From Clostridium ljungdahlii (GTDB taxonomy: Bacteria; Bacillota; Clostridia; Clostridiales; Clostridiaceae): a stretch of DNA of 64,000 bases. The notes below the pieces were generated by a model. That model was not told where the DNA came from. It searched no databases and saw nothing but the letters and a program-made list of their open reading frames with translations. The position numbers and the translations under genes are program-made. Each line of letters opens with the position of its first letter. Positions within the stretch are counted from its first letter, which is position 1. Positions 1 to 64,000 of this stretch are shown here, piece by piece. The stretch is taken from the NCBI RefSeq assembly GCF_001636845.1, contig NZ_LITT01000007.1:1-64000 (forward strand). Direction: 5' to 3'.

Positions 1-2
1 AG

Positions 3-335
3 TTCTTTCGATGTAAAGTTAAGACTAGTAAGAAGAAATTCAGAAGTAAAGTTAAGACAATGAAAGAATGGATTAAGAAGAATAGGATAATGCCAGTAGG
101 TGAATTGATTAAGAAAATTAATCAGAAGCTAAGAGGACACTATCAGTATTATGGGGTCACTGATAATACAAGAGGTGTGAAGAGTTATCAAAATGTTGTA
201 AAATGGTTGCTCTTTAAGTGGTTAAATAGAAGGAGCCAAAAGGAGAGCTATACAGAAGAAACATTCTATAAAGGTTTACTGAGAACTTTTCCATTATTAG
301 AACCGAAAATAAGCATAAGCTTATTCTATAGATGA
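3..335 (+). CDS. Group II intron reverse transcriptase/maturase, C-terminal fragment
   Basis: The frame is open to the left edge, so the first ATG at 60 is not the true start; the 23 upstream codons read as a Lys/Arg-rich maturase sequence (contains KTSKKKFRSKVKT). The visible part matches the maturase (X/thumb) domain, with IMPVGELIKKINQKLRGHYQ and YYGVTDN motifs typical of bacterial group II intron proteins. There is no HNH endonuclease domain after it: the protein stops about 15 bases before domain V. It would splice its own intron RNA and carry out retrohoming if the missing upstream part is intact. Confidence 0.85.
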   Translation, partial: FFRCKVKTSKKKFRSKVKTMKEWIKKNRIMPVGELIKKINQKLRGHYQYYGVTDNTRGVKSYQNVVKWLLFKWLNRRSQKESYTEETFYKGLLRTFPLLEPKISISLFYR

Positions 336-350
336 TTAAATATGATGTGA

Positions 351-421
351 AAAGCCGTATGCCTTAATAGGGCACGTACGGTTTTGTAGAGGAGCATGGG
401 CGGTAACGCCTATGTTTACTC
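351..421 (+). ncRNA. Group II intron domains V and VI
   Basis: Bases 351-385 form the conserved domain V hairpin: AGCCGTATGCC pairs with GGCACGTACGGTT around a short loop, matching the catalytic-triad hairpin of bacterial group II introns. Bases 390-421 form a second hairpin with GGGCG-GTAA-CGCCT at the tip, the expected position of domain VI and its branch-point adenosine. These two domains and the maturase fragment support each other. Confidence 0.8.
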
Positions 422-462
422 AAGAGTTGTAAAGGATAAAAAAGGAGAGGTGATAGGCGAAC

Positions 463-2940
463 ATGAACATTTCACTTTTAGGAGGAGCTAGAGAAGTAGG
501 GGGAAGTTGTATCCTTTTGAATATATATAATAAAAATATACTTCTTGATTGCGGCATAAGACAGAGCTCCTCTAAAGATACCCTGCCGGATTTTAAATCA
601 ATTCAAGATCAGGGAGGAGTAGATGTTATAATTATAAGTCATGCCCATATGGATCACATAGGTTCTCTGCCTATAATAAGTAAGGAATATCCAGGAGCTA
701 GAATATATACAACTAGAATGACAAAGGATTTAATGAAGGTACTTTTGTATGATAGTTTAAAAATAATGAAGAATAGGGAAGGAGAAATTCCACTTTATGC
801 AGAAGGCGATGTTATAAGCATGCTAAATCGTGTGTTTCCAATAAATTATATGGTGGAATTTTCTATATTTGAGAATATAAAACTCACTTTTTATACAGCA
901 GGTCATATAGCAGGAGCCGCTTGTATTTATATTACAACTCCAGAGGGATCATTATTTTACTCTGGAGATTTCTCAATATTTTCACAAAAAACTGTGGAAG
1001 GGTTGAAAGTTCCAAAACTAAGACCAGATGCAGCAATCTTTGAATCCACTTATGGAGACAGACTTCATTCAAATAGAGAAGTGGAAGAGGAAAAACTTAT
1101 TAATATAATAAATGACTGCATGGAAAAAAGAGGAAAAATGCTTATCCCTGCTTTTGCTCTTGGAAGAGCTCAGGAAGTGCTTCTTATTATAAAAAAAGCA
1201 GTAAATAAAAATATATTAAAAGATACTAAAGTTTATGTGGATGGTATGATAAAGGATATAAACAGAACCTATAAATTAAATCCGCTGTACCTTAAAAATT
1301 CTTTAGGAAAAAAGATACTCAGGGGAATTGAACCTTTTTACGATGACAATATAATTGCAGTAGATAATAATAAACTTAGAGAAGAGATACTAAAAGACGA
1401 CAAGCCTTGTGTAATAGTGTCAAGTTCGGGAATGCTTACTGGAGGGTACAGTCAATATTATGCAGAAAAAATAGCCCCTATGGAAAATGGGTATATAGTT
1501 ATAACGGGATATCAGGATGAGGAATCCCCTGGAAGGAAATTACTAAATCTTTTAGATGAAGAAGAGGATAAAAAACTTTACATAAATGAAAAAACTGTTC
1601 CTGTAAATTGCAAGGTAGAAAAAGTAGGACTTTCCGCCCACAGTGATAAATATGAAATAAAATCCCTTATAGACTTTTTAACACCTAAAAATATATTTCT
1701 AGTTCATGGAAATGAAGAGGTAGTGGAAAATTTATCAAAAGAGCTTTCCAAAGATGTAAGAGGAAGGGTATATGCACCTAGGTGCAGCGAAATCTATGAG
1801 ATAAATATAAAAAATCCAAGAAAACAGTGGAAAAAAAGTATTGATAAAGTTATGAGTTCTTGTGAAGAAATGAATGAAGATAATGTAAAAAGGTTATGGG
1901 AGTTCGTACTTTATAATTATGGTGAAAGACTTTTTACATTGGAAGAACTTATATTTATATGGAAGGGAAATAACAAGGGCAAAAATGTTTTAGAAGATTT
2001 TCAAAGAATTATAGTAGAATGTCCTTATTTTGAAAGTGACACAAGGAGATTGTTTTTATTTAAAACCAATCCTGAGGATAAGGTATCTCAGAGTTTAAAA
2101 AATAATGAGATTAAATTAAATGAATTAAAAGAAGCTGCAGATAAATATTTTAATAAATTTAATACAAAGAAAATTAGTTTTATATGTGACCAGAAAAAGG
2201 TGATTTTAAATTTTGATTTTCCAACTGTAGTGGATAAGAGTATATACGAAGAGATAAAAAAATTTGAAGAAGAGGTTAAGTGGAAGGTAGAAATAAATAA
2301 TGCCGTAAATATAAATGCAGTTTCCGAAGTTGTAAGGATAAATTTACAGGATGTATCTATTAAAAAAATATCTTATAGGTTAGGAGAAAACCAGGTTGTA
2401 GTTATGTTGAATTCTAAATGTAAGGTGGAAAAAGAAAAATTAATTGAAATTGAAAACATTACAGGACTTCAGGTATTAGTGAAGTCTCCAGGAGCAGATC
2501 TAAAAGATAGTACGATTATTAAAGCTGAAGATGAGTGCGAAATGATGGAACAAAATAAAGCTTTAAATATAATAGATGAAACTTTTGAAAGAGAACAGTT
2601 TAGACCTTACAAAAAAAGTATAAAGTCGAATCCTAAGGGAAGATACATAGAACTTGCATTTATAAGCCCTGCAATTGGTAGAAAGTATGAAAAGAACATA
2701 GAGAAATTAGTTCAACTTACAGGGTGGAATATGAAAATAGCAAATAGTGCAAATCAAAATGAAATATTGCAAATTGCATCTATACTTTGTAAAAGTAAAG
2801 GCATAGATTTGAAGAAAAATCCGTCTTTTAATAGCAGTAATTTAAGTGTGGAATTAAAATTAGAAGATGGTAATGTAGAAAATATGGAGGATGTAAAGAA
2901 AGAATTTGAGTATAAAACTGGATGCACGTTAAAATGGTAG
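463..2940 (+). CDS. Beta-CASP metallo-beta-lactamase, RNase-like
   Basis: The 825-residue protein starts with a metallo-beta-lactamase fold: LLGGAREVGGS, then the metal motif HAHMDH near residue 60, a third metal ligand in TAGHIAGA and GDFS near 170. A beta-CASP insert follows (ESTYGDR, PAFALGRAQEVL, then SSSGMLTGG), and the final metal histidine lies in GLSAHSDKYEI. This is the architecture of CPSF-73/RNase J-like nucleases, so RNA cleavage or trimming is the likely activity. The C-terminal 380 residues are an extension I do not recognise. The start is set by AGGAGAGGTG twelve bases upstream. A terminator follows the stop, so it appears monocistronic. The exact substrate is unknown. Confidence 0.8.
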   Translation: MNISLLGGAREVGGSCILLNIYNKNILLDCGIRQSSSKDTLPDFKSIQDQGGVDVIIISHAHMDHIGSLPIISKEYPGARIYTTRMTKDLMKVLLYDSLKIMKNREGEIPLYAEGDVISMLNRVFPINYMVEFSIFENIKLTFYTAGHIAGAACIYITTPEGSLFYSGDFSIFSQKTVEGLKVPKLRPDAAIFESTYGDRLHSNREVEEEKLINIINDCMEKRGKMLIPAFALGRAQEVLLIIKKAVNKNILKDTKVYVDGMIKDINRTYKLNPLYLKNSLGKKILRGIEPFYDDNIIAVDNNKLREEILKDDKPCVIVSSSGMLTGGYSQYYAEKIAPMENGYIVITGYQDEESPGRKLLNLLDEEEDKKLYINEKTVPVNCKVEKVGLSAHSDKYEIKSLIDFLTPKNIFLVHGNEEVVENLSKELSKDVRGRVYAPRCSEIYEINIKNPRKQWKKSIDKVMSSCEEMNEDNVKRLWEFVLYNYGERLFTLEELIFIWKGNNKGKNVLEDFQRIIVECPYFESDTRRLFLFKTNPEDKVSQSLKNNEIKLNELKEAADKYFNKFNTKKISFICDQKKVILNFDFPTVVDKSIYEEIKKFEEEVKWKVEINNAVNINAVSEVVRINLQDVSIKKISYRLGENQVVVMLNSKCKVEKEKLIEIENITGLQVLVKSPGADLKDSTIIKAEDECEMMEQNKALNIIDETFEREQFRPYKKSIKSNPKGRYIELAFISPAIGRKYEKNIEKLVQLTGWNMKIANSANQNEILQIASILCKSKGIDLKKNPSFNSSNLSVELKLEDGNVENMEDVKKEFEYKTGCTLKW

Positions 2941-2945
2941 AGACC

Positions 2946-2970
2946 AGGCCCCGTAAGGGGCTTGTTTTTT
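2946..2970 (+). terminator. Intrinsic terminator after the beta-CASP gene
   Basis: GCCCC-GTAA-GGGGC (2948-2961) with a GTAA tetraloop is followed by a T-rich run, starting a few bases after the stop codon. Confidence 0.9.
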
Positions 2971-2978
2971 AAACACTA

Positions 2979-3031
2979 TTTACAATAAAAGTATAATGTA
3001 TTATAATTAAAATAACCCCTATAGGGGGATA
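2979..3031 (+). promoter_or_regulatory. Promoter and CsoR/RcnR-type operator
   Basis: TTTACA (2979-2984) and TATAAT (3002-3007) are spaced by 17 bases. The perfect palindrome CCCCTATAGGGG (3016-3027), inside TAACCCCTATAGGGGGATA, lies at the expected transcription start. G/C tracts of this kind are the known binding sites of the CsoR/RcnR family, so autorepression by the product of the next gene is inferred. Confidence 0.75.
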
Positions 3032-3044
3032 AGGAGAGATTTAT

Positions 3045-3317
3045 ATGGAAAAACACAATCATCCAAATAATAAAGCAGTTGTAAATAGGTTATCCAGGAT
3101 AATTGGACATCTGGAGGCTGTAAAGCGCATGGTAGAAGAAGGAAGGGACTGTAGTGAAGTTATTATTCAGATATCTGCAGTAAGATCTGCACTCAATAAT
3201 ACAGGAAAAGTAATATTGAAAGATCATATCAATCATTGTGTGAAGGATGCAGTTGAAAAAAATGATACACAAGTCTTAGATAATTTGAATAATGCCATTG
3301 ATAAATTTTGGGAATAA
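3045..3317 (+). CDS. Metal-sensing repressor, CsoR/RcnR/FrmR family
   Basis: The 90-residue all-helical protein has the DUF156 pattern RLSRIIGHLEAVKRMVEEGRDC. Likely metal ligands are C36, H61 and C65 (HINHC), which match CsoR, while H4 and H6 in the N-terminal tail recall the N-terminal His of RcnR. This mixed set makes Cu(I) less certain; Ni, Co or Zn are possible. A CCCC/GGGG palindrome over the promoter is the probable operator. The EamA transporter gene begins 23 bases downstream and is almost certainly co-transcribed, so the protein probably derepresses an efflux pump when its metal is in excess. Confidence 0.85.
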   Translation: MEKHNHPNNKAVVNRLSRIIGHLEAVKRMVEEGRDCSEVIIQISAVRSALNNTGKVILKDHINHCVKDAVEKNDTQVLDNLNNAIDKFWE

Positions 3318-3340
3318 TTTTTAATTTAGGAGTGTTATAA

Positions 3341-4402
3341 ATGAGAAATACCAAATTATATCCAATATTTCAAGCTTTTTTTTCTGCACTACTTTTTGGA
3401 GCCAGTGCACCTATTTCAAAAATCCTTCTTGGACAAATAGATCCAGTTCTTTTGGCTGCTCTCTTGTATATTGGAAGCGGTGCAGGACTTTTAATATTTC
3501 AGATATTAGAAAAAATTTTATACAAAAAAAATATAGAGGAAGCAGGATTAACTAAAAGAGACTTTCCATGGCTTTTAGGGGCTGTTATTTTTGGGGGAAT
3601 TTTAGGACCTATAATTCAAATGGTAAGTCTAAAAGTAACTCCAGCCTCCACTGCATCACTGCTTTTGAATTTTGAAGGCGTAGCTACCACAATTATTGCA
3701 GCACTGTTTTTTAAAGAGAATATCGGCAGGAGAGTTGGTGCGGCTATAGTATGTATACTCTCCGCTAGCGTAATTTTATCCTGGAACTTTGCCGGTCAGT
3801 GGGGAATATCTTTAGGGGCCTTGGGAATAATACTGGCTTGCGTATGTTGGGGAATAGATAATAATTTTACAAGAAACATATCTGCTAAAAATCCTTATAC
3901 TATAGTTATGGTTAAAGGATTGGGAGCAGGTACATTTTCATTAATTTTGTCAATGATTTTAGGAAATCATTTGCCAGACTTTAAAATAATTTTCATGGCG
4001 CTGCTGCTTGGATTTTTAAGCTATGGATTTAGTACAGTTTTGTTTGTGTTTGCAATGAGAAATTTGGGAAGTGCTAGAACCAGTGCTTTTTTCAGTGCAG
4101 CACCTTTTATAAGTACTATATTGTCTTTTGTTTTACTAGGAGAAGTTCCAGGTGTTACCTTCGCATTTGCACTTCCTCTTATGATTGCAGGAACGGTTCT
4201 TATTATAAGGGAAAATCACAGTCATATGCACGTTCATTTGTATATGGCCCATGAACACAGGCATTGTCATACAGATGGACATCACAATCATCATCATCCT
4301 GGTATACCTGATAGTGTGTATCACACTCACTATCACGTTCATGAGAGAATGGAACATTGTCATCCACATACTCCAGACTTGCATCATAGACATGCCCACT
4401 AA
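3341..4402 (+). CDS. EamA/DMT-family transporter with His-rich C-terminal tail
   Basis: Residues 1-290 form about ten hydrophobic helices in two EamA repeats (for example FGASAPISKILLG near 20 and the second repeat near 155). Residues 293-353 are a cytosolic or extracytosolic tail with roughly 25 histidines in motifs such as HSHMHVH, HCHTDGHHNHHHPG and HHRHAH. The tail is a likely metal-binding domain. Being downstream of a CsoR/RcnR-type sensor suggests efflux of a transition metal such as Ni, Co or Zn, but the DMT superfamily also exports organic solutes. A large palindromic repeat starts three bases after its stop. Confidence 0.8.
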   Translation: MRNTKLYPIFQAFFSALLFGASAPISKILLGQIDPVLLAALLYIGSGAGLLIFQILEKILYKKNIEEAGLTKRDFPWLLGAVIFGGILGPIIQMVSLKVTPASTASLLLNFEGVATTIIAALFFKENIGRRVGAAIVCILSASVILSWNFAGQWGISLGALGIILACVCWGIDNNFTRNISAKNPYTIVMVKGLGAGTFSLILSMILGNHLPDFKIIFMALLLGFLSYGFSTVLFVFAMRNLGSARTSAFFSAAPFISTILSFVLLGEVPGVTFAFALPLMIAGTVLIIRENHSHMHVHLYMAHEHRHCHTDGHHNHHHPGIPDSVYHTHYHVHERMEHCHPHTPDLHHRHAH

Positions 4403-4405
4403 AGA

Positions 4406-4664
4406 ATAGAGTTTCTAAACGAAAAATCAACGTATACTCCAGATATTTTTTACAACCTTCAGCTCGTTAAATATTTTGATAAGGCTAAGTAAAAAATTTT
4501 GAAAAAATACTGAGAACTTTTGAAAACTCGTACCTCAAACAATTCAAAAGTTCTAGATTTTTCAAAAATTTTTCCCTAAGCCTTATAGACAAAATATTTA
4601 AAAGAGCTTCATTATTGTAAAAATATGCCTGCGTATAAGTTGATTTTTAAGTTAGAAACTCTAT
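4406..4664. repeat. Family A palindromic repeat, copy 1
   Basis: The element begins ATAGAGTTTCTAA and ends with the inverted TTAGAAACTCTAT. The two arms of about 110 bases pair almost throughout, folding into one very long hairpin whose tip is AACTTTTGAA, then a conserved loop with ACTCGTACCTCAAACAA, then TTCAAAAGTT. It fills the gap between the convergent EamA and alr genes, starting 3 bases after the former stop and ending 2 bases before the latter. It has no ORF. It may work as a bidirectional terminator. Near-identical copy at 38205. Confidence 0.85.
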
Positions 4665-4666
4665 AT

Positions 4667-5833
4667 TTATTTTAGATAGTTTCTAATTTTGATTATTTCT
4701 CCGTCTTTTATATATACCCTTGGAACTCTTCTACTTATGGAGCAGAGTATTTCATAACTTATAGTTCCAATTGTTTTAGCTATATCTTCTGCATCAAATT
4801 TCAATCCGTTTTTTTCACCCATGAGTATTACTTCATCGCCTACATTTACTTCACCTACAGCTGTAACATCTATCATGCACTGATCCATACAGATGTTACC
4901 AACTACTGGCGCAAATTTACCATTGACTATTACTTTTGCCTTTCCTGAAAGCATTCTAGTATAGCCATCTGCATATCCTATTGGAAGTGTAGCTATTACA
5001 CTTTCCCTTTCAGATTTGAATTTTCTTCCATAGCCAACGTATTTTCCGGCTTCCAATGTCTTTACGTAAGCTACTTTAGCTTTTAAACTCATTACAGGTT
5101 TTATGCTTAGATCATTTCTATCTACATCATCTGAAGGGTAGTATCCATAAATTATTATTCCTGGTCTAACTGCATCACAATAAGTATCTTGTAATTCCAT
5201 TATAGCTGCACTATTTGCGATATCTCTCAGGTTTATTTTTATCTTTCTACTTATGAGCTCATTGTAAAATGTTTTGTACTTTTCAAATTGTTCATGTGAA
5301 TATGTTTTGTCTTTTTCATCTGAAGTGGAAAAATGAGAAAATAAGCTTTGTATTTCTATATTTGGAAGCTTGCTCATGTTGTATATTTCTTCTATGCTAT
5401 TTTCATTTGGCTGAAATCCTATTCTTCCCATTCCAGTATCTACTGCAACGTGTATTTTTGCAGTTTTCCATTTACTTTTAGCTACCTTTGATAATTTACT
5501 TGCATATTCATAAGAAGGCACTACTGGCTCTACGTCATAATCTATTATGTCATTCAAAAAAGTATCTGGGACTATGCCAAGTATCATTATGGGAGCTTTA
5601 ATTCCATTTTCTCTAAGTTCTATTGCTTCATCTAACTCAGATACGGCCAATCTATTTACTCCATTTTCTAATAAAACCTGTGATACTTCCAAAGCTCCAT
5701 GACCATAGGCATTAGCTTTAACAATACCTATCAATCCTTTATTGTTACCAACTTTCAGCTTTATTTGACGTATATTATATACAAGATTGTCTAAATTAAT
5801 TTCTTCCCATACAGGTCTGTAATCTTTAAACAA
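4667..5833 (-). CDS. alr: Alanine racemase
   Basis: The 388-residue length is usual for Alr. The PLP lysine is in VKANAYGHGA near residue 39, the second catalytic tyrosine lies in the VGYGRKF region near 270, and NICMDQCMIDVT is the conserved C-terminal signature. It interconverts L- and D-alanine, supplying D-Ala for peptidoglycan or spore metabolism. The D-Ala-D-Ala ligase gene lies 164 bases upstream on the same strand, with a 15-bp stem-loop between them, so the two are functionally linked but may be separately transcribed. The start is supported by GGAGAATG upstream of the ATG. Confidence 0.95.
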   Translation of the reverse strand: MFKDYRPVWEEINLDNLVYNIRQIKLKVGNNKGLIGIVKANAYGHGALEVSQVLLENGVNRLAVSELDEAIELRENGIKAPIMILGIVPDTFLNDIIDYDVEPVVPSYEYASKLSKVAKSKWKTAKIHVAVDTGMGRIGFQPNENSIEEIYNMSKLPNIEIQSLFSHFSTSDEKDKTYSHEQFEKYKTFYNELISRKIKINLRDIANSAAIMELQDTYCDAVRPGIIIYGYYPSDDVDRNDLSIKPVMSLKAKVAYVKTLEAGKYVGYGRKFKSERESVIATLPIGYADGYTRMLSGKAKVIVNGKFAPVVGNICMDQCMIDVTAVGEVNVGDEVILMGEKNGLKFDAEDIAKTIGTISYEILCSISRRVPRVYIKDGEIIKIRNYLK

Positions 5834-5900
5834 AACACATTCTCCTTTCGATATTGATAGATATTATCCAATCAATAATAATGCACAATTAAAAATTAAG

Positions 5901-5942
5901 AGTTAAGAATTAATAGTTATAGATGATTATTAATTCTTAACT
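5901..5942. terminator. Long AT-rich stem-loop between ddl and alr
   Basis: A perfect 15-bp inverted repeat (AGTTAAGAATTAATA at 5901-5915 and its complement at 5928-5942) encloses a 12-base loop. It may attenuate or terminate the ddl transcript; no clean U-run follows, so this is uncertain. Confidence 0.5.
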
Positions 5943-5997
5943 TAAATATAATTTTCAACTAATAATAATCTATTGATGTCTATGAGTGTAACTCAAA

Positions 5998-6888
5998 TTA
6001 GAGTGAATATTGGATTATTTTATCCAATAGTTGGGAAAAAGATATATCAACTCCACCAGCACTCTTAGGAAATAGGCTATTTTTTGTAAGGCCTGGTAAA
6101 GTGTTTAGCTCAAGTACATAAGGAACACCATTTTCAACTATCATATCTACCCTTGCATAACTTTTGCATTTTAGAACTTCCCAGCATTGAACACATATTT
6201 TTTCAACTTTTTCTTGAAGAGATTTTTCAAGTTCTACAACTATTTCATCAGAACCACCATCTGCATATTTTGCAGTGTAGTCAAAGAATTCTGCATTAGG
6301 TTTTATTGCAATTACAGGGAGAGTTTTACCTTTTAACATACAGCATGTTATTTCATCTCCCTGTATATATTTTTCAATGACAATTTCAGTGTCGTAATCT
6401 AGAGCTAACTTTACGTTATTTTCAATATCTTCTTTTTTCTTAACTATATTAGTAGCAACACTTGAACCACCACAGTTAGGTTTTACAACTACAGGATAGC
6501 CTATCTCATCTAATTTATCATAATCAATTTCTTCTATAGATTTAACACAAATCCATTTGGCAGTATTTATGTCTGCAGATTTTAACACTTTTTTACTCAT
6601 GTCTTTGTCCATGCAAATGGCACTTGTCAAAGGTCCGCATCCTGAATAAGGTATATCCATGGTTTCAAGTACTGATTGTATAGTACCATCTTCACCAAAT
6701 TTACCATGAAGTGCAATAAATGCAAAATCTATATCTTTTACTTTTTTAAGCACATCTCTTTTTTTATCTATGACAATGGGTACAACCTCATATTTATTTT
6801 TATCTAAGCAGTTTACTATTTCTTTACCTGAATTTAGTGAAACCTCTCTTTCAGAAGATATTCCACCCATTATAACTCCTATTTTCAT
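5998..6888 (-). CDS. ddl: D-alanine--D-alanine ligase
   Basis: The 296-residue ATP-grasp protein has the N-terminal [20 protein letters not shown] signature, [11 protein letters not shown] near residue 60, [10 protein letters not shown] in the ATP-grasp core, and [11 protein letters not shown] with the Mg ligands near the C terminus. Length and motifs fit the short DdlB type. It joins two D-alanines for peptidoglycan precursors; the racemase supplying its substrate is just downstream. The ATG is preceded by GGAGGAATTAAC on the minus strand, fixing the start. Confidence 0.95.
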
Positions 6889-7077
6889 GTTAATTCCTCC
6901 ACTGAAATTGTTATTTAATATTTTTCAATTACTATGTCTAATATTTATTTTATACATTTTCCATATAAAATAAAGAACCACAGGATAACTAGTTTATCTT
7001 AAGTGTGGCTTTATGGATGGGGAAGAATATTAAGTTAAAAGTAAAGTAAAAATCTTTAAGAACAGAAAATATTGCTG

Positions 7078-7106
7078 TTGACATCTTTAAATTTCGCTGT
7101 TATAAT
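7078..7106 (+). promoter_or_regulatory. Promoter of the S-box/metQ transcript
   Basis: TTGACA (7078-7083) and TATAAT (7101-7106) match the sigma-A consensus exactly, with a 17-base spacer. The SAM riboswitch begins about 30 bases downstream. The remaining 6889-7077 stretch, upstream of ddl, shows no further feature. Confidence 0.9.
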
Positions 7107-7138
7107 GTAAATCACAAGTTAACAAAATTTAATATTAA

Positions 7139-7246
7139 CTTATCAAGAGAGGTGGAGGGACTGGCCCTATGAAGCCCGGCAACCAATGCTATTTTTAATA
7201 GTATAGTGGTGCTAATTCCTGCAGCATAAGCTGGAAGATGAGAGGA
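7139..7246 (+). promoter_or_regulatory. SAM-I riboswitch (S box)
   Basis: The core GAGGTGGAGGGACTGGCCC, then ATGAAGCCCGGCAACC, is the signature of the S-box aptamer. P1 pairs CTTATC (7139-7144) with GATGAG (7237-7242); the P3 and P4 hairpins lie between. High S-adenosylmethionine would favour the terminator that follows and switch off metQ. Confidence 0.95.
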
Positions 7247-7258
7247 TCATTGAGATTT

Positions 7259-7290
7259 TTAGCTCGAGGTTGTTCCTCGAGCTTTATTTG
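7259..7290 (+). terminator. Riboswitch-controlled terminator
   Basis: AGCTCGAGG-TTGTT-CCTCGAGCT (7261-7283) is followed by a T-rich tract. Its place just after the S box makes it the expression platform. Confidence 0.9.
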
Positions 7291-7379
7291 GTTTTAAATT
7301 GAAAATATGATATGAAAATTTTATATCTCAGCTTAATGCTTAGAAATTGTCTATTATTTTATAATCGGAGGGAACAAAA

Positions 7380-8201
7380 ATGAAAAAATTAATTACAGTT
7401 ATTTTATCACTAACATTGATCTTGGCATTAGCTGGATGTGGGGCACAAAGCAGTACAAGTTCTTCAAACAGTAGTAAAGGTGATGACAAAAAGGTAATAA
7501 AAGTAGGGGCATCTCCACAGCCTCATGCTGAAATACTAGAAAAGGTAAAACCTATACTAAAGAAACAAGGATACGATTTACAAATAGTTCAGTTTACAGA
7601 TTATGTAACTCCTAATAAGGCTTTGGATTCAGGAGATATAGATGCAAACTTCTTTCAACATATTCCATATTTAAATGAATTCAATAAAAAGAATAATACA
7701 AATTTAGATTATGTAGCAAAAGTGCATCTTGAACCTATGGGGGTTTATTCCAATAAAATCAAGAGTTTAAAAGATTTAAAAAATGGTGCTGAAATTGCAA
7801 TACCAAATGATCCTACAAATGGTGCAAGAGCATTAAAATTATTGGCTCATGAAGGAATTATAAAAGTAAAGAGCGGAGATCTTATTTCAAAATTAGATAT
7901 AACTGAAAACAAGAAAAACTTAAAATTCCAGGAACTTGATGCACCACAACTTCCAAGAACTTTAACAGAAGTAGATGCGGCAGTTATAAATACAAACTAT
8001 GCACTTCAGGCAAAGCTAAATCCACTTAAAGATGCTATTGCCATAGAATCTAAGGATTCACCTTATGCTAATATAATTGCTGTTAAAAAAGAAAATAAAG
8101 ACAAACCTTATATCAAGGCGTTGGCAAAAGCCGTTAATGATCCATCAATTAAAAAGTTTATACAGGAAAAATATAATGGAAGCATAATTCCAGCATTTTA
8201 G
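7380..8201 (+). CDS. metQ: Methionine ABC transporter substrate-binding lipoprotein
   Basis: The 273-residue protein has a lipoprotein signal with lipobox LALAGC (lipid-modified Cys at 20), a Ser-rich linker, and an NlpA/MetQ domain (KVGASPQPHAEILE, DGDIDANFFQHIPYLNEF-like segment, NDPTNGARAL). It binds methionine outside the membrane for the MetNI importer. The S box upstream fits methionine control. No metN or metI lies next to it, so it must work with a transporter encoded elsewhere. The start has GGAGG nine bases upstream. Confidence 0.92.
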   Translation: MKKLITVILSLTLILALAGCGAQSSTSSSNSSKGDDKKVIKVGASPQPHAEILEKVKPILKKQGYDLQIVQFTDYVTPNKALDSGDIDANFFQHIPYLNEFNKKNNTNLDYVAKVHLEPMGVYSNKIKSLKDLKNGAEIAIPNDPTNGARALKLLAHEGIIKVKSGDLISKLDITENKKNLKFQELDAPQLPRTLTEVDAAVINTNYALQAKLNPLKDAIAIESKDSPYANIIAVKKENKDKPYIKALAKAVNDPSIKKFIQEKYNGSIIPAF

Positions 8202-8204
8202 AAA

Positions 8205-8452
8205 ATAGAGTTGTAAGTAAAAAATTGACATATAAAGCGGAGTATGCTGCCAAAGTTCACTACTATAAAAACTTTTTATAAGTTTAAAGTTCTCTATTAT
8301 AAAAATTTAAGGTCTTTTGAATTGTTTGAGGTACGAGTTTTCAAAAGGCCTTAGGTTCTTATAAATTTTATGCTTAGATTTGTAAAAATATTTAACCGTA
8401 CTTGTGGTTGTAAAAATGTCAGGAGTATAAGTTTATTTTTTAGTTATAAATA
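8205..8452. repeat. Family A palindromic repeat, copy 3 (diverged, apex inverted)
   Basis: It begins ATAGAGTTGTAAG three bases after the metQ stop and ends near TTTTTTAGTTATAAAT, which pairs back to the start. The apex carries TTGAATTGTTTGAGGTACGAG, the exact reverse complement of the loop of the copies at 4406 and 38205. The arms differ substantially from those copies but still pair with each other, so base pairing seems to be preserved. No ORF. Confidence 0.75.
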
Positions 8453-8514
8453 ATACACATTTAAAATTTTTAATTTAGGCTTTGTTAGACTAAATTATTG
8501 ATACATACGTATTG

Positions 8515-8550
8515 AAAAAAGTAGTTCGGTTTTAACTTGAACTACTTTTT
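8515..8550. terminator. Bidirectional terminator hairpin
   Basis: AAAAAAGTAGTTC, an 11-base loop and GAACTACTTTTT form a hairpin flanked by A and T runs on both sides. Between it and the next gene (8551-8677) only AT-rich leader sequence is seen. Confidence 0.8.
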
Positions 8551-8677
8551 AGTATGCAAATTAGTAATATTCCATAGAATATACAAAAGAAAAAAGGATA
8601 AATTAAATATATAGTATAAGTTAATTACAAACTTAAGGTAAAATTTATATTTTAAAATCAAAGAAGGTGTTTTTCTT

Positions 8678-9472
8678 ATGAAAAGATTTTCTATTTTGAA
8701 CTATAACGCTTTTATAATTACATTGTTACTTGCATGTTTGAATTGTAGCAGTATTACATATGCGAATAAATTAAATATAACTAATAACAAATTTGAAGAT
8801 GAAAACATTCAAGAATTGCCTAAAGAAGTTTTTTTGACTTTTGATGATGGTCCATCTGTAAATAACACAAAAAAAATATTAAAGATATTAAATGATAACA
8901 ATATAAAAGCTACTTTTTTTGTAGTTGGAATAAAGGCAGAAGAAAATCCTACAGCACTTAAAGAATTAAGTAATAGTGGCATGTGCATAGGAGTTCATAC
9001 CTATTCTCATAATTATAAAAAAATATATAAAAATTTCGATGCTTATGCTAATGACTATGAAATGTGTAGAAATACAATAAAAAAAATAACAAATAAAGAC
9101 CCCATAAACTATACCCGACTACCAGGTGGCTCGACTAACCTAATAATTAGTAAAACAAACTTATCCTTAATAAAGAAAGCTTTAAATAATAAAGGAATAA
9201 AATATGTAGATTGGAATGTTTGTTCAGGTGATGCAGATAGTCATGAAGTACCTGTTGGAAAAATAAAAAGAAACGTTGAAAATCAATGTAAAAATAAAAA
9301 AATTGCAGTAATACTTATGCATGATACTTACTACAAGCATTTTACAGTAGAATCACTACCTGAAATAATAAAATACTTAAAAGACCAAGGGTTTAATTTT
9401 AGAACTTTTGAAAATTTAACGGAAGCAGAGGAAAAAGAACTGATGAAACTTGAAATAATAAATAAGAAATAA
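8678..9472 (+). CDS. Secreted or membrane-anchored polysaccharide deacetylase
   Basis: A hydrophobic N-terminal segment (residues 8-30) acts as signal or anchor. The NodB homology domain shows all five motifs: TFDDGPS (motif 1, Asp pair), HTYSHNY (metal His residues), RLPGGS (motif 3), DWNVCSGDAD (motif 4) and ILMHDTY (motif 5). It probably removes acetyl groups from cell-wall GlcNAc or MurNAc, as PgdA/PdaA proteins do. The 264-residue length is normal. The start has AAGAAGGTG upstream. It stands alone between two terminators. Confidence 0.88.
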   Translation: MKRFSILNYNAFIITLLLACLNCSSITYANKLNITNNKFEDENIQELPKEVFLTFDDGPSVNNTKKILKILNDNNIKATFFVVGIKAEENPTALKELSNSGMCIGVHTYSHNYKKIYKNFDAYANDYEMCRNTIKKITNKDPINYTRLPGGSTNLIISKTNLSLIKKALNNKGIKYVDWNVCSGDADSHEVPVGKIKRNVENQCKNKKIAVILMHDTYYKHFTVESLPEIIKYLKDQGFNFRTFENLTEAEEKELMKLEIINKK

Positions 9473-9562
9473 TATTTAAAACATAACTACCACAAATGCT
9501 ATTTATAACTTATCTTAATACTTTGATTAGTGGAACGGTTTTGAAATTAATATACAATTATA

Positions 9563-9617
9563 AAAATGATTTTAAGTTCACATTTTTTATACTATGATGT
9601 GGACTTAAAATCATTTT
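9563..9617. terminator. Convergent-gene terminator hairpin
   Basis: AAAATGATTTTAAGTTCACAT and a near-perfect complement enclose a short loop, with T/A runs outside. It separates the deacetylase gene from the converging YhgE gene. Confidence 0.8.
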
Positions 9618-9670
9618 GCATCAGATAAACACACTATACTATAATTGTATTTGTTATCACATTGGTATTA

Positions 9671-11830
9671 CTATAAACCTGATTCTTTGAATTCACTTTC
9701 TGCTTTATCAGTTAATTTGTGAAGAGGCTTTTTTAAGACAGAAATAATCAAAAATGCACCTGCAAAAGCCATTAAAGTGAGAAAATCCTTATACACATTA
9801 CTCCAAATAGGTCCTGCTATAGCTTCTCTGAATCCATTTATAGCATATGTAAAAGGCCAAAGCGGTTCTAGTACTCCAAATATCTGCGGCAAGGTTTTTA
9901 CAGGATAAAGTCCTCCTGCCCCTGCAATTTGAAAGACCATTATTATAACTGCAGCGGCTTTTCCAATGTTACCCATAATAGATACCAATGTAACTACAAT
10001 AATAGTGAAAGTAAAGCTGCAGGTAAGTGCAAATCCCATCATAAGCCATGAATTTTCAGGTTTTATTCCTACTATATATATGTCTCCCAAAGTTATAATG
10101 GTAGTTTGTATAATTGATATTATCAAAAACAGAAGCAATTTGGAAAAATATTTATGTGACAATTTCACTTTTTCTCCACTTTCGAGATCTTTACATTTTA
10201 GTGTTAGTATGGAGCATAACAACAAAACTCCCACCCATATTGCAAGAGTAGTGTAAAAAGGTGTTATTCCATATCCAAAAAGACCTGAATTATATAGTTC
10301 AACATTTTTTACTTCAATAGGTGATGATATAAGATTTGATATTTTATTGGGATCTTTTTCCATTATATTTATTATTGAAGTTAAGTTTTCATCGTTTAAG
10401 TCCTTCATTTTATCACTTAATTTGTTCAAGTTATTTTGAATATCTATTAATTTTTTATTTAGCCTGTCTCTTTGATTAACTAAATTTTTACTGCTTGATA
10501 TTCCTGAGTTTGCTACAAGATTTAATTCAGGTACCAATTGCCCGGTTGCGCTAAGTACAGAATCAATACTATCTAAATTGGATGTCAATGTGTCTGATAA
10601 TAAATTCATGGATTCATATGTCCCTGAATAAAACATATCTGATATATTGCTTATATCTTCCGATAATTCACTACTTAATGCTGAAAGTTCATATATAACT
10701 TGATTAATACTATCTTGTGAAGAGTTACTATTTATTAAATCCTTTAACTCCGCTAAATAATTGTTTTCAGTGTTTAACGAATTTCTTAATGATTTTAATG
10801 AATTTATAAGATCACTTGCTATATTAGTATTTGTAAATTCATTTATCTCATTTAGAATTTTAATATCCATATCTAGTTTGTCCATTAAAGAATTATTTAA
10901 ATTATTCATATTTTCTATAATACTTGTTGCTGAATTTTTACCAGCATCGGTATTATTTATATTTTGTAGGTTGTTAAGCAAAAGTTGAACTTGATTTTCT
11001 TTTGATTCAATTTCATTTATATCTTTATTCAAATCACTTTGCATAGAACTTAGAGATTGTTTGGTAGATAAAGTCAGTGTTCTGCTCTGTGCTACAATAT
11101 TATGGAGACTTGTTATCTCTTTGGACAACTTTGGCATATCTGTTTGAACTCCACTTAGATATTGCTGAAGGCTTTTGGAGTTGGAATTTTCCTGTGATAT
11201 ATGATTTTTTATATCATTTACAGTGGATACGGCTTCGGGTAATGTATCTTTTAATTGTAAAATTTCAGGCTTGTCTGTTTCAAGTTTTTTACCTGTGGAG
11301 TTTAGTAGTTTGAGAGCTTCTTTGTTTACTGATTTTGTAAGAGAGCTTTTTATAGTATCTGATAGGGAAGTTTTAGCTGAATCTGCAATTTTAGTGGCTA
11401 TTCCATTTAGCTTTTCATTGGACTTATAGATTATATTAGGCTTTTCAGGAGATGCTGTAATTAAAGTCGAAAGTTTGCTGGAAAAGTCAGCAGGTATCTC
11501 TATAAGTGAATAATATTTTCCTGAATTAAGGTTATAATTTCCCTGCCAGTCATCTATAAAAATCCAATTTATAGAATTATCTTTCTTTAAATTTTTAACT
11601 ATTTCATTTCCGACATTTATATTTTTACCGTTAATAGTTGTACCGCTGTCATTGTTTACTACGCCTATAGGCATTCTATTTGTATTGGCATAAGGATTCC
11701 ATGAGGCTTTAATGCTAATCCAGGCATAGGGAGATGGCAGGATACACAATAATAAAATTAAGGCAAGTACTGATGGAGTTTTTATTATATTTTTAAAATC
11801 CCTTTTTAATAGTTTGAATACTACCTTCAA
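9671..11830 (-). CDS. YhgE/Pip domain membrane protein (paralogue 1)
   Basis: The 719-residue protein begins with a transmembrane segment and the family signature PSPYAWISIKASWNPYANT near residue 32, followed by PIGVVNNDSGTT. Residues 180-510 are a long extracytoplasmic coiled-coil-like region rich in Asn, Ser and Leu. The C terminus (from 525) has about five helices of the ABC-2-transporter type, with LWPFTYAINGFREAIAGP. The family (named after the Lactococcus phage infection protein) is linked to phage adsorption and secretion, but its molecular role is unknown. It follows its paralogue by 87 bases and is probably in the same operon. Confidence 0.88.
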   Translation of the reverse strand: MKVVFKLLKRDFKNIIKTPSVLALILLLCILPSPYAWISIKASWNPYANTNRMPIGVVNNDSGTTINGKNINVGNEIVKNLKKDNSINWIFIDDWQGNYNLNSGKYYSLIEIPADFSSKLSTLITASPEKPNIIYKSNEKLNGIATKIADSAKTSLSDTIKSSLTKSVNKEALKLLNSTGKKLETDKPEILQLKDTLPEAVSTVNDIKNHISQENSNSKSLQQYLSGVQTDMPKLSKEITSLHNIVAQSRTLTLSTKQSLSSMQSDLNKDINEIESKENQVQLLLNNLQNINNTDAGKNSATSIIENMNNLNNSLMDKLDMDIKILNEINEFTNTNIASDLINSLKSLRNSLNTENNYLAELKDLINSNSSQDSINQVIYELSALSSELSEDISNISDMFYSGTYESMNLLSDTLTSNLDSIDSVLSATGQLVPELNLVANSGISSSKNLVNQRDRLNKKLIDIQNNLNKLSDKMKDLNDENLTSIINIMEKDPNKISNLISSPIEVKNVELYNSGLFGYGITPFYTTLAIWVGVLLLCSILTLKCKDLESGEKVKLSHKYFSKLLLFLIISIIQTTIITLGDIYIVGIKPENSWLMMGFALTCSFTFTIIVVTLVSIMGNIGKAAAVIIMVFQIAGAGGLYPVKTLPQIFGVLEPLWPFTYAINGFREAIAGPIWSNVYKDFLTLMAFAGAFLIISVLKKPLHKLTDKAESEFKESGL

Positions 11831-11862
11831 TTATAGTCCCTCCTAAAATTAATATTGTTTTA

Positions 11863-11917
11863 GGCATTTTCAAAGAAATAACTAGTCAGTATGCTAGGAT
11901 ATTTTCTTTCAAATGCC
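11863..11917. repeat. Family B repeat, short copy, directly after a stop codon
   Basis: GGCATTT...AAATGCC (11863-11917) is a hairpin. Its segment 11868-11897 is the reverse complement of 26205-26234 with one mismatch (core AGTCAGTATGCTAG). It lies immediately after the stop codon of the 11918-14080 gene, read on the minus strand. Confidence 0.7.
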
Positions 11918-14080
11918 TTAATCTCCCATACCAGATTGTGTAAGCTTGGCTCTAAACTTATAGATTTTATTTTGCAAAGGTTTCTTTAAAAATATACCCA
12001 ATAGTATAAAACACATTGAAATTAAAAGCATAAATGTAAAATCCATAGCTACAGTACTTATAAGAGGTCCTGCGATAGCTTCCCGGAATCCACTTACTGA
12101 ATAGGTAAATGGAAATAAAGGCTGCAGTATTCTAAAAATAAGTGGATCAAGTTGTATTGGGTAAGTGGCCCCACTTCCTGATATCTGAGTTATAAGGAAA
12201 ACAATGGAGATAGCCTTCCCCAAGTTACCAAACATAGAAACAAGAGTGTATGTTATTACAGTAAAAGTAAAAGATGAAACTAGTGCTACCATTATCATTA
12301 AAAATGTATTTACCATTTGGACATTTAACAAAAGTTTGTCCCCAATAGCAACTATAAATCCTTGTACTAATGCAAAAGCTATAAAGGTACTCATTTTACC
12401 AAGATATCTTTCTTTTGAGTTCAAACCTTCATCACCTTTAAATCTATCTGCATCTGTTTTAAAAATGGATACAAGAATAATAGAACCAATCCAGATTGAA
12501 AGTGTAGTATAAGCTGGAGCCATGGAAGATCCAAAGTTTGAAATAGTATATATATTCTGTTCCTTCACATTAAATGGACTTGATGCAAGGTTCCCCATAA
12601 AGTTAGGGTTATTTTGCAATATGGTGATTATCTGTATTATGTCATTATTAGTTACTAGTTTAAGTTTATTTGCCAAATCGTTAATAATACCCTTGAATTC
12701 CATCAATCTATTGTTTAGTTTGCTGGATGAATTTGCTGTCAGCTCACTCCCATTTATTAACGCATCTAAGGAATTATCTCCATGGGAAGTAAGATCCTGC
12801 ATAGATTTTAAAACAGAAGAAGCCTTATCTGTGGACTCAACAAGTTCAGCTGCTGTGGAATTCAAGCTTTTTCTTACCTGTCCATTGTATTCATTGGTTT
12901 CGTCTATTAATTGCTGATTTAAATTTGCAGTGTCATTTGTTATTGAATCAATCAAATCCTTATTTATTTCATTTGAACTTTCAAGCTGTTTTTGGATATC
13001 GCTTATTTTGTTTTTCTCTGTATTTAATGAATCCCTAGTATTTTTTAATGAATTTATAAGTTTTGATGTATTGTCATCGTTCTTAAAATCATTAAATTTT
13101 TCAAGAATGTTAATGGTGGAATTGATTTTATTGTATAATATATTTATCTCATAGTTGATTTTAGTTACAGTGGTATCTATATTTGAGTACTTCGAATTTG
13201 AGGCTGCTGAATTAAAATTTAATATCAAATTTTGAATTCTATATATATCAGTCTTTGAGGTATTTAAATTAATTGCAATGTTGTCAAAGGTATTATTCAT
13301 GGAAGACTGAAGGGATAGCACAGATGAGTTGTTGGCGTCATTACCATTTCCTAAAGTAGTTATTCTTGAATTTATCATAGGAATACCTGATTTAATCTGA
13401 GAAAGCGTTGAATTAAAATCATTTGAATCATCACTTATGCCCCCAAGAACATCTGTTATAACGTCCATATTGTCACTTAATTTTATTATTGCATCTTTTA
13501 AATTTATAATGTTTTCTTTATCATTTTCTGCATTTTTACCAAGAATGTTCAAAGAAGAAAATATAGTTTGATTTACTGTATATATAAAGCTTGATTTTAT
13601 CTGTTCTTCCAGTGAGTTTCTAGCTGCATCAGTTATTTTAAGCGCTACAGGACTATTCTTTGTATTCACTTTATAGATGATTTGAGCTTTTTTAGGAGTA
13701 TCTGATGTTATGCTTGTAATATTTTTTGAGAAATCTTCTGGAATTTCTATCATGGCATAGTATGTACCATCTATAATACCCATATCCGCATTTTTAGCGT
13801 TTACAAATTTCCATCCTATTTTGTGGTTGTCTTTTAATTTTTCTACAATCTTATTTCCCGTATTTAAATTTTCTCCTTTAAAGTTCGTACCCTTGTCCTC
13901 ATTAACTATGGCTACAGGAATGTTGCTTGTATTTCCATAAGGATCCCAACATGCTTTTATATTGACCCATGCATAGAGAGATGGAAGTATGCACACACCT
14001 GCAACAATCAACATTGTCATTTTATTTTTAACAATACTTTTCATATCTCTTTTAAAAACTTTTATGATATTGCTTAGCAT
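11918..14080 (-). CDS. YhgE/Pip domain membrane protein (paralogue 2)
   Basis: This 720-residue paralogue shares the layout of its neighbour: a TM segment with PSLYAWVNIKACWDPYGNT near residue 33, VAIVNEDKGTN, a long Asn/Ser-rich helical ectodomain, and five C-terminal helices with LFPFTYSVSGFREAIAGP. The tandem arrangement suggests duplication followed by divergence and perhaps a heteromeric complex. It is the first gene of the pair. A perfect 14-bp palindrome lies 86 bases upstream in the gap to the divergent MocR gene and probably controls transcription. Confidence 0.88.
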   Translation of the reverse strand: MLSNIIKVFKRDMKSIVKNKMTMLIVAGVCILPSLYAWVNIKACWDPYGNTSNIPVAIVNEDKGTNFKGENLNTGNKIVEKLKDNHKIGWKFVNAKNADMGIIDGTYYAMIEIPEDFSKNITSITSDTPKKAQIIYKVNTKNSPVALKITDAARNSLEEQIKSSFIYTVNQTIFSSLNILGKNAENDKENIINLKDAIIKLSDNMDVITDVLGGISDDSNDFNSTLSQIKSGIPMINSRITTLGNGNDANNSSVLSLQSSMNNTFDNIAINLNTSKTDIYRIQNLILNFNSAASNSKYSNIDTTVTKINYEINILYNKINSTINILEKFNDFKNDDNTSKLINSLKNTRDSLNTEKNKISDIQKQLESSNEINKDLIDSITNDTANLNQQLIDETNEYNGQVRKSLNSTAAELVESTDKASSVLKSMQDLTSHGDNSLDALINGSELTANSSSKLNNRLMEFKGIINDLANKLKLVTNNDIIQIITILQNNPNFMGNLASSPFNVKEQNIYTISNFGSSMAPAYTTLSIWIGSIILVSIFKTDADRFKGDEGLNSKERYLGKMSTFIAFALVQGFIVAIGDKLLLNVQMVNTFLMIMVALVSSFTFTVITYTLVSMFGNLGKAISIVFLITQISGSGATYPIQLDPLIFRILQPLFPFTYSVSGFREAIAGPLISTVAMDFTFMLLISMCFILLGIFLKKPLQNKIYKFRAKLTQSGMGD

Positions 14081-14165
14081 ATATGAATCCTCCTATTGTA
14101 AATGTCTGAAATAAATATATGAAAAATTATTTTCAATAATGAAATTATGTAATATTTAAATATTA

Positions 14166-14179
14166 ACTGACTAGTCAGT
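14166..14179. promoter_or_regulatory. Perfect 14-bp palindrome, TetR-type operator candidate
   Basis: ACTGACTAGTCAGT is a perfect palindrome in the divergent gap between the YhgE operon and the MocR gene. Such TGACTAGTCA centres are typical of TetR-family operators, and YhgE genes are often under TetR control. No TetR gene is in the window. Confidence 0.6.
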
Positions 14180-14284
14180 ATTATTGAAACATTTTTTTTA
14201 CTATATGTCAATAACTTATTTATTAATATTATTCTTTATTTATTTGTAAAATTGTGCAAAAATATATTTGAGGTGAAACCTGTT

Positions 14285-15733
14285 ATGTTTTCAGAATTGA
14301 AGATAAATAAAGAGAGACTTGTATATATACAGCTAAAAGATTATATTAAAGATATGATACTGAAAGGCATGCTTAGAAGCGGAGAAAAACTTCCTTCCAC
14401 AAGAGAAATGGCTTCAATGCTAAAAATAAGCAGAAATAGTGTAATGTATGCTTATGAATTTTTGCAAGATGAAGGATTTGTATACATGAAAAAAGGAAGG
14501 GGTACCTTTGTATCGGATGTAAAAGTAGATTTTCAGGAAAAGTGGAGTATAGATTGGGAAGACAAAATAAATCAATATGGAAAACTTTCCGAAAAATTAG
14601 ATATAATAAAACATGAAGCAAAATGGGAAAAAGGAATGATATCCTTTAAAAGTATAGCTCCTGATGAAAAACTTTTTAATGTAGATGAATTCAAAAAAGC
14701 TTTTTTGAATCGTATGTCTATAGAAGGAGAAAAAGTGTTGAATTATGGGTATGCTAAAGGTTATAGACCCCTCATTCAATATTTACTTAAATATATGGAA
14801 AGCAAAGGAGTTTGTACAAAAGAAAAGGATATACTTATAACAAATGGATTTACAGAAGGATTTGATCTGATATTATCTTGCCTTACGGACAGGGGAGATA
14901 ATATACTGTGTGAAAATCCAACTCATAATACTGCAATTAAAATTATGAAACTACATGGGCTCAATATAACTGGAGTAAAAGTTGAAAAGGATGGAGTATG
15001 TTTAAAAGATCTTAGTGAAGAGCTAAGCAAAAATAAATTTAAGATATCATATTTTATTCCATCTTATCAAAATCCTACAGGCATTGTCATGCCTCCTGAA
15101 AATAGGGTGAAATTATATAATATACTTAAAAGTTATAATGTCCCTATAATTGAAGATGGATTTAATGAAGAGCTTAGGTATTCAGGAACTCATGTAGCAC
15201 CTATAGCTGCTTTTAGCGGTAGAGGAAATAGTATTATATATATAGGAAGCTTTTCAAAGGTATTATTTCCTGGAATAAGAATAGGATGGATACTCGCGGA
15301 TAAAGTGCTTATAAACTATTTAGAGAGTTGCAAAAGGGCTAGAAATATTCACACTTCTTCTCTAGATCAGGCAATTTTTTATGATTACTTAAATCAGGGA
15401 AATTTTGAAAAGTATATAAAGAAAGCTCGAAGAGTATATAAGGAAAAATATGAATTCACCTTAAAGTGTGCAAGAGAGAATATACCTTGCGAAGAGATAC
15501 TGGGTGAGGGGGGAATGCATATATTTATAAAGCTAAGGAATATAAGCTCCAGGCAGCTTTTAGAAAGGTGCTGCAAGAGAGGAGTAATATTTACTCCTGG
15601 TGATGTATTTTATGTAAATGATGAGGGATATGATACCTTTAGGCTTGGGTTTTCAAGAGTCAGTGAAGAAGATATAAAAAAAGGAATTATGATAATAGGC
15701 CAGGAGGCTAAAAAAATAGGAGGATGGACTTGA
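14285..15733 (+). CDS. MocR/PdxR-type regulator (GntR HTH fused to aminotransferase domain)
   Basis: The 482-residue protein has a winged helix at residues 10-75 (IQLKDYIKDMILKGML, LPSTREMASMLKISRNSVMYA) and a fold-type I aminotransferase domain from about 105. The PLP-binding lysine lies in IGSFSKVLFPGIRIGW, and SYQNPTG is the substrate-binding turn. MocR proteins sense PLP or amino acids rather than catalyse. I chose ATG 14285, with GAGGTG nine bases upstream, over the TTG eleven codons earlier. Its stop overlaps the start of the Nudix gene (TGATG). It may control the divergent YhgE operon or genes elsewhere. Confidence 0.85.
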   Translation: MFSELKINKERLVYIQLKDYIKDMILKGMLRSGEKLPSTREMASMLKISRNSVMYAYEFLQDEGFVYMKKGRGTFVSDVKVDFQEKWSIDWEDKINQYGKLSEKLDIIKHEAKWEKGMISFKSIAPDEKLFNVDEFKKAFLNRMSIEGEKVLNYGYAKGYRPLIQYLLKYMESKGVCTKEKDILITNGFTEGFDLILSCLTDRGDNILCENPTHNTAIKIMKLHGLNITGVKVEKDGVCLKDLSEELSKNKFKISYFIPSYQNPTGIVMPPENRVKLYNILKSYNVPIIEDGFNEELRYSGTHVAPIAAFSGRGNSIIYIGSFSKVLFPGIRIGWILADKVLINYLESCKRARNIHTSSLDQAIFYDYLNQGNFEKYIKKARRVYKEKYEFTLKCARENIPCEEILGEGGMHIFIKLRNISSRQLLERCCKRGVIFTPGDVFYVNDEGYDTFRLGFSRVSEEDIKKGIMIIGQEAKKIGGWT

Positions 15734-16281
15734 TGAAAAAAATATCAGAAAAAACACTGTGTAAAGGAAAGTGGATTCAACTACAGGAAATAACTTATAG
15801 GGGAAAAAATAATGAGGAGTTAAAGTGGGAAAGAATAAAGAGAACCAATACTACAAATACAGTAGTAATAGTTGGCAAACTTGTACCATCTAATAAGTAT
15901 ATATTTATCAAACAATACAGAGCTGCTATAGATAAATATGTTATTGGATTTCCAGCAGGTCTTGTAGAAGGGGATGATATAGGTGAAAACGCATTGAGGG
16001 AGTTAGAAGAAGAAACTGGATATAAGGGAGAAGTAAAGTCAATGAGCCCTATGCTTTATTCAAATCCTGCACTTTTAACGGATAAGGTTACATTAGCAAG
16101 GGTTGATATATATGAAGATTTAATGGAAAATCAAATTCCCATACAAAAGCTGGAGCCAGATGAGGACATACAGGTAATTGCACTTCACAGAGAAGAACTT
16201 AAAGACTTTTTAATTAAAGAACAGGCAAGTGGAACTGCTATAGGAATGGGTGTATGGTATGTCTTTTATGGATTAAGCTAA
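15733..16281 (+). CDS. Nudix hydrolase, ADP-ribose pyrophosphatase-like
   Basis: The 182-residue protein contains the Nudix helix ENALRELEEETGY near residue 85, with the REL-EE-TG core intact. The upstream part of the box (PAGLVEGDDIG) is one residue shorter than the consensus and has Asp where the first Glu is usual. Flanking sequence (YRAAIDKYVIGFPAG) resembles ADP-ribose pyrophosphatases of the NudF/YqkG group. It is translationally coupled to the MocR gene: the ATG overlaps the preceding TGA. The ATG three codons upstream touches the AGGAGG and is not used. Substrate is inferred. Confidence 0.85.
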   Translation: MKKISEKTLCKGKWIQLQEITYRGKNNEELKWERIKRTNTTNTVVIVGKLVPSNKYIFIKQYRAAIDKYVIGFPAGLVEGDDIGENALRELEEETGYKGEVKSMSPMLYSNPALLTDKVTLARVDIYEDLMENQIPIQKLEPDEDIQVIALHREELKDFLIKEQASGTAIGMGVWYVFYGLS

Positions 16282-16425
16282 CAAGTCTGTTATACTAAAG
16301 ATAAGCATTATGTTTACAACAAATGATAAAATGTTTTTTTATTTAATTGAATAATAATTGCTAGTATGATATATTTTTAACAAGGAAGCGGGAAAACTAA
16401 AAAATTAGAATTGAAGGTGTAATTT

Positions 16426-17232
16426 ATGGAGGATTGGCTTTTTAAAAAAGATGAATACGTTCCCAAAGAAGATAAAGACAAATTTATAGATAAAAGTATA
16501 TTTTCTATATTACATCTATTATCTCTTATTAAAAGGAACAACAAAGTAAATAATAGCTTTATATATAATTTAAATCCTATGTTAAAGCTTTCATTTACTA
16601 TTTTAAATATATTGTTTTTATCGTTGTCTAAAAATTTTACTTATGTAATGCTTGTAGATGTTTATTTTCTACTAATTTTAAGTTTTTTGGATGTTCAAGA
16701 TATAAAAAAAATACTGCTTTTAAGCATTTCTATTCCATTTTTTACGTTTATAATGCTCATACCTTCCATGCTTATGGGGAACATTAGAAATAGTGAAATG
16801 CTTTTACTAAAAGTAGCTGGTACTATAATTTCAATAAATGTTTTATCTTATACAACTAAATGGCATGATATAACTAAGGCACTAAAGATGTTTTTTATAC
16901 CAGACATATTTATTTTGGTATTTGACATAACTTTAAAATACATTTATATATTAGGTGAATTTTCTTTGGACATGTTTTATGCACTAAAGCTTAGATCTAT
17001 AGGAAGAAATAGTAAAAAATATTCTTCTATTTCAAAGATAATTGGCAGTTTATTTTTAAAATCAAAAGAAATGGGAGATGAAATGTATTGTGCTATGGAA
17101 TGCAGGGGATTTACAGGAGAGTATGTGTCTCACAAAAAATTTAAATTTAAGTTTTTTGATCTAATATATTCAATAGTTAATGTACTTATCATAACTATGT
17201 ATTTTTACATATCTAGGGTGGGATTAAGATGA
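16426..17232 (+). CDS. ECF transporter transmembrane component (EcfT/CbiQ family)
   Basis: The 268-residue protein has an unusual acidic and basic N-terminal 50 residues and then about five to six hydrophobic helices. Two coupling motifs with the family's Ala-Arg-Gly-like pattern are present: ALKLRSIGRN near 188 and AMECRGFTGEY near 227. It overlaps the ATPase gene by four bases. As the next transcript is under cobalamin riboswitch control and belongs to corrinoid synthesis, cobalt uptake is an attractive role. The CbiM/CbiN substrate components are not nearby, so another vitamin or metal remains possible. Confidence 0.75.
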   Translation: MEDWLFKKDEYVPKEDKDKFIDKSIFSILHLLSLIKRNNKVNNSFIYNLNPMLKLSFTILNILFLSLSKNFTYVMLVDVYFLLILSFLDVQDIKKILLLSISIPFFTFIMLIPSMLMGNIRNSEMLLLKVAGTIISINVLSYTTKWHDITKALKMFFIPDIFILVFDITLKYIYILGEFSLDMFYALKLRSIGRNSKKYSSISKIIGSLFLKSKEMGDEMYCAMECRGFTGEYVSHKKFKFKFFDLIYSIVNVLIITMYFYISRVGLR

Positions 17233-17954
17233 TAAAAATTGAGGACGCTTTTTTTAAATATAAAAATAATGAAGTATTAAAAGATATAAATGTAACTATA
17301 GAACAAGGAGAATCCATAGCACTTATAGGTGCAAATGGAAGTGGTAAATCTACCTTTTTAAAATTATTAAATGGAGTGGTATTTCCCACAAAGGGAAATT
17401 ACTATTTTGATGATGTGAAAATATGTAAGAATGAATTGGAAAAAGGTAATTTCTCAAAGAAGTTCCATAAAAAAGTGGGATTTGTATTTCAAAATTCCGA
17501 TGCACAACTTTTTTGCTCTAGTGTATATGAGGAAATTGCTTTTGGACCAAGACAAATGGGAATGGATGAAGATGAAGTAAATAAAAGGGTAAATGACTGT
17601 CTAGAACTTTTGAATGTGAAAGATTTAGAAAACAGGGAGCCCTATAACATAAGTGGAGGAGAAAAAAAGAGAGTGGCCATAGCTGCTGTACTTGCGTTAA
17701 ATCCTGAAGTTTTGGTTTTAGATGAGCCTATGAGTGGAATAGATCCTAAGGGAAAGAAATTCTTAAATGATCTTTTTATCAAATTAAATAAAGCAGGGAA
17801 AACTATAATATGTTCAACACATGATTTTGAATATGTTAATGGACTTTTTAAACGAGTTCTTGTATTTTCTGAAGATCATCATATAATAAGGGATGACGCT
17901 TACAACAAAGTAATGGAAGATACTGAGTTTTTAGTGAAATATAATATCAAATAG
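17229..17954 (+). CDS. ECF transporter ATPase (EcfA/CbiO family)
   Basis: The 241-residue ABC ATPase shows Walker A GANGSGKST near residue 35, Q-loop VFQNSDAQLF, signature NISGGEKKRVAIA, Walker B VLVLDEPMSGID and switch His in STHDF. The VFQNSDAQLFCSSVYEEIAFGP stretch (quoted in part) is characteristic of ECF ATPases such as CbiO. Its ATG overlaps the EcfT stop (ATGA), so the two are coupled. Only one ATPase is present, which would act as a homodimer as CbiO does. Confidence 0.88.
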   Translation: MIKIEDAFFKYKNNEVLKDINVTIEQGESIALIGANGSGKSTFLKLLNGVVFPTKGNYYFDDVKICKNELEKGNFSKKFHKKVGFVFQNSDAQLFCSSVYEEIAFGPRQMGMDEDEVNKRVNDCLELLNVKDLENREPYNISGGEKKRVAIAAVLALNPEVLVLDEPMSGIDPKGKKFLNDLFIKLNKAGKTIICSTHDFEYVNGLFKRVLVFSEDHHIIRDDAYNKVMEDTEFLVKYNIK

Positions 17955-18076
17955 TGTTATTAACTGTAAAACTTTAGAATTGCATGAAATTTCTATTTGA
18001 TTTATGTAATATATTGGGTATTTCAAGTTGACATAAAACTCTAATTATAATAAACTTAGAATATAAATTGAATAGA

Positions 18077-18255
18077 AGATTCAGGTGCCTTTATAGGTGA
18101 AAAGGGAATACGGTTAAACTCCGTAGCAGCCCCCGCTACTGTATGTGATGATGAACTTTAGTTACCACTCGTAAAAGAGGAAGGTTAAAGTAAATATGAA
18201 TCATAAGCCAGGAGACCTGCCTGATTGTTATTATATGCTTTCGGAGGGAGAGAAA
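18077..18255 (+). promoter_or_regulatory. Cobalamin riboswitch
   Basis: The aptamer shows AGGTGCC (P3 side), GAAAAGGGAA, the B12 box GCAGCCCCCGCTACTGT near 18126-18142, and AAGCCAGGAGACCTGCC near 18204-18220. These are the diagnostic blocks of the class I cobalamin riboswitch. A terminator follows, so adenosylcobalamin should repress the cobQ-led operon by transcription termination. The 17955-18076 gap before it shows no other clear feature. Confidence 0.95.
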
Positions 18256-18269
18256 CTTTTAGTGTGGTT

Positions 18270-18297
18270 AACCTCAGCTTAAGCTGAGGTTTTTATG
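18270..18297 (+). terminator. Cobalamin riboswitch terminator
   Basis: ACCTCAGCTTAAGCTGAGGT followed by TTTTT is a compact hairpin just after the aptamer. Confidence 0.9.
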
Positions 18298-18299
18298 TT

Positions 18300-18338
18300 A
18301 AAGGCAGTAAGCTTTCTAAAACTTACTGCCTTTTGGCT
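18300..18338 (+). terminator. Second tandem terminator-like hairpin
   Basis: AAAGGCAGTAAG, a 10-base loop and CTTACTGCCTTTT form a second hairpin ending in a T-rich stretch, four bases after the first terminator. It may act as a backup or alternative structure. Confidence 0.7.
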
Positions 18339-18414
18339 TTAATATAGATATGTGTGTATTAATTAAAAGCAAATTTTTTATTATATTTAGGAAGTTTTGG
18401 GAGGAGTAATTGTT

Positions 18415-19932
18415 ATGGCAAAAATTATGATTCAGGGAACTGGTTCTTCTGTAGGAAAAAGTATAATTGTTTCAGCCCTTTGTAGAATATTTAAACAAGA
18501 TGGTTATTCAGTGTGTCCTTTTAAATCTCAAAATATGTCATTGAACTCATATATAACATTAGATGGCAAAGAAATGGGACGGGCTCAGGTACTTCAGGCT
18601 TATGCAGCTGGATTGCAGCCGGAAGCATATATGAATCCCATATTGTTAAAACCAACTTCAGATAAGAAATGTCAAATCATAGTTAACGGAAAAGTGTATG
18701 GCAACAGCACTGCCATGCAATATCATAATATGAAGCTGGAATTTAGGGATATGCTTAAAGAACACTTTGAAAATATGGAGAAGAAATTTGACATAATAGT
18801 AATGGAAGGTGCAGGAAGTCCTGCAGAAATAAATTTAAGAGATAGAGACATTGTGAATATGGGTATGGCAGAATCAGTAGATGCACCAGTACTTTTAGCA
18901 GGAGACATAGACAAAGGAGGAGTATTTGCATCTATTGCAGGAACAATGCTGCTTTTTACAGAAGAGGAGAAAAAAAGAGTAAAGGGCACTATAATAAATA
19001 AATTTAGAGGAGACAAAGATATACTGGAGCCGGGTCTTAAGATGCTTGAAGATATAGTAAAGGTACCTTGTCTTGGTGTTATACCTCATTTTAGATTGGC
19101 ACTTGAGGATGAAGATGGAGCTGTAGAATTCAATAAAAAAGTTACAGCACCTATTGACATAGCCGTAATAAAGCTGCCTCATATATCTAATTTTACAGAT
19201 TTGGATGCGCTTAAGAGCGAAGAAGACGTTTCTGTAAGATTTATAACATCTGTAGAAGAGTTTGGAAATCCGGATTTAGTCATTATTCCAGGAAGTAAAA
19301 ATACTATAGAAGATTTACTTAAAATTAGGCAGTGCGGCCTTGAAGACCGTATAAAAAAATATAGTAAAACTGGAATTGTGATAGGATTATGTGGTGGATA
19401 TCAAATGCTTGGTAAAGTCATAGAAGATCCTTATGGAGTAGAGACAGATGTAGGAAAAGTAGAAGGCATAGGGCTTTTAGATATAGAAACTATATTTGAA
19501 AAAGAAAAGGTTACAACTAGAGTAAATGCAAGAAGTAAAGTTGATTTTTCAATGAAAAAGGATGGAGAATCCTTAACTAATAGAAAATTAGATGTATACG
19601 GATATGAAATACATATGGGAATATGCAAATATGGAAAAGATGCAAGACCATTATTTAATATAACTGATAAAAATGGTGAAAAGGTTGACACAGAAGATGG
19701 TGCCATAAATATGTCAGGAAATGTAATTGGATCTTATATACATGGAGTTTTCGATGGAATTGACTTTAGAGAATTCATTGTAAATAAAATAAGACAAAAT
19801 AAAGGATTAGGGTATAAAAAATCGAAAGCATATGAAAATCTCAGAGAAGGAGAATTGGATAAGTTAGCAAGCATAGTGCGAAAGAATTTAGATATAGATA
19901 AGATATATAGTATTATGGGCATTAAAAGATAA
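18415..19932 (+). CDS. cobQ: Cobyric acid synthase
   Basis: The 505-residue protein joins an N-terminal dethiobiotin-synthetase-like ATPase domain ([15 protein letters not shown] at the start) with a class I glutamine amidotransferase domain, whose nucleophile Cys is in [10 protein letters not shown] near residue 330 and whose late His is in SYIHGVFD. It amidates four carboxylates of adenosylcobyrinate diamide (CbiP in anaerobic nomenclature). ATG 18415 with GGGAGGAG eight bases upstream is preferred to the TTG six codons earlier. First gene of the riboswitch-controlled operon. Confidence 0.95.
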
Positions 19933-19961
19933 TAATTAAATTTAGAAAAGAGGGGTTAAAT

Positions 19962-20936
19962 TTGTCCAGTTCTTTTGTATTTATGAATTTAATAGATATT
20001 GTGATAGCAGTTGTAATTGATTGGATAATTGGAGATCCCTATTGGTTTCCCCATCCCGTTATATATATAGGAAAGTTTATATCCTATTTAGAGAAAAGTG
20101 GAAGAAGGCTTTGTAAAAAGGAAGATAGCTTAAAAGCATTTGGGGGATTAATCGTTTTTTTGGTTGCATTTGTTAGTTTTATTATACCTTTTGCAGTACT
20201 GCTGCTTTTAAGAAAAAATATTATTTTATACAATATAGTAAATACATTTATTATTTGGACGACTATTTCTGCTAAATGTCTTGCTGTAGAGGCAAAGAAA
20301 GTATACTATGCCCTTAAAAAAGAAGATATTGAAGATGCAAGGACCAAGCTTTCTTATATAGTTGGAAGGGATACATCCTCTTTAAGCAGTCAGGAAATAA
20401 TAAGGGCAGATGTGGAAACTGTGGCGGAAAATACTTCCGATGGAGTAATAGCACCACTTATATATGCAGCTATTTTTGGAGCACCACTTGCCATGCTCTA
20501 TAAGGGAATAAATACCATGGATTCCATGCTTGGGTATATGAATGAAAAGTATAGGTACATAGGATTTTTTCCCGCAAAGGTAGATGACGTATTTAATTTT
20601 ATACCTTCTAGAATTACAGGGGTACTTATGTGTATATCAGCTTTTGTAGTAAAGGGAAATCCTTTTAAGTCTTTTAAAATAATGATAAGGGACAGGAAAA
20701 ACCACAAGAGTCCTAATTGTGCTTATCCTGAGGCAGCAGCAGCTGGAGCTATGAGAATACAGCTTGGTGGCACAAATGTTTATTTTGGTCAAGTAGTTTA
20801 TAAACCTACTATAGGGGATAAACTTATGGAACTAAGCTTTAAACACATAGGACAGTGCATAATAATTATGTATTTTACTGAAATACTTTTTATGATTTTA
20901 TGTGGAATAGTTATAATTGGATTACCCAGAGCGTAA
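19962..20936 (+). CDS. cbiB: Adenosylcobinamide-phosphate synthase
   Basis: The 324-residue integral membrane protein has the family motif DWIIGDPYWFPHPV near residue 20, several hydrophobic helices, EEIIRADVETVAENTSDG-like segment (SQEIIRADVETVAENTSDG) near 155, and NCAYPEAAAAGAMRIQLGG near 255. It condenses adenosylcobyric acid with aminopropanol or its phosphate. The start is taken as TTG 19962 because GAGGGG lies six bases before it; ATG 19983 has no ribosome binding site. CobD downstream makes its substrate. Confidence 0.93.
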   Translation: MSSSFVFMNLIDIVIAVVIDWIIGDPYWFPHPVIYIGKFISYLEKSGRRLCKKEDSLKAFGGLIVFLVAFVSFIIPFAVLLLLRKNIILYNIVNTFIIWTTISAKCLAVEAKKVYYALKKEDIEDARTKLSYIVGRDTSSLSSQEIIRADVETVAENTSDGVIAPLIYAAIFGAPLAMLYKGINTMDSMLGYMNEKYRYIGFFPAKVDDVFNFIPSRITGVLMCISAFVVKGNPFKSFKIMIRDRKNHKSPNCAYPEAAAAGAMRIQLGGTNVYFGQVVYKPTIGDKLMELSFKHIGQCIIIMYFTEILFMILCGIVIIGLPRA

Positions 20937-20969
20937 TTTAGAAAATCAATGATATAGGGATGTGTTATT

Positions 20970-22079
20970 ATGGAACATGGTGGAGATATATATACAGAGG
21001 GACTTTTAAAGGGAAGAAAGCTTTTGGATTTCAGTTCAAATATAAATCCACTAGGGGTACCTTTAAGTTTCAAAGAAAATATAGAGAAAGCATTAAAAGA
21101 TGTAGAAAAGTATCCTGATGTGGAGTATAGACAACTTAAAAATTCAATAAAAGAGTATATAAATTTCTCGTTAAATTACTTTTATATTAAAGAAGAAAAA
21201 ATATCAAGCAGCATGGAAGATACAAACATTGTATTAGGTAATGGAGCTGCAGAAATAATAGATCTTGTAATCAGTTCTTTTAAAAGCATATGCATTGTAG
21301 TACCTTCTTTTATAGAATATGAAAAAAATGCGGCAAAATGGAACTGCCAAATAATACATTCACATTTAAAAGAGAATATGGAGTATGATTATAAAGATAT
21401 CAGACAAAAAATAGCAAAGTCAGAAGCATTAATTATTGGTAATCCAAATAATCCAAATGGCGGCGTAATAGATAAAGAGGAGTTTAAAGAAATACTTGAT
21501 TACTGTGAGGAAAATCATAAGACAATAATTATAGATGAAGCTTTTGTGGAGTTTACAGGAAAAAGAGGGTGTTCTTTTTTAAGGGAAGCACAGAAATATA
21601 AATGTGTATTTTTAATTAGAGCTCTTACTAAATTTTTTGCACTGCCGGGAATAAGAATGGGATATGGACTTTGTAAAAATGAAAGTTTAATAAAAAGTAT
21701 AAAATCCAAACAAAATCCATGGAACATAAACTCCTTTGCGGAAACAGCAGCCGAGAATGTTTTTAAAGATAAGAAATACATAGAAGACTCCATTTGCTGG
21801 ATAGAAAAAGAAAGAAAATTTATGTTAGATGAGTTAAAAAAAATACCTTTGTTTGAAAAAGTGTATGATAGCTGCAGCAATTTTGTACTATGCAAGATCA
21901 AATATTTGGATTGCCAAAAACTATATGATAGATGTTTAAAGGAAGATGTTCTTATAAGAAGATGCAGTAATTTTAAAGAACTTGATAGTAAATTTATAAG
22001 ATTAGCGGTAAAAGATAGATGGAGAAATGAAAAAATACTACAGGTGTTAAAAAAAATAAGTAAAGATGTAACTACTTAA
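20970..22079 (+). CDS. cobD: L-threonine-O-3-phosphate decarboxylase
   Basis: The 369-residue fold-type I PLP enzyme begins MEHGGDIY and has DFSSNINPLGVP, the NPNNPNGGVI turn near 165, DEAFVEFTG, and the PLP lysine in LTKFFALPGIRMGYG near 225. The N-terminal HGG and SSNINPLG blocks separate CobD from histidinol-phosphate aminotransferase, its closest relative. It makes (R)-1-aminopropan-2-ol phosphate for the nucleotide loop. CbiB upstream uses this product, and a PduX-like kinase at 36692 makes its substrate threonine phosphate. Confidence 0.88.
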   Translation: MEHGGDIYTEGLLKGRKLLDFSSNINPLGVPLSFKENIEKALKDVEKYPDVEYRQLKNSIKEYINFSLNYFYIKEEKISSSMEDTNIVLGNGAAEIIDLVISSFKSICIVVPSFIEYEKNAAKWNCQIIHSHLKENMEYDYKDIRQKIAKSEALIIGNPNNPNGGVIDKEEFKEILDYCEENHKTIIIDEAFVEFTGKRGCSFLREAQKYKCVFLIRALTKFFALPGIRMGYGLCKNESLIKSIKSKQNPWNINSFAETAAENVFKDKKYIEDSICWIEKERKFMLDELKKIPLFEKVYDSCSNFVLCKIKYLDCQKLYDRCLKEDVLIRRCSNFKELDSKFIRLAVKDRWRNEKILQVLKKISKDVTT

Positions 22080-22100
22080 GTTTTAAAGGGAGAAGGAGAG

Positions 22101-22763
22101 ATGAAGGTAAACAATTTAGAAAATAATAATATGCTTGTGTCGCTGCTATCTCCTAAAATAAAAGTGATTATATTAGGTGGAGGACATGCAGCTTACATTA
22201 AATCAAAAACCTTTTCAAAAAAAGAATGCCAGGTTTATATATTGTCTAAAAAGTTTATGGATGATTTTGAAAGTATAGCTGGCCTCCCTAATGTAAATAT
22301 AATTAATACAGAGTATGAAAAGAAGTATATAGAAGACAAGCACCTTGTAGTAATAGCTACAGATGATGTGAAAGTAAACTACAGCATAGCAGAGGATTGC
22401 AGAAAGTTATGTAAGATATATATAGATGCAACCAAGCCTGAAAATGGAAATTGCATTACACCCTGCCAGAGAAATACTAAAAATATTTCAATTGGGATAA
22501 ATACAAGAGGAGTATCACCTGTAACTTCCGTGTTTATTGCAAATAAGCTGGTAGATTATATAAAAGAATATGATGAATTTGTAGAATTTACTTCTCATAT
22601 AAGAAACAGCATTTGCAGTATAGATGATAAGAAAAAAATTATGAAGTTTATATGTACAGAGGATTTTTACTTTTTTTATAAAAAGGGAAAGGCCCTAGAT
22701 GTAATAAATATGTTTTTTACAACAGCAAATTTAAGGATAACACAGGATGGTGATAACATTTGA
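22101..22763 (+). CDS. Precorrin-2 dehydrogenase / sirohydrochlorin-forming protein
   Basis: The 220-residue protein has an N-terminal Rossmann fold ([16 protein letters not shown]) and the [18 protein letters not shown] block typical of Met8p/CysG N-terminal/SirC proteins, then [19 protein letters not shown]. It would oxidise precorrin-2 to sirohydrochlorin with NAD, feeding the cobaltochelatase CbiK. Whether it also chelates iron cannot be judged. It lies between cobD and hemC and overlaps hemC by four bases, so the genes are co-translated. The start has AGAAGGAGAG just upstream. Confidence 0.85.
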
Positions 22764-23632
22764 ATTTTAAAATTGCAACTCGAAAGAGCAAATTAGCCCA
22801 GACTCAAACTGAAATAGTAATGGATATACTGGAAAAAAATTATAATGCAAAGTGTGAAAAAGTGCTTATAGAAACAATGGGAGACAAGAGACTTGACATA
22901 GCCCTAAATAAAATAGGTGGAAAAGGTCTTTTCTTAAAGGAAATTGAGATGGCACTTCTCAAAGATGAAGCAGATGCAGCAGTTCACAGTATGAAAGATG
23001 TACCTTTTGATGTGCCGGAAGATTTTCAAATAGCTGCTATTTTGCAGAGAGAAGATGTAAGAGATGCTTTTGTATCTAAAGATAAAGTACCCTTTGACAA
23101 ACTTCCTAAAGGAGCTAAAATTGGGACAAGCAGCAATAGAAGGGCAGAGCAATTAAAGATATTAAGGCCAGATATAGAGATAGCTCCTATAAGGGGAAAT
23201 ATACAGACTAGAATAAGTAAAATAGAAAGCCAAAATTTAGACGGTATAGTTTTGGCAGCTGCAGGAATTAAAAGATCCCACTTAGATGAACTAGTTACTG
23301 AGTATTTTAAAGTGGAAGATATGGTACCTGCAATTGGACAAGGAGCTCTCGGCATAGAAACAAAAAAGGACAGTAAAAATAGAAGCTTTTTCAGTAAATT
23401 AGACGATGAAGATACAAGAATTTGTGTAGAAGCTGAAAGAAGCTTTATGAGGACATTAAATGGAGATTGTCATTCCACCATAGGTGCCTATGCAAAAATA
23501 GATAAAGATACTATAAATATCATGGGAATGTTTATGGTAGGAAATAAACTTATAAAAAAGGATGTAACAGGGAACAAGGAAGATTATATGGTTTTAGGTG
23601 AAAAACTTGCAAAAATGATATTGAAAGCTTAA
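22760..23632 (+). CDS. hemC: Hydroxymethylbilane synthase (porphobilinogen deaminase)
   Basis: The 290-residue protein shows [13 protein letters not shown] at its start, [10 protein letters not shown], the RGNIQTR block and the dipyrromethane-cofactor cysteine in [13 protein letters not shown] near 235. It polymerises four porphobilinogens into hydroxymethylbilane. The start is TTG 22760, overlapping the preceding stop. The gene is in the corrinoid operon rather than in a separate heme operon, consistent with tetrapyrrole flow mainly to cobalamin. Confidence 0.95.
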
Positions 23633-23642
23633 GGAGGATACT

Positions 23643-25103
23643 ATGGGTAAAGTCTATCTAATTGGTGCAGGCCCTGGAGATGAGGAACTTATAACTTTAA
23701 AAGCAGTGAGAAAACTAAGTGAATGTACTGCAGTTATGTATGACAGATTGGCAGGACCTGGAATTTTAAAATATGTAAATGAGGACTGTGAAATATATTA
23801 CTGTGGTAAGGAACCAGGATGCCATTATAAAAACCAGGATGAAATAAATAACATGTTAGTTGAACTTGCTAAAAAGGGACATGTAGTAGGAAGAATTAAA
23901 GGCGGAGATCCCTATGTATTTGGAAGAGGAGGGGAAGAAGCTCTAGCTCTTTTAAAAGAAAATATAGAGTTTGAGGTCATACCGGGAATCACTTCTCCAA
24001 TATCAGCCTTAAATTATGCAGGAATACCTGTAACTCATAGAAAGGTAGCTCGAAGTTTTCATATCTTTACAGGAAAGACTGCTGAAAAGCTGAATATAAA
24101 TTGGGAAGCTGCAGCTAAAATAGGAGGAACACTGATTTTCCTAATGGGATTTAGAAACTTGGAAGTAATATGCAGCAAGCTTAAGGAAAATGGTATGGAT
24201 GAAAATACTCCTTGTGCAGTAGTTATGAGAGGAACTACTTCAAAGCAGAAAAAAGTTGTAGGAAAAATAAAAGACATAAAAGAAAAAGCTGAAGAGGCAG
24301 GACTAACTTCTCCCTGCATAATAGTTATAGGAGATGTTATAAAATTCAATGAGCAGCTTGATTGGTATGAGAAAAAACCTCTCTTTGGAAAAAATGTATG
24401 TATCACAAGGTCAAAGGCCCAGTCTCGTGAAATGAGAGAAAAACTTCTTGATTTAGGAGCTCAGGTCACTGAGATACATTCTATAGAAATAAAATATACT
24501 TTAGAAAATATCAAAGAGTATTTAGATAAATTGCCGGAGTATGATTATATTATTTTCACCAGTGTAAATGGAGTGAACAGCTTTTTTGAAAGACTTCTAA
24601 CTGAAAATTATGATATCAGAAATATAAAAGGAAAATTTGCAGCTATAGGTCCTGCTACAGAAAGAGCTATAAAAAATAAGGGAATTATACCTGAGATAGT
24701 AGCAGAAAAGTTTGTAGCTGAAAGTCTCCACGATAAAATGAAAGGTTTCATAAAAAAAGGAGACAAGGTATTTATTCCAAGATCTAAAAATGCAAGACCT
24801 TATTTGGCAGAAGCCTTGAGAGAAGAAGGCTGCATAGTAGATGAATGTTATACTTATGAGACAATAGCTGGCAGCCTAACTGATAAAAATTGTTTCAATG
24901 ATGTAGATACTGTTATTTTTACAAGTCCAACTACAGTTAGGAATATGATAGAACTTGTAGGGCTTTCTGCTATAAAGGAAAAGCAGGTAATTTCTATAGG
25001 ACCTATAACAGGTAAAGAGCTGAAAAAGCATGATATAGATTATGAAATGTCTGAAGAATATACTACAGACGGAATTATAAAAAGACTATTAGAAGGGAAG
25101 TAA
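23643..25103 (+). CDS. cobA-hemD: Fused uroporphyrinogen-III C-methyltransferase and uroporphyrinogen-III synthase
   Basis: Residues 1-240 are a SUMT methyltransferase: VYLIGAGPGDEELITLKA, VMYDRL, GRIKGGDPYVFGRGGEE and PGITSPISALNYAGIPVTHR. Residues 250-486 are a HemD domain (GKNVCITRSKAQSREMREKL, IIFTSVNGVNSFFERL, AIGPATERAI, ITGKELKKHDIDY). The fusion couples cyclisation of hydroxymethylbilane to methylation at C2 and C7, giving precorrin-2. Such fusions are common in Firmicutes. It is 11 bases after hemC and 7 before hemB. Confidence 0.95.
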   Translation: MGKVYLIGAGPGDEELITLKAVRKLSECTAVMYDRLAGPGILKYVNEDCEIYYCGKEPGCHYKNQDEINNMLVELAKKGHVVGRIKGGDPYVFGRGGEEALALLKENIEFEVIPGITSPISALNYAGIPVTHRKVARSFHIFTGKTAEKLNINWEAAAKIGGTLIFLMGFRNLEVICSKLKENGMDENTPCAVVMRGTTSKQKKVVGKIKDIKEKAEEAGLTSPCIIVIGDVIKFNEQLDWYEKKPLFGKNVCITRSKAQSREMREKLLDLGAQVTEIHSIEIKYTLENIKEYLDKLPEYDYIIFTSVNGVNSFFERLLTENYDIRNIKGKFAAIGPATERAIKNKGIIPEIVAEKFVAESLHDKMKGFIKKGDKVFIPRSKNARPYLAEALREEGCIVDECYTYETIAGSLTDKNCFNDVDTVIFTSPTTVRNMIELVGLSAIKEKQVISIGPITGKELKKHDIDYEMSEEYTTDGIIKRLLEGK

Positions 25104-25109
25104 AAAAAC

Positions 25110-26099
25110 ATGTTTAGAAGACACAGAAGACTTAGAAAGAATCCAATTATAAGAGATATGGTTAGGGAAACTGTACTCAATCCAAGCGATTTTATTTATC
25201 CATTATTTGTGGTAGAAGGAGAAAATATTAAAGAAGAAATATCTTCACTGGATAATAATTACCACTATTCTATTGACAGGCTTCCTGAAGCTGTAAAAGA
25301 AATTAAAGATGCAGGAGTAAAGAGTGTAATTTTATTTGGAATTCCAGATCATAAAGATGAGGTGGCAACTTCAGCTTTTGAGGAAAATGGAATAATTCAA
25401 AAGGCAGTTAGAAAACTGAAAGAATTAGATCCAGAACTTTATGTAATTACAGATGTATGTATGTGTGAGTATACAAGCCACGGCCACTGTGGAATACTCA
25501 ATGGACATGAAGTAGACAATGATGAAACACTTAAATATATAGCTAAAATAGCACTTTCTCATGCACAAGCTGGAGCAGATATGGTAGCACCATCTGATAT
25601 GATGGATGGAAGAGTTGAGGCCATTAGAAACATATTAGATGAAAATGGATTTAAAAATGTAGCTATAATGGCCTATAGTGCTAAATACTGTTCTGCATTT
25701 TATGGACCTTTTAGGGACGCAGCGGATTCAGCACCTAAATTTGGTGACAGAAAGGGTTATCAGATGGATCCAGCTAATGTAAGAGAAGCTATGCTGGAAA
25801 TAGAAGATGATATAAAAGAGGGAGCAGACATAATAATGGTAAAACCGGCCCTTCCTTATCTAGATGTAGTGAGACTTGCCAGGGATAAATTTGACTTGCC
25901 AGTAGCTGCTTATAATGTAAGTGGAGAATTTGCCATGGTTAAAGCAGCAGCTAAAGCTGGTCTTATAGACGAAAAAGCCATAGTAAAGGAAATGCTAACT
26001 TGCATAAAGAGGGCAGGAGCAGGAATGATAATTACTTATTATGCTCTTGACATATGCAGGTGGGTTAAAGAAGATTTTAAGGGATTTGAAAAAAACTAA
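25110..26099 (+). CDS. hemB: Delta-aminolevulinic acid dehydratase (porphobilinogen synthase)
   Basis: The 329-residue protein has the zinc Cys cluster in [15 protein letters not shown] near residue 120, the first Schiff-base lysine region in [15 protein letters not shown] near 195 and the catalytic lysine in [12 protein letters not shown] near 245. It condenses two 5-aminolevulinates to porphobilinogen, the entry reaction of this operon. hemA and hemL, which make aminolevulinate, are not in the window. A structured family B repeat begins right after its stop. Confidence 0.96.
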
Positions 26100-26100
26100 C

Positions 26101-26244
26101 AAGTCAAAGATGCGACGGATATTTTTTATCAGACAAGGAGGTAGGTTCCGCAGATAGTGAATCCTATCTAAGGGTTCTACTGACGCAGTATGATAAAAAA
26201 TAGGCTAGCATACTGACTGGTTATTTCTTTGAAAATCCCTAAGT
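26101..26244. repeat. Family B structured repeat, full copy, after hemB
   Basis: Starting two bases after the hemB stop, the segment folds into nested stems: TATTTTTTATCA (26120-26131) with TGATAAAAAATA (26191-26202), GTAG with CTAC, and AGATAG (26152-26157) with CTATCT (26164-26169). An outer stem pairs AGTC..GATGC near 26102 with GCAT..GACT near 26207. Bases 26205-26234 recur inverted at 11868. Function is unknown; an intraoperonic RNA processing or attenuating structure is possible. Confidence 0.7.
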
Positions 26245-26269
26245 AAAAAATGAAATAGGGTGATGGGTA

Positions 26270-27604
26270 TTGAAAAGTATTATTGTATCATCAAACAGCA
26301 GTGGAGGCGGAAAGACTACAGTAACTATTGGACTTATGAAAGCACTTATGAAAAAAGGCTACAAAGTTCAAGGTTACAAAGTAGGACCGGATTATATAGA
26401 TCCTGCATTTCACAGAAGTATAACTGGGACTAGTTCTAGAAATTTGGATTTATATCTTATGGGAGAAGAAGGTGTGAAGGCCTCTTTCAGCAGGGGAAAA
26501 GGAGACCTGGGAATAATTGAAGGTGTTATGGGGTTATATGACGGCAAGGGAATAGACAGCAAGTATTCTACAGCTAATATAGCTGAGGTACTGGATTTAC
26601 CTGTGATACTTGTTATGAGCCCTAAATCTCAAAGTACTACCTTATGTGCTGAAATAAATGGAATAGTGAACTTTGAAAATTTAAATATAGCAGGAGTGAT
26701 ATTTAATAATATAGGAGATAGTTACTATAAACTTTTGAAAGCTGCTGTAGAAAAAAATTGCAATATAAAAGTATTTGGCTACATTCCAAAGGATGAAAGG
26801 CTTTCCCTTAAGAGCAGACATTTAGGACTTGTCCAAAGCAGTGAAGTAGGTGACTTGAATGAAAAAATAGACCTATGCAGCGAACTCATTTTAAAAAATG
26901 TGGATGTTGAAATGCTGCTGGAATGTTTTAAGGAAAACAGGAACTTTAAGGATGACTATCATATTGAAAATAAGAAAATAAGAACGGCAGTAGCTTACGA
27001 TAAAGCCTTCAGCTTTTATTACAAAGAAAATATAGAACTTTTAGAGGAGCTAGGTGAAACTATATTTTTTAGTCCCCTTGAGGATAAAAAATTACCTTCT
27101 AATATAGACTTTTTGTACATAGGAGGTGGATATCCTGAAGTTTTTATAGAGGAGCTCAGCAGTAATAGATCTATAATGGAAAGTATAAAAACAGAATTAA
27201 AATCAGGACTTAGGTGCTATGCCGAATGCGGTGGACTTATGTATTTGACAGAGGGCATGGAAAATGTAGATAAAAGTGCTGTCTTTGACACAGTTGGATT
27301 TTTTAAAGGAAAGGCTCACATGACTTCAAGATTGCAAAACTTTGGATATGCCAAGATAGAAGTAGCTAGGAAAAATAACATTTTACCTTTAGGACTTAAA
27401 GTAAATTGTCATGAATTTCACAAATCCTATATCGATTCAGAAGAAGAAAAAATTTATAATGTAACTAAAGATACTTACGATGGAAAAATAAAAAAGTGGA
27501 ACTGCGGCTATGTTAAAAATAATACTTTAGGGGCTTATGCCCACATTCACTTCTTTGGAAACTTAGATGTGTTACAAAAAATTTCAGGGGCATCAAAAAA
27601 ATAA
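26270..27604 (+). CDS. cbiA: Cobyrinic acid a,c-diamide synthase
   Basis: The 444-residue protein has an N-terminal ATPase domain (SNSSGGGKTTVTIGLMKAL, GYKVGPDYIDPAFH, IIEGVMGLYDG) and a C-terminal amidotransferase domain with nucleophile in RCYAECGGLMYLTE near 320. It amidates the a and c side chains of cobyrinate. The start is TTG 26270 behind ATAGGGTGATGGG. The gene follows hemB by 170 bases of structured repeat. A poly-A/T stretch and a fresh AT-rich leader separate it from cobT, so a second promoter there is possible. Confidence 0.94.
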   Translation: MKSIIVSSNSSGGGKTTVTIGLMKALMKKGYKVQGYKVGPDYIDPAFHRSITGTSSRNLDLYLMGEEGVKASFSRGKGDLGIIEGVMGLYDGKGIDSKYSTANIAEVLDLPVILVMSPKSQSTTLCAEINGIVNFENLNIAGVIFNNIGDSYYKLLKAAVEKNCNIKVFGYIPKDERLSLKSRHLGLVQSSEVGDLNEKIDLCSELILKNVDVEMLLECFKENRNFKDDYHIENKKIRTAVAYDKAFSFYYKENIELLEELGETIFFSPLEDKKLPSNIDFLYIGGGYPEVFIEELSSNRSIMESIKTELKSGLRCYAECGGLMYLTEGMENVDKSAVFDTVGFFKGKAHMTSRLQNFGYAKIEVARKNNILPLGLKVNCHEFHKSYIDSEEEKIYNVTKDTYDGKIKKWNCGYVKNNTLGAYAHIHFFGNLDVLQKISGASKK

Positions 27605-27708
27605 AAAAAATTTTTTAAAAAAAGTGTTACTATTTTTGTATTTTTAGTGTCTTATATAGTAAAGGGTCAATTTAATAATTTTAAAAGTAAATTTGGAGGG
27701 TATGTATT

Positions 27709-28785
27709 ATGGGTTTATTTGAGGAAACTTTAAAGTGCATAGAGGGAAAAGATGAAGAGGCTGTAAAAAAGGCATGGGAAAGAATAGATAAATTGACAAA
27801 ACCTATAGGAAGCCTTGGAAAACTTGAAGAAATAGCTGCCAAGATGGCAGGAATTACAGGAAAAATACACAATAAAATAAATAAAAAAAATATAGTCATT
27901 ATGTGTTCTGACAATGGAGTAGTAGAAGAAGGTGTAAGTAATTGTCCAAAGGATCTTACAGTAACGGTAACTAAGAATTTTGCAAGAGGGGTAACGGGGG
28001 TTTGTGTACTTTCGGACTTTGCAAAGTCTGATATAACTGTGGTTGATGTAGGAGTAGATTATGACTTTGACGATCCTAAAATAATAAATAAAAAAGTGGC
28101 CTACGGTACTAAAAATATGGCTAAAGGACCGGCTATGACTAGAGAAGAATGCATAAAGGCAATTGAAGCAGGTATAGAGTCGGTGGATGATCTTGTAACA
28201 AAAGGATATAACCTTTTTGGAACAGGCGAAATGGGTGTAGGTAATACTGCTACTAGTTCTGCAATTTTAAGTGCAATTACAGGTTTGCCAGTAGACCTTA
28301 CAGTTGGAAAAGGCTCTGGAATTACAGATGAACAACTTAAAAGCAAAAAGAAAGCTGTACAAACTGCTATTGATGTGAATAAACCAGATCCAGAAGATGC
28401 TATTGATGTTATGTCAAAAGTAGGTGGATTTGATATAGCAGGAATGTGTGGGTGCTTTTTAGGAGCTGCAAAAAATAGAGTACCTATTGTAATTGATGGA
28501 TTTATATCTTCTGTAGCTGCGCTATGTGCATTTAAATTAAACAAAAAGGTAGGAGATTACTTATTTCCTTCCCATCTTTCTGCAGAACCAGCTATAAGTT
28601 ATGTGATGAGGGAACTGGGATTAAAGCCTATGTTGAATTTAGATATGAGACTTGGAGAAGGTTCAGGCTGTCCTTTAGAATTTTCAGTAATAGAGGCTGC
28701 ACTTTATACTATGGACAATATGGCAACTTTTGAAGAAGCTGATGTAAAAAATTCTGATAAATTTATAGATTTAAGAAAAAACTAG
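27709..28785 (+). CDS. cobT: Nicotinate-nucleotide--dimethylbenzimidazole phosphoribosyltransferase
   Basis: The 358-residue protein shows LDKLTKPIGSLGKLEEIA-like start (IDKLTKPIGSLGKLEE), VIMCSDNGVVEEGVS, GEMGVGNTATSSAI, the HLSAEPA block, and the catalytic glutamate in MRLGEGSGCPLEF near 318. It activates the lower ligand base to its alpha-ribotide. cobS, cobU and cobC, which would complete nucleotide-loop assembly, are absent from the window. The start has TTGGAGGG nine bases upstream. Length is normal. Confidence 0.95.
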   Translation: MGLFEETLKCIEGKDEEAVKKAWERIDKLTKPIGSLGKLEEIAAKMAGITGKIHNKINKKNIVIMCSDNGVVEEGVSNCPKDLTVTVTKNFARGVTGVCVLSDFAKSDITVVDVGVDYDFDDPKIINKKVAYGTKNMAKGPAMTREECIKAIEAGIESVDDLVTKGYNLFGTGEMGVGNTATSSAILSAITGLPVDLTVGKGSGITDEQLKSKKKAVQTAIDVNKPDPEDAIDVMSKVGGFDIAGMCGCFLGAAKNRVPIVIDGFISSVAALCAFKLNKKVGDYLFPSHLSAEPAISYVMRELGLKPMLNLDMRLGEGSGCPLEFSVIEAALYTMDNMATFEEADVKNSDKFIDLRKN

Positions 28786-28823
28786 TTTTTAACTTCATAT
28801 AAGGAAATGGAGAATAGATTATT

Positions 28824-29444
28824 ATGGATTATATAAAATCACCTATGGGAATAGAGAAAAGAAGTTTTGAAATAATAGGAGAAGAAATGGGAGAATGTAA
28901 TTTTCCTGAAAGAGAACTTTCTATAGTAAAAAGAGTAATACATACTACAGGAGATTTTCAATATAAAGATATACTCTATATAAGAGAAGGAGCTGTAGAT
29001 AGTGCCCTGGAACTTTTAAAAAAAGGTGTAACCATATATACAGATACAAATATGGCTGCAGCAGGAATAAATAAAAAGGTACTTGCAAAGCTCAATTGTA
29101 AAGTAGAATGTTTTGTGAGCAGAAGCGAAATAGCAGATATTGCTGAAGAAAAAGGTATAACCCGTTCTATGGCAGCCGTAGAAAAAGCTGTAGAAGAAGG
29201 TGTGGAGTTTTTCGTATTTGGGAATGCCCCTACAGCACTTTATAAATTAAAGGAGCTTACTTTAGCTGGAAAGGCAAAACCTAAATTTATAGTAGGAGCA
29301 CCAGTAGGATTTGTAGGAGCTGCAGATTCTAAAGAGGAAATAGAAAAACTTGATGTACCTATGATAACTATAAGGGGAAGAAAAGGCGGCAGCAACATAG
29401 CAGCTGCTATAGTAAATGCACTTATGTATATGATAACTAGATAA
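28824..29444 (+). CDS. cbiC: Cobalt-precorrin-8 methylmutase
   Basis: The 206-residue protein starts with [18 protein letters not shown], has [12 protein letters not shown] near residue 37 with the conserved active-site histidine, [13 protein letters not shown]-like sequence ([13 protein letters not shown]), the NAPTALY block and [15 protein letters not shown] near 165. It moves the C11 methyl to C12, forming hydrogenobyrinate-type cobyrinic acid. CbiD follows 25 bases later. These markers are unambiguous for CbiC/CobH. Confidence 0.95.
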
Positions 29445-29469
29445 TTTGGCACTTTTAGGTGGTGATATT

Positions 29470-30552
29470 GTGCTTGACATGTATGTAAATTGTGATGGAA
29501 AAAGACTTAGATGTGGATATACTACAGGTTCTTGTGCGGCAGCGGCTGCAAAAGCAGCTTGCACTATGCTGTATTTTAAAGGTGACTTAAAAGAAGTGAA
29601 AATAGATACTCCAAAAGGTATTGAACTTGTGATACCTATTGAAAAAGTAAAGCATGGAAAAGATTTTGTAGAATGCTGTGTTTTAAAAGATGGTGGAGAC
29701 GACATAGACATAACAAACGGCATAGAGATATGGGCAAGAGCAAAGAAAGTATCTAAGGGTTATAGATTAAAGGGCGGCATAGGAGTTGGAATAGTTAAAG
29801 GTGAAGGACTATATGTGAAAAAAGGTGAAGCTGCTATAAATCCTGTACCTAGAAAGATGATTGAAAAAGAAGTAAAAGAAGTGCTTCCTGAAAACTCAGG
29901 TGTAGAAATAACTATATTTGTGCCTGAAGGTGAAAAAATAGCAAAGAAGACATTTAACCCAAGGCTCAACATAGTAGGAGGAATTTCTATACTTGGGACA
30001 AGTGGAATTGTAATGCCTATGTCTGAGGAAGCACTTACACAGTCTGTGGAACTTGAGATAAATCAAAAAGTAGCAAAAGGGTGCGAAGAGCTTATACTTC
30101 TCTTTGGAAATATGGGAGAAAATATGGCAGCTAGTTTGAAGCTGGACAAAAACAAGATGGTTATAATGTCTAACTATGTTGGCTTTGCACTGGGATGCTG
30201 CATGAACAAAAATATAAAGAAAGTCCTTGTAGTTGGACATATAGGTAAGATGAGTAAAATTGCTTCAGGATGCTTTAACACCCACAGCAGGGTATCAGAT
30301 GTAAGACTTGAGACCATGGCACTGGAGCTTGCTTTAATGGGAGAAAACTTGCAACTTGTAGAAAAAGTGTATAATGAAAAAACTACAGAAGGAGCTGTAG
30401 AAATTCTAGGAGATGGATATGACAAGCTTTATGAAAATATAGGTATTAAGGTAAAAAATAGAATAGAACAGTACACCTATAATTCAATCGAAGCAGATGT
30501 TATAATGTATTCAATGAAAAGAGGGGTGCTCTACAGTAGTCTTTCTAAGTAA
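29470..30552 (+). CDS. cbiD: Cobalt-precorrin-5B C1-methyltransferase
   Basis: The 360-residue protein has the N-terminal signature [30 protein letters not shown] near residue 75, [27 protein letters not shown] and [13 protein letters not shown] near 260. It methylates C1 of cobalt-precorrin-5B in the anaerobic path. I chose GTG 29470, seven bases after AGGTGG; ATG 29479 three codons on is an alternative, and the upstream TTG 29446 lies before the ribosome binding site. Confidence 0.93.
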
Positions 30553-30574
30553 AATTTTAATAGTAGGTGTGGTT

Positions 30575-31192
30575 ATGAATACAAAGGTTTTTATAGTAGG
30601 CATAGGACCTGGAAATAAAGATTACATACTTCCAAAGGCGGTAGCTGTAATGAAACAGTCACAGGCTATATTGGGTTTTGAAAGAGCAGTAGATAGTTTG
30701 AATTTTATAGATGGTAATAAGATAAAGGTAAAAAAGTTAAAGGATATACTTGATATTTTGCAGTCTGGGAAATATGAAAGTGTATCTGTTACAGCTTCTG
30801 GAGATCCACTTTACTATGGTATAACAGAGTATTTAAAAAAGAATTATGACGGTGACATAGAAGTTATTCCAGGTATAAGCTCTTTTCAATATATGATGGC
30901 AAAAGTAAAACTTAGCTGGCAGGGAGCTTTTTTAGGAAGTCTCCACGGCAGAGAGGAAGATTTTTTAGGCATAGTAAAGGAAAATTATATTTCTATATGG
31001 TTTACGGATAAAAAGCATTCACCAGATTATTTGTGCAGCATTCTAGAAGAAAATGCTGTACATGCAGTAGTGCATGTAGGAGAAAATCTTTCTTATGAGG
31101 ATGAGAAAATCACTTCAGGAAGTGCTGCACAGCTAAAAAATAAAGACTTTGGAGGTCTTTGTGTAGTTGTAATTGAAAACAAAACTCTATAA
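30575..31192 (+). CDS. cbiE: Cobalt-precorrin-7 C5-methyltransferase
   Basis: The 205-residue SAM-dependent tetrapyrrole methyltransferase starts with VFIVGIGPGNKDYILPKA, followed by VTASGDPLYYGI near 72 and EVIPGISSFQYMMAKVKLSW near 95. It lacks a CobL-like C-terminal domain; that partner activity is the separate CbiT directly downstream, as usual in anaerobic pathways. ATG 30575 with AGGTG five bases upstream is preferred to the GTG two codons earlier. Confidence 0.9.
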   Translation: MNTKVFIVGIGPGNKDYILPKAVAVMKQSQAILGFERAVDSLNFIDGNKIKVKKLKDILDILQSGKYESVSVTASGDPLYYGITEYLKKNYDGDIEVIPGISSFQYMMAKVKLSWQGAFLGSLHGREEDFLGIVKENYISIWFTDKKHSPDYLCSILEENAVHAVVHVGENLSYEDEKITSGSAAQLKNKDFGGLCVVVIENKTL

Positions 31193-31209
31193 AAGTGGGA
31201 GAAATTTTT

Positions 31210-31776
31210 ATGAGATATATAAAAGATGATGAATTTATAAGAGGAAACTGTCCCATGACAAAAGAGGAAATTAGAATACTTAGTATTGCAAAACTTGGAA
31301 TTGAACCAGATTTTAGAGTGCTGGATGTAGGTGCTGGAACAGGTTCTGTAAGTGTACAGATGGCTAAGATATGCTCTAAGGGACAGGTAGTTGCGGTTGA
31401 AAAAAATGAAGAAGCACTTTCTGTAATTGAAAAAAATATAGAAAAATTCAATGTAAACAATTTAACAGTTGTAAGAGGAGAAGCACTTGAGGTAGAGGAA
31501 AGCATAAAGCCTTATTTTGATGCTGTATTTATAGGTGGCAGCGGAGGAAATATAGAGGAAATAATAAAAAGATATGGTGCAAAGCTAAAAGAACATGGAA
31601 AAATGGTGCTTAATTTTATAACTTTAAATAATTTGTATAAAGCCCTTGATACTCTAAAAGGTATGAAATGTGAAGTAGAATGTATACAAGTATCAATAAA
31701 CAAGACCAGGGCAAATAGCTATATGATGACTTCTAATAACAGTATATTTATAGTAAGTGCAGAGAAACTAAGTTGA
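31210..31776 (+). CDS. cbiT: Cobalt-precorrin-6B C15-methyltransferase (decarboxylating)
   Basis: The 188-residue class I methyltransferase begins with IKDDEFIRGNCPMTKEEIR, the CbiT marker, and has the SAM-binding loop VLDVGAGTGSVSVQMAKI near 42, then VFIGGSGGNIEEIIKRYG near 105. It methylates C15 and decarboxylates the C12 acetate side chain. CbiE directly upstream performs the C5 methylation. ATG 31210 with GGGAG upstream is used; the in-frame GTG at 31195 precedes that site. Confidence 0.92.
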   Translation: MRYIKDDEFIRGNCPMTKEEIRILSIAKLGIEPDFRVLDVGAGTGSVSVQMAKICSKGQVVAVEKNEEALSVIEKNIEKFNVNNLTVVRGEALEVEESIKPYFDAVFIGGSGGNIEEIIKRYGAKLKEHGKMVLNFITLNNLYKALDTLKGMKCEVECIQVSINKTRANSYMMTSNNSIFIVSAEKLS

Positions 31777-31806
31777 TTTTATTATGTAGTGAGGATGTGA
31801 AAACTT

Positions 31807-32493
31807 ATGGAAGAAAATACCTTAAAGATGGGTACTCTCTATGGTATAGGAGTTGGACCTGGAGATGAAGAATTACTGACGCTAAAAGCTGTAAATGTAA
31901 TAAAAAAGTGTGAGGTAATAGTTGCACCTTCAGCAAAAGATGGAGATAGAAGCATAGCTTTTGATACAGCTAAAAATTTTGTAGATGAAAGTAAAGAAGT
32001 TATAATAAAACACTTTCCAATGGGTGGAAAAGAGCAGGAAGGAAAGATATTTGAAGCTTTTAAGACTATAGAGGAAAGATTAAATGAAGGTAAAAATGTG
32101 GCGTTTTTGACTATAGGTGACCCTTTTGTATACAGCACCTATATATATCTTTTAGATCACATTAAAAACAAGGGATATAAGACAGAAACTGTACCTGGAA
32201 TAACATCTTTTTGTGCTGCTGCAAGTCTAGCAGGACAGAGCATTGTTATAGGGGATGAGAGGGTTTTGATTCTTCCTGCATCTCAGGTAGATAAGATAAC
32301 AGATGAGAAGTTTGTAGTAATAATGAAAGTATACAAAAAAGAAGAAAATGTATTAAATGTATTAGAAAAAAAAGGATTCAAGTACGTATGTGTAAAGAGA
32401 GCTTATAGAGAAGGACAGGAAGTACTTAAAAATAGAGAAGATATACTAAAAAGCAGAGATTATATGTCTCTTATAATAGCCCAAAGAGATTAA
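31807..32493 (+). CDS. cbiL: Cobalt-factor II C20-methyltransferase
   Basis: The 228-residue tetrapyrrole methyltransferase has LYGIGVGPGDEELLTLKAVN, then VIVAPSAKDGDRSIA, which is typical of CbiL/CobI, the GDPFVYSTYIYL substrate loop and TVPGITSFCAAASLAGQS. It methylates C20 of cobalt-sirohydrochlorin, the first ring methylation after cobalt insertion. It sits between cbiT and cbiF with spacings of 30 and 12 bases. The ATG at 31807 follows a GTGAGGATGTGA region. Confidence 0.9.
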   Translation: MEENTLKMGTLYGIGVGPGDEELLTLKAVNVIKKCEVIVAPSAKDGDRSIAFDTAKNFVDESKEVIIKHFPMGGKEQEGKIFEAFKTIEERLNEGKNVAFLTIGDPFVYSTYIYLLDHIKNKGYKTETVPGITSFCAAASLAGQSIVIGDERVLILPASQVDKITDEKFVVIMKVYKKEENVLNVLEKKGFKYVCVKRAYREGQEVLKNREDILKSRDYMSLIIAQRD

Positions 32494-32505
32494 AGGAGGA
32501 AGAAC

Positions 32506-33282
32506 ATGACAAATAAAGTTTACTTTATAGGAGCAGGACCGGGAAATGCTGATTTAATAACAGTTAAGGGAAGAGATATATTAAAAACTGCAGATGTAGT
32601 TATATATGCTGGTTCACTTGTAAGCAAAGATCATTTGGAATACTGTAGAGTTGGAGTAAAAATATATAATTCTGCTTCTATGACCTTAAATGAAGTTATC
32701 GATGTTATAAAAAAATATCATGGGGAAGGAAAGAAAATAGTTAGACTGCATACAGGAGATCCAACCATATATGGGGCTATAAGAGAGCAGATGGATGAAC
32801 TAGACAAGCTTGGAATAGATTATGAAGTTGTTCCAGGAGTAAGTTCCTTTACGGCTGCAGCAGCTGCTATAAATAGAGAATTTACCCTGCCAAGTATAAG
32901 TCAAACTATAATTCTCACAAGAGTAGAGGGAAGAACTCCCGTACCAGAGAAAGAAAATTTGGAAAGATTAGCTTCTGTAGGAGCTTCCATGGCACTGTTT
33001 TTGTCTGTAAGCATGATAGACAAGGTAGTGGAAAAATTAAAGAAAGGCTATGGTAGAAATGTGCCTATAGCAGTTATTCAAAAAGCTACCTGGGAAGATG
33101 AAAAGTGTGTTATAGGAACTTTGGATGATATTGTAGAAAAAGTAAAGAAGGAAAATATAACAAAAACAGCGCAGATACTTGTAGGAGATTTTATCAATTG
33201 TAAATATGATAAGAGCCTTTTGTACGATGAAAATTTTACCCATATGTTTAGAAAGGCAAAAAATGAAAATAGCGGTAATTAG
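32506..33282 (+). CDS. cbiF: Cobalt-precorrin-4 C11-methyltransferase
   Basis: The 258-residue protein has VYFIGAGPGNADLITVKG, VVIYAGSLVS near 35, VRLHTGDPTIYGAIREQMD near 85 and VVPGVSSFTAAAAAINREF. VIYAGSLV and TLPSISQTIILTR are characteristic of CbiF/CobM. It methylates C11 of cobalt-precorrin-4. AAAGGAGGAAG precedes the ATG. The last 20 bases overlap the start of cbiG in another frame, which points to translational coupling. Confidence 0.93.
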   Translation: MTNKVYFIGAGPGNADLITVKGRDILKTADVVIYAGSLVSKDHLEYCRVGVKIYNSASMTLNEVIDVIKKYHGEGKKIVRLHTGDPTIYGAIREQMDELDKLGIDYEVVPGVSSFTAAAAAINREFTLPSISQTIILTRVEGRTPVPEKENLERLASVGASMALFLSVSMIDKVVEKLKKGYGRNVPIAVIQKATWEDEKCVIGTLDDIVEKVKKENITKTAQILVGDFINCKYDKSLLYDENFTHMFRKAKNENSGN

Positions 33283-34264
33283 CGTTACAACTGCAGGAGA
33301 TAAAATAAGTGATAAGATAAAAAAGCATTTTCCTATAGATCTTTATTCTAAAAATAATATGGAAGGTTTTAAACTTAAAGCTGCAGCAGAAACTGCCATG
33401 TCAAATTACAAGGCAGTTGTATTTATAAGTTCTACAGGTATAGCTGTAAGAGCCATAGCAAGCTTTATAAAATCAAAAGATAAAGATCCTGCAGTAGTTG
33501 TCATAGACAGTTCCTGTAAATTCGTAATCAGTCTTTTAAGTGGTCATTTAGGTGGAGCAAATGAGCTTACCTGCAAATTGGCAAGTATCCTTAAAGCTGT
33601 TCCTGTAATAACTACGGCTACGGACAATATTGGGGTAAAAGCACCGGATGTCTTTGCAAAAGAAAATGGACTCATTATAAATGATTTAAAAGATGCTAAA
33701 TACATAGCTGCCCTTTTGGTGGACGGTAAAAAAGTAGGATTTATAGATGAGGATAAATTACTGGATGTTCCTAAAGGTTACAGCAGCAAGTTAGATAATA
33801 TACAGGGACTTTTGTACGTTACAAATAAGTGTAAAGCCTTTGATGAGGAAAAATTCAAGAATATAAAAACACTAAAACTCATAAGAAAAAATATTGTGCT
33901 GGGAGTTGGCTGCAGGAAAAATTTTGATTCCTGGCAGATGACAGAAACAGTTAAAAAGCTGCTTTTAGATTACAATATAGATGAAAGGGCTGTAAGGTAT
34001 ATTTCTACTGTGGAAATTAAGGCAAAGGAAGAGGCCATATTAAAACTTGCAGAATATTTCAAATGTGATTTAAAAATATATTCTATAGAAGATATAAGAA
34101 AGGTACATCACAACTATAAAGGCAGTGACTTTGTTGAAAAAACAATAGGCGTAAGGGCAGTGTGTGAGCCTTGCACAGAACTTACGGGAGCATCCTTAAT
34201 TACGGATAAAATAAAGGCAAATGGAATGACCTTGTGTATAGGTGAAATACATAAAAAACTGTGA
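33263..34264 (+). CDS. cbiG: Cobalt-precorrin-5A hydrolase
   Basis: The 333-residue protein starts with MKIAVISVTTAGDKISDKI, then VFISSTGIAVRAIASFI near 72, VIDSSCKFVISLLSGHLGGAN near 95 and TATDNIGVKAPDVFA, all typical of CbiG N and middle domains; the C-terminal domain has NIVLGVGCRKN and GVRAVCEPCTE. It opens the delta-lactone ring, releasing acetaldehyde, during ring contraction. I chose ATG 33263 inside cbiF; frames starting further upstream lack a ribosome binding site and family similarity. Confidence 0.93.
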   Translation: MKIAVISVTTAGDKISDKIKKHFPIDLYSKNNMEGFKLKAAAETAMSNYKAVVFISSTGIAVRAIASFIKSKDKDPAVVVIDSSCKFVISLLSGHLGGANELTCKLASILKAVPVITTATDNIGVKAPDVFAKENGLIINDLKDAKYIAALLVDGKKVGFIDEDKLLDVPKGYSSKLDNIQGLLYVTNKCKAFDEEKFKNIKTLKLIRKNIVLGVGCRKNFDSWQMTETVKKLLLDYNIDERAVRYISTVEIKAKEEAILKLAEYFKCDLKIYSIEDIRKVHHNYKGSDFVEKTIGVRAVCEPCTELTGASLITDKIKANGMTLCIGEIHKKL

Positions 34265-34308
34265 ATCAAAAATTGTGCATTGTGCATTAAATAAAGGATG
34301 TGTGTAAA

Positions 34309-35031
34309 ATGGGTAAACTTTATGTAGTAGGAATTGGACCAGGTGGATATGAAAATATGACTTTACGTGCTGTAAAGGTAATAGAAAATAGTGAAATAAT
34401 TGTAGGATATACTAAGTATATAGAGATGATAAAAGACATAATTAAAAATAAAGAGGTAATTTCAACAGGCATGAGAGCTGAAGTGGAGAGATGCAAAAAA
34501 GCACTTGAACTTTCAAAAGACCACATAGTTTCCATAGTGAGTACAGGTGACCCAGGAATATATGGTATGGCAGGGCTTATCTTGGAAATGAGAAAAGATG
34601 AAGACGTAGAAGTAATTCCAGGACTTACAGCTTCCTCTGCAGCAGCTTCTATAGTTGGAGCACCTCTTATGCATGATAACTGTAACATAAGTTTAAGCGA
34701 CCTTATGACTCCTTATGAGCTTATAAAGAAGAGAATTGAACTTGCAGCTTCTGGAGATTTTGTAATGTCACTTTATAATCCTAAAAGTAAGGGTAGGCCC
34801 CATTATTTAAAGGAATGTATTGATATTGTGAAAAAATACAGGAAAGGCAATACCCCTATAGCCGTAGTTAAAAATGCACTTAGAGAAGGTCAGGAGCATA
34901 AGCTTTTTACACTTGATTCTTTTGATGACAGCGTAGTTGACATGATGTCTGTAGTTATAATAGGAAACAGTAACAGTTATATAAAAGATGGAGTATTTAT
35001 AACTCCCCGTGGTTACAAAATTCCAGAGTAG
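34309..35031 (+). CDS. cbiH: Cobalt-factor III C17-methyltransferase
   Basis: The 240-residue methyltransferase shows LYVVGIGPGGYENMTLRAV, IVGYTKYIEM near 30, VSTGDPGIYGMAGL near 80, EVIPGLTASSAAASIVGAPL and SLYNPKSKGRPHYL near 155, typical of CbiH/CobJ. It methylates C17 and drives ring contraction. ATG 34309 is preceded by AAAGGATG. The short spacer from cbiG contains TTGTGCATTGTGCATT, a small direct repeat also seen in part near 5880. Confidence 0.92.
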   Translation: MGKLYVVGIGPGGYENMTLRAVKVIENSEIIVGYTKYIEMIKDIIKNKEVISTGMRAEVERCKKALELSKDHIVSIVSTGDPGIYGMAGLILEMRKDEDVEVIPGLTASSAAASIVGAPLMHDNCNISLSDLMTPYELIKKRIELAASGDFVMSLYNPKSKGRPHYLKECIDIVKKYRKGNTPIAVVKNALREGQEHKLFTLDSFDDSVVDMMSVVIIGNSNSYIKDGVFITPRGYKIPE

Positions 35032-35065
35032 AATTAAAGACTATTTTTAAAAGAGGTGATAAGAT

Positions 35066-35890
35066 TTGAAGGAAGCAAAAAGAGGAATACTTGTGGTAAG
35101 TTTTGGTACAAGCATATTGGGAACACTTAAAAACTGTATTGAAGACACGGAAAATGAAATTAGAAATGAATTTAAGGAATATGCAGTTAGAAGAGCTTTT
35201 ACCTCCGGAATAATAATCAAGAAATTAAAAAATCAAAAGGAAATTTATATAGATACAGTGCCCGAAGCCCTGGATAAAATGAGGGAGGAAGGCTTTAGAG
35301 AAGTTTATGTTCAGCCGCTGCATATAATGCCAGGAGATGAATATGACAAGGTAGTTCGCTGCGTAAATGAATATCAAGGGTCCTTTAGTAAACTGGTTCT
35401 AGGACGCCCTGTACTTTATAGACAAAGTGATTATATAATAGCTGCCAGGGCATTAAAAAAACAGCTTCCACCTCTTAGCCAAAATGAAGCTGTAGTGTTA
35501 ATGGGACATGGCTCTTCCCATCCAAGTAATTCTAGCTATGCTCTTTTCCAATATGTATTAGATGATTTGAAGATAAGAAATACTTTTGTAGCTACTGTAG
35601 AAGGGTATCCTGCAATTGATAATGTAATACCTAAGTTGAAAAAAAATAATATTGAGAAAGTAACATTAATGCCTTTTATGTTAGTAGCAGGAGATCATGC
35701 CACAAATGACATGGCAGGTGAAGACAATGATTCCTGGAAGCAAATACTTAAATCTAAAGGATTTGAGATAAATACATATCTTCATGGACTTGGAGAAAAC
35801 AAGGCTTTTCAGGAGATATATGTGCAGCACATTAGAGATTGTATAGAAGGCAATCCTCTTATGGATGAAAAGATGAAAGTTAGAATGTAA
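35066..35890 (+). CDS. cbiK: Sirohydrochlorin cobaltochelatase
   Basis: The 274-residue protein has ILVVSFGTSILGTLKNCI at the start, the catalytic histidine in YVQPLHIMPGDEYDKV near 92, VVLMGHGSSHPSN near 145 and MPFMLVAGDHATNDMAG near 200. These are the metal-binding histidines of CbiK. It inserts Co(II) into sirohydrochlorin, committing the pathway to the early-cobalt anaerobic route. The start is TTG 35066 after AGAGGTGAT. Its position late in the operon does not reflect its early role. Confidence 0.93.
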   Translation: MKEAKRGILVVSFGTSILGTLKNCIEDTENEIRNEFKEYAVRRAFTSGIIIKKLKNQKEIYIDTVPEALDKMREEGFREVYVQPLHIMPGDEYDKVVRCVNEYQGSFSKLVLGRPVLYRQSDYIIAARALKKQLPPLSQNEAVVLMGHGSSHPSNSSYALFQYVLDDLKIRNTFVATVEGYPAIDNVIPKLKKNNIEKVTLMPFMLVAGDHATNDMAGEDNDSWKQILKSKGFEINTYLHGLGENKAFQEIYVQHIRDCIEGNPLMDEKMKVRM

Positions 35891-35902
35891 GGAGATTTTC
35901 AT

Positions 35903-36679
35903 ATGATAGGATTAATTCTTGGAACTTCTGAAGGTAGAAAAATACTTTCTTTACTAAATGAATTTACTTCTGATATATTTGTATCTACAGCAACGGAATA
36001 TGGTGGAGAGCTTCTTAAAGAATATAAATATGCTTATATGAACAACAAACCCCTCGATCTCCATGAGCTTATAAGTGAATTAAGGGAAAAAGGTGTAAAA
36101 GTGCTAGTGGATGCCTCGCATCCTTATGCAGTGGAAGTTACTAAAAATGTAATTAAGGCATGTAATGAGTTAAATATACAGTATATAAGATATGAAAGAC
36201 CTTCTTGTATAGAAGAATTTAAAAATGAGGATAAAGTTGTAGAAGTAGAGGATTATAATGAACTTAAATTGAAGCTTAAAGAGATAAAGGGAACTATATT
36301 AAATACTACAGGTAGTAAGAGTTTAGACAAGGTTTTGGGTCTAAAGCTTAAAAATAGAATAATATATAGAGTTTTACCTTCTGTTAAAGTTATAAAGGAA
36401 TGTAATGATAGAAAAATAGACCTAGGGGATATAATTGCCTTAAAGGGACCTGTCAGCTATGAACTAAATTGTGCCTTTATAAAAGACTATGAAGCTGAAG
36501 CCATGCTGCTTAAAGACAGCGGCAGGGAAGGTGGAACTTATGAAAAAATAAGGGCCTGTCTGGATTGTGGAATATATGCTTTTATAATTGGAAGAAAAAA
36601 AATGAATTATAATAATATTAATGTTTTTTACAATGTAAATGAACTTGTGAAATATATAAAGACAATAAAAAATTTGTAA
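35903..36679 (+). CDS. cbiJ: Cobalt-precorrin-6A reductase
   Basis: The 258-residue protein begins MIGLILGTSEGRKILSLL, with the family GT-EGR motif, VSTATEYGGELL, VLVDASHPYAVEVTKNV near 70 and YIRYERPS. The C-terminal region has ALKGPVSYELNCAFI and LLKDSGREGGTYEKI. It reduces cobalt-precorrin-6A with NADH or NADPH (the CobK/CbiJ family). AAGGAG precedes the ATG and it follows cbiK by 12 bases. Confidence 0.92.
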   Translation: MIGLILGTSEGRKILSLLNEFTSDIFVSTATEYGGELLKEYKYAYMNNKPLDLHELISELREKGVKVLVDASHPYAVEVTKNVIKACNELNIQYIRYERPSCIEEFKNEDKVVEVEDYNELKLKLKEIKGTILNTTGSKSLDKVLGLKLKNRIIYRVLPSVKVIKECNDRKIDLGDIIALKGPVSYELNCAFIKDYEAEAMLLKDSGREGGTYEKIRACLDCGIYAFIIGRKKMNYNNINVFYNVNELVKYIKTIKNL

Positions 36680-36691
36680 AGGGTGTATTTT

Positions 36692-37549
36692 ATGGAGACT
36701 TCAACAATTTATCCTGGAAGTTTTGGAGAGATACTTCAGGGAAAAATAGAAAATAGAGATCTTTTATTGTCTTGTCCCGTAAATATTTATACTAAAGTTA
36801 AACTTATAGAATGTAATAATCCCATAAGGAAAAGATACCTAAAAAAGTCTTCTAGTTTTTTGTACAATATTCTTAAATCTTGGGGATATGAAAAGTATTT
36901 TGATAGTCTAGATATAGAAATAAACTCCGAGATTCCATATGGAAAGGGACTTGCCAGTAGTACGGCAGATCTTTGTGGAGTTTATTATTGTCTTATTAAT
37001 ATGTTTAATAAAAAATTCAATGAGGCAGAACTTGTGAAAAACTGTATAGATATAGAGCCTACAGATAGTATAGTATTTAATAAGATGACTTTATTTGATT
37101 ACAAAAGTGGTAATTACAAATTCACCATAGGAGATTATTTATCTTATAATATACTTGCTTTTGAAGGAGATAAAACAGTAGACACAGTTGAATTTAATCA
37201 CAAAAATTTACCTGATTTATGTGATGTTAAAGAATTACTTCCAATACTTAAGGAAGCGGTGAAAGAAAAAGATTTACATAAGCTAGCCTATGTTTCAACT
37301 GAAAGTATAGTGAAAAATCAGAAAAGGCTTTATTATGATTTTTTAAGACTAGTGATGGACATAAAAGAAAAAACTTCAGGTCTTGGAATAATAGGAGCAC
37401 ACAGCGGAAATGTTTTAGGAATAATATATGATGATGCAGAAAAGTTCAAATTTGAAGAAAAGTTCTTAAAAGGATTAAATTTAAAAAACATAAAGATATA
37501 TAAAGTAAAAGCTTTAAGTGAAATTTCACTGCCAGTGGAATGTATTTAG
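36692..37549 (+). CDS. GHMP kinase, PduX-like L-threonine kinase
   Basis: The 285-residue protein starts with STIYPGSFGEILQGK, typical of PduX, and has the GHMP ATP-binding loop IPYGKGLASSTADLCGVYY near 85 and a C-terminal GHMP motif GLGIIGAHSGNVLGIIY near 240. PduX phosphorylates L-threonine to threonine phosphate, the CobD substrate, so the gene completes the aminopropanol arm. ATG 36692 (AAGGGTG nine bases upstream) is chosen over GTG 36683. Other GHMP kinase substrates cannot be excluded, but the context is strong. Confidence 0.82.
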   Translation: METSTIYPGSFGEILQGKIENRDLLLSCPVNIYTKVKLIECNNPIRKRYLKKSSSFLYNILKSWGYEKYFDSLDIEINSEIPYGKGLASSTADLCGVYYCLINMFNKKFNEAELVKNCIDIEPTDSIVFNKMTLFDYKSGNYKFTIGDYLSYNILAFEGDKTVDTVEFNHKNLPDLCDVKELLPILKEAVKEKDLHKLAYVSTESIVKNQKRLYYDFLRLVMDIKEKTSGLGIIGAHSGNVLGIIYDDAEKFKFEEKFLKGLNLKNIKIYKVKALSEISLPVECI

Positions 37550-37685
37550 TATGATTATGTGATGGCAAAAATTCTTTTTACAATAATTATTGACATAATA
37601 TATGCATACTAATAAACTTAAAGTAAGAGAAAGAATTTAGGTATTGAAAGAAAATAACTTATTATAAGGAAGAGGGTTATCTGTT

Positions 37686-38201
37686 ATGGATAAAGGATAT
37701 ATTCAAGTTTATACTGGAAACGGCAAAGGTAAGACTACAGCGGCACTGGGATTATCTCTTAGAGCTGTATGTGCTGGCAAAAAAGTATTTTTTGGACAGT
37801 TTGTTAAGGGCATGGAATACAGCGAGTTAAAGGCAAAAGAATATTTACCTAATTTTACATTAGAACAGTTTGGAAGAAATTGTTTTATATGCGGTAAACC
37901 AAATAAAGCTGATATAGAAGCAGCCAAAACTGGACTTAAAAAAGTTGAAGAAATAGTTACAAAGGGAGATTATGACGTAGTAGTATTGGATGAAATAAAT
38001 ATAGCTATATTTTATGAGCTATTTACAGTAGATGAAGTTTTGCAAATTTTAGATAAAAAACAGGAAAAGACTGAAGTAATACTAACTGGAAGATATGCAG
38101 ATAAGAGAATAATAGAAAGAGCAGATTTAGTTACAGAAATGAAGGAAATAAAGCATTATTATACAGAAGGTGTCCCAGCAAGAGTTGGAATAGAAAATTA
38201 A
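37686..38201 (+). CDS. cobO: Corrinoid adenosyltransferase (CobA/CobO type)
   Basis: The 171-residue P-loop protein starts with YIQVYTGNGKGKTTAALGLS, the Walker A loop of CobO/BtuR enzymes, and has FFGQFVKGMEYSE and YDVVVLDEINIAIFYEL near 98. It transfers the adenosyl group from ATP to Co(I) corrinoids. A 136-base gap containing a possible new promoter (TTGACATAATATATGCATACT region near 37589) separates it from the threonine kinase gene, so it may have its own transcript. A family A repeat begins three bases after the stop. Confidence 0.93.
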   Translation: MDKGYIQVYTGNGKGKTTAALGLSLRAVCAGKKVFFGQFVKGMEYSELKAKEYLPNFTLEQFGRNCFICGKPNKADIEAAKTGLKKVEEIVTKGDYDVVVLDEINIAIFYELFTVDEVLQILDKKQEKTEVILTGRYADKRIIERADLVTEMKEIKHYYTEGVPARVGIEN

Positions 38202-38204
38202 CCT

Positions 38205-38462
38205 ATAGAGTTTCTAAACGAAAAATCAACTTATACTCCGAATATTTTTTACAACCTTCAGCTCGTTAAATATTTTGATAAGGCTAAGTAAAAAATTTAA
38301 AAAAATACTGAGAACTTTTGAAAACTCGTACCTCAAACAATTCAAAAGTTCTAGATTTTTTAAAAATTTTTTTCTAAGCCTTATAGACAAAATATTTAAA
38401 AGAGCTTCATTATTGTAAAAATATCTCTACGTATAAGTTGATTTTTAAGTTAGAAGACTTAT
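38205..38462. repeat. Family A palindromic repeat, copy 2
   Basis: It is nearly identical to 4406-4664, from ATAGAGTTTCTAAACG at the left to AAGTTAGAAGACTTAT at the right, with the same apex (ACTCGTACCTCAAACAA). The arms pair with each other over about 110 bases. It starts three bases after the cobO stop. The right terminus differs slightly from the left (GAAGACTT instead of GAAACTCT). Confidence 0.85.
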
Positions 38463-38620
38463 ATAGAGTTTTTAGCTTGATAGGTGATTTTACTAAATTA
38501 TATAATGAAAAAATTATCACATTAAAAACCTGCTTTCAATTTTGTCATTACATTTTATGTATAAGTCTAAATTTTAATTAGAGAATCTATATAAAGTTTA
38601 CAAAACAATAGCATGTCAAA

Positions 38621-38656
38621 GCTCATCAATTAAAACTATTTGATGAGCAATTTTTT
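38621..38656 (+). terminator. Terminator downstream of the corrinoid cluster
   Basis: GCTCATCAA, a 10-base loop and TTGATGAGC are followed by AATTTTTT. The 38463-38620 stretch before it has no recognisable gene. Confidence 0.85.
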
Positions 38657-38771
38657 ACAACTTTCAGCTTGTTAAATTTTTTTCTAAGCCTTATAGACAA
38701 AATATTTAAAAGAGCTTCATTATTGTAAAAATATTTCTACATATAAGTTGATTTTTAAGTTAGAAGACCTA
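38651..38771. repeat. Family A repeat, internally deleted copy
   Basis: TTTTTTACAACTTTCAGCTTGTTAAAT matches part of the left arm (here shown in segments: TTTTTTACAACTTTCAG, then CTTGTTAAAT) and is joined directly to the right arm from TTTCTAAGCCTTATAGAC to AGTTAGAAGACC. About 130 bases including the apex are missing. The sequence to its right resembles that right of copy 2 (AGTTTTTAGCTTGA against GTTTTTTTAGTTTAG), so it may come from local tandem duplication. Confidence 0.75.
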
Positions 38772-38820
38772 TGCAGTTTTTTTAGTTTAGTGGCAATATA
38801 AGGTTTACAAAATGGTGATA

Positions 38821-38865
38821 TCAGTTTATAATTGATTATGAGAATTAATATCAATTATAAACTGA
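38821..38865 (+). promoter_or_regulatory. Perfect hairpin containing a Fur-like box, next to the ribosome binding site
   Basis: TCAGTTTATAATTGAT (38821-38836) and its exact complement (38850-38865) enclose 13 bases. Bases 38834-38852 (GATTATGAGAATTAATATC) match 15 of 19 positions of the classical Fur consensus. The GGAGG of the next gene begins at 38866, directly after the hairpin. Iron control of transcription, and perhaps of translation, is inferred. Confidence 0.6.
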
Positions 38866-38879
38866 GGAGGAATTAATTC

Positions 38880-39176
38880 ATGAGTATTTTAGTAGTAGGG
38901 GGAGACCGACTTGGAAATATAGAAGATAAATTGAGAGAAAAGGGATTTAATGAAATTGGCCATGTTACAGGAAGAAAAAAAGGTGATAGAAAAATAAAAA
39001 TTCACGAAAATACAGATTTGGTATTGGTGCTTATAGACTATATAGGACATAATATGGCTAACATAATAAAGGAAAGATCAAGAAGAAATAATGTAGAAAT
39101 AATGTTTTGCAAACGTTCCTGGCCAAGTATAAGAAAGAATATAGAAAAGTATACTACAAAAATAGTAAATCAATGA
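38880..39176 (+). CDS. DUF2325 domain protein
   Basis: The 98-residue protein begins ILVVGGDRLGNIEDKLREKG, with HVTGRKKGDR near 30 and LVLVLIDYIGHNMANIIKE near 50, then a Cys in VEIMFCKRSWPSI. This is the short DUF2325 family found in Firmicutes, a Rossmann-like domain of unknown function that is often near metal transport genes. A Fur-like box in the leader suggests an iron-linked role. GGAGG lies nine bases before the ATG. It converges with the ABC permease gene. Confidence 0.75.
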   Translation: MSILVVGGDRLGNIEDKLREKGFNEIGHVTGRKKGDRKIKIHENTDLVLVLIDYIGHNMANIIKERSRRNNVEIMFCKRSWPSIRKNIEKYTTKIVNQ

Positions 39177-39239
39177 GCTTAAGATATGCATAAGTATTTA
39201 AATTTATAAATACCTAAACATATCTGAGAACAGTGAAAG

Positions 39240-40034
39240 CTATTTATTGAATAACTTTTTACCTATAATAACAACTAAAAGCAATACAACTGAAGTAATT
39301 GCTATAGTACCACCAGGGGCACTATTTATATAATAGGACAAGAATAATCCAATCATAATATCTAGGAATCCAAATATTATTGAAAATAAAAATGTAATTT
39401 TAAATCCTTTGTGAAGTTGAAGGGCTGCAGCCACGGGCATAGCTATCATGGATGAAATTACAAGAATCCCAAGAATTCGTATAGAAACAGAAATAGTAGC
39501 ACCTACCAAAAGGGCAAATATGTAATTTATAAGCTTTACTTTTATTTTGCACACTTTTGCTCCATTTTCATCAAAGGTTATATACAATAATTCATTATGT
39601 AAAAGAGTTAAAGTTATAACAGAAATTATGCTTAATATAACTACTGTGTAAATGTCATTTTCAGATACAGTAAGTATACTTCCAAAAAGAAAGGAGTTTA
39701 CATCTGCATTGGCTTTTCCGGTGCTTATAAGTACAATGGCAATACCAACGGATAATGTAAGGACTATAACAAGTATTAATTCAGCGTACTTCTTATAATA
39801 ATCTCGTAAAAACTCTATTACGAGTCCTGCAATGGAAGTAAATATAAAAGCAGTTAGTATTGGATTGAATCCAAAAACTAGACCTATTGCAACTCCAGCG
39901 AGGGATGAATGAGATAAGGTATCTCCAATCATAGAATATCTTTTTAAGACTAAAAATATGCCTACAGCAGGACAAAGTATAGATATAAATATACCTGCAA
40001 TAATTGCGTTTTGCATAAAACCGTATTGTAACAT
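39240..40034 (-). CDS. Metal ABC transporter permease (ZnuB/AdcB family)
   Basis: The 264-residue protein has about eight hydrophobic helices and the family signatures LVLKRYSMIGDTLSHSSLAG near residue 30 and RILGILVISSMIAMPVAAAL near 180. It belongs to the ABC-3 family that imports Zn or Mn. I chose ATG 40034, with GGAGG six bases upstream; ATG 40037 is equally possible, and codons further upstream overlap the ATPase gene. The ATPase precedes it in the same transcript. No solute-binding protein gene is adjacent. Confidence 0.88.
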   Translation of the reverse strand: MLQYGFMQNAIIAGIFISILCPAVGIFLVLKRYSMIGDTLSHSSLAGVAIGLVFGFNPILTAFIFTSIAGLVIEFLRDYYKKYAELILVIVLTLSVGIAIVLISTGKANADVNSFLFGSILTVSENDIYTVVILSIISVITLTLLHNELLYITFDENGAKVCKIKVKLINYIFALLVGATISVSIRILGILVISSMIAMPVAAALQLHKGFKITFLFSIIFGFLDIMIGLFLSYYINSAPGGTIAITSVVLLLVVIIGKKLFNK

Positions 40035-40053
40035 CATTTTCCTCCAGTAAAAT

Positions 40054-40716
40054 TTAATTAAAATCAGATAGATTATGTACTTGTTTGTATTCTTCAACAG
40101 TATACATTTTTAAATTGCCATCCTTCATGGTACAGATATGGGTAGAATTTTCCAGAGCAGCTTTTAAGTTGTGCTCTACAGCTAGAACCGTTATGGATTG
40201 GTGCCTATTTAAATGTTTTATTATACTGTATATTTCTTTTTGACTTGGAACGTCTATTCCAGTAGAAGGTTCATCAAATATTAGGAGTTTAGGGTAGCCA
40301 ATGAGAGCTCTTGCTATGAATATTTTCTGACGCTGGCCGCCAGAAAGATTCCCTATAAGTTTATTTTTAAAATCACTCATTCCAACAGAACCAAGACATA
40401 TATTTGCAGATTTTTTATTTTTTATTTTTAAAACTTTACTATGACATCTCATTAGTTCTGAAACTGTAATTGGAAATTCAGAATTAAAATTATCTACTAT
40501 TTGAGGTACATATCCAATTCTTTCAGCTGCTATGTGTATACTGCCGCTTAAAGGATTTAACAGTCCCAAAATCAATTTTACAAGGGTAGTTTTAGCGCTT
40601 CCGTTTTCACCTAAAATTGAAACATAGTCTCCATCTTGAATATTTAAGTTTACTTTATTTATTAAATAAGGACATTTGCCTGTATAGGAAAATGTCAGAT
40701 CTTTAATTTCTATCAT
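40054..40716 (-). CDS. Metal ABC transporter ATPase (ZnuC/AdcC family)
   Basis: The 220-residue ATPase has a variant Walker A, GENGSAKTTL near residue 36, with Ala in place of the Gly before the Lys. Similar variants occur in Firmicute zinc importers such as AdcC. The signature NLSGGQRQKIFIARAL, Walker B LLIFDEPSTGID and switch EHNL are present. It powers the permease encoded 19 bases downstream. Two AACTAGTT sites in its promoter suggest zinc-dependent repression. The substrate-binding component must be encoded elsewhere. Confidence 0.88.
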   Translation of the reverse strand: MIEIKDLTFSYTGKCPYLINKVNLNIQDGDYVSILGENGSAKTTLVKLILGLLNPLSGSIHIAAERIGYVPQIVDNFNSEFPITVSELMRCHSKVLKIKNKKSANICLGSVGMSDFKNKLIGNLSGGQRQKIFIARALIGYPKLLIFDEPSTGIDVPSQKEIYSIIKHLNRHQSITVLAVEHNLKAALENSTHICTMKDGNLKMYTVEEYKQVHNLSDFN

Positions 40717-40783
40717 TAATGAGTTCCTCCATTTATATTAAATGTACACGATAGGTGCAGTACATATGAGATCAACATATACT

Positions 40784-40813
40784 ATTATATAACTAGTTGC
40801 GAACTAGTTGCAA
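40784..40813 (-). promoter_or_regulatory. Promoter with two AACTAGTT operator sites
   Basis: On the minus strand, TTGCAA (40808-40813) and TATAAT (40784-40789) are spaced by 18 bases. The spacer holds AACTAGTT twice (40791-40798 and 40802-40809), 11 bases apart. AACTAGTT fits the core of the AdcR/ZitR zinc-repressor consensus TTAACYRGTTAA. The rest of 40814-41011 is AT-rich and shows no gene. Confidence 0.6.
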
Positions 40814-41011
40814 CTAAAAATATTAATTAATTTTTAATTTAATCTTTAATGTTTTTAGTTGTGTATGTATAATGAAGACTATCTACTTTACTTCTTAGTC
40901 ATAAGGTTTTATTATACTATAAACTTATTTATTTGGGACATAATTGCAAATGGTATACTAAGACATTATCACAAATCAATCATAAATATTGAATAAAAAA
41001 TAAAAAAAGTG

Positions 41012-41040
41012 TTGACTAATTGTTGAGCAGGATATATAAT
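41012..41040 (+). promoter_or_regulatory. tRNA-Glu promoter
   Basis: TTGACT (41012-41017) and TATAAT (41035-41040) are spaced by 17 bases, 30 bases before the tRNA. Confidence 0.85.
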
Positions 41041-41069
41041 ATTAAATGTTGATTGCGAAAATTAAATAT

Positions 41070-41144
41070 GGTCCCTTGGTCAAGCGGTTAAGACGTCACC
41101 CTCTCACGGTGAAATCAGGAGTTCGATTCTCCTAGGGACTACCA
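41070..41144 (+). tRNA. tRNA-Glu (anticodon CTC)
   Basis: The cloverleaf is complete. Acceptor GGTCCCT pairs with AGGGACT; the anticodon stem TCACC/GGTGA encloses CTCTCAC with anticodon CTC; the T arm AGGAG-TTCGATT-CTCCT is standard, and CCA is encoded. The prophage integrase gene lies just downstream, so the 3' end is the likely attachment site. Confidence 0.97.
41115..41144. other. Probable prophage attachment site within the tRNA 3' end
   Basis: A tyrosine integrase gene converges on the tRNA from 87 bases downstream, the usual arrangement when a phage integrates into a tRNA 3' half. The exact core cannot be defined because the other junction lies outside the window. Confidence 0.5.
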
Positions 41145-41151
41145 AAGATCA

Positions 41152-41194
41152 AAGAATGGCTTAACTACAATGGTTAAGCCATTCTTATTTTTTG
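41152..41194. terminator. Terminator between tRNA-Glu and the integrase gene
   Basis: AAGAATGGCTTAAC (41152-41165) and its exact complement (41173-41186) are followed by TATTTTTT. It can serve both the tRNA and, with the upstream A-run, the converging integrase transcript. Confidence 0.85.
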
Positions 41195-41230
41195 ATTTAA
41201 GGTGTGCTTTTTTTAAATTTTACACCATTT

Positions 41231-42412
41231 TTACACCATAGTTTTAATATCAGCTAAAATGTCTGCTGATTTCTCTTTTTCTTTTTTTAAAACATGAGTA
41301 TAAATATTGGCAGTTATTTCAATGCTGCTGTGACCTAAGAGCATAGAAATAGTTTTTAAAGGTATATTATTTTCAAATTGCTTAGTAGCATACGTATGCC
41401 TTAAAGCATGAAATTTTTTGTGAGGAATGTTTAAGGATCTTAAAAATTTTGCCCATGTCTTGTCCAAATTTCCAGCATTAATTAAGTTACCTTGTCCACT
41501 TAGAAATATGTAGTCCAAGTTGTCTTTGCAGTAGCTACTACCAGCTTTTAGTTTCTCTGATTTTTTAATTTTAATTGAAGCTTTGATTACTTCTACTAAT
41601 GACGCTGGAAGTGGAATTGTTCTTTTAGAGTTTTTGCTTTTAGGTTCTTGGACTATAGTTTGTTTACTTCTTTTATTGTTATCATCAAAAATTGTAGTAG
41701 TTGCTACAGTTCTTCTAATATGAATTTCTTTTAACTTATAGTCAATGTCATTTTCTTTTAAGCCAATTATTTCTCCACGCCTCATTCCCGTTGATAAAGA
41801 AAATAAAGCAATGTATTTAATTTTAGAGTTTTCAGCTTTAACGATTTTGGTTAGATATTCATTATTGAATACAGGGATATGCTTTTCAGATACTTTATCT
41901 GAGTTCTCTTTTGGAATAGCAACCTTTTTGCCACTACATGGGTTTTTGGAAATATACCCACAGTCAACCGCATAATTTAAAAATTGTTTTAAAAATTTAT
42001 TTACATAGCTAATTTGATTGCTGCTTTTACCTTGTCTAAATAGCTTATTATAATATCTCTGTATTTGTATTGATTCCAATTTATCTAAACTCATACATCC
42101 TATAGGAGAATTTTCTATGTAATTTCTATATAATCCTTCATATCTTGCAAATGTAGTTGGTTTTATATTACCAGACATTTTTACAACTTCAAATAACCAA
42201 CTTTTTAATGTTTGTGCAAGCCACATATTTTTTGCATCTTTTAAACCAGCATTCATGTTATTTATGTAGTCTAGCTTCTTTTTTTCAGCTTCTTTTCTGC
42301 TTTTACCAACAAATTGTTTCCTAATTCTTTTCCCATCAGCATTCATACCAATATCATAGTTTATTCTATAATATTTTTTCCCATTAGAAGTAAAGTTTGT
42401 TTTTGTCGCCAT
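41231..42412 (-). CDS. int: Prophage tyrosine integrase
   Basis: The 393-residue protein has an N-terminal arm-binding domain (YYRINYDIGMNADGKRIRKQ), a core-binding SAM-like domain near 65-165 and a catalytic domain with Arg in STGMRRGEI near 210, HALRHTYATKQF near 345, GHSSIEITANIYTHV with the last His and the nucleophile Tyr near 373. All catalytic residues are present. It integrates and, with an excisionase, excises the prophage at the neighbouring tRNA-Glu. It is last in the leftward lysogeny transcript. Confidence 0.95.
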   Translation of the reverse strand: MATKTNFTSNGKKYYRINYDIGMNADGKRIRKQFVGKSRKEAEKKKLDYINNMNAGLKDAKNMWLAQTLKSWLFEVVKMSGNIKPTTFARYEGLYRNYIENSPIGCMSLDKLESIQIQRYYNKLFRQGKSSNQISYVNKFLKQFLNYAVDCGYISKNPCSGKKVAIPKENSDKVSEKHIPVFNNEYLTKIVKAENSKIKYIALFSLSTGMRRGEIIGLKENDIDYKLKEIHIRRTVATTTIFDDNNKRSKQTIVQEPKSKNSKRTIPLPASLVEVIKASIKIKKSEKLKAGSSYCKDNLDYIFLSGQGNLINAGNLDKTWAKFLRSLNIPHKKFHALRHTYATKQFENNIPLKTISMLLGHSSIEITANIYTHVLKKEKEKSADILADIKTMV

Positions 42413-42537
42413 TTAAATACCTCCTTGATAGAACTTTTGTTTGGTATAAAATTAAAAAATATATAGGAGACACTGCTCCTGATAAAATTTTTACTTATGT
42501 ATTTTATTCCTTTGAGTCAACATTAAAATCAATTCTT

Positions 42538-42789
42538 TTAGAACATTTTTGCAATAAATAGAGTTGGCTCAAAATAAATAATGTAATTATCTATTTTATA
42601 ATGTACACCGTATTTTTCTTTATAATGTTGGATAGCTTGTTCCAAAAATTTTTCTGTTACATTTAAATATTCAGCTAAATCATGTTTACTTCTAATACCT
42701 TTTTCAAAAGCATTTATTAATTGTACAATTCCTACTAGTTTTTCATATTCCCAATTCCTAACTATTTTTTTCTGCTTTATTTTATTCAT
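42538..42789 (-). CDS. Hypothetical phage protein, HTH-like
   Basis: I do not recognise this 83-residue protein. It is basic at the N terminus and has a helical segment LAEYLNVTEKFLEQAIQHYKEKYG resembling a helix-turn-helix (quoted: LAEYLNVTEKFLEQAIQ), followed by a beta-like HYKIDNYIIYFEP. It lies between the ImmA-like gene and integrase in the leftward operon, so a regulatory role in lysogeny or an ImmA partner is possible. TTTCCTTTT-type minus-strand ribosome binding site (AAAAGGAAAA) precedes the ATG. Confidence 0.7.
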   Translation of the reverse strand: MNKIKQKKIVRNWEYEKLVGIVQLINAFEKGIRSKHDLAEYLNVTEKFLEQAIQHYKEKYGVHYKIDNYIIYFEPTLFIAKMF

Positions 42790-42843
42790 ATTTTCCTTTT
42801 CTATTATCTCCTTTTGAAGTTTTACGATGATGTCCTAATTTTT

Positions 42844-43176
42844 TTAAATATTGTATAACCGTTCTGCTACAGAATCAGCAGATTGTTCCATATGCGTATG
42901 CTGCATATCTAGTCCTATGATATAACCCATTTTAGGCATATCATCAACTATGTGCTTAACCTCATGTATAAAAACATGACATTGAGTTTCATAGTTTACA
43001 TTACCATTCAATATGAGGTGGTAGTTACCACACCTGCTTAAATAGACAAATCCTAATGTACTAGATGGAACATTAAAGGCTATAGTAGTTTTTATGTTAA
43101 ACGCATTCATAACCTCATAAAAAGGAATATCCTCATTCAAAAGAGCCTTCAATAAAGGCTTGTCCAATATATCCAT
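42844..43176 (-). CDS. ImmA/IrrE-like metalloprotease
   Basis: The 110-residue protein carries the zinc motif HEVKH in HVFIHEVKHIVDD near residue 70 and a following acidic residue in EQSADSVAERL that may be the third ligand, the layout of ImmA/IrrE peptidases. It is shorter than typical ImmA (about 150-180). In ICEBs1-like systems ImmA cleaves the phage repressor to trigger excision, and here the repressor gene lies upstream in the same leftward operon. Substrate is inferred. Confidence 0.82.
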   Translation of the reverse strand: MDILDKPLLKALLNEDIPFYEVMNAFNIKTTIAFNVPSSTLGFVYLSRCGNYHLILNGNVNYETQCHVFIHEVKHIVDDMPKMGYIIGLDMQHTHMEQSADSVAERLYNI

Positions 43177-43203
43177 CCTGTCATCCCCTCTAATGATTTA
43201 TAT

Positions 43204-44337
43204 TTATTTGAATAATGATTTTAATTTTGCAAAGAATCCTTTATTTTTCTTTTCATTTGTGCAATCTTTTTTTGGATCAATAGATATATTTAATTTAAAA
43301 GCAACATTATGATTTATTGGTTGAATCCCATTATATGATTTTTCCCATTTCTTATTTTTTCTTAAATCTATTGTATCAGGTAAAGAATCTACAACAGATT
43401 TAATGTTTTCAATAGAAAAGCAAGGACACATAACATATGGCAATGAATATGTTTTAATTCTTTCCAGTATAGCTTGTTTATTAACACGCCATATTGAAGA
43501 AGTTATAAAATCACCTATCGTCCACCAAGGATGATTGTAGGCACTTATTTGGAGTCTATGGCATCCAAAAGGATTTGCTGTCATTTCACTGGCTCCAAAA
43601 CAAAAATCAGGATTACCTGATCTACATTTATCACCATAACAATAATTTAATCCACCAATTATTTTTCTATCCATAACGGTTCCATTTATGATAACAAAAC
43701 AAGATTTCCAGTTGCTTACTAGTTCATATAGTTTTATGAATTGTAAGTATTCTATAGGTTTATCTGAATAAACAGCTTGATATAAAATTTTATTATTAAC
43801 GTTATTTTCAATATATTGTGGTGCACTTTGGGCCAGTGCTAACGCTTGAGGAAAACTCGGAGATCTGGATTCTCCAAAAGATATACTTACATACCAGTCA
43901 GAAAATTTGATATTTTTGGTAGAGATTTCTTTTGCTTCAATTGGTGTAATGGCTGTTGCTGAAGGATGTTTTACCGGTTTATTTGTAGTTCTCTTTTTAG
44001 GGATAGCAACCTTAGAGTTTTTTTGCTTTTCTATTTTATTATTCAATCTGTTTAATCTATGTTCAAATTCATTTACATCAGCATTAAACTGGTTATTATT
44101 TATAGCTTTAATTGCCATAGTACATATTTTAACTGCCTCTTTATAATGTTTTTGCCTTTCAAGTATTATTGCAGGTCGTTCATAATAAGATGTTCCTTGA
44201 GGGGCGTACTTATCTAATATACTAAGATATATTTTTAAAGCTTCATCTTCCTTTTTTAATTTTTCCAAGTTTCTAGCTTTTTCATATAAATTAAAGTATA
44301 TTGAAAAATTTTCATCTTCAAAATACATAATTTTCAA
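43204..44337 (-). CDS. TPR protein with Cys/His-rich C-terminal domain, function unknown
   Basis: Residues 1-95 form TPR-like helices (YEKARNLEKLKKEDEALKIY, YKEAVKICTMAIKAI). A Lys/Pro/Thr-rich linker (110-140) leads to a domain I do not recognise, with Cys residues in LNYCYGDKCRSGNPDFCFGA, FGCHR and YVMCPCFS plus HPWWTIGDF. It looks metal-binding or disulfide-rich. It sits between repressor and ImmA genes, a slot in which prophages often place immunity or exclusion genes. No known defence family is evident. Confidence 0.75.
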   Translation of the reverse strand: MKIMYFEDENFSIYFNLYEKARNLEKLKKEDEALKIYLSILDKYAPQGTSYYERPAIILERQKHYKEAVKICTMAIKAINNNQFNADVNEFEHRLNRLNNKIEKQKNSKVAIPKKRTTNKPVKHPSATAITPIEAKEISTKNIKFSDWYVSISFGESRSPSFPQALALAQSAPQYIENNVNNKILYQAVYSDKPIEYLQFIKLYELVSNWKSCFVIINGTVMDRKIIGGLNYCYGDKCRSGNPDFCFGASEMTANPFGCHRLQISAYNHPWWTIGDFITSSIWRVNKQAILERIKTYSLPYVMCPCFSIENIKSVVDSLPDTIDLRKNKKWEKSYNGIQPINHNVAFKLNISIDPKKDCTNEKKNKGFFAKLKSLFK

Positions 44338-44378
44338 CCTCCAATATAAATAGGTCTAAGTTAAAATTATATTTTCTC

Positions 44379-44795
44379 CTAACCATCATTTCTATCTTCT
44401 TCATCTTCAATAGCTTTTATTATTCTAATTATTTTTTTTATATCATTAGGAGCCATGTCTTTTGTTTGCTTGAAAAGTAATTTTAAATCTTCTCTTTCTT
44501 TTAATACATTCCAGAATTCAGATAGTTCGGGATCATCACCTAATGACTTCGATATCTTTTCAACTGGTGTATCTTCTTTAGGGGTAGGGATTGTTTTATC
44601 ATCTGAATTTCCAAGAAGATAGTCTACTGATACGTTAAAATATTTAGCTATCAGCTTTAATGTTTGTATATCTGGCGACCTTCTATTTTGCTCATACATC
44701 CCAATAGTGCTTGAAGAAATTTTTAAGATTTTTGCAAGCTCCTGTTGAGTCATATGTTTATCTGTTCTTAATTTTTTTAATTTTTCTCCAAACAT
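44379..44795 (-). CDS. CI-like phage repressor (XRE family)
   Basis: The 138-residue protein starts with an XRE helix-turn-helix: LKKLRTDKHMTQQELAKILK, then SSSTIGMYEQNRRSPDIQTL. The acidic C-terminal half has no peptidase domain, so inactivation would depend on the ImmA-like protease. Four near-identical operators lie in the 120 bases between it and the divergent Cro-like gene. GAGGTG precedes the ATG. It should maintain lysogeny by blocking the rightward promoter. Confidence 0.9.
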   Translation of the reverse strand: MFGEKLKKLRTDKHMTQQELAKILKISSSTIGMYEQNRRSPDIQTLKLIAKYFNVSVDYLLGNSDDKTIPTPKEDTPVEKISKSLGDDPELSEFWNVLKEREDLKLLFKQTKDMAPNDIKKIIRIIKAIEDEEDRNDG

Positions 44796-44819
44796 ATAAT
44801 CACCTCATAATTATATTTT

Positions 44820-44926
44820 AACACATATTGTGTTATTTAAAATATTTAACACGTAATGTGTATAAAAACATTGACATAACACATTACGTGTGATAATATA
44901 AAACCATAAACAACACATTACGTGTA
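44820..44926. promoter_or_regulatory. Four repressor operators and rightward promoter
   Basis: ACACATTACGTGT occurs at 44879-44891 and 44913-44925 and inverted (ACACGTAATGTGT) at 44849-44861; a fourth palindrome, AACACATATTGTGTT, is at 44820-44834. TTGACA (44871-44876) with TAATAT/GATAAT near 44892-44899 forms the rightward promoter, and the third operator lies in its spacer. Binding by the CI- and Cro-like proteins is inferred. Confidence 0.85.
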
Positions 44927-44948
44927 TAGAAGAAAGGAGAAAGTTACA

Positions 44949-45203
44949 ATGAATTCAAAATTAGTAGAATTCAGAGAATCTTTAAGTATGAGCCAAAAAA
45001 ATATGGCAGCTACTTTAGGAATATCGGTATCTTTTTACATTAAAATCGAATTAGGACAAAGAAACCCAAGTTTCAATTTTATTAAAAAGTTAAAAAGAAA
45101 ATTTAATGTAAATGTAGATGAAATTTTTTTTGAAAACGAACTACACGAAAAGTGTAGAAATAAACCAATAAAAGTTAGCAAGCAAAAGGAGGTAGCAAGC
45201 TAA
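44949..45203 (+). CDS. Cro-like XRE regulator
   Basis: The 84-residue protein has an XRE domain (EFRESLSMSQKNMAATLGIS, YIKIELGQRNPS) and a Lys-rich tail. ATG 44949 with AAAGGAGAAAG upstream is chosen; the GTG nine codons earlier overlaps the fourth operator. It is divergent from the CI-like gene across the operator cluster and probably acts as its Cro-type counterpart at the lytic switch. Confidence 0.85.
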   Translation: MNSKLVEFRESLSMSQKNMAATLGISVSFYIKIELGQRNPSFNFIKKLKRKFNVNVDEIFFENELHEKCRNKPIKVSKQKEVAS

Positions 45204-45256
45204 TATATAAAAATCCTTTTATATATTAATTTTAACAACAAAAGGAAGTGAAATGA

Positions 45257-45775
45257 ATGCCAAGAAAAGCTACGAAGGCAGCAGACAACGTATATTATAA
45301 AGCACGAATTAAAGCTGCTAATATTAATGACAAATTAAACAGCAGGGAAGGAGCTGCAGAAATAATTGGAATTGATAGGACAAGGCTTGCACGAATAGAG
45401 CTTGATAGTATCTGCGCATATCCAGAAGAAATTTTAATGATGGCTGATATTTATAACGCTCCTGAATTAGAAAATTATTTTTGCTGTGAGCAGTGTCCTA
45501 TAGGAAAGCATAGTGTTCCACACATTGAAGTTTTGGAAATGGACAGAATTACAATTCAAATTGTATCTTCACTAGAAAACATTGATGAGGTTAAAAAGGA
45601 GCTATTAGATATTACAGAGGATGGAATTATTACAGAAGATGAAAAACCAAAGTTAGATCATGTTGTTAAAACATTAGACAAAATTGAAAAAGAATCTCGT
45701 GAATTAAAACTTTGGGTTCAGAAAAGTTTTGGAGAGAAAGGAGAGTTTAATTATGGAAATGCCGCAAAACATTAA
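45257..45775 (+). CDS. Phage XRE-type DNA-binding protein
   Basis: The 172-residue protein has an N-terminal HTH (LNSREGAAEIIGIDRTRLAR), a Cys-rich segment NYFCCEQCPIGKHS near 75, and a helical C terminus (VVKTLDKIEKESRELKLW). Related proteins are common as early regulators in clostridial prophages. GGAAGTG precedes the ATG. Its last 23 bases overlap the excisionase-like gene. The exact role is not known. Confidence 0.78.
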   Translation: MPRKATKAADNVYYKARIKAANINDKLNSREGAAEIIGIDRTRLARIELDSICAYPEEILMMADIYNAPELENYFCCEQCPIGKHSVPHIEVLEMDRITIQIVSSLENIDEVKKELLDITEDGIITEDEKPKLDHVVKTLDKIEKESRELKLWVQKSFGEKGEFNYGNAAKH

Positions 45776-46034
45776 TTTTAAAGAAACAATTAAAGATGCT
45801 ATAAAGGAAGCTCTGGAAGAGGTTTCAAATGAAAAAGGAACTGATGAAAAAGCAACTTTAACTATAGATAGTTGTGTTAAATATAGTGGGATTGGTCGTG
45901 ACAAGATTTTGGAACTAGCTCATAATCCTAATTCAGATTTTCCTAGATTTAAGGTTGGTTCGAAGTTCCTTATTAATAGAACAATGTTTGATGAATGGCT
46001 TGATAAGATTTCAAAAGAAAAAAGAGTTTTATAG
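45753..46034 (+). CDS. Excisionase-like DNA-binding protein
   Basis: The 93-residue protein ends in an excisionase-type winged helix: YSGIGRDKILELAHNPNSDF, FKVGSKFLINRTMFDEWLD. It resembles Tn916 Xis-type and helix-turn-helix domain 17 proteins, which direct excision or bind DNA as regulators. ATG 45753, nine bases after AAGGAG, is preferred to the start eight codons upstream. It overlaps the previous gene in another frame. Confidence 0.75.
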   Translation: MEMPQNINFKETIKDAIKEALEEVSNEKGTDEKATLTIDSCVKYSGIGRDKILELAHNPNSDFPRFKVGSKFLINRTMFDEWLDKISKEKRVL

Positions 46035-46083
46035 AAGGTTGTATATATTAAAACCAATTAGATATTAAAGGAGGAAAAAATGT

Positions 46084-46482
46084 ATGCAAGAGTACACGTT
46101 AAAACAGACAATAGACAAGCTCGAAAGAAATCCAAATTTAAAATTCCAATTTGTTAGTGAGAAATCTTATAGGACGGATGAAGGACCAGTAATTGCATTA
46201 GATGGGGATGGCAGAATTGTAAATCAAGAAGGTGAGCCTATATTATCAAACTTCAGTATTAGAAGTAGATTCAGGCTTGTAGATGAACATGTGGATGTAA
46301 TGGGTGCTCTTAAAGCGTTTGAGAATGGAAAAGTAATTTATTGCCTATATGAAAGCAAAAGATACTCATATAATCCAGGCGTTAGTTCTAGCTCCAAGTT
46401 AATGGACGATGATTACAATGCAATTTCAGCAGAAGAAATTTTACATGGTAAGTGGTTTATAGAGGCAGTGAAAAGTGTTTAA
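46084..46482 (+). CDS. Hypothetical phage protein
   Basis: The 132-residue protein is not recognised. Its C-terminal half has GALKAFENGKVIYCLYESKR and AEEILHGKWFIEA, a pattern (A-L-x-GK-V ... GKW) seen in many small phage proteins of unknown function. The first 45 residues look like a separate beta-rich part with LDGDGRIVNQEGEPI. GGAGG lies eight bases upstream. The next gene overlaps its end by eight bases, so it belongs to the early rightward operon. Confidence 0.7.
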   Translation: MQEYTLKQTIDKLERNPNLKFQFVSEKSYRTDEGPVIALDGDGRIVNQEGEPILSNFSIRSRFRLVDEHVDVMGALKAFENGKVIYCLYESKRYSYNPGVSSSSKLMDDDYNAISAEEILHGKWFIEAVKSV

Positions 46483-46687
46483 TCTAGAGGAGGCAAAAGG
46501 GTACAGCAAATTGGATGCTAAAGACAAAGAACTTTTTAAAAGGTTTTGTAAGAAATTTTATAAGTCTTGGGAGCATCCAGAGGATCATGTACCAACTTCC
46601 GTAAAAAGAATGGGCAGTAAGTATCTTAAAGTTATTTTAAGTGATGGTGACTGGCTGCATATTTTAAAAGATGGAAGCTGGTATTAA
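46475..46687 (+). CDS. Hypothetical phage protein
   Basis: The 70-residue protein is basic and rich in aromatic residues, with FKRFCKKFYKSWEHPEDHVP and ending DGDWLHILKDGSWY. Family not recognised. It starts with GTG 46475 inside the end of the preceding gene, an arrangement suggesting coupling. The early rightward context points to a replication or host-takeover accessory role, without direct evidence. Confidence 0.6.
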   Translation: MFNLEEAKGYSKLDAKDKELFKRFCKKFYKSWEHPEDHVPTSVKRMGSKYLKVILSDGDWLHILKDGSWY

Positions 46688-46702
46688 AGGAAGGAGGGAA
46701 AA

Positions 46703-46885
46703 ATGATGATAAAACAATTATTTGAGAATGGAGGCATTGAAGTAACAGACCAAGAGTTTAAGGAGATTTTGAAAATAACTACAGATGATATAAGAGAGAA
46801 TCGTATTAAGTTTGGTAAAAGGACAAGTTTAAATCAGATGTTTGCTATTGCAAGAATAAGTTTTAAGGTCTTGACAAGTGTTTGA
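46703..46885 (+). CDS. Small hypothetical phage protein
   Basis: The 60-residue protein contains EVTDQEFKEILKITTDDIRE and GKRTSLNQMFAIARI. It has no recognised domain. AAGGAAGGAGGG lies just before the ATG pair. It is in tandem with similar small early genes spaced by about 15 bases. Confidence 0.6.
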   Translation: MMIKQLFENGGIEVTDQEFKEILKITTDDIRENRIKFGKRTSLNQMFAIARISFKVLTSV

Positions 46886-46900
46886 AATGGAGGTGAATCA

Positions 46901-47131
46901 ATGAATGTACTTGAAAGAAAAATATCTGAAGTTCAGCATCTAGTACAAGATGAGAATTATGGATATAAGGAGGCTGTGGACAAGGTTAAATATGATATTG
47001 ATGGTGATGAACTCTATGATATGAGAACAGGACAAACTGTATGTCAGGATATTACTACTGCTACAGATGAACAGGTAAGAGATCTATTACAAATAAAAAA
47101 AGCCCTCATAAAAACAACCACGAAATTATAA
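46901..47131 (+). CDS. Small hypothetical phage protein
   Basis: The 76-residue acidic protein (SEVQHLVQDENYGYKEAVDK, DGDELYDMRTGQTV) is not recognised. GGAGGTGAATCA precedes the ATG. It is followed by a 73-base gap with a weak hairpin (CCTATTC...GAGAATGGG near 47158) and then the SbcC-like gene. Confidence 0.6.
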   Translation: MNVLERKISEVQHLVQDENYGYKEAVDKVKYDIDGDELYDMRTGQTVCQDITTATDEQVRDLLQIKKALIKTTTKL

Positions 47132-47204
47132 GAGCTAGAGAAATTTAAAAATCTACTCCTATTCTACATGAGAATGGGAAAAAAATCAAATTGGAGGTTT
47201 ACAG

Positions 47205-49190
47205 ATGTCAAATAGAATTGTTTTAAAAGAATTATATCTTAAAAATTTTAAAGGTATTAAAGAGTTAGACATAGATTTTGAAAATACAACAAATATATAC
47301 GGAGATAACGGTACAGGTAAAACTACTGTGTTTGATGCATTTGCATGGCTGCTGTTTGATAAGGATAGTCAGAATATAAGTAAATTTGATGTGCAGCCAC
47401 TTGATAAGAGCAATAATATAATCCACAGGATTGATACAGAAGTTACTGGATCACTTGAAATAGATGGAGTTAAAACAGTTTTGAGAAAGGTTTTAAAAGA
47501 AAAATGGGTTAAGCCTAAAGGGAAACCTGAGTCAGAGCTTAAAGGTGTAACTACTACTTATTACATTGATGATGTACCTAAAAAGCAGGGTGAATATAAG
47601 GAAAAAATAAGCAGTATTATTCCAGAAGATATATTCAAATTAGTAACTAATCCTTTATATTTTTCAACCAATATGAAATGGCAGGACAGAAAGAAAATAC
47701 TTATGGATATTATAGGTGAACTTACGGATGAAAATGTTATTGATTCGAAAAAGGATTTGAAACCTCTGAAAGATCTATTAGGAAACAAGAGTATAGAAGA
47801 ACTTAAAAAAAGTATAAATTCGTCAAGAAAGAAATTGATTAAAGATAGAGAATCGATCCAGCCTAGAATTGATGAATTAAACATGGCTGTAAAGGATGAT
47901 ATTAATTTTCAACAATTAGAGGTTAAGAAACAAGAAATAGTTTCAAAAATAAACAATATAGAAGAGCAGCTTATAGATAAATCTAAAATAAATGATGAAG
48001 TGTTTAAGAAAAAAGATAAGTTATATGGACTTAAATCTAAACTCAAGGATATTGAAAGAGATGAACTTCGGAAAGTTAGAAGTGGTAAAGACAAAATAGC
48101 AGAGGAATTATACAGTATTACTGGTGAAATAGCTGATATTAAATTTCATGTCAAATCAATTGAATCTGAAAAAAATAATAACCTTAATTTAATAAAAACC
48201 CTTGAAACTGATGTTAAAAATTTAAGGAAAGAGTGGTATGAGGAAAACAATAAATCATTTGAACTTCCAGAAGATGTTCGCATATGTCCTTTGTGTAAAA
48301 GGCCTTTTGATGAAGAAGATGTTGAAGAACACAAACAGGAATTAGAAGAAAACTTTAAGCAAAACAAATCAAAGATTCTTAAAGAGATAACTAGAAAGGG
48401 CAGCAGTAAGGCAGATGAAATTGAAAAGTATGAGAAAAAGATATCTGAGAATGAACTTGAATTAGAGGGATTACTTAAAAAATTAGATGATTTTAATAAT
48501 AAAAAGGATGAATTGCAAAGCAAATTTGATAATTTTAAGGCAGCTGTTGATCTTAATAGTAATAAAGAATATCAGAATACATTAAATCAGATAGAAATAC
48601 TTGAAAATGAGTTATCTAAGCCAATAGAAGGAAATTCAAAAATTGAAGAGCTTAAGAAAAGAAAAGCACTTTTAGGCATTGAACTAGAAAATGTTAATTA
48701 TGACTTAGGTTACAAAGAAATTAATGTTAATACTAAATCAAGGATTAAAGAACTTCAGGATAAGGAAAAGACTCTAGCACAACAAATTGCAGACCTTGAA
48801 AAGCAAGATTTTATGTGTGATGAATTTATAAAAACTAAAGTTAAACTTATGGAATCCAGTATAAATTCTAAGTTTAAATATGTTAAGTTTAGGTTCTTTA
48901 AAGCCCAAGTTAACGGAGGGATTGAAGAGGATTGCGAGCCTCTTATAGATGGGGTTCCGTTCTCAACAAACTTGAACTCAGGTGCCAGAATTAATGCTGG
49001 AATAGATATTATAAATACACTATCAAGTCATTATGAAATTAAAGCTCCTATATTTATAGATAACAGGGAAAGTACCACAAGGCTTATAGATACAGAAAGC
49101 CAAATAATTAATTTAGTTGTAAGTAGTATGGATAAGAAATTAAGAGTTGAGAATAGTTCGGAAGTAGAACAGACAGAATTAGCAGGTTGA
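47205..49190 (+). CDS. Phage SbcC/Rad50-like ATPase
   Basis: The 661-residue protein has Walker A IYGDNGTGKTTVFDAFAW near residue 36, a long coiled coil (residues 200-560) interrupted by a zinc-hook-like CPLCKRPFDEEDVEEH near 365, and a C-terminal ATPase half. The last part has NLNSGARINAGIDIINTLS in the signature position and APIFIDNRES in the Walker B position, weaker than the consensus. It probably works with RecT and the MBL protein encoded directly downstream in phage DNA end processing. GGAGG precedes the ATG. Confidence 0.82.
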   Translation: MSNRIVLKELYLKNFKGIKELDIDFENTTNIYGDNGTGKTTVFDAFAWLLFDKDSQNISKFDVQPLDKSNNIIHRIDTEVTGSLEIDGVKTVLRKVLKEKWVKPKGKPESELKGVTTTYYIDDVPKKQGEYKEKISSIIPEDIFKLVTNPLYFSTNMKWQDRKKILMDIIGELTDENVIDSKKDLKPLKDLLGNKSIEELKKSINSSRKKLIKDRESIQPRIDELNMAVKDDINFQQLEVKKQEIVSKINNIEEQLIDKSKINDEVFKKKDKLYGLKSKLKDIERDELRKVRSGKDKIAEELYSITGEIADIKFHVKSIESEKNNNLNLIKTLETDVKNLRKEWYEENNKSFELPEDVRICPLCKRPFDEEDVEEHKQELEENFKQNKSKILKEITRKGSSKADEIEKYEKKISENELELEGLLKKLDDFNNKKDELQSKFDNFKAAVDLNSNKEYQNTLNQIEILENELSKPIEGNSKIEELKKRKALLGIELENVNYDLGYKEINVNTKSRIKELQDKEKTLAQQIADLEKQDFMCDEFIKTKVKLMESSINSKFKYVKFRFFKAQVNGGIEEDCEPLIDGVPFSTNLNSGARINAGIDIINTLSSHYEIKAPIFIDNRESTTRLIDTESQIINLVVSSMDKKLRVENSSEVEQTELAG

Positions 49191-49216
49191 TAAATTCAAA
49201 GAAAGGGTGATACGAA

Positions 49217-50158
49217 ATGTCAAGTGAAAATACAGCTTTAACTTTGGCTAAGGAAGAAGCTTTAAATCAAGTAACAACGAAGATTAATGAATTAAGAAAA
49301 AATAATGAGATAGTTTTCCCCAAAAATTATTCTGTAGCTAATGCACTTAATAGTGCATGGCTGCAGCTCCAAGAGGTCAAAGATAAGAATGATAAACCTG
49401 CGCTTGAAGTATGTACTAAGAACTCAATTATAGGTTCGTTATATGATATGTGTTTACAAGGGTTAACACCTGCTAAGAAGCAATGTTATTTTGTAGTATA
49501 CGGAAAACAGCTACAGCTTATGAGAAGCTATATGGGGACTGTAGCAGTAACTAAAAGATTAGAAGGAGTCAAGGATATAAAAGCCTACTGTATATATGAA
49601 GGTGATGAATTTGAAGAAACATATGATTTGGATACAGCAACGCTAAACATTAGTAAATTTAATCCTAAGTTTGAAAACATAGATATTAATAAAATCAAAG
49701 GTGCGTTTGCAGTAGTAATTGGAGAGAATGGTCCTATTCATACTGAGGTAATGAACATTAATCAGATACAAAAGGCATGGGGACAAGGTATTGCTTATAA
49801 GACAGGAAAATCAAAAGCCCATAATAATTTTACCGATGAAATGGCGAAGAAAACAGTAATAAACAGGGCTTGTAAGATGTATGCAAATACTTCAGATGAT
49901 AGTGACCTTTTAATTGAAGCTTTTAATAACACGGATAAAACCTATGATGAAAAAGATATGGTAGGTAATGTTGAATACGAGGTTAAAGAAGAAGTAAAAG
50001 ACAATGCAAATAAAAAGGAAATAGATATTAATCCTCCAGAAAATAAGGATCATAAAGAAAGTGTTCAGAATGTAGTTGATGTAAATCATGAAGAAGTTAA
50101 AAGCAATGTTGATGGGAATATATCTAAACAACCAGGAACGGAAGGACCAGGGTTTTGA
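49217..50158 (+). CDS. recT: RecT-family single-strand annealing protein
   Basis: The 313-residue protein has the RecT core: TKNSIIGSLYDMCLQGLTPA near residue 75, KKQCYFVVYGKQLQLMRSYM and GTVAVTKRL, followed by a low-complexity acidic tail. It anneals single strands in phage recombination. The usual RecE/YqaJ exonuclease gene is not adjacent; the SbcC-like ATPase upstream and an MBL-fold protein downstream may supply the nuclease. Its TGA overlaps the next ATG. Confidence 0.92.
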   Translation: MSSENTALTLAKEEALNQVTTKINELRKNNEIVFPKNYSVANALNSAWLQLQEVKDKNDKPALEVCTKNSIIGSLYDMCLQGLTPAKKQCYFVVYGKQLQLMRSYMGTVAVTKRLEGVKDIKAYCIYEGDEFEETYDLDTATLNISKFNPKFENIDINKIKGAFAVVIGENGPIHTEVMNINQIQKAWGQGIAYKTGKSKAHNNFTDEMAKKTVINRACKMYANTSDDSDLLIEAFNNTDKTYDEKDMVGNVEYEVKEEVKDNANKKEIDINPPENKDHKESVQNVVDVNHEEVKSNVDGNISKQPGTEGPGF

Positions 50159-50886
50159 TGAAACTTAAAGTATTAGGGAGTGGTAGCAGTGGTAACTGCT
50201 ATGTACTCCAAAATAAAAATGAAACTTTGATTATTGAATGTGGATTATCCTACAAAACTATTTTAAAAGGCTTAAATTTTGATTTAAAAAATGTTGATGG
50301 GTGTTTGATTAGCCACGAACATAAAGACCACAGTAAAGCAATAAATGATGTATTAAACAATGCAATAGATGTTTATACAAGTGAGGGAACATTGAAAGCA
50401 ATAAATATTAAAAGCTATAGGGCAAAAATAATTAAAGCCGAGGAACAATTTAATATAGGTCAATTTACAATATTACCTATAAAGACTCAGCATGATGCGG
50501 CAGATCCTTTAGGATTTTTAATATATCATAGTGATTTTGGAAAATTGTTATTTATTACTGACAGCTATTACTGCAGATATAAATTTTCGGGGCTTAGTCA
50601 CATTATGATCGAATGTAACTACAGCATGGATATTTTAAATAGGAATATTGAAGCTGGATTGGTACATCCTGTGTTGGCCAATAGGTTATTAAAATCACAT
50701 TTCAGTTTTGATAATGTCAAAGAATTTTTAAAGGTTACAGATTTAAGTAAAACTAAAGAAATAGTTTTATTGCATTTAAGCAATGACAACAGCAATGAGG
50801 ATCAATTTATAGAAGAAATTGAAAAGTTAACTGGAAAGCCAGTATATATTGCAGATAAAGGGTTAAAGATCGATTTATTTAGCTAA
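50158..50886 (+). CDS. MBL-fold hydrolase, YycJ-like
   Basis: The 242-residue protein has LKVLGSGSSGNCYVLQNKN and the metal motif LISHEHKDHSKAI near residue 57, IKTQHDAADPLGF near 105, ITDSYYC and VLLHLSNDN near 205. The fold matches the YycJ/Lactococcus phage MBL proteins, some of which are DNA exonucleases. Coupling to recT (TGATG overlap) supports a role as its nuclease partner. That function is inferred from context. Confidence 0.82.
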   Translation: MKLKVLGSGSSGNCYVLQNKNETLIIECGLSYKTILKGLNFDLKNVDGCLISHEHKDHSKAINDVLNNAIDVYTSEGTLKAINIKSYRAKIIKAEEQFNIGQFTILPIKTQHDAADPLGFLIYHSDFGKLLFITDSYYCRYKFSGLSHIMIECNYSMDILNRNIEAGLVHPVLANRLLKSHFSFDNVKEFLKVTDLSKTKEIVLLHLSNDNSNEDQFIEEIEKLTGKPVYIADKGLKIDLFS

Positions 50887-50899
50887 GGAGGCATGGAGT

Positions 50900-51853
50900 A
50901 TGGCAGAAATTAAGTGGATTAAGATAACAACAAATATGTTTGATGATGAAAAAATTAAATTAATAGATGCAATGCCTGAGAGAGACACTATATTTTATAT
51001 CTGGATGCGCCTTTTAGTACAGGCAGGAAAAACAAATGCAGGAGGATATATATTTCTTTCAGAGGATGTTCCATATACTGAAGAAATGCTTTCAACAATA
51101 TTTAACAGACCTCTTAATTCTGTAAGGCTTGCCTTAGATACTTTGAAAAAATTTGGAATGATTCAAAGGTCTGAAAATGATGATTTGAAAATAACTAACT
51201 GGGAGAAGCATCAAAATGTTGAGGGGATGGATAAGGTTAGAGAACAGACTAGAAAAAGAGTAGCAAAACATAGAGCTAAAAAGAAAGAATTAGAAGAAGG
51301 CAAAAATGAAAATGAAGAAGATAAAAACGAAGATAATGTTACAGAAAAAAAGGATAACGTAAATGTAACGTTACCTAACGGTATAGATATAGAAGGAGAA
51401 GTAGATATAGATAATACTACTACTCCTACTACTATAGAAAATGTGCCTGTGGATAATGTGCATAATGTGGATAACTCTAATTACATGGAATTTTTTAATA
51501 ATAATTTTGGCCATCTTATAACGCCTTTTGAAACTGAGGTTTTAGAGAGCTATGTGAAAGATGGTATGGAGCCTGCAGCAATTAAATTAGCATTACAGGA
51601 AGCAGTAGAAGCCAATGTAAGGGATATTAGATACGTTAAAAAGGTATTGAATAGGTGGCTGAATAATCAGCTAAAAACTGTTAAAGCAGTTATTGCTGAT
51701 AAGAAAAATTTTAAATATAGCAGGAAACAGAAACTTGAAAAAAGGTATGACAATTCAAGTAAAAAAAGCACATTTAATTTTAAAGGCCGCGGTTATAGCA
51801 GTGAGCAAATAAAAGACATTGAGAAAAAACTTCTAGGTTGGGAGGATGGTTAG
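50900..51853 (+). CDS. Phage replisome organizer with DnaD-like C-terminal domain
   Basis: Residues 1-110 match the replisome organizer N-terminal domain (WIKITTNMFDDEKIKLIDAM, FYIWMRLLVQAGKTNAGGYI). A Lys/Glu/Asn-rich linker follows (130-190), and residues 195-270 are a DnaD-type domain (FGHLITPFETEVLESYVKDG). It would nucleate replication at the phage origin. The linker DNA holds a tandem DnaA-box array (51448-51474), as in phages whose origin lies within this gene. No DnaC-like loader gene follows immediately. Confidence 0.88.
   Translation: MAEIKWIKITTNMFDDEKIKLIDAMPERDTIFYIWMRLLVQAGKTNAGGYIFLSEDVPYTEEMLSTIFNRPLNSVRLALDTLKKFGMIQRSENDDLKITNWEKHQNVEGMDKVREQTRKRVAKHRAKKKELEEGKNENEEDKNEDNVTEKKDNVNVTLPNGIDIEGEVDIDNTTTPTTIENVPVDNVHNVDNSNYMEFFNNNFGHLITPFETEVLESYVKDGMEPAAIKLALQEAVEANVRDIRYVKKVLNRWLNNQLKTVKAVIADKKNFKYSRKQKLEKRYDNSSKKSTFNFKGRGYSSEQIKDIEKKLLGWEDG
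51448..51474 (+). other. Tandem DnaA-box array, putative phage replication origin
   Basis: TGTGGATAA, TGTGCATAA and TGTGGATAA abut without gaps. The outer two are perfect DnaA boxes (TTATCCACA reversed) and the middle differs at one base. The palindrome GTAACGTTAC at 51365-51374 and the AT-rich repeats between support an origin inside the replisome organizer gene. Confidence 0.65.
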
Positions 51854-51890
51854 AACGTGAGGTTTAAGAATTTCATAAGGGGTGATAGTA

Positions 51891-52307
51891 ATGCCAGTGC
51901 TGTTTGAAAGGACAAAAGCAAGAAACGATTTTGTAAAAGCTAACTGGGGTACCATGAGACAAAAAGACATTGCGGCTAAATTAGGCTGCAGTCCAACACT
52001 TGTAAACATGATTGGATCTGAAATGGATTTGGTGAAATCCTGTAAGTCATCAGCAGAGGTAAGAAGTCGATATTGCTCTATTGAAAATGTTAAAAAGGTG
52101 GCCAAGTTATTTAAAATAGGCCAAAAGATAAAGCTAAAAATAAGATTTACTCATGGAGCGTATATAAACATAGGGTGCAATAAATATAGAACTGTGAGGG
52201 GCACTGTTGCATATAAAACAGAGTGGCTTGTGGTAGTACAAAGTGAAAATCATAGAGAGAGTTTTAAATATATTGATTTCTGTGTGGGAGATGTACAGAT
52301 AATATGA
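51891..52307 (+). CDS. Phage HTH protein, function unknown
   Basis: The 138-residue protein has an N-terminal helix-turn-helix (TMRQKDIAAKLGCSPTLVNM near residue 20) and a C-terminal beta-rich half (GQKIKLKIRFTHGAYINIGC, EWLVVVQSEN). The family is not recognised. GGGGTGA lies just before ATG 51891, which is preferred to the GTG three codons upstream. It is placed after the replisome organizer; 52308-52452 downstream shows no gene. Confidence 0.68.
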   Translation: MPVLFERTKARNDFVKANWGTMRQKDIAAKLGCSPTLVNMIGSEMDLVKSCKSSAEVRSRYCSIENVKKVAKLFKIGQKIKLKIRFTHGAYINIGCNKYRTVRGTVAYKTEWLVVVQSENHRESFKYIDFCVGDVQII

Positions 52308-52452
52308 TCCATAAATAACAGCAGAATTTAATCGAAAATAGGGTAAATTTTAAAGATAAGTGTACAAACAGTATAAATATATTCTTTGAAATTAGAATCG
52401 GTTAAAACATAGTGTATGTGAGTTTTAGAATACTAGCAAAGTAGGTGAAGTC

Positions 52453-52869
52453 ATGAAAAGTAAATATAATGCCAGAAAAATAACTGTAGATGGGATAAGG
52501 TTTGATTCAAAAGATGAAGCCAGATATTACGAGTATTTGAAAAAACTTAAGGCGAAAGGGGCAATAGAGAATTTTGAGTTGCAGCCTAAGTTTACTCTGA
52601 TACCAGCTTTTGTATACAAGGGTGAAAAAGAAAGACCGGCAACATATACGTTAGATTTTTTAATATATAACATAGATGGTACGGAGATATATGTTGATGT
52701 TAAAGGAGACAGTACACCACAGGGGGAGCTTAAATTCAAGATGCTTAAACATCTTCATCCTGATATGGATTTTAGGTGGATTTCAAGAAGTTTGAAATAT
52801 AGTGAAAGTGGATGGATTGATTTTAAAGAACTCAAGAAAAAGAGAAGGGGGAGTAAGAAAAATGCCTAG
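52453..52869 (+). CDS. DUF1064 family, putative PD-(D/E)XK nuclease
   Basis: The 138-residue protein begins KYNARKITVDGIRFDSKDEARYY (quoted to KYNARKITVDGIRFDSKDEA), the DUF1064 signature, and has TYTLDFLIYN near 72 with YVDVKGD near 89. The D...D-x-K pattern matches the PD-(D/E)XK nuclease fold, perhaps a structure-specific phage nuclease. AGGTGAAG precedes the ATG. The following gene overlaps its end by eight bases. Confidence 0.85.
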   Translation: MKSKYNARKITVDGIRFDSKDEARYYEYLKKLKAKGAIENFELQPKFTLIPAFVYKGEKERPATYTLDFLIYNIDGTEIYVDVKGDSTPQGELKFKMLKHLHPDMDFRWISRSLKYSESGWIDFKELKKKRRGSKKNA

Positions 52870-53503
52870 AATAAAAATTATTGATGATAAGACCAATGCA
52901 ACAGTAAAAGAAATAGATTGTATCGGATATAATCTGCAGTATGTTCAAGCCACTGGAAACGGCCAGATACAAAAGATAAGAAAATTGAATAATGGCAAGT
53001 ATGATCTTAAGTGTTGGATAAAGAATGAATTTTATACTCCTTTAGCTCAGAAGATAAAAGACAAGTTTAAAGAGAAGGTTCCTGAGTTTACAAATGTTAA
53101 TGTGAATAAAATCTTATTTGTTGAGGATACGGACTATATTGGAGATGAAGTAAAACGAAGTGATGAAGTAATGTGGATCCGGAAAGCGCCAAAACAATTA
53201 ACCCTGATTACAGGCTATGAATTTATAATCGAGAGCAGAGAGTTTTGGATGGAAAGAATTTCTCAAGAGCAGGTAATTGCTTTGATTTACAGTTGCTTAA
53301 GACAGATAGACGGAAATAAGCTTAATACTCCGGATGTAGTAGGGTGGAAAGAAATAATCGGAACATTAGGATATGGATGGGAGACCACAATGAGTCCAAT
53401 ACCTAATATACTTGATGGGTTTAACGAGGATGATTTTAAGATGCTTAAAAAAGCAGATAAGCAGATTAGTATGTTTGACCATAGAAGGGCAGAAGGAGAA
53501 TAA
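52862..53503 (+). CDS. Phage metallopeptidase-like protein with degenerate active site
   Basis: The 213-residue protein resembles phage metallopeptidase-like proteins whose C-terminal part reads EEQ..L.YHELCHI...HDV..F...G..W. Here the matching segment is SQEQVIALIYSCLRQIDGNK and TPDVVGWKEIIGTLGYGW, with Ser/Cys/Gln in place of His/Glu/His and Pro in place of the third His. If the match is right, all zinc ligands are lost. ATG 52862 after GGGGGAG is preferred to an earlier start in DUF1064. Family assignment rests on memory. Confidence 0.62.
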   Translation: MPRIKIIDDKTNATVKEIDCIGYNLQYVQATGNGQIQKIRKLNNGKYDLKCWIKNEFYTPLAQKIKDKFKEKVPEFTNVNVNKILFVEDTDYIGDEVKRSDEVMWIRKAPKQLTLITGYEFIIESREFWMERISQEQVIALIYSCLRQIDGNKLNTPDVVGWKEIIGTLGYGWETTMSPIPNILDGFNEDDFKMLKKADKQISMFDHRRAEGE

Positions 53504-53553
53504 ATTAAGAAAGTCAATGATAGAAAGTGAGATTTTGCTAAGTAGGTGAAAAT

Positions 53554-53697
53554 ATGATAATGACTGAGTTTTACAAGCAAAAATTAGCACAACTAAATAG
53601 AGATATTCAGGATGCTGAATTAGAAAGAGATTTTAAGAAAGTAGCCAAGCTGCAGACCGAAAAAGTTGATATTGAAAAAAGAATTAAAGAAGAATAA
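53554..53697 (+). CDS. Small coiled-coil phage protein
   Basis: This 47-residue protein (start MIMTEFYKQKLAQLNRDIQD) is highly charged and helical, ending VDIEKRIKEE. AGGTG lies six bases before the ATG. It is too short to assign. It ends three bases before the GCCAGGGA hairpin. Confidence 0.6.
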   Translation: MIMTEFYKQKLAQLNRDIQDAELERDFKKVAKLQTEKVDIEKRIKEE

Positions 53698-53699
53698 AA

Positions 53700-53721
53700 G
53701 CCAGGGAGATAATTCCCTGGC
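53700..53721. terminator. Strong hairpin, orientation unclear
   Basis: GCCAGGGA and TCCCTGGC enclose six bases. The following run is A on the plus strand and TTTTA on the minus strand, so it is not a canonical plus-strand terminator; it may protect or process the early mRNA. Confidence 0.5.
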
Positions 53722-53811
53722 AAAAAAATAATTAGAGAGGAACTAATATTGAAGTATCTAATATTATAGACATAAATGGGTTATTTATACATTATGTTAA
53801 GGAGTGATGCT

Positions 53812-53916
53812 GTGAAAATATTAATGGAATTTGCAGGTTTATACATTGCATCCATGGCGGCATTTGTAGGAATAATAGCTGTGGGTGTACGTGTATTTAA
53901 AACTAAATGTAAGTAA
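53812..53916 (+). CDS. Single-pass membrane micropeptide
   Basis: The 34-residue protein (start MKILMEFAGLYIASMAAFVG) is one hydrophobic helix followed by a basic tail RVFKTKCK. It starts with GTG 53812, seven bases after AAGGAG. An in-frame ATG at 53794 lacks a ribosome binding site. Its function is unknown; small membrane proteins at this position could act in exclusion or lysis timing. Confidence 0.55.
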   Translation: MKILMEFAGLYIASMAAFVGIIAVGVRVFKTKCK

Positions 53917-53940
53917 TAAATGTTTTGAGGAGGGAACGCA

Positions 53941-54477
53941 GTGTTGGACAAAGAAACATTTAAAAATGCAGAAGGAAAGTTGTATGGATATTTTAGAGAT
54001 TTGAATGAAATAGGTATTCTTGAAATCGAGTGTAAAGATCTTGAGGATCAAGAGGAAAGTATTAAATTGGATATAAAACACTGTAATGTAAGTGTTGTTC
54101 CGGATATGCATATGAGCCCTAGTTTTGATGAAAGAGTTCAGACAAGTCCTACAGGAGAAAGTGTAGCAGAGAAAGGAATAATAAGAGAAATTGAAAAGCT
54201 TGAGGATGAACTTGAATATGTTGAAAGAAAGATCCGCGGGAACAGGAAAAGAATAAGGCAATTAAAAAGAAATACAGCTCGACTCAAAAAAGTGCTGACA
54301 ATCCCTCCAATGTCAAAAGAAATGATGAACTTTATTACTTATAAGTACAAGTTAGATAAAAGTGTTGATTGGATAGCCAATGAAATGTATGGAGGGGTTA
54401 GAAGTACTGCTTATAGGAGGCGTGGAGAGATACTTGAGGATATAGTGAAGTGGGAAAGATTGCATGATATTGATTGA
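53941..54477 (+). CDS. Phage late transcriptional regulator, ArpU/RinA-like
   Basis: The 178-residue protein has a central coiled coil (IREIEKLEDELEYVERKIRG) and a C-terminal HTH-like region (FITYKYKLDKSVDWIANEMY, VRSTAYRRRGEILEDI). This layout matches the sigma-like late regulators of the ArpU/RinA group, which sit just upstream of packaging genes and activate the late operon. The start is GTG 53941 after GAGGAGGG. Assignment rests on architecture and position. Confidence 0.7.
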   Translation: MLDKETFKNAEGKLYGYFRDLNEIGILEIECKDLEDQEESIKLDIKHCNVSVVPDMHMSPSFDERVQTSPTGESVAEKGIIREIEKLEDELEYVERKIRGNRKRIRQLKRNTARLKKVLTIPPMSKEMMNFITYKYKLDKSVDWIANEMYGGVRSTAYRRRGEILEDIVKWERLHDID

Positions 54478-54600
54478 GAAAGAGTTCATAATATGAGAAT
54501 CCTTTTATTTTTTTGTAAATTCAGGTAGGAATTTTAAAGTTTATGGAGAAATAATAATTATATTTTAAATATAAAAAAGTAAAAGGAGAGAAATGGAAAA

Positions 54601-56232
54601 ATGGAAATAAAAATACCGTTATTAAATGGAGAAAATCAATGCATTAAAGATAAACAATCTGTGGTTCTTATTGGGGCTAACGGTTCAGGTAAAACCAGAA
54701 TGAGTGTATGGATAGAAAAAAATAATAAACAAAATTTTGTACATCGTATTTCAGCACAAAAATCATTAAATATGCCTGAAAAAATTCAACCAAGCGATTT
54801 GGATATTTCGCAAGAAAAACTATTATATGGTGTTAGTAATAAAGATAAGAACTGGTTAGAACAATATGCAAAATATGGCAATAGATGGAATAATCATCCA
54901 GAAACAAATCTTTTAAATGATTATTCAAATTTAATGGAATATCTGATGACAGAGGAATATCAAAAAAGTATAGAGTATAGAGATAAACACAAAAAAGGGG
55001 AAACTAGTTTTAATAATGAAACTAAACTTGAAATGATAAAACGATTATGGGAAGAAATACTCCCACATAGAAAGTTAATTATTGATGCAGGAAAGATTGA
55101 AGTAACTAAAAATAATGATGATAAAGATGTTTATAACGGCAGTGAAATGAGCGATGGAGAAAGGGCTATTTTTTATTTTATCGGAGAGGTGCTTTCTATT
55201 CCAGATAATAGCATAATTATTATTGATGAACCGGAAAACCATTTACATAAATCTATTTTAGTTAAGTTGTGGAATAGTATTGAAAACTATAGAACAGACT
55301 GTGCATTTGTCTATATAACTCATAGCTTAGAATTTGCTACATCGAGGATTAATTCACAGGTATTATGGATAAAGGAATATAACGGTAATGATAGCTGGAA
55401 TTATGAATTACTTTCAGATGAAGAAATGCCAGAGAGTTTAATGTTAGAAATAATGGGAAATAGACAAAATATATTATTTGTTGAAGGAACTAAAGATAAA
55501 AGTATAGATATTAAATTATATTCTTCATTATTTAAAGAATATAATGTTATTCCTTTGCAAGGTGGATGCCAAAGCGTTATACAATACACAAGGGCATATA
55601 ATAGTTTAGATAAGATGCATTATTTAACGGTTAAAGGCATAATTGATAAGGATAGAAGAAATCAGGAGGAAATTGATAAATACAAAAAAGAAAATATATT
55701 TGTATTGCAAGTAGCAGAAATTGAAAATCTATTTTTGTTACCGGAAATTGTCACATATGTCTTAAATAAATTAGCGATAGATAATTGCGATAATATAATT
55801 TCGACTATGAAGTCAAATGTAATTAAATATCTTGAAAATCATAAAGAAGAGCAAGCATTACTATTCACTGAAGAACATGTAAAAAATAAAATTAATAATG
55901 TTATAAATAATAAGGCACTAACTATTGAAGAATACGAAAAAAATATAACAAGCATTGAAAGTACTCTAAAGGTTAAAGATACTTATGATTTGTGGATTAA
56001 TAAAATTGAAGAGATTATTAGAAAAAATGATTTTTATGGAGCATTGAGAATAACTAATAATAAGGGATTATTGCCTTCTTCTGGAATATTAAGTGTATTA
56101 GGATGGAAAAAAAATTATTATATAGATTATGTTTTGAGGCTGGTTGATTTAAATAAACAGGAAAATGATGTTATTAGAAATGAGTTTTTAAAATATATTA
56201 ACTGTGAACAAAAAATCGTGAGACAAAAATAA
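54601..56232 (+). CDS. AAA ATPase fused to DUF4435/TOPRIM-like domain, PARIS-type defence candidate
   Basis: Residues 1-280 are an ABC-type AAA ATPase: Walker A VVLIGANGSGKTRMS near 22, SEMSDGERAIFYFIGEV near 190, Walker B SIIIIDEPENHLHKS near 213 and switch His in VYITHSLEFA. From about 290 a DUF4435-like domain follows: ILFVEGTKDKSIDIKLYSSL, GIIDKDRRNQEEI near 352 and VAEIENLFLLPEIV, with the E...DxD residues of a TOPRIM-like nuclease. AriA ATPase plus AriB DUF4435 make the PARIS system, and fused forms are known. It lies in the accessory slot before terminase. OLD-type ATPases are the main alternative. Confidence 0.75.
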   Translation: MEIKIPLLNGENQCIKDKQSVVLIGANGSGKTRMSVWIEKNNKQNFVHRISAQKSLNMPEKIQPSDLDISQEKLLYGVSNKDKNWLEQYAKYGNRWNNHPETNLLNDYSNLMEYLMTEEYQKSIEYRDKHKKGETSFNNETKLEMIKRLWEEILPHRKLIIDAGKIEVTKNNDDKDVYNGSEMSDGERAIFYFIGEVLSIPDNSIIIIDEPENHLHKSILVKLWNSIENYRTDCAFVYITHSLEFATSRINSQVLWIKEYNGNDSWNYELLSDEEMPESLMLEIMGNRQNILFVEGTKDKSIDIKLYSSLFKEYNVIPLQGGCQSVIQYTRAYNSLDKMHYLTVKGIIDKDRRNQEEIDKYKKENIFVLQVAEIENLFLLPEIVTYVLNKLAIDNCDNIISTMKSNVIKYLENHKEEQALLFTEEHVKNKINNVINNKALTIEEYEKNITSIESTLKVKDTYDLWINKIEEIIRKNDFYGALRITNNKGLLPSSGILSVLGWKKNYYIDYVLRLVDLNKQENDVIRNEFLKYINCEQKIVRQK

Positions 56233-56315
56233 GACAAATTTGAAACAAAAATGGGACAAAATTCATGTAAAAGTGTTATATACTATATATAGTCGATAAA
56301 TAAAGAATTAATTAA

Positions 56316-56360
56316 ATATAATAATAGGCACTGGCTTTAACCCATGTTTATTATTATATT
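56316..56360. repeat. AT-rich inverted repeat
   Basis: AATATAATAATA (56316-56327) and its exact complement (56349-56360) enclose a 21-base loop GGCACTGGCTTTAACCCATGT. It is downstream of the ATPase gene and may end its transcript. The 56233-56711 gap also holds the promoter, RNA and terminators listed next. Confidence 0.6.
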
Positions 56361-56412
56361 GTTTACAGGTTATTAAAAAAGTAAATAAGTATTTTACTTA
56401 TATGACATTAAA

Positions 56413-56441
56413 TTGTAACAAATATTTTGTATAATTATAAT
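56413..56441 (+). promoter_or_regulatory. Promoter of the predicted RNA
   Basis: TTGTAA (56413-56418) and TATAAT (56436-56441) are spaced by 17 bases. Confidence 0.65.
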
Positions 56442-56447
56442 ATCATA

Positions 56448-56600
56448 AAAAAAGTAAAAAGCTATCTGTGTCTGCGGTTGCAAGGCACATTAAACTTAAA
56501 TGCAACCATTTTAAGTTTAAGACAGTATATCAAATTTAGATCCCAAATATAAATTACTATACTGCGAGATAAGCATCCGTTATTTAGGGTGCTTATTTTG
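56448..56600 (+). ncRNA. Predicted structured small RNA with pseudoknot potential
   Basis: An outer stem TGTCT (56469-56473)/AGACA (56520-56524) encloses two interleaved perfect pairings: GGTTGCA (56476-56482) with TGCAACC (56501-56507), and TAAACTTAAA (56491-56500) with TTTAAGTTTA (56510-56519). They form an H-type pseudoknot or two exclusive states. A promoter is 30 bases upstream and a terminator hairpin, ATAAGCATCC/GGGTGCTTAT (56569-56596), ends the unit. No ORF of note is present. No known RNA family is recognised. Confidence 0.6.
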
Positions 56601-56641
56601 TGTTGTAAAAAATATTAGGTAATTATAATGATTGAGCCCCC

Positions 56642-56692
56642 AGAGAGCCGTATGTAGGAATAGAGATCCTATATGCGGCTCTCTTTTTTTAT
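56642..56692 (+). terminator. Strong intrinsic terminator before the late region
   Basis: AGAGAGCCGTATGTAGGA and TCCTATATGCGGCTCTCT pair around a short loop and are followed by TTTTTTT. It sits 20 bases before the next gene. Confidence 0.92.
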
Positions 56693-56711
56693 TTATAAGG
56701 AGTTGAGTTGA

Positions 56712-56915
56712 ATGAGTAAAATAAGATGTAAAAGTTGTGGTAAGTTACTTATGGAAGCAGAAGGTAATGCAAGCATAGAAATAAAATGCCCTAGATGTAA
56801 GAACATAAATAAATATTCCATAAAAGAAAGAGATATAAGCCATAATGAGTTTGAAAGAATGATGGGACATAGGAGTTACAAGAGGGTTAGAGGTGCTTTA
56901 AGGGAAACGAGGTGA
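56712..56915 (+). CDS. Small zinc-ribbon protein, Com-like
   Basis: The 67-residue protein has KIRCKSCGKLLMEA and IKCPRCKNINKYS, a four-Cys zinc ribbon as in phage Mu Com translational regulators, with a basic C terminus (HRSYKRVRGALRETR) suited to RNA binding. ATAAGGAGTTGAG precedes the ATG. It follows a strong terminator, so it must have a promoter inside or read-through. Com-like genes often mark the start of phage late regions. Confidence 0.75.
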   Translation: MSKIRCKSCGKLLMEAEGNASIEIKCPRCKNINKYSIKERDISHNEFERMMGHRSYKRVRGALRETR

Positions 56916-56922
56916 ATTTATA

Positions 56923-57210
56923 ATGTTACCTGAAGTTATAAAAATAGGTGGAATAGAATATAGGGTTAAGTTAGTTGATGCATGTGATGAAGATAATTTA
57001 AATATTGATGGCAAGATACTATTTCCTAATCAAGAAATAAGAGTTAAGAAAGGACTAGAAAAGCAATATGGAGAAAATATTTTATTACATGAAATAATAC
57101 ATGGCATATTTGAATTCTGTGGATGGGATCAGGATGAAGAGAATGTAACAAGGTTATCAAATGCATTATATCAAGTATTAAAAGATAATAATGTATTCAA
57201 AGAAAGGTAG
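56923..57210 (+). CDS. Small phage metalloprotease-like protein
   Basis: The 95-residue protein carries HEIIH in ILLHEIIHGIFEFCG near residue 60, a zincin motif, with a downstream acidic residue in DEENVTRLSNALYQ that could be the third ligand. Such minimal HExxH proteins are common in phages and have no proven substrate. AGGTGAATTT precedes the ATG, seven bases after the Com-like gene. Its stop codon lies in the left arm of a 13-bp inverted repeat. Confidence 0.75.
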   Translation: MLPEVIKIGGIEYRVKLVDACDEDNLNIDGKILFPNQEIRVKKGLEKQYGENILLHEIIHGIFEFCGWDQDEENVTRLSNALYQVLKDNNVFKER

Positions 57211-57436
57211 TTGGCGATTTGCTTAGATTATGTTAGTCTTCTTTTGTTACTCCTTTAAATGGTTTATTGCTTGAAGTTTTACCATTTATAAATTTACCAG
57301 TACTTGTATCTCTTTCAACCCAAGAATTTGTTTTAGGATTGTGAGTTTGAGAACGTCCTTTAACAGCACCTTTACGTGAACCATTACCTGTATTTTTAGC
57401 CATAGCGCTCATCTCCTATAGTGGCCAACTACCTTT
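57203..57436. repeat. 234-bp segment bounded by perfect 13-bp inverted repeats
   Basis: AAAGGTAGTTGGC at 57203-57215 and its exact complement GCCAACTACCTTT at 57424-57436 flank a single minus-strand gene. The left arm overlaps the stop of the upstream gene. It could be a small mobile cassette or an invertible segment; no recombinase is inside. Confidence 0.65.
57233..57403 (-). CDS. Small conserved-type protein on the opposite strand
   Basis: This 56-residue protein begins MAKNTGNGSRKGAVKGRSQT and continues with NPKTNSWVERDTSTGKFING and PFKGVTKED. The MAKNTGNG..RKGAV..R and RDT.TG.F pattern is familiar from small proteins scattered on plasmids and genomes, with unknown function. ATG 57403 has GGAG nine bases upstream on the minus strand. 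It is the only reverse-strand gene in the rightward arm and is flanked by inverted repeats, so it is probably a transferred cargo gene. Confidence 0.75.
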   Translation of the reverse strand: MAKNTGNGSRKGAVKGRSQTHNPKTNSWVERDTSTGKFINGKTSSNKPFKGVTKED

Positions 57437-57461
57437 AATCCAATATTCAACATAAAATGTT

Positions 57462-57490
57462 AAATTCCTCTAAAAATTAGGAGGAATTTT
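57462..57490. terminator. Hairpin next to the inverted-repeat cassette
   Basis: AAATTCCTC (57462-57470) pairs with GAGGAATTT (57481-57489). T-runs are short, so termination is only possible, not certain. Confidence 0.5.
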
Positions 57491-57533
57491 GAAAATCATG
57501 GAGAATATATTAATGTTATAGGAGAGTGATGTT

Positions 57534-58286
57534 ATGCATGAAATGATATGCATTGGTATAATTGTGGCTGTTAGTTTAGTTGGAATTATTAGTTTTAAAA
57601 AGTTTAAGAATAATAAAATTTTGTTAATAGTTTTATTTTATGGATTAGGTACTATTTTATTTGCTGATATATTAAAATTCGTATATAATGGGCAGTCATA
57701 TTCTGATTGGTATAATTTCCTAGGAGGATTTGTTGGAGGCGCTATAGGTGGTATAGCTACTCTTATTGCAATAGTAATTTCAACTAGTGAAACTAGAAAA
57801 ATTCAAAAACAAAATGAAAGTAATATGCAAAACAGGTATAAAATGGATAACATTAAAGCAAATAAACCATTGTTAATGTTAAAAGAAATGGATAATGGAA
57901 CAGGATATGCACCAGGGTGTAGGTTATATATTGCCCAATTTTATGTTAATGATCCTAATATAATAATATGTGAAATGGTAAATGTAGGAGTAGGAGTTGC
58001 AAAAAATATAGATATAAGTATCTCGTTGTTAGATAGGAACCAAGCTTTTGTACATTGTACAAATTTATTAATTAAAGGAAAGTCTATTACTAATATACGT
58101 CTGGAATGTGAGAGAAATAAACAAATAGATTATTCAAAGCCGTTAGAAATAAAATATGAAGATATTTTTGGTAATTTATATAGTACACTTTATGAAATAG
58201 AATCTTTTGATTTGGAAAATAAATCACTAAAGTATATAAGAAATAAAAATATAACATTAATTGAACCGACGAAAACAATACAATGA
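57534..58286 (+). CDS. Membrane protein with cytoplasmic C-terminal domain, possible exclusion gene
   Basis: The 250-residue protein has three N-terminal transmembrane helices (residues 3-20, 28-48 and 62-85), with WYNFLGGFVGGAIGGIATLI in the third, then a helical linker and a beta-rich soluble domain (residues 110-240). The GGFVGG..GG..TL membrane motif is common in uncharacterised proteins of phages and defence islands. Position in the accessory slot before terminase fits superinfection exclusion or a membrane-acting defence effector. No specific family is recognised. GGAG lies about nine bases before the ATG. Confidence 0.7.
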   Translation: MHEMICIGIIVAVSLVGIISFKKFKNNKILLIVLFYGLGTILFADILKFVYNGQSYSDWYNFLGGFVGGAIGGIATLIAIVISTSETRKIQKQNESNMQNRYKMDNIKANKPLLMLKEMDNGTGYAPGCRLYIAQFYVNDPNIIICEMVNVGVGVAKNIDISISLLDRNQAFVHCTNLLIKGKSITNIRLECERNKQIDYSKPLEIKYEDIFGNLYSTLYEIESFDLENKSLKYIRNKNITLIEPTKTIQ

Positions 58287-58404
58287 AGCAGTGATAAAAA
58301 GTATTTATAGTTTTATTTAAAACCAAAAGTCAAATTATAGTAAATGAAAACTAAAGTTATTAATTTTATTTATATAAATAAAATGCAAAAGGAGCATGAT
58401 TAGC

Positions 58405-58716
58405 ATGACTAAAAGATTAACTGGTGGTGCAGGAACTGGCAAAAAGATAATAAAAAACTTAGATTTATTTAAGCATAGTTTTAATAAAGTAGATGAAGAA
58501 GGAAACTATATATTTAATGTTTCTTTTGGAAAACAGTCAGGTAACTTTGTAATAAGTTATAATGAGGATGGTGTAATAGATGAAAGATCAACTTTAAATA
58601 TGAAGGATTTAGATAAAAAAACACTTGAAATTTATAATGATCCTAGTTTACGAGAAGTTGCTGAAATGTTAATGAATGATTATGAAAGCAATAAGGATGA
58701 AAATGAGAACAACTAA
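58405..58716 (+). CDS. Hypothetical phage protein
   Basis: The 103-residue acidic protein (start MTKRLTGGAGTGKKIIKNLD) has a beta-rich centre (NYIFNVSFGKQSGNFVISYN) and a helical tail. Family not recognised. ATG 58405 is chosen since GGAG abuts the upstream ATG 58396. It precedes terminase and is followed by a terminator overlapping its stop. Confidence 0.65.
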   Translation: MTKRLTGGAGTGKKIIKNLDLFKHSFNKVDEEGNYIFNVSFGKQSGNFVISYNEDGVIDERSTLNMKDLDKKTLEIYNDPSLREVAEMLMNDYESNKDENENN

Positions 58717-58735
58717 TTTTGTTCTCATTTTTTGG
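58702..58735 (+). terminator. Terminator overlapping the stop codon
   Basis: AATGAGAAC (58702-58710) and GTTCTCATT (58721-58729) are followed by TTTTT. Confidence 0.85.
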
Positions 58736-58776
58736 TGACAGAACAAAACGAATAGGCAGGTGGTGACAGTGTAGAA

Positions 58777-59601
58777 ATGCCGAGACAGAGAAGTCCAAAC
58801 AGGGATAAAGCATTTGAGATATACAAAGAACATAATGATGATATTGATTTAGTGAAGATTGCAGAGTTTTTAAATCTTTCACCTGGAACTATAAGAGGAT
58901 GGAAGAATAAAGATAAATGGGATGATAAATTGAATGGAACGTTCCAAAAGAATACGGAACGTTCCAAACGTAAAAAGAATATCATAAATAAAGAGCCAGA
59001 GCTTGAAGAAGTTACTGAGGTATTAAACCCGGAACTTACCGATAAGCAAAGGCTCTTTTGTATTTATTATCCTAAATGTTTCAATGCAACTAAGGCTGCT
59101 ATTAAGGCTGGATATAGTAAAGATACAGCTTATTCTATTGGCTTTAACTTATTGAAAAAAGTTGAAATTAAAAAAGAAATTCAACGGCTAAAACAAAATA
59201 GGTTAAATAGAGCAATGTTAAGTCCAGATGATATCTTTCAAAAGTATATGGACATAGCATTTGCAGACATAACAGATTATATAAAATTTGGCCAAAGAGA
59301 ATATAAAGTCAAAGATAAAAAGGGTAAGGAAAAGACAATTAAGTACAATTATACTGACTTTAATAATTCTGATGAAGTAGATGGTACTGTCATTTCAGAA
59401 GTATCACAGGGTAAGGATGGCATTAAAATTAAACTTCAGGATAAGATGAAGGCCCTTGATTGGTTGTCTAAACATATGGATATGGCTACAGAGGAGCAAA
59501 AATTAAAGTGTGAAAAACTTAAGATTGAGGTTGATAAGGTTAAAAACCCTGACAAAGATAAACCAATAAAAATAATAATAAAACGAAAGGGTGAGGAATA
59601 A
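58777..59601 (+). CDS. Terminase small subunit
   Basis: The 274-residue protein starts with an HTH ([20 protein letters not shown], then [19 protein letters not shown]) of the phBC6A51/PBSX small-terminase type. The second part has [20 protein letters not shown] and [16 protein letters not shown], the terminase 2 signature. It recognises phage DNA for packaging. AGGTGGTGA precedes the ATG. It ends in a basic tail and overlaps the large subunit start by one base. Confidence 0.92.
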
Positions 59602-60941
59602 TGGCTGTAGAAAAGGAAGTCAATCCTCACTTTGAAGATTTTATTTTTAACTGGGATTATAAGTTTTATTTTTTAGTTGGCGGCTATGGATCATCAAAGA
59701 GTTACCATGTGGCATTAAAGCTAATACTTAAATTGCTGCAGGAGAAAAGAACTGCACTTGTGGTTAGAGAGGTATTTGATACTATAAGAGACAGCTGCTA
59801 TTCACTTCTTGAAGAAATAATAGCTGATATGGGACTAGATGATAAAATAAAATGCGTAACATCACCAATGCAGGTTAAGTTTCCTAATGGCTCTAAGATA
59901 ATATTCAAGGGCATGGATAAACCTTCAAAACTTAAATCTATAAATAATGTTTCTATAGTATGGATAGAGGAATGTTCAGAGGTTAAATATGCAGGATTTA
60001 AGGAACTTTTAGGACGTTTAAGGCATCCAAGCCTATCATTGCATATGATACTTTCAACTAACCCTGTAAGTAAGGATAATTGGACATATAAGCACTTTTT
60101 CAGAAATGACAAAAAGAAAATATTCATACTTGATGATGAAGAACTTTATAAAAAAGGAATAGTCATAAGAAACAACACATATTATCATCACTCAACTGCA
60201 GATGATAATTTATTTTTGCCTAAAAGTTATACAGAGCAGCTTGATGAACTAAAAACTTATGATCCTGATTTGTATAGGATAGCACGTAAAGGCAGATTTG
60301 GCATAAATGGAAGGAGAGTACTTCCACAGTTTGAAGTTGCTCCACATTATGAAGTACTTCAGGCTATAGATAATATAAAAAATCCAATTAAAAGGGTTGG
60401 TATGGATTTTGGCTTTGAAACTTCATATAACGCTATTGTAAGAATGTGCATTGATGATGATAGTAAAATACTCTATATATACTGGGAATATTATAAGAAC
60501 CATATGACAGATGATAGAACTGCTATAGAAATAGCTGAATTTAAGGAAACTCAAGAGCTTATTTATTCTGATTGTGCAGAACCGAAGACTATAAAATATT
60601 ATAACCAGCAGGGATTTAATATGAAAAAAGCAAAAAAGTTTCAAGGTTCAAGACTTCAAAATACTAAGAAAGTAAAGAGATTCAAGAAAATAATATGTTC
60701 TGATAACTGTACTAACACCATAGAAGAATTGAAAGATCTTACTTATGCGTTAGATAAAAATGGTGAAATTATAGAAGATGAGTTTAATATCGATAGTCAT
60801 TCATTTTCGGCTATCTGGTATGGCTTAGATGGTTATGAAGTTGCTGATATTAAAGAACAAAAGTATGCAGATAGTGTGTATAACAAAGGTAATGGAACCA
60901 TTAAACTTAACCAACAAAGGAAGGGAGGTGCTGTATTCTAG
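59601..60941 (+). CDS. Terminase large subunit (PBSX family)
   Basis: The 446-residue packaging motor has Walker [18 protein letters not shown] near residue 25, [12 protein letters not shown], Walker [13 protein letters not shown] near 120 and [16 protein letters not shown] near 152. The C-terminal nuclease part has [16 protein letters not shown] with the first catalytic Asp near 270 and [11 protein letters not shown] near 328. All key residues are present. Its start overlaps the small subunit stop and its stop overlaps the portal GTG. Confidence 0.95.
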
Positions 60942-62416
60942 TGATAAATGATGTAAGGGAAACATTACTGCAATTACCACCTATAGAAAAAAGAGAAAGA
61001 AGAAAGGTTCTTAGAGATTACCTTTTCTATAAGGGCAAATGTATAAATAAAGAACTTGCGAAAGTTGATAAAGTATTTTTAGGTCAAAGCTGGGAAAACA
61101 ATGATAATGTAGACTATGAACCAACACAAGATATAAGAAACAGGGTTAAACCACTTTTAAAAAAGCAGGCAAGGTTTATGTTTGGTGTAGAACCTACAAT
61201 AACAATTAAAGCAGATAATGCCAGTAATGAAGATAGTTGTGAAGATTTAAGAAAGTTTATTAATGATATACTTGAGGACAATAAGTTCTGGAAAAATACA
61301 AGAAAGGCTTTTCTTATGAGTACTATAAAGAAAAGAGTGCTTTTAAGGATGGAAGTTAATCCAGGAGTTCCAATATCAATTAAGTATGAGAACATAGAAA
61401 AATTCTCTTATAAAGAAAAAAACGGTGATCTGCTTCAGGTAAGTTTCTTTCAAGAAGATGATAACAATGTGTTCCAGCAGGATGATACTAAAAAGATTTA
61501 TTATATTCATACCTATTTCTATGATAGAGAGAATGAGAATTCACCAGTCCAGGCATATTATAAAAAGCAAACTTATTCTGGAAATGATTTAAGCAGTCCT
61601 ACTGAAGAAATTACTCAAAGTACAGGTTTTGATACTATTCCATGCTGGCTTATAAAAAATGGTGGAGAACTTAATGATGACTTTGGCGAAAGTGACCTTG
61701 AAGATTTAAGAGGACCACAAACTTTATATAATAAAAAGAATTCAGATTATGCAGATGCATTAAGGTTTCAAATGTTTGGTGCAGAGGCTGTTATTGATGG
61801 TAATCAAGATGATGTAAATAAACTAACTATAGCACCTAATGCATTACATGCTGTAAGAACTGAAGATAATGCTAATGAAAATGGTAAGCAGGCAGTTGTC
61901 CAAAGACTAGAATATAGCATGGGTAATGCTGAAGCAGCAAATAGTTATCTTGACAGAATCGATAAAGACATGAGGGATATTTTAGACATGCCTAATATCA
62001 AGGATTTAAGCAATATTCCAAGTGCAAAAGCTATGAAGTATATGTATAATGACTTAATAGCAAGATGTGAAGAAAAATGGAATGATTGGGAACCAGTTTT
62101 TAAGAGCTTGATAAGTTTTATAATTCAATCTGCTAAATATAGTTATAACACCTTTAAAGATGAGTGGTTGAGTATTTCTTATACTGTTTTATTTAAACAT
62201 AATTATCCTATACCTGAAGATACTGATGATAAAAAGAAACTTGCAATGGATGAAGTTGCAGCAAATGTTAAAAGTCATAAAGAATATATTAAAACTTATG
62301 GTGATGTTGAGGATGCAGATGGAGAATATGAACAGATAATTCAAGAAATAAGTGATATTACTGCAGCTGAGAATGATGAAATGCAGACAGTTCAGGATGG
62401 TAATTTAAATGAATGA
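60941..62416 (+). CDS. Portal protein (SPP1 gp6-like)
   Basis: The 491-residue protein fits the SPP1-type portal family: IRNRVKPLLKKQARFMFGVE near residue 63, the mid-section DLEDLRGPQTLYNKKNSDYA near 245, and YLDRIDKDMRDILDMPNI near 335. The C terminus is acidic. It forms the dodecameric DNA gate at the capsid vertex. The start is GTG 60941, overlapping the terminase stop by one base, and eight bases at its end overlap the head morphogenesis gene. Confidence 0.92.
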   Translation: MINDVRETLLQLPPIEKRERRKVLRDYLFYKGKCINKELAKVDKVFLGQSWENNDNVDYEPTQDIRNRVKPLLKKQARFMFGVEPTITIKADNASNEDSCEDLRKFINDILEDNKFWKNTRKAFLMSTIKKRVLLRMEVNPGVPISIKYENIEKFSYKEKNGDLLQVSFFQEDDNNVFQQDDTKKIYYIHTYFYDRENENSPVQAYYKKQTYSGNDLSSPTEEITQSTGFDTIPCWLIKNGGELNDDFGESDLEDLRGPQTLYNKKNSDYADALRFQMFGAEAVIDGNQDDVNKLTIAPNALHAVRTEDNANENGKQAVVQRLEYSMGNAEAANSYLDRIDKDMRDILDMPNIKDLSNIPSAKAMKYMYNDLIARCEEKWNDWEPVFKSLISFIIQSAKYSYNTFKDEWLSISYTVLFKHNYPIPEDTDDKKKLAMDEVAANVKSHKEYIKTYGDVEDADGEYEQIIQEISDITAAENDEMQTVQDGNLNE

Positions 62417-63719
62417 GTACCAAAGGTTACTTAAAGAAGCTAGGGAAAACAGAGATAAGCTCACAAGGAGTCAGTTTAAACAAATTAGAGATTTATATAA
62501 AGAAGCTGCTAAAGATTTAAAAATCAAAGCGAATAAGGCCAGAAAAGGAAGCTTAACAGAGAGATGGTTAAAGGATTATAGTAAAGCTGTAAGAGCAAAA
62601 GTTAAAGAAATGAATAAAATGTTGAAATCTATTATTGAAGAAAACATGAAAAGTAGCGCTGAATATGCAACAGCAATACAACTAGATTTCTTTGACCAGA
62701 TTAATATGAGATATGGATTAGGAATGAGTAAGTCATTTACAAGTATGTTTTCTCAAGTACCTAGTGATGTAGTAGATGAACTTGTTAAAGGTAATATATA
62801 CAAAGATGGTAGAGGACTTTCTAAGAGAATATGGTGGACAGGAAATAAAGTAAATAATGACATAGATAAAGTAATTCAAAAGGGTATAGTTGAAAAGAAA
62901 AGTGCTATTGAATTAGCACAAGATCTTCAGACATATGTAAATCCAGATGCACAAAAAGATTGGAATTGGAAAAGGGTTTATCCAGGTACCTCAAAAACGA
63001 TTGATTATAATGCTCAGAGACTTGCTAGAACTTCAATAAGTCATGCATATACTTTATCACTATTAAAAAGTTGTGAAAGGAATCCATTTATAACGAAGGT
63101 TAGATGGCATAGTGTTTTTGCACCAGGTAGGACTTGTAGCTTATGTAAAGATAGAGATGGAAGAGAATATTTACTGAAGGATTGCCCTATGGACCATCCT
63201 AATGGAATGTGCTATCAGGAGCCTTTGGTAGATGATAGTTTAGAAAACATAGGCTCTAGGTTAAGAAATTGGGTTGATGGAAGCTCAGATAGTACATTAG
63301 ATAATTGGTATAGAGAACATGGTGATTATTTTAGTGGAGAAAATAATATATTTAGCAATAGCAGTAAAAAGAATGTTAATTATGGTCCAAACAATGATAT
63401 AATAAGTGATAAGAAATGGTTAGAATCTAATTTCCCTAGTGAAAAGAAATTCAATAAACATGTAGAAAAGCATTTGGATGAATATGGTGATATAACTCCA
63501 GAAGAATATTTAAACAAATCTAGAGAATTACTTGCTGAACCTCTAAATGAAGACGTTGAAGGTTTTATAAGCAAAGATGGATTCATATTTAAGTATAGGA
63601 AGAGTACTAATGATTTCACAATAGGTAGAGCCGATGGAAAAATATCAACGTTGTTTAAGCCAACAGACGGATATAAATATTGGTTACAACAAATAAAAGA
63701 TTATAAGAAGGAGGAATAA
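62409..63719 (+). CDS. Minor head protein with C-terminal BECR-type nuclease toxin domain
   Basis: Residues 1-300 match SPP1 gp7-like head morphogenesis proteins: RLARTSISHAYTLSLLKSCE near 200, then VRWHSVFAPGRTCSLCKDRD and CPMDHPNGMCYQEP, a Cys/His cluster. After a linker (305-335), residues 340-436 carry an added domain: FNKHVEKHLDEYGDITPEEY, EGFISKDGFIFKYRKSTNDF, TIGRADGKISTLFKPTDGYK and YWLQ. This resembles BECR-fold RNase toxins that occur at the ends of phage head proteins. The following CPCC-family gene supports a toxin/immunity pair. Confidence 0.85.
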   Translation: MNEYQRLLKEARENRDKLTRSQFKQIRDLYKEAAKDLKIKANKARKGSLTERWLKDYSKAVRAKVKEMNKMLKSIIEENMKSSAEYATAIQLDFFDQINMRYGLGMSKSFTSMFSQVPSDVVDELVKGNIYKDGRGLSKRIWWTGNKVNNDIDKVIQKGIVEKKSAIELAQDLQTYVNPDAQKDWNWKRVYPGTSKTIDYNAQRLARTSISHAYTLSLLKSCERNPFITKVRWHSVFAPGRTCSLCKDRDGREYLLKDCPMDHPNGMCYQEPLVDDSLENIGSRLRNWVDGSSDSTLDNWYREHGDYFSGENNIFSNSSKKNVNYGPNNDIISDKKWLESNFPSEKKFNKHVEKHLDEYGDITPEEYLNKSRELLAEPLNEDVEGFISKDGFIFKYRKSTNDFTIGRADGKISTLFKPTDGYKYWLQQIKDYKKEE

Positions 63720-63723
63720 AGAA

Positions 63724-63891
63724 ATGAAGTGTCCTGTATGTGGGGAAGATGTAGATATGTTTGATATCTGTGATAATTGTGGATGGCAGAATGATGGACC
63801 TGAAGAAAAAGAAACTAATTTAAAAGGACCTAATAAAATGACATTAAAAGAAGCTAGAAAAGCTTATAAATCAGGTATAAAAGTTGTCTAA
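63724..63891 (+). CDS. CPCC-family Cys-rich protein, candidate immunity protein
   Basis: The 55-residue protein (start MKCPVCGEDVDMFDICDNCG) has two Cys pairs, followed by GPNKMTLKEARKAYKSG. CP.CG....FDIC..CGW..DG and the GxN.(M/I)(T/S)L.EAR..Y ending match the Cys-rich CPCC family, known as immunity partners in polymorphic toxin systems. It starts four bases after the toxin-bearing head gene, with GGAGG inside that gene's end, and is followed by a terminator, so the two are coupled. Confidence 0.75.
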   Translation: MKCPVCGEDVDMFDICDNCGWQNDGPEEKETNLKGPNKMTLKEARKAYKSGIKVV

Positions 63892-63930
63892 AAGCACTTA
63901 CTAAGTAAAAATAGTAGGTGCTTTTGTTTT
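63890..63930 (+). terminator. Terminator after the candidate immunity gene
   Basis: AAAAGCACTTACTA and TAGTAGGTGCTTTT pair with one mismatch pair and are followed by GTTTT. Confidence 0.85.
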
Positions 63931-63941
63931 AGGAGGTTTTT

Positions 63942-64000
63942 ATGAAAAACAGTTTAAAAGAAGCATTAAAAATGCCAGAAATAAAATGTGATTCCTGTGG
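63942..64000 (+). CDS. Start of next phage gene (cut by window edge)
   Basis: AGGAGG lies nine bases before ATG 63942. The 19 codons visible read MKNSLKEALKMPEIKCDSC, hinting at a Cys-containing protein. In SPP1-like phages a scaffold protein gene usually follows here, but too little is visible to assign it. Confidence 0.6.
   Translation, partial: MKNSLKEALKMPEIKCDSC

Follow-up and report, generated by a model that had tools for sequence, protein, structure and literature searches.

Long palindromic repeats located mainly behind stop codons in Clostridium ljungdahlii, with loop-sharing relatives in other clostridia

Insertion of the Yersinia palindromic sequences (YPAL, RU-2) close past stop codons was reportedly noted by De Gregorio et al. 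in 2006. As outlined in PMC2229807, YPAL is a non-coding palindromic repeat of about 168 bp with a stable RNA stem that is thought to affect upstream transcripts; it is presented there as having no TA at its ends, as not being A+T-rich, and as having target duplications of 3–26 bp, and its copies number in the tens according to PMC2847712. ERIC, Correia/NEMIS, and RUP are characterized in the comparison given by PMC2229807 by terminal inverted repeats, 5'TA3' ends, and a stem paired end to end, and ERIC is stated to act on upstream mRNA in an orientation-dependent manner. REPs are described in PMC3733652 as lying mostly downstream of genes, between tandem or convergent genes and in oppositely oriented pairs, and as often supplying a TAG stop codon; thus, this kind of behavior is already known. 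Stem-loop families of 93, 74, 31, and 90 bp are listed for C. perfringens and C. tetani (PMC2267715). The exact loop strings of the element analyzed here were absent from the literature text searched, and no such repeats in clostridia were found in the titles and abstract openings; within the literature searched, neither the family nor its length, loop conservation, and range among clostridia appear to have been described before.

The element was found in the window, i.e., the whole 64-kb stretch of DNA analyzed, as three full copies and one partial copy (Table 1). It is a near-perfect palindrome about 258 nt long, predicted to fold over its full length into a single hairpin (−89.9 kcal/mol, z = −13.5; none of 200 shuffled sequences was equally stable), with an AT-rich stem of about 120 bp and an 18-nt apical loop, in which AAACTCG-N-CTCAAACA forms a near mirror repeat. 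The ends resemble ATAG(A/G)G...C(T/C)CTAT, and two subtypes are distinguished by the continuation of the loop, CAATTC or CATATC. No ORF of at least 80 aa was present inside the window copies, and the combination of short length (258 bp), terminal inverted repeats (ATAGAG/ATAGGG ends), and lack of a transposase gene is that of a MITE. In the alignment of 30 type-1 copies, 9 of the 70 consensus pairs had changes on both sides with pairing kept; such covarying pairs, as well as the palindrome itself, could stem from template-switch repair instead of selection. The Rfam 15 covariance models gave nothing over the elements of the window at the gathering score, and a search at E-values up to 5 in the region 38150–38500 returned unrelated matches only, all below the gathering score.

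Table 1. Copies of the palindromic element and adjoining features in the 64-kb window.
Feature	Position	Strand	Remarks
EamA transporter gene	3341–4402	+	Stop codon 4400–4402; ATAGAG starts at 4406
Full type-1 element	4406–4664	+	259 nt; sense to EamA gene; profile and fold
Apical loop of 4406 copy, AAACTCGTACCTCAAACA	4524–4541	+	Fold and loop search
Alanine racemase (alr) gene	4667–5833	−	Convergent; stop codon 4667–4669; Pfam
Full copy, diverged	8205–8456	−	Starts 3 nt past metQ stop codon 8199–8201
Loop of 8205 copy	8323–8340	−	Loop search
Terminator-like hairpin, GTAGTTC-(11 nt)-GAACTAC-TTTTT	8521–8550		Read by eye; beyond 8205 element
Full type-1 element	38205–38462	+	Sense to cobO; 3 nt past stop codon 38199–38201
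Loop of 38205 copy	38322–38339	+	Loop search
Partial copy	38664–38765	+	Profile positions 143–244; profile search

Compared with the known systems, the clostridial element is, like YPAL, a non-coding palindrome that occurs in tens of copies and has a stable predicted stem; unlike YPAL, it is about 258 bp long and A+T-rich, has TA-type ends in a subfamily of a second genus (genome G019), and carries a loop common to subfamilies and bacterial families. Terminal inverted repeats and an end-to-end stem are shared with ERIC, Correia/NEMIS, and RUP, and TA-type ends may be (T and A flanks in 17 of 17 copies with exact ends in G019, but in 6 of 13 scorable copies in the window's genome, G000), whereas the length, about twice as great, and the conserved apical loop are not. 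Downstream placement, opposite-facing pairs, and a terminus supplying a TAG stop recall REP/REPIN (GTAG palindromes), but these are 20–40 bp long with a GTAG or CGTC tag, in contrast to the 258-bp element with its 120-bp stem and ATAG(A/G)G ends.

An earlier note on this DNA had reported ATAGAG three bases past the stop codons ending at 4402, 8201, and 38201, behind unrelated genes, and had regarded this distance as fixed. All three sites are as they had been read, and Pfam assigned the upstream genes to EamA, NlpA lipoprotein (MetQ family), and CobO. The 4406 copy fills the gap between the convergent EamA and alr genes and ends 2 nt from the alr stop codon, and the 8205 copy is antisense to metQ, since its loop is on the minus strand. 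The distances were tabulated for the best 30 copies, to which the 8205 copy does not belong; a stop codon was assigned for 29 of them and not for the remaining one. The gap was between −6 and +30 nt in 28 of the 29 (the other was 200), and in five the TAG inside the ATAG of the element served as the stop codon of the gene (gap −4). A gap of exactly 3 was found in only two copies, L001 and L004, which are the window's own 4406 and 38205 copies. Thus, a non-random association with the 3' ends of unrelated genes, beyond chance, was borne out, whereas the rule of exactly three bases was abandoned.

This association was assessed in a census of 69 of the 78 loops of the window's genome, in which gene ends were taken from open frames of at least 60 codons and not from annotation, and copies with no other loop within 700 bp were defined as solitary. 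Of the 35 solitary copies that had a sense stop codon upstream, 34 lay within 30 nt of that stop, compared with 10.4 expected if copies were placed uniformly over the same intergenic intervals and a maximum of 20 in 20,000 simulations. Both the census and the terminator scan described below treated elements as 258 nt around the stem midpoint, because the computed stem ends were over-extended. The data support a real association of a dispersed palindromic repeat with gene 3' ends and not random scatter. Between tandem genes, sense copies outnumbered antisense ones by 27 to 13, and a further copy lay no more than 700 bp away from 7 of the antisense ones; of the copies in convergent regions, 14 of 17 singles and all 10 paired ones were closer to their sense stop; and two copies were located between divergent genes. 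It is position and direction that hold genome-wide, rather than the exact distance.

A leading-strand bias of genes could mimic a sense bias of the element. In G019, lagging-strand tandem genes provided only five cases (three sense, two antisense), and the 10 lagging-direction copies from convergent regions were all nearer to their own sense stop (gaps from −4 to +68), although these 10 are not independent, because for five of them a copy facing the other way lies within 2 kb and some others resemble composite ends. Replication strand as the sole cause of the orientation is disfavored.

With the wider whole-genome loop pattern AACTCGN{2,6}CTCARACA, exact loops numbered 78 in the window's genome, 67 in G003, and 81 in G005 among the 13 genomes of the same genus searched, and the remaining 10 had none by the same pattern. 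A profile search of 62 fetched stretches yielded 86 copies or fragments after the double matches due to the palindrome were merged. Loop-typed copies formed 18 neighboring couples separated by less than 400 bp; in 17 of them the two copies face each other, and 16 of these 17 combine one copy of each subtype. At the site of the window's single 4406 copy, G003 contains a type-2/type-1 pair, and one element pair appears to be inverted between G003 and the window's genome. Kissing of complementary loops in paired copies was considered and dropped, because wherever two copies face each other between convergent genes, either loop is merely in the sense direction of the gene beside it.

In G019, which belongs to a different genus, 91 loops were found, and 89 were analyzed. 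Copies between tandem genes were sense in 37 cases and antisense in 5, the own sense stop was the nearer one for 26 of 35 convergent singles, and 10 copies lay between divergent genes. Within 30 nt of the stop were 30 of 71 singles (17.4 expected; 30 was the most reached in simulations), a count in which the ends of longer G019 composites are included as solitary owing to the 700-bp limit. Thus, the direction bias is repeated in G019, and the spacing is looser than in the window's genome. A subfamily with CAGG in the loop comprised 29 copies with a median identity of 91%; its ends are sharp (ATAGGG...CCCTAT), both were found in 23 of the 29 copies, and 20 of these 23 measured 258 bp. In this subfamily, 11 of 24 sense copies were no more than 30 nt away from the stop, versus 22 of 50 in the rest, i.e., the two were equally stop-proximal. 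G019 was also compared with G435 for gene ends at which the two carry different subfamilies, and no clear case emerged.

The loop motif AACTCG-N(2-6)-CTCA(A/G)ACA recurs in other clostridial families. The narrower pattern AAACTCGN{2,6}CTCAAACA was present in 36 of the 391 genomes of the class; the tabulated matches summed to 347 versus 15 for the reversed control, which never exceeded one per genome, and 14 genomes from seven families had at least five matches. Among more distant loci aligning across the loop by similarity, the motif was present in 13 of 15, the query itself having contained the loop. The position in other genomes sampled varied: in G239, 7 of 10 loci had a sense stop upstream (gaps from −15 to 116); in G275, 9 of 10 were sense copies located 64–464 nt from the stop; and in G377, 6 of 10 were flanked by divergent genes, and a long stem was missing from two of the loops. 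The results for G377 and G275 count against a general 3'-end rule. Of the 80 cobO loci fetched, the loop was found only in C. ragsdalei, the closest named relative by cobO (99%), near which the window is thereby placed, and in C. thailandense, whose hairpin 3' of cobO, reached via the cobO protein, carries the motif. Directly past the cobO stop codon, the window has a type-1 element, C. ragsdalei (L249) a type-2-like one, and C. thailandense (L250) a homologous hairpin whose outer stem has diverged. The inner stem of the latter is homologous to that of the window (114–147 nt at 77–79% identity), which rules out an unrelated stem.

The most probable explanation, which we favor with some reserve, is a non-coding, MITE-like family of palindromes that has been spread by mobility machinery and is found mainly after stop codons, mostly in the sense direction, as a 3'-UTR hairpin. 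The copies would have been dispersed by some such machinery; a sense copy right after a stop codon would, judging from its position, be co-transcribed as a long hairpin of the 3' UTR; and the hairpin may be tolerated or favored there, possibly shielding the mRNA from 3' decay or offering a site for RNase cleavage, by analogy with YPAL, ERIC, and REP. Both transcription and an effect on mRNA are suggested by the position of the copies and by work on ERIC, NEMIS, YPAL, and REP. In G019, all 17 copies with perfect ends read T-ATAGGG...CCCTAT-A, as expected if a TA target had been duplicated or if the palindrome were one base longer; in the window's genome, the T and A flanks were both present in only 6 of 13 scorable copies. 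The search for a clean empty site with a target duplication yielded none, the sole candidate appearing to retain an end fragment. An IS630-type transposase, the presumed mobilizer of RUP, was not supported in this role, since PF13358 had no match in 7 of 12 carriers (G003, G019, G239, G275, G377, G397, and G313) and had matches in 6 of 10 non-carriers. Carriage by plasmids or phages was not supported either, with no match to the element in the plasmid or the phage collection. We consider it rather unlikely that the machinery itself prefers gene 3' ends as insertion sites (TA dinucleotides beside stop codons, for example, or zones of transcription termination), as opposed to selection having removed the insertions made elsewhere. 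Such targeting would agree with the very tight spacing in the window's genome, the invariable T...A flanks of the G019 copies, the different hairpins right past the cobO stop in the window, C. ragsdalei, and C. thailandense, and the fact that the CAGG subfamily is as stop-proximal as the other G019 copies. However, pairing between matched flanks did not exceed that of shuffled flanks in G019 (as good in 286 of 500 shuffles), matched flanks of the window's genome gave a mild signal for a dyad target (as good in only 11 of 500), and a strict terminator scan of joined flanks, run without a positive control, found none in any set, shuffled joins included.

The sense orientation, a loop conserved while the stems change, and the element at cobO in the window, C. 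ragsdalei, and C. thailandense would also be expected of a conserved cis-regulatory 3'-UTR RNA, the loop being read by a protein or an RNA and the host genes forming a regulon. This appears improbable: the 28 host genes scanned with the element at the 3' end (27 with a Pfam hit, one without) are mixed and have no common theme in Pfam, the elements of G377 that share the loop are mostly between divergent genes, and 10 of the 13 same-genus genomes have no loops. Far less probable still is a set of gene-end terminator modules, as in the processed terminator proposed by the earlier note; the placement after stop codons, at convergent genes included, is compatible with it, but instead of a short GC-rich stem with a U-tract, the element has its long AT-rich stem, and a terminator-like hairpin with a T-run followed only 1 of 41 solitary copies in the window's genome. 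The same scan hit 10 of 114 gene ends lacking the element and 3 of 114 shuffled ones and is therefore too weak to place transcript ends. Another pattern scan, limited to loops of 3–8, did not list the hairpin read by eye beyond the 8205 element, by which the metQ copy sits between the stop codon and a separate, likely terminator. By these weak tests, neither a terminator nor insertion into a terminator received support. The apical loop might, lastly, be a recognition site read in RNA by a clostridial factor, the element being SINE-like, RNA-dependent, and in need of a sense position in a transcript in order to spread or persist; we regard this as quite unlikely, and if it were true, the stretch right after the stop codon would be the natural niche of an RNA-dependent hairpin element.

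The MITE-like palindromes add a clostridial family of long gene-end hairpins, the four richest genomes counted by the wider pattern having 67, 78, 81, and 91 exact loops, in a group with gas-fermenting acetogens among its relatives. With such copies, numerous core genes would have their 3' UTRs altered simultaneously. The orientation bias, together with a loop common to diverged elements, makes it testable how palindromic repeats arrive at gene ends and whether they act on mRNA.

In 5 of the 29 copies with an assigned stop among the 30 best copies, namely, L003, L006, L008, L013 and L030, the gene upstream used the terminal TAG of the element itself as its stop codon. According to PMC3733652, the termini of GTAG REPs likewise often provide a TAG stop.

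Loop-sharing elements of ~200–220 nt were found in 8 of the 10 loci (L389–L416) of another carrier genome, G377, some of them ending in ATAGGGTGCATG...TATGCACCCTAT; divergent genes flanked six of the 10 loci. In G019, a carrier genome of another genus, loci L447, L448, L453 and L455 contained composite non-coding repeats of ~1.3–1.8 kb located between convergent genes. Each had a loop-bearing hairpin at either one end or both, and its interior was ~1 kb of conserved sequence holding many small GC-rich, GGCGATAGCC-like hairpins. A cobalamin riboswitch in L448 was the sole Rfam match in the scan of composites L447, L448 and L455.

Coordinates of G019 composite repeats and of other RNA features of the window
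Feature	Location	Position
Composite repeat, example 1	G019 contig	2433487-2434811
Composite repeat, example 2	G019 contig	2555641-2557046
SAM riboswitch, ahead of metQ	window	7137-7244
Cobalamin riboswitch	window	18066-18238
tRNA	window	41070-41141

Comparison of L137 of the same-genus genome G003 with C12:265.9-266.5 kb of the window's genome (G000) revealed a type-2/type-1 pair that was apparently inverted in place from one species to the other, with flanks collinear on both sides.
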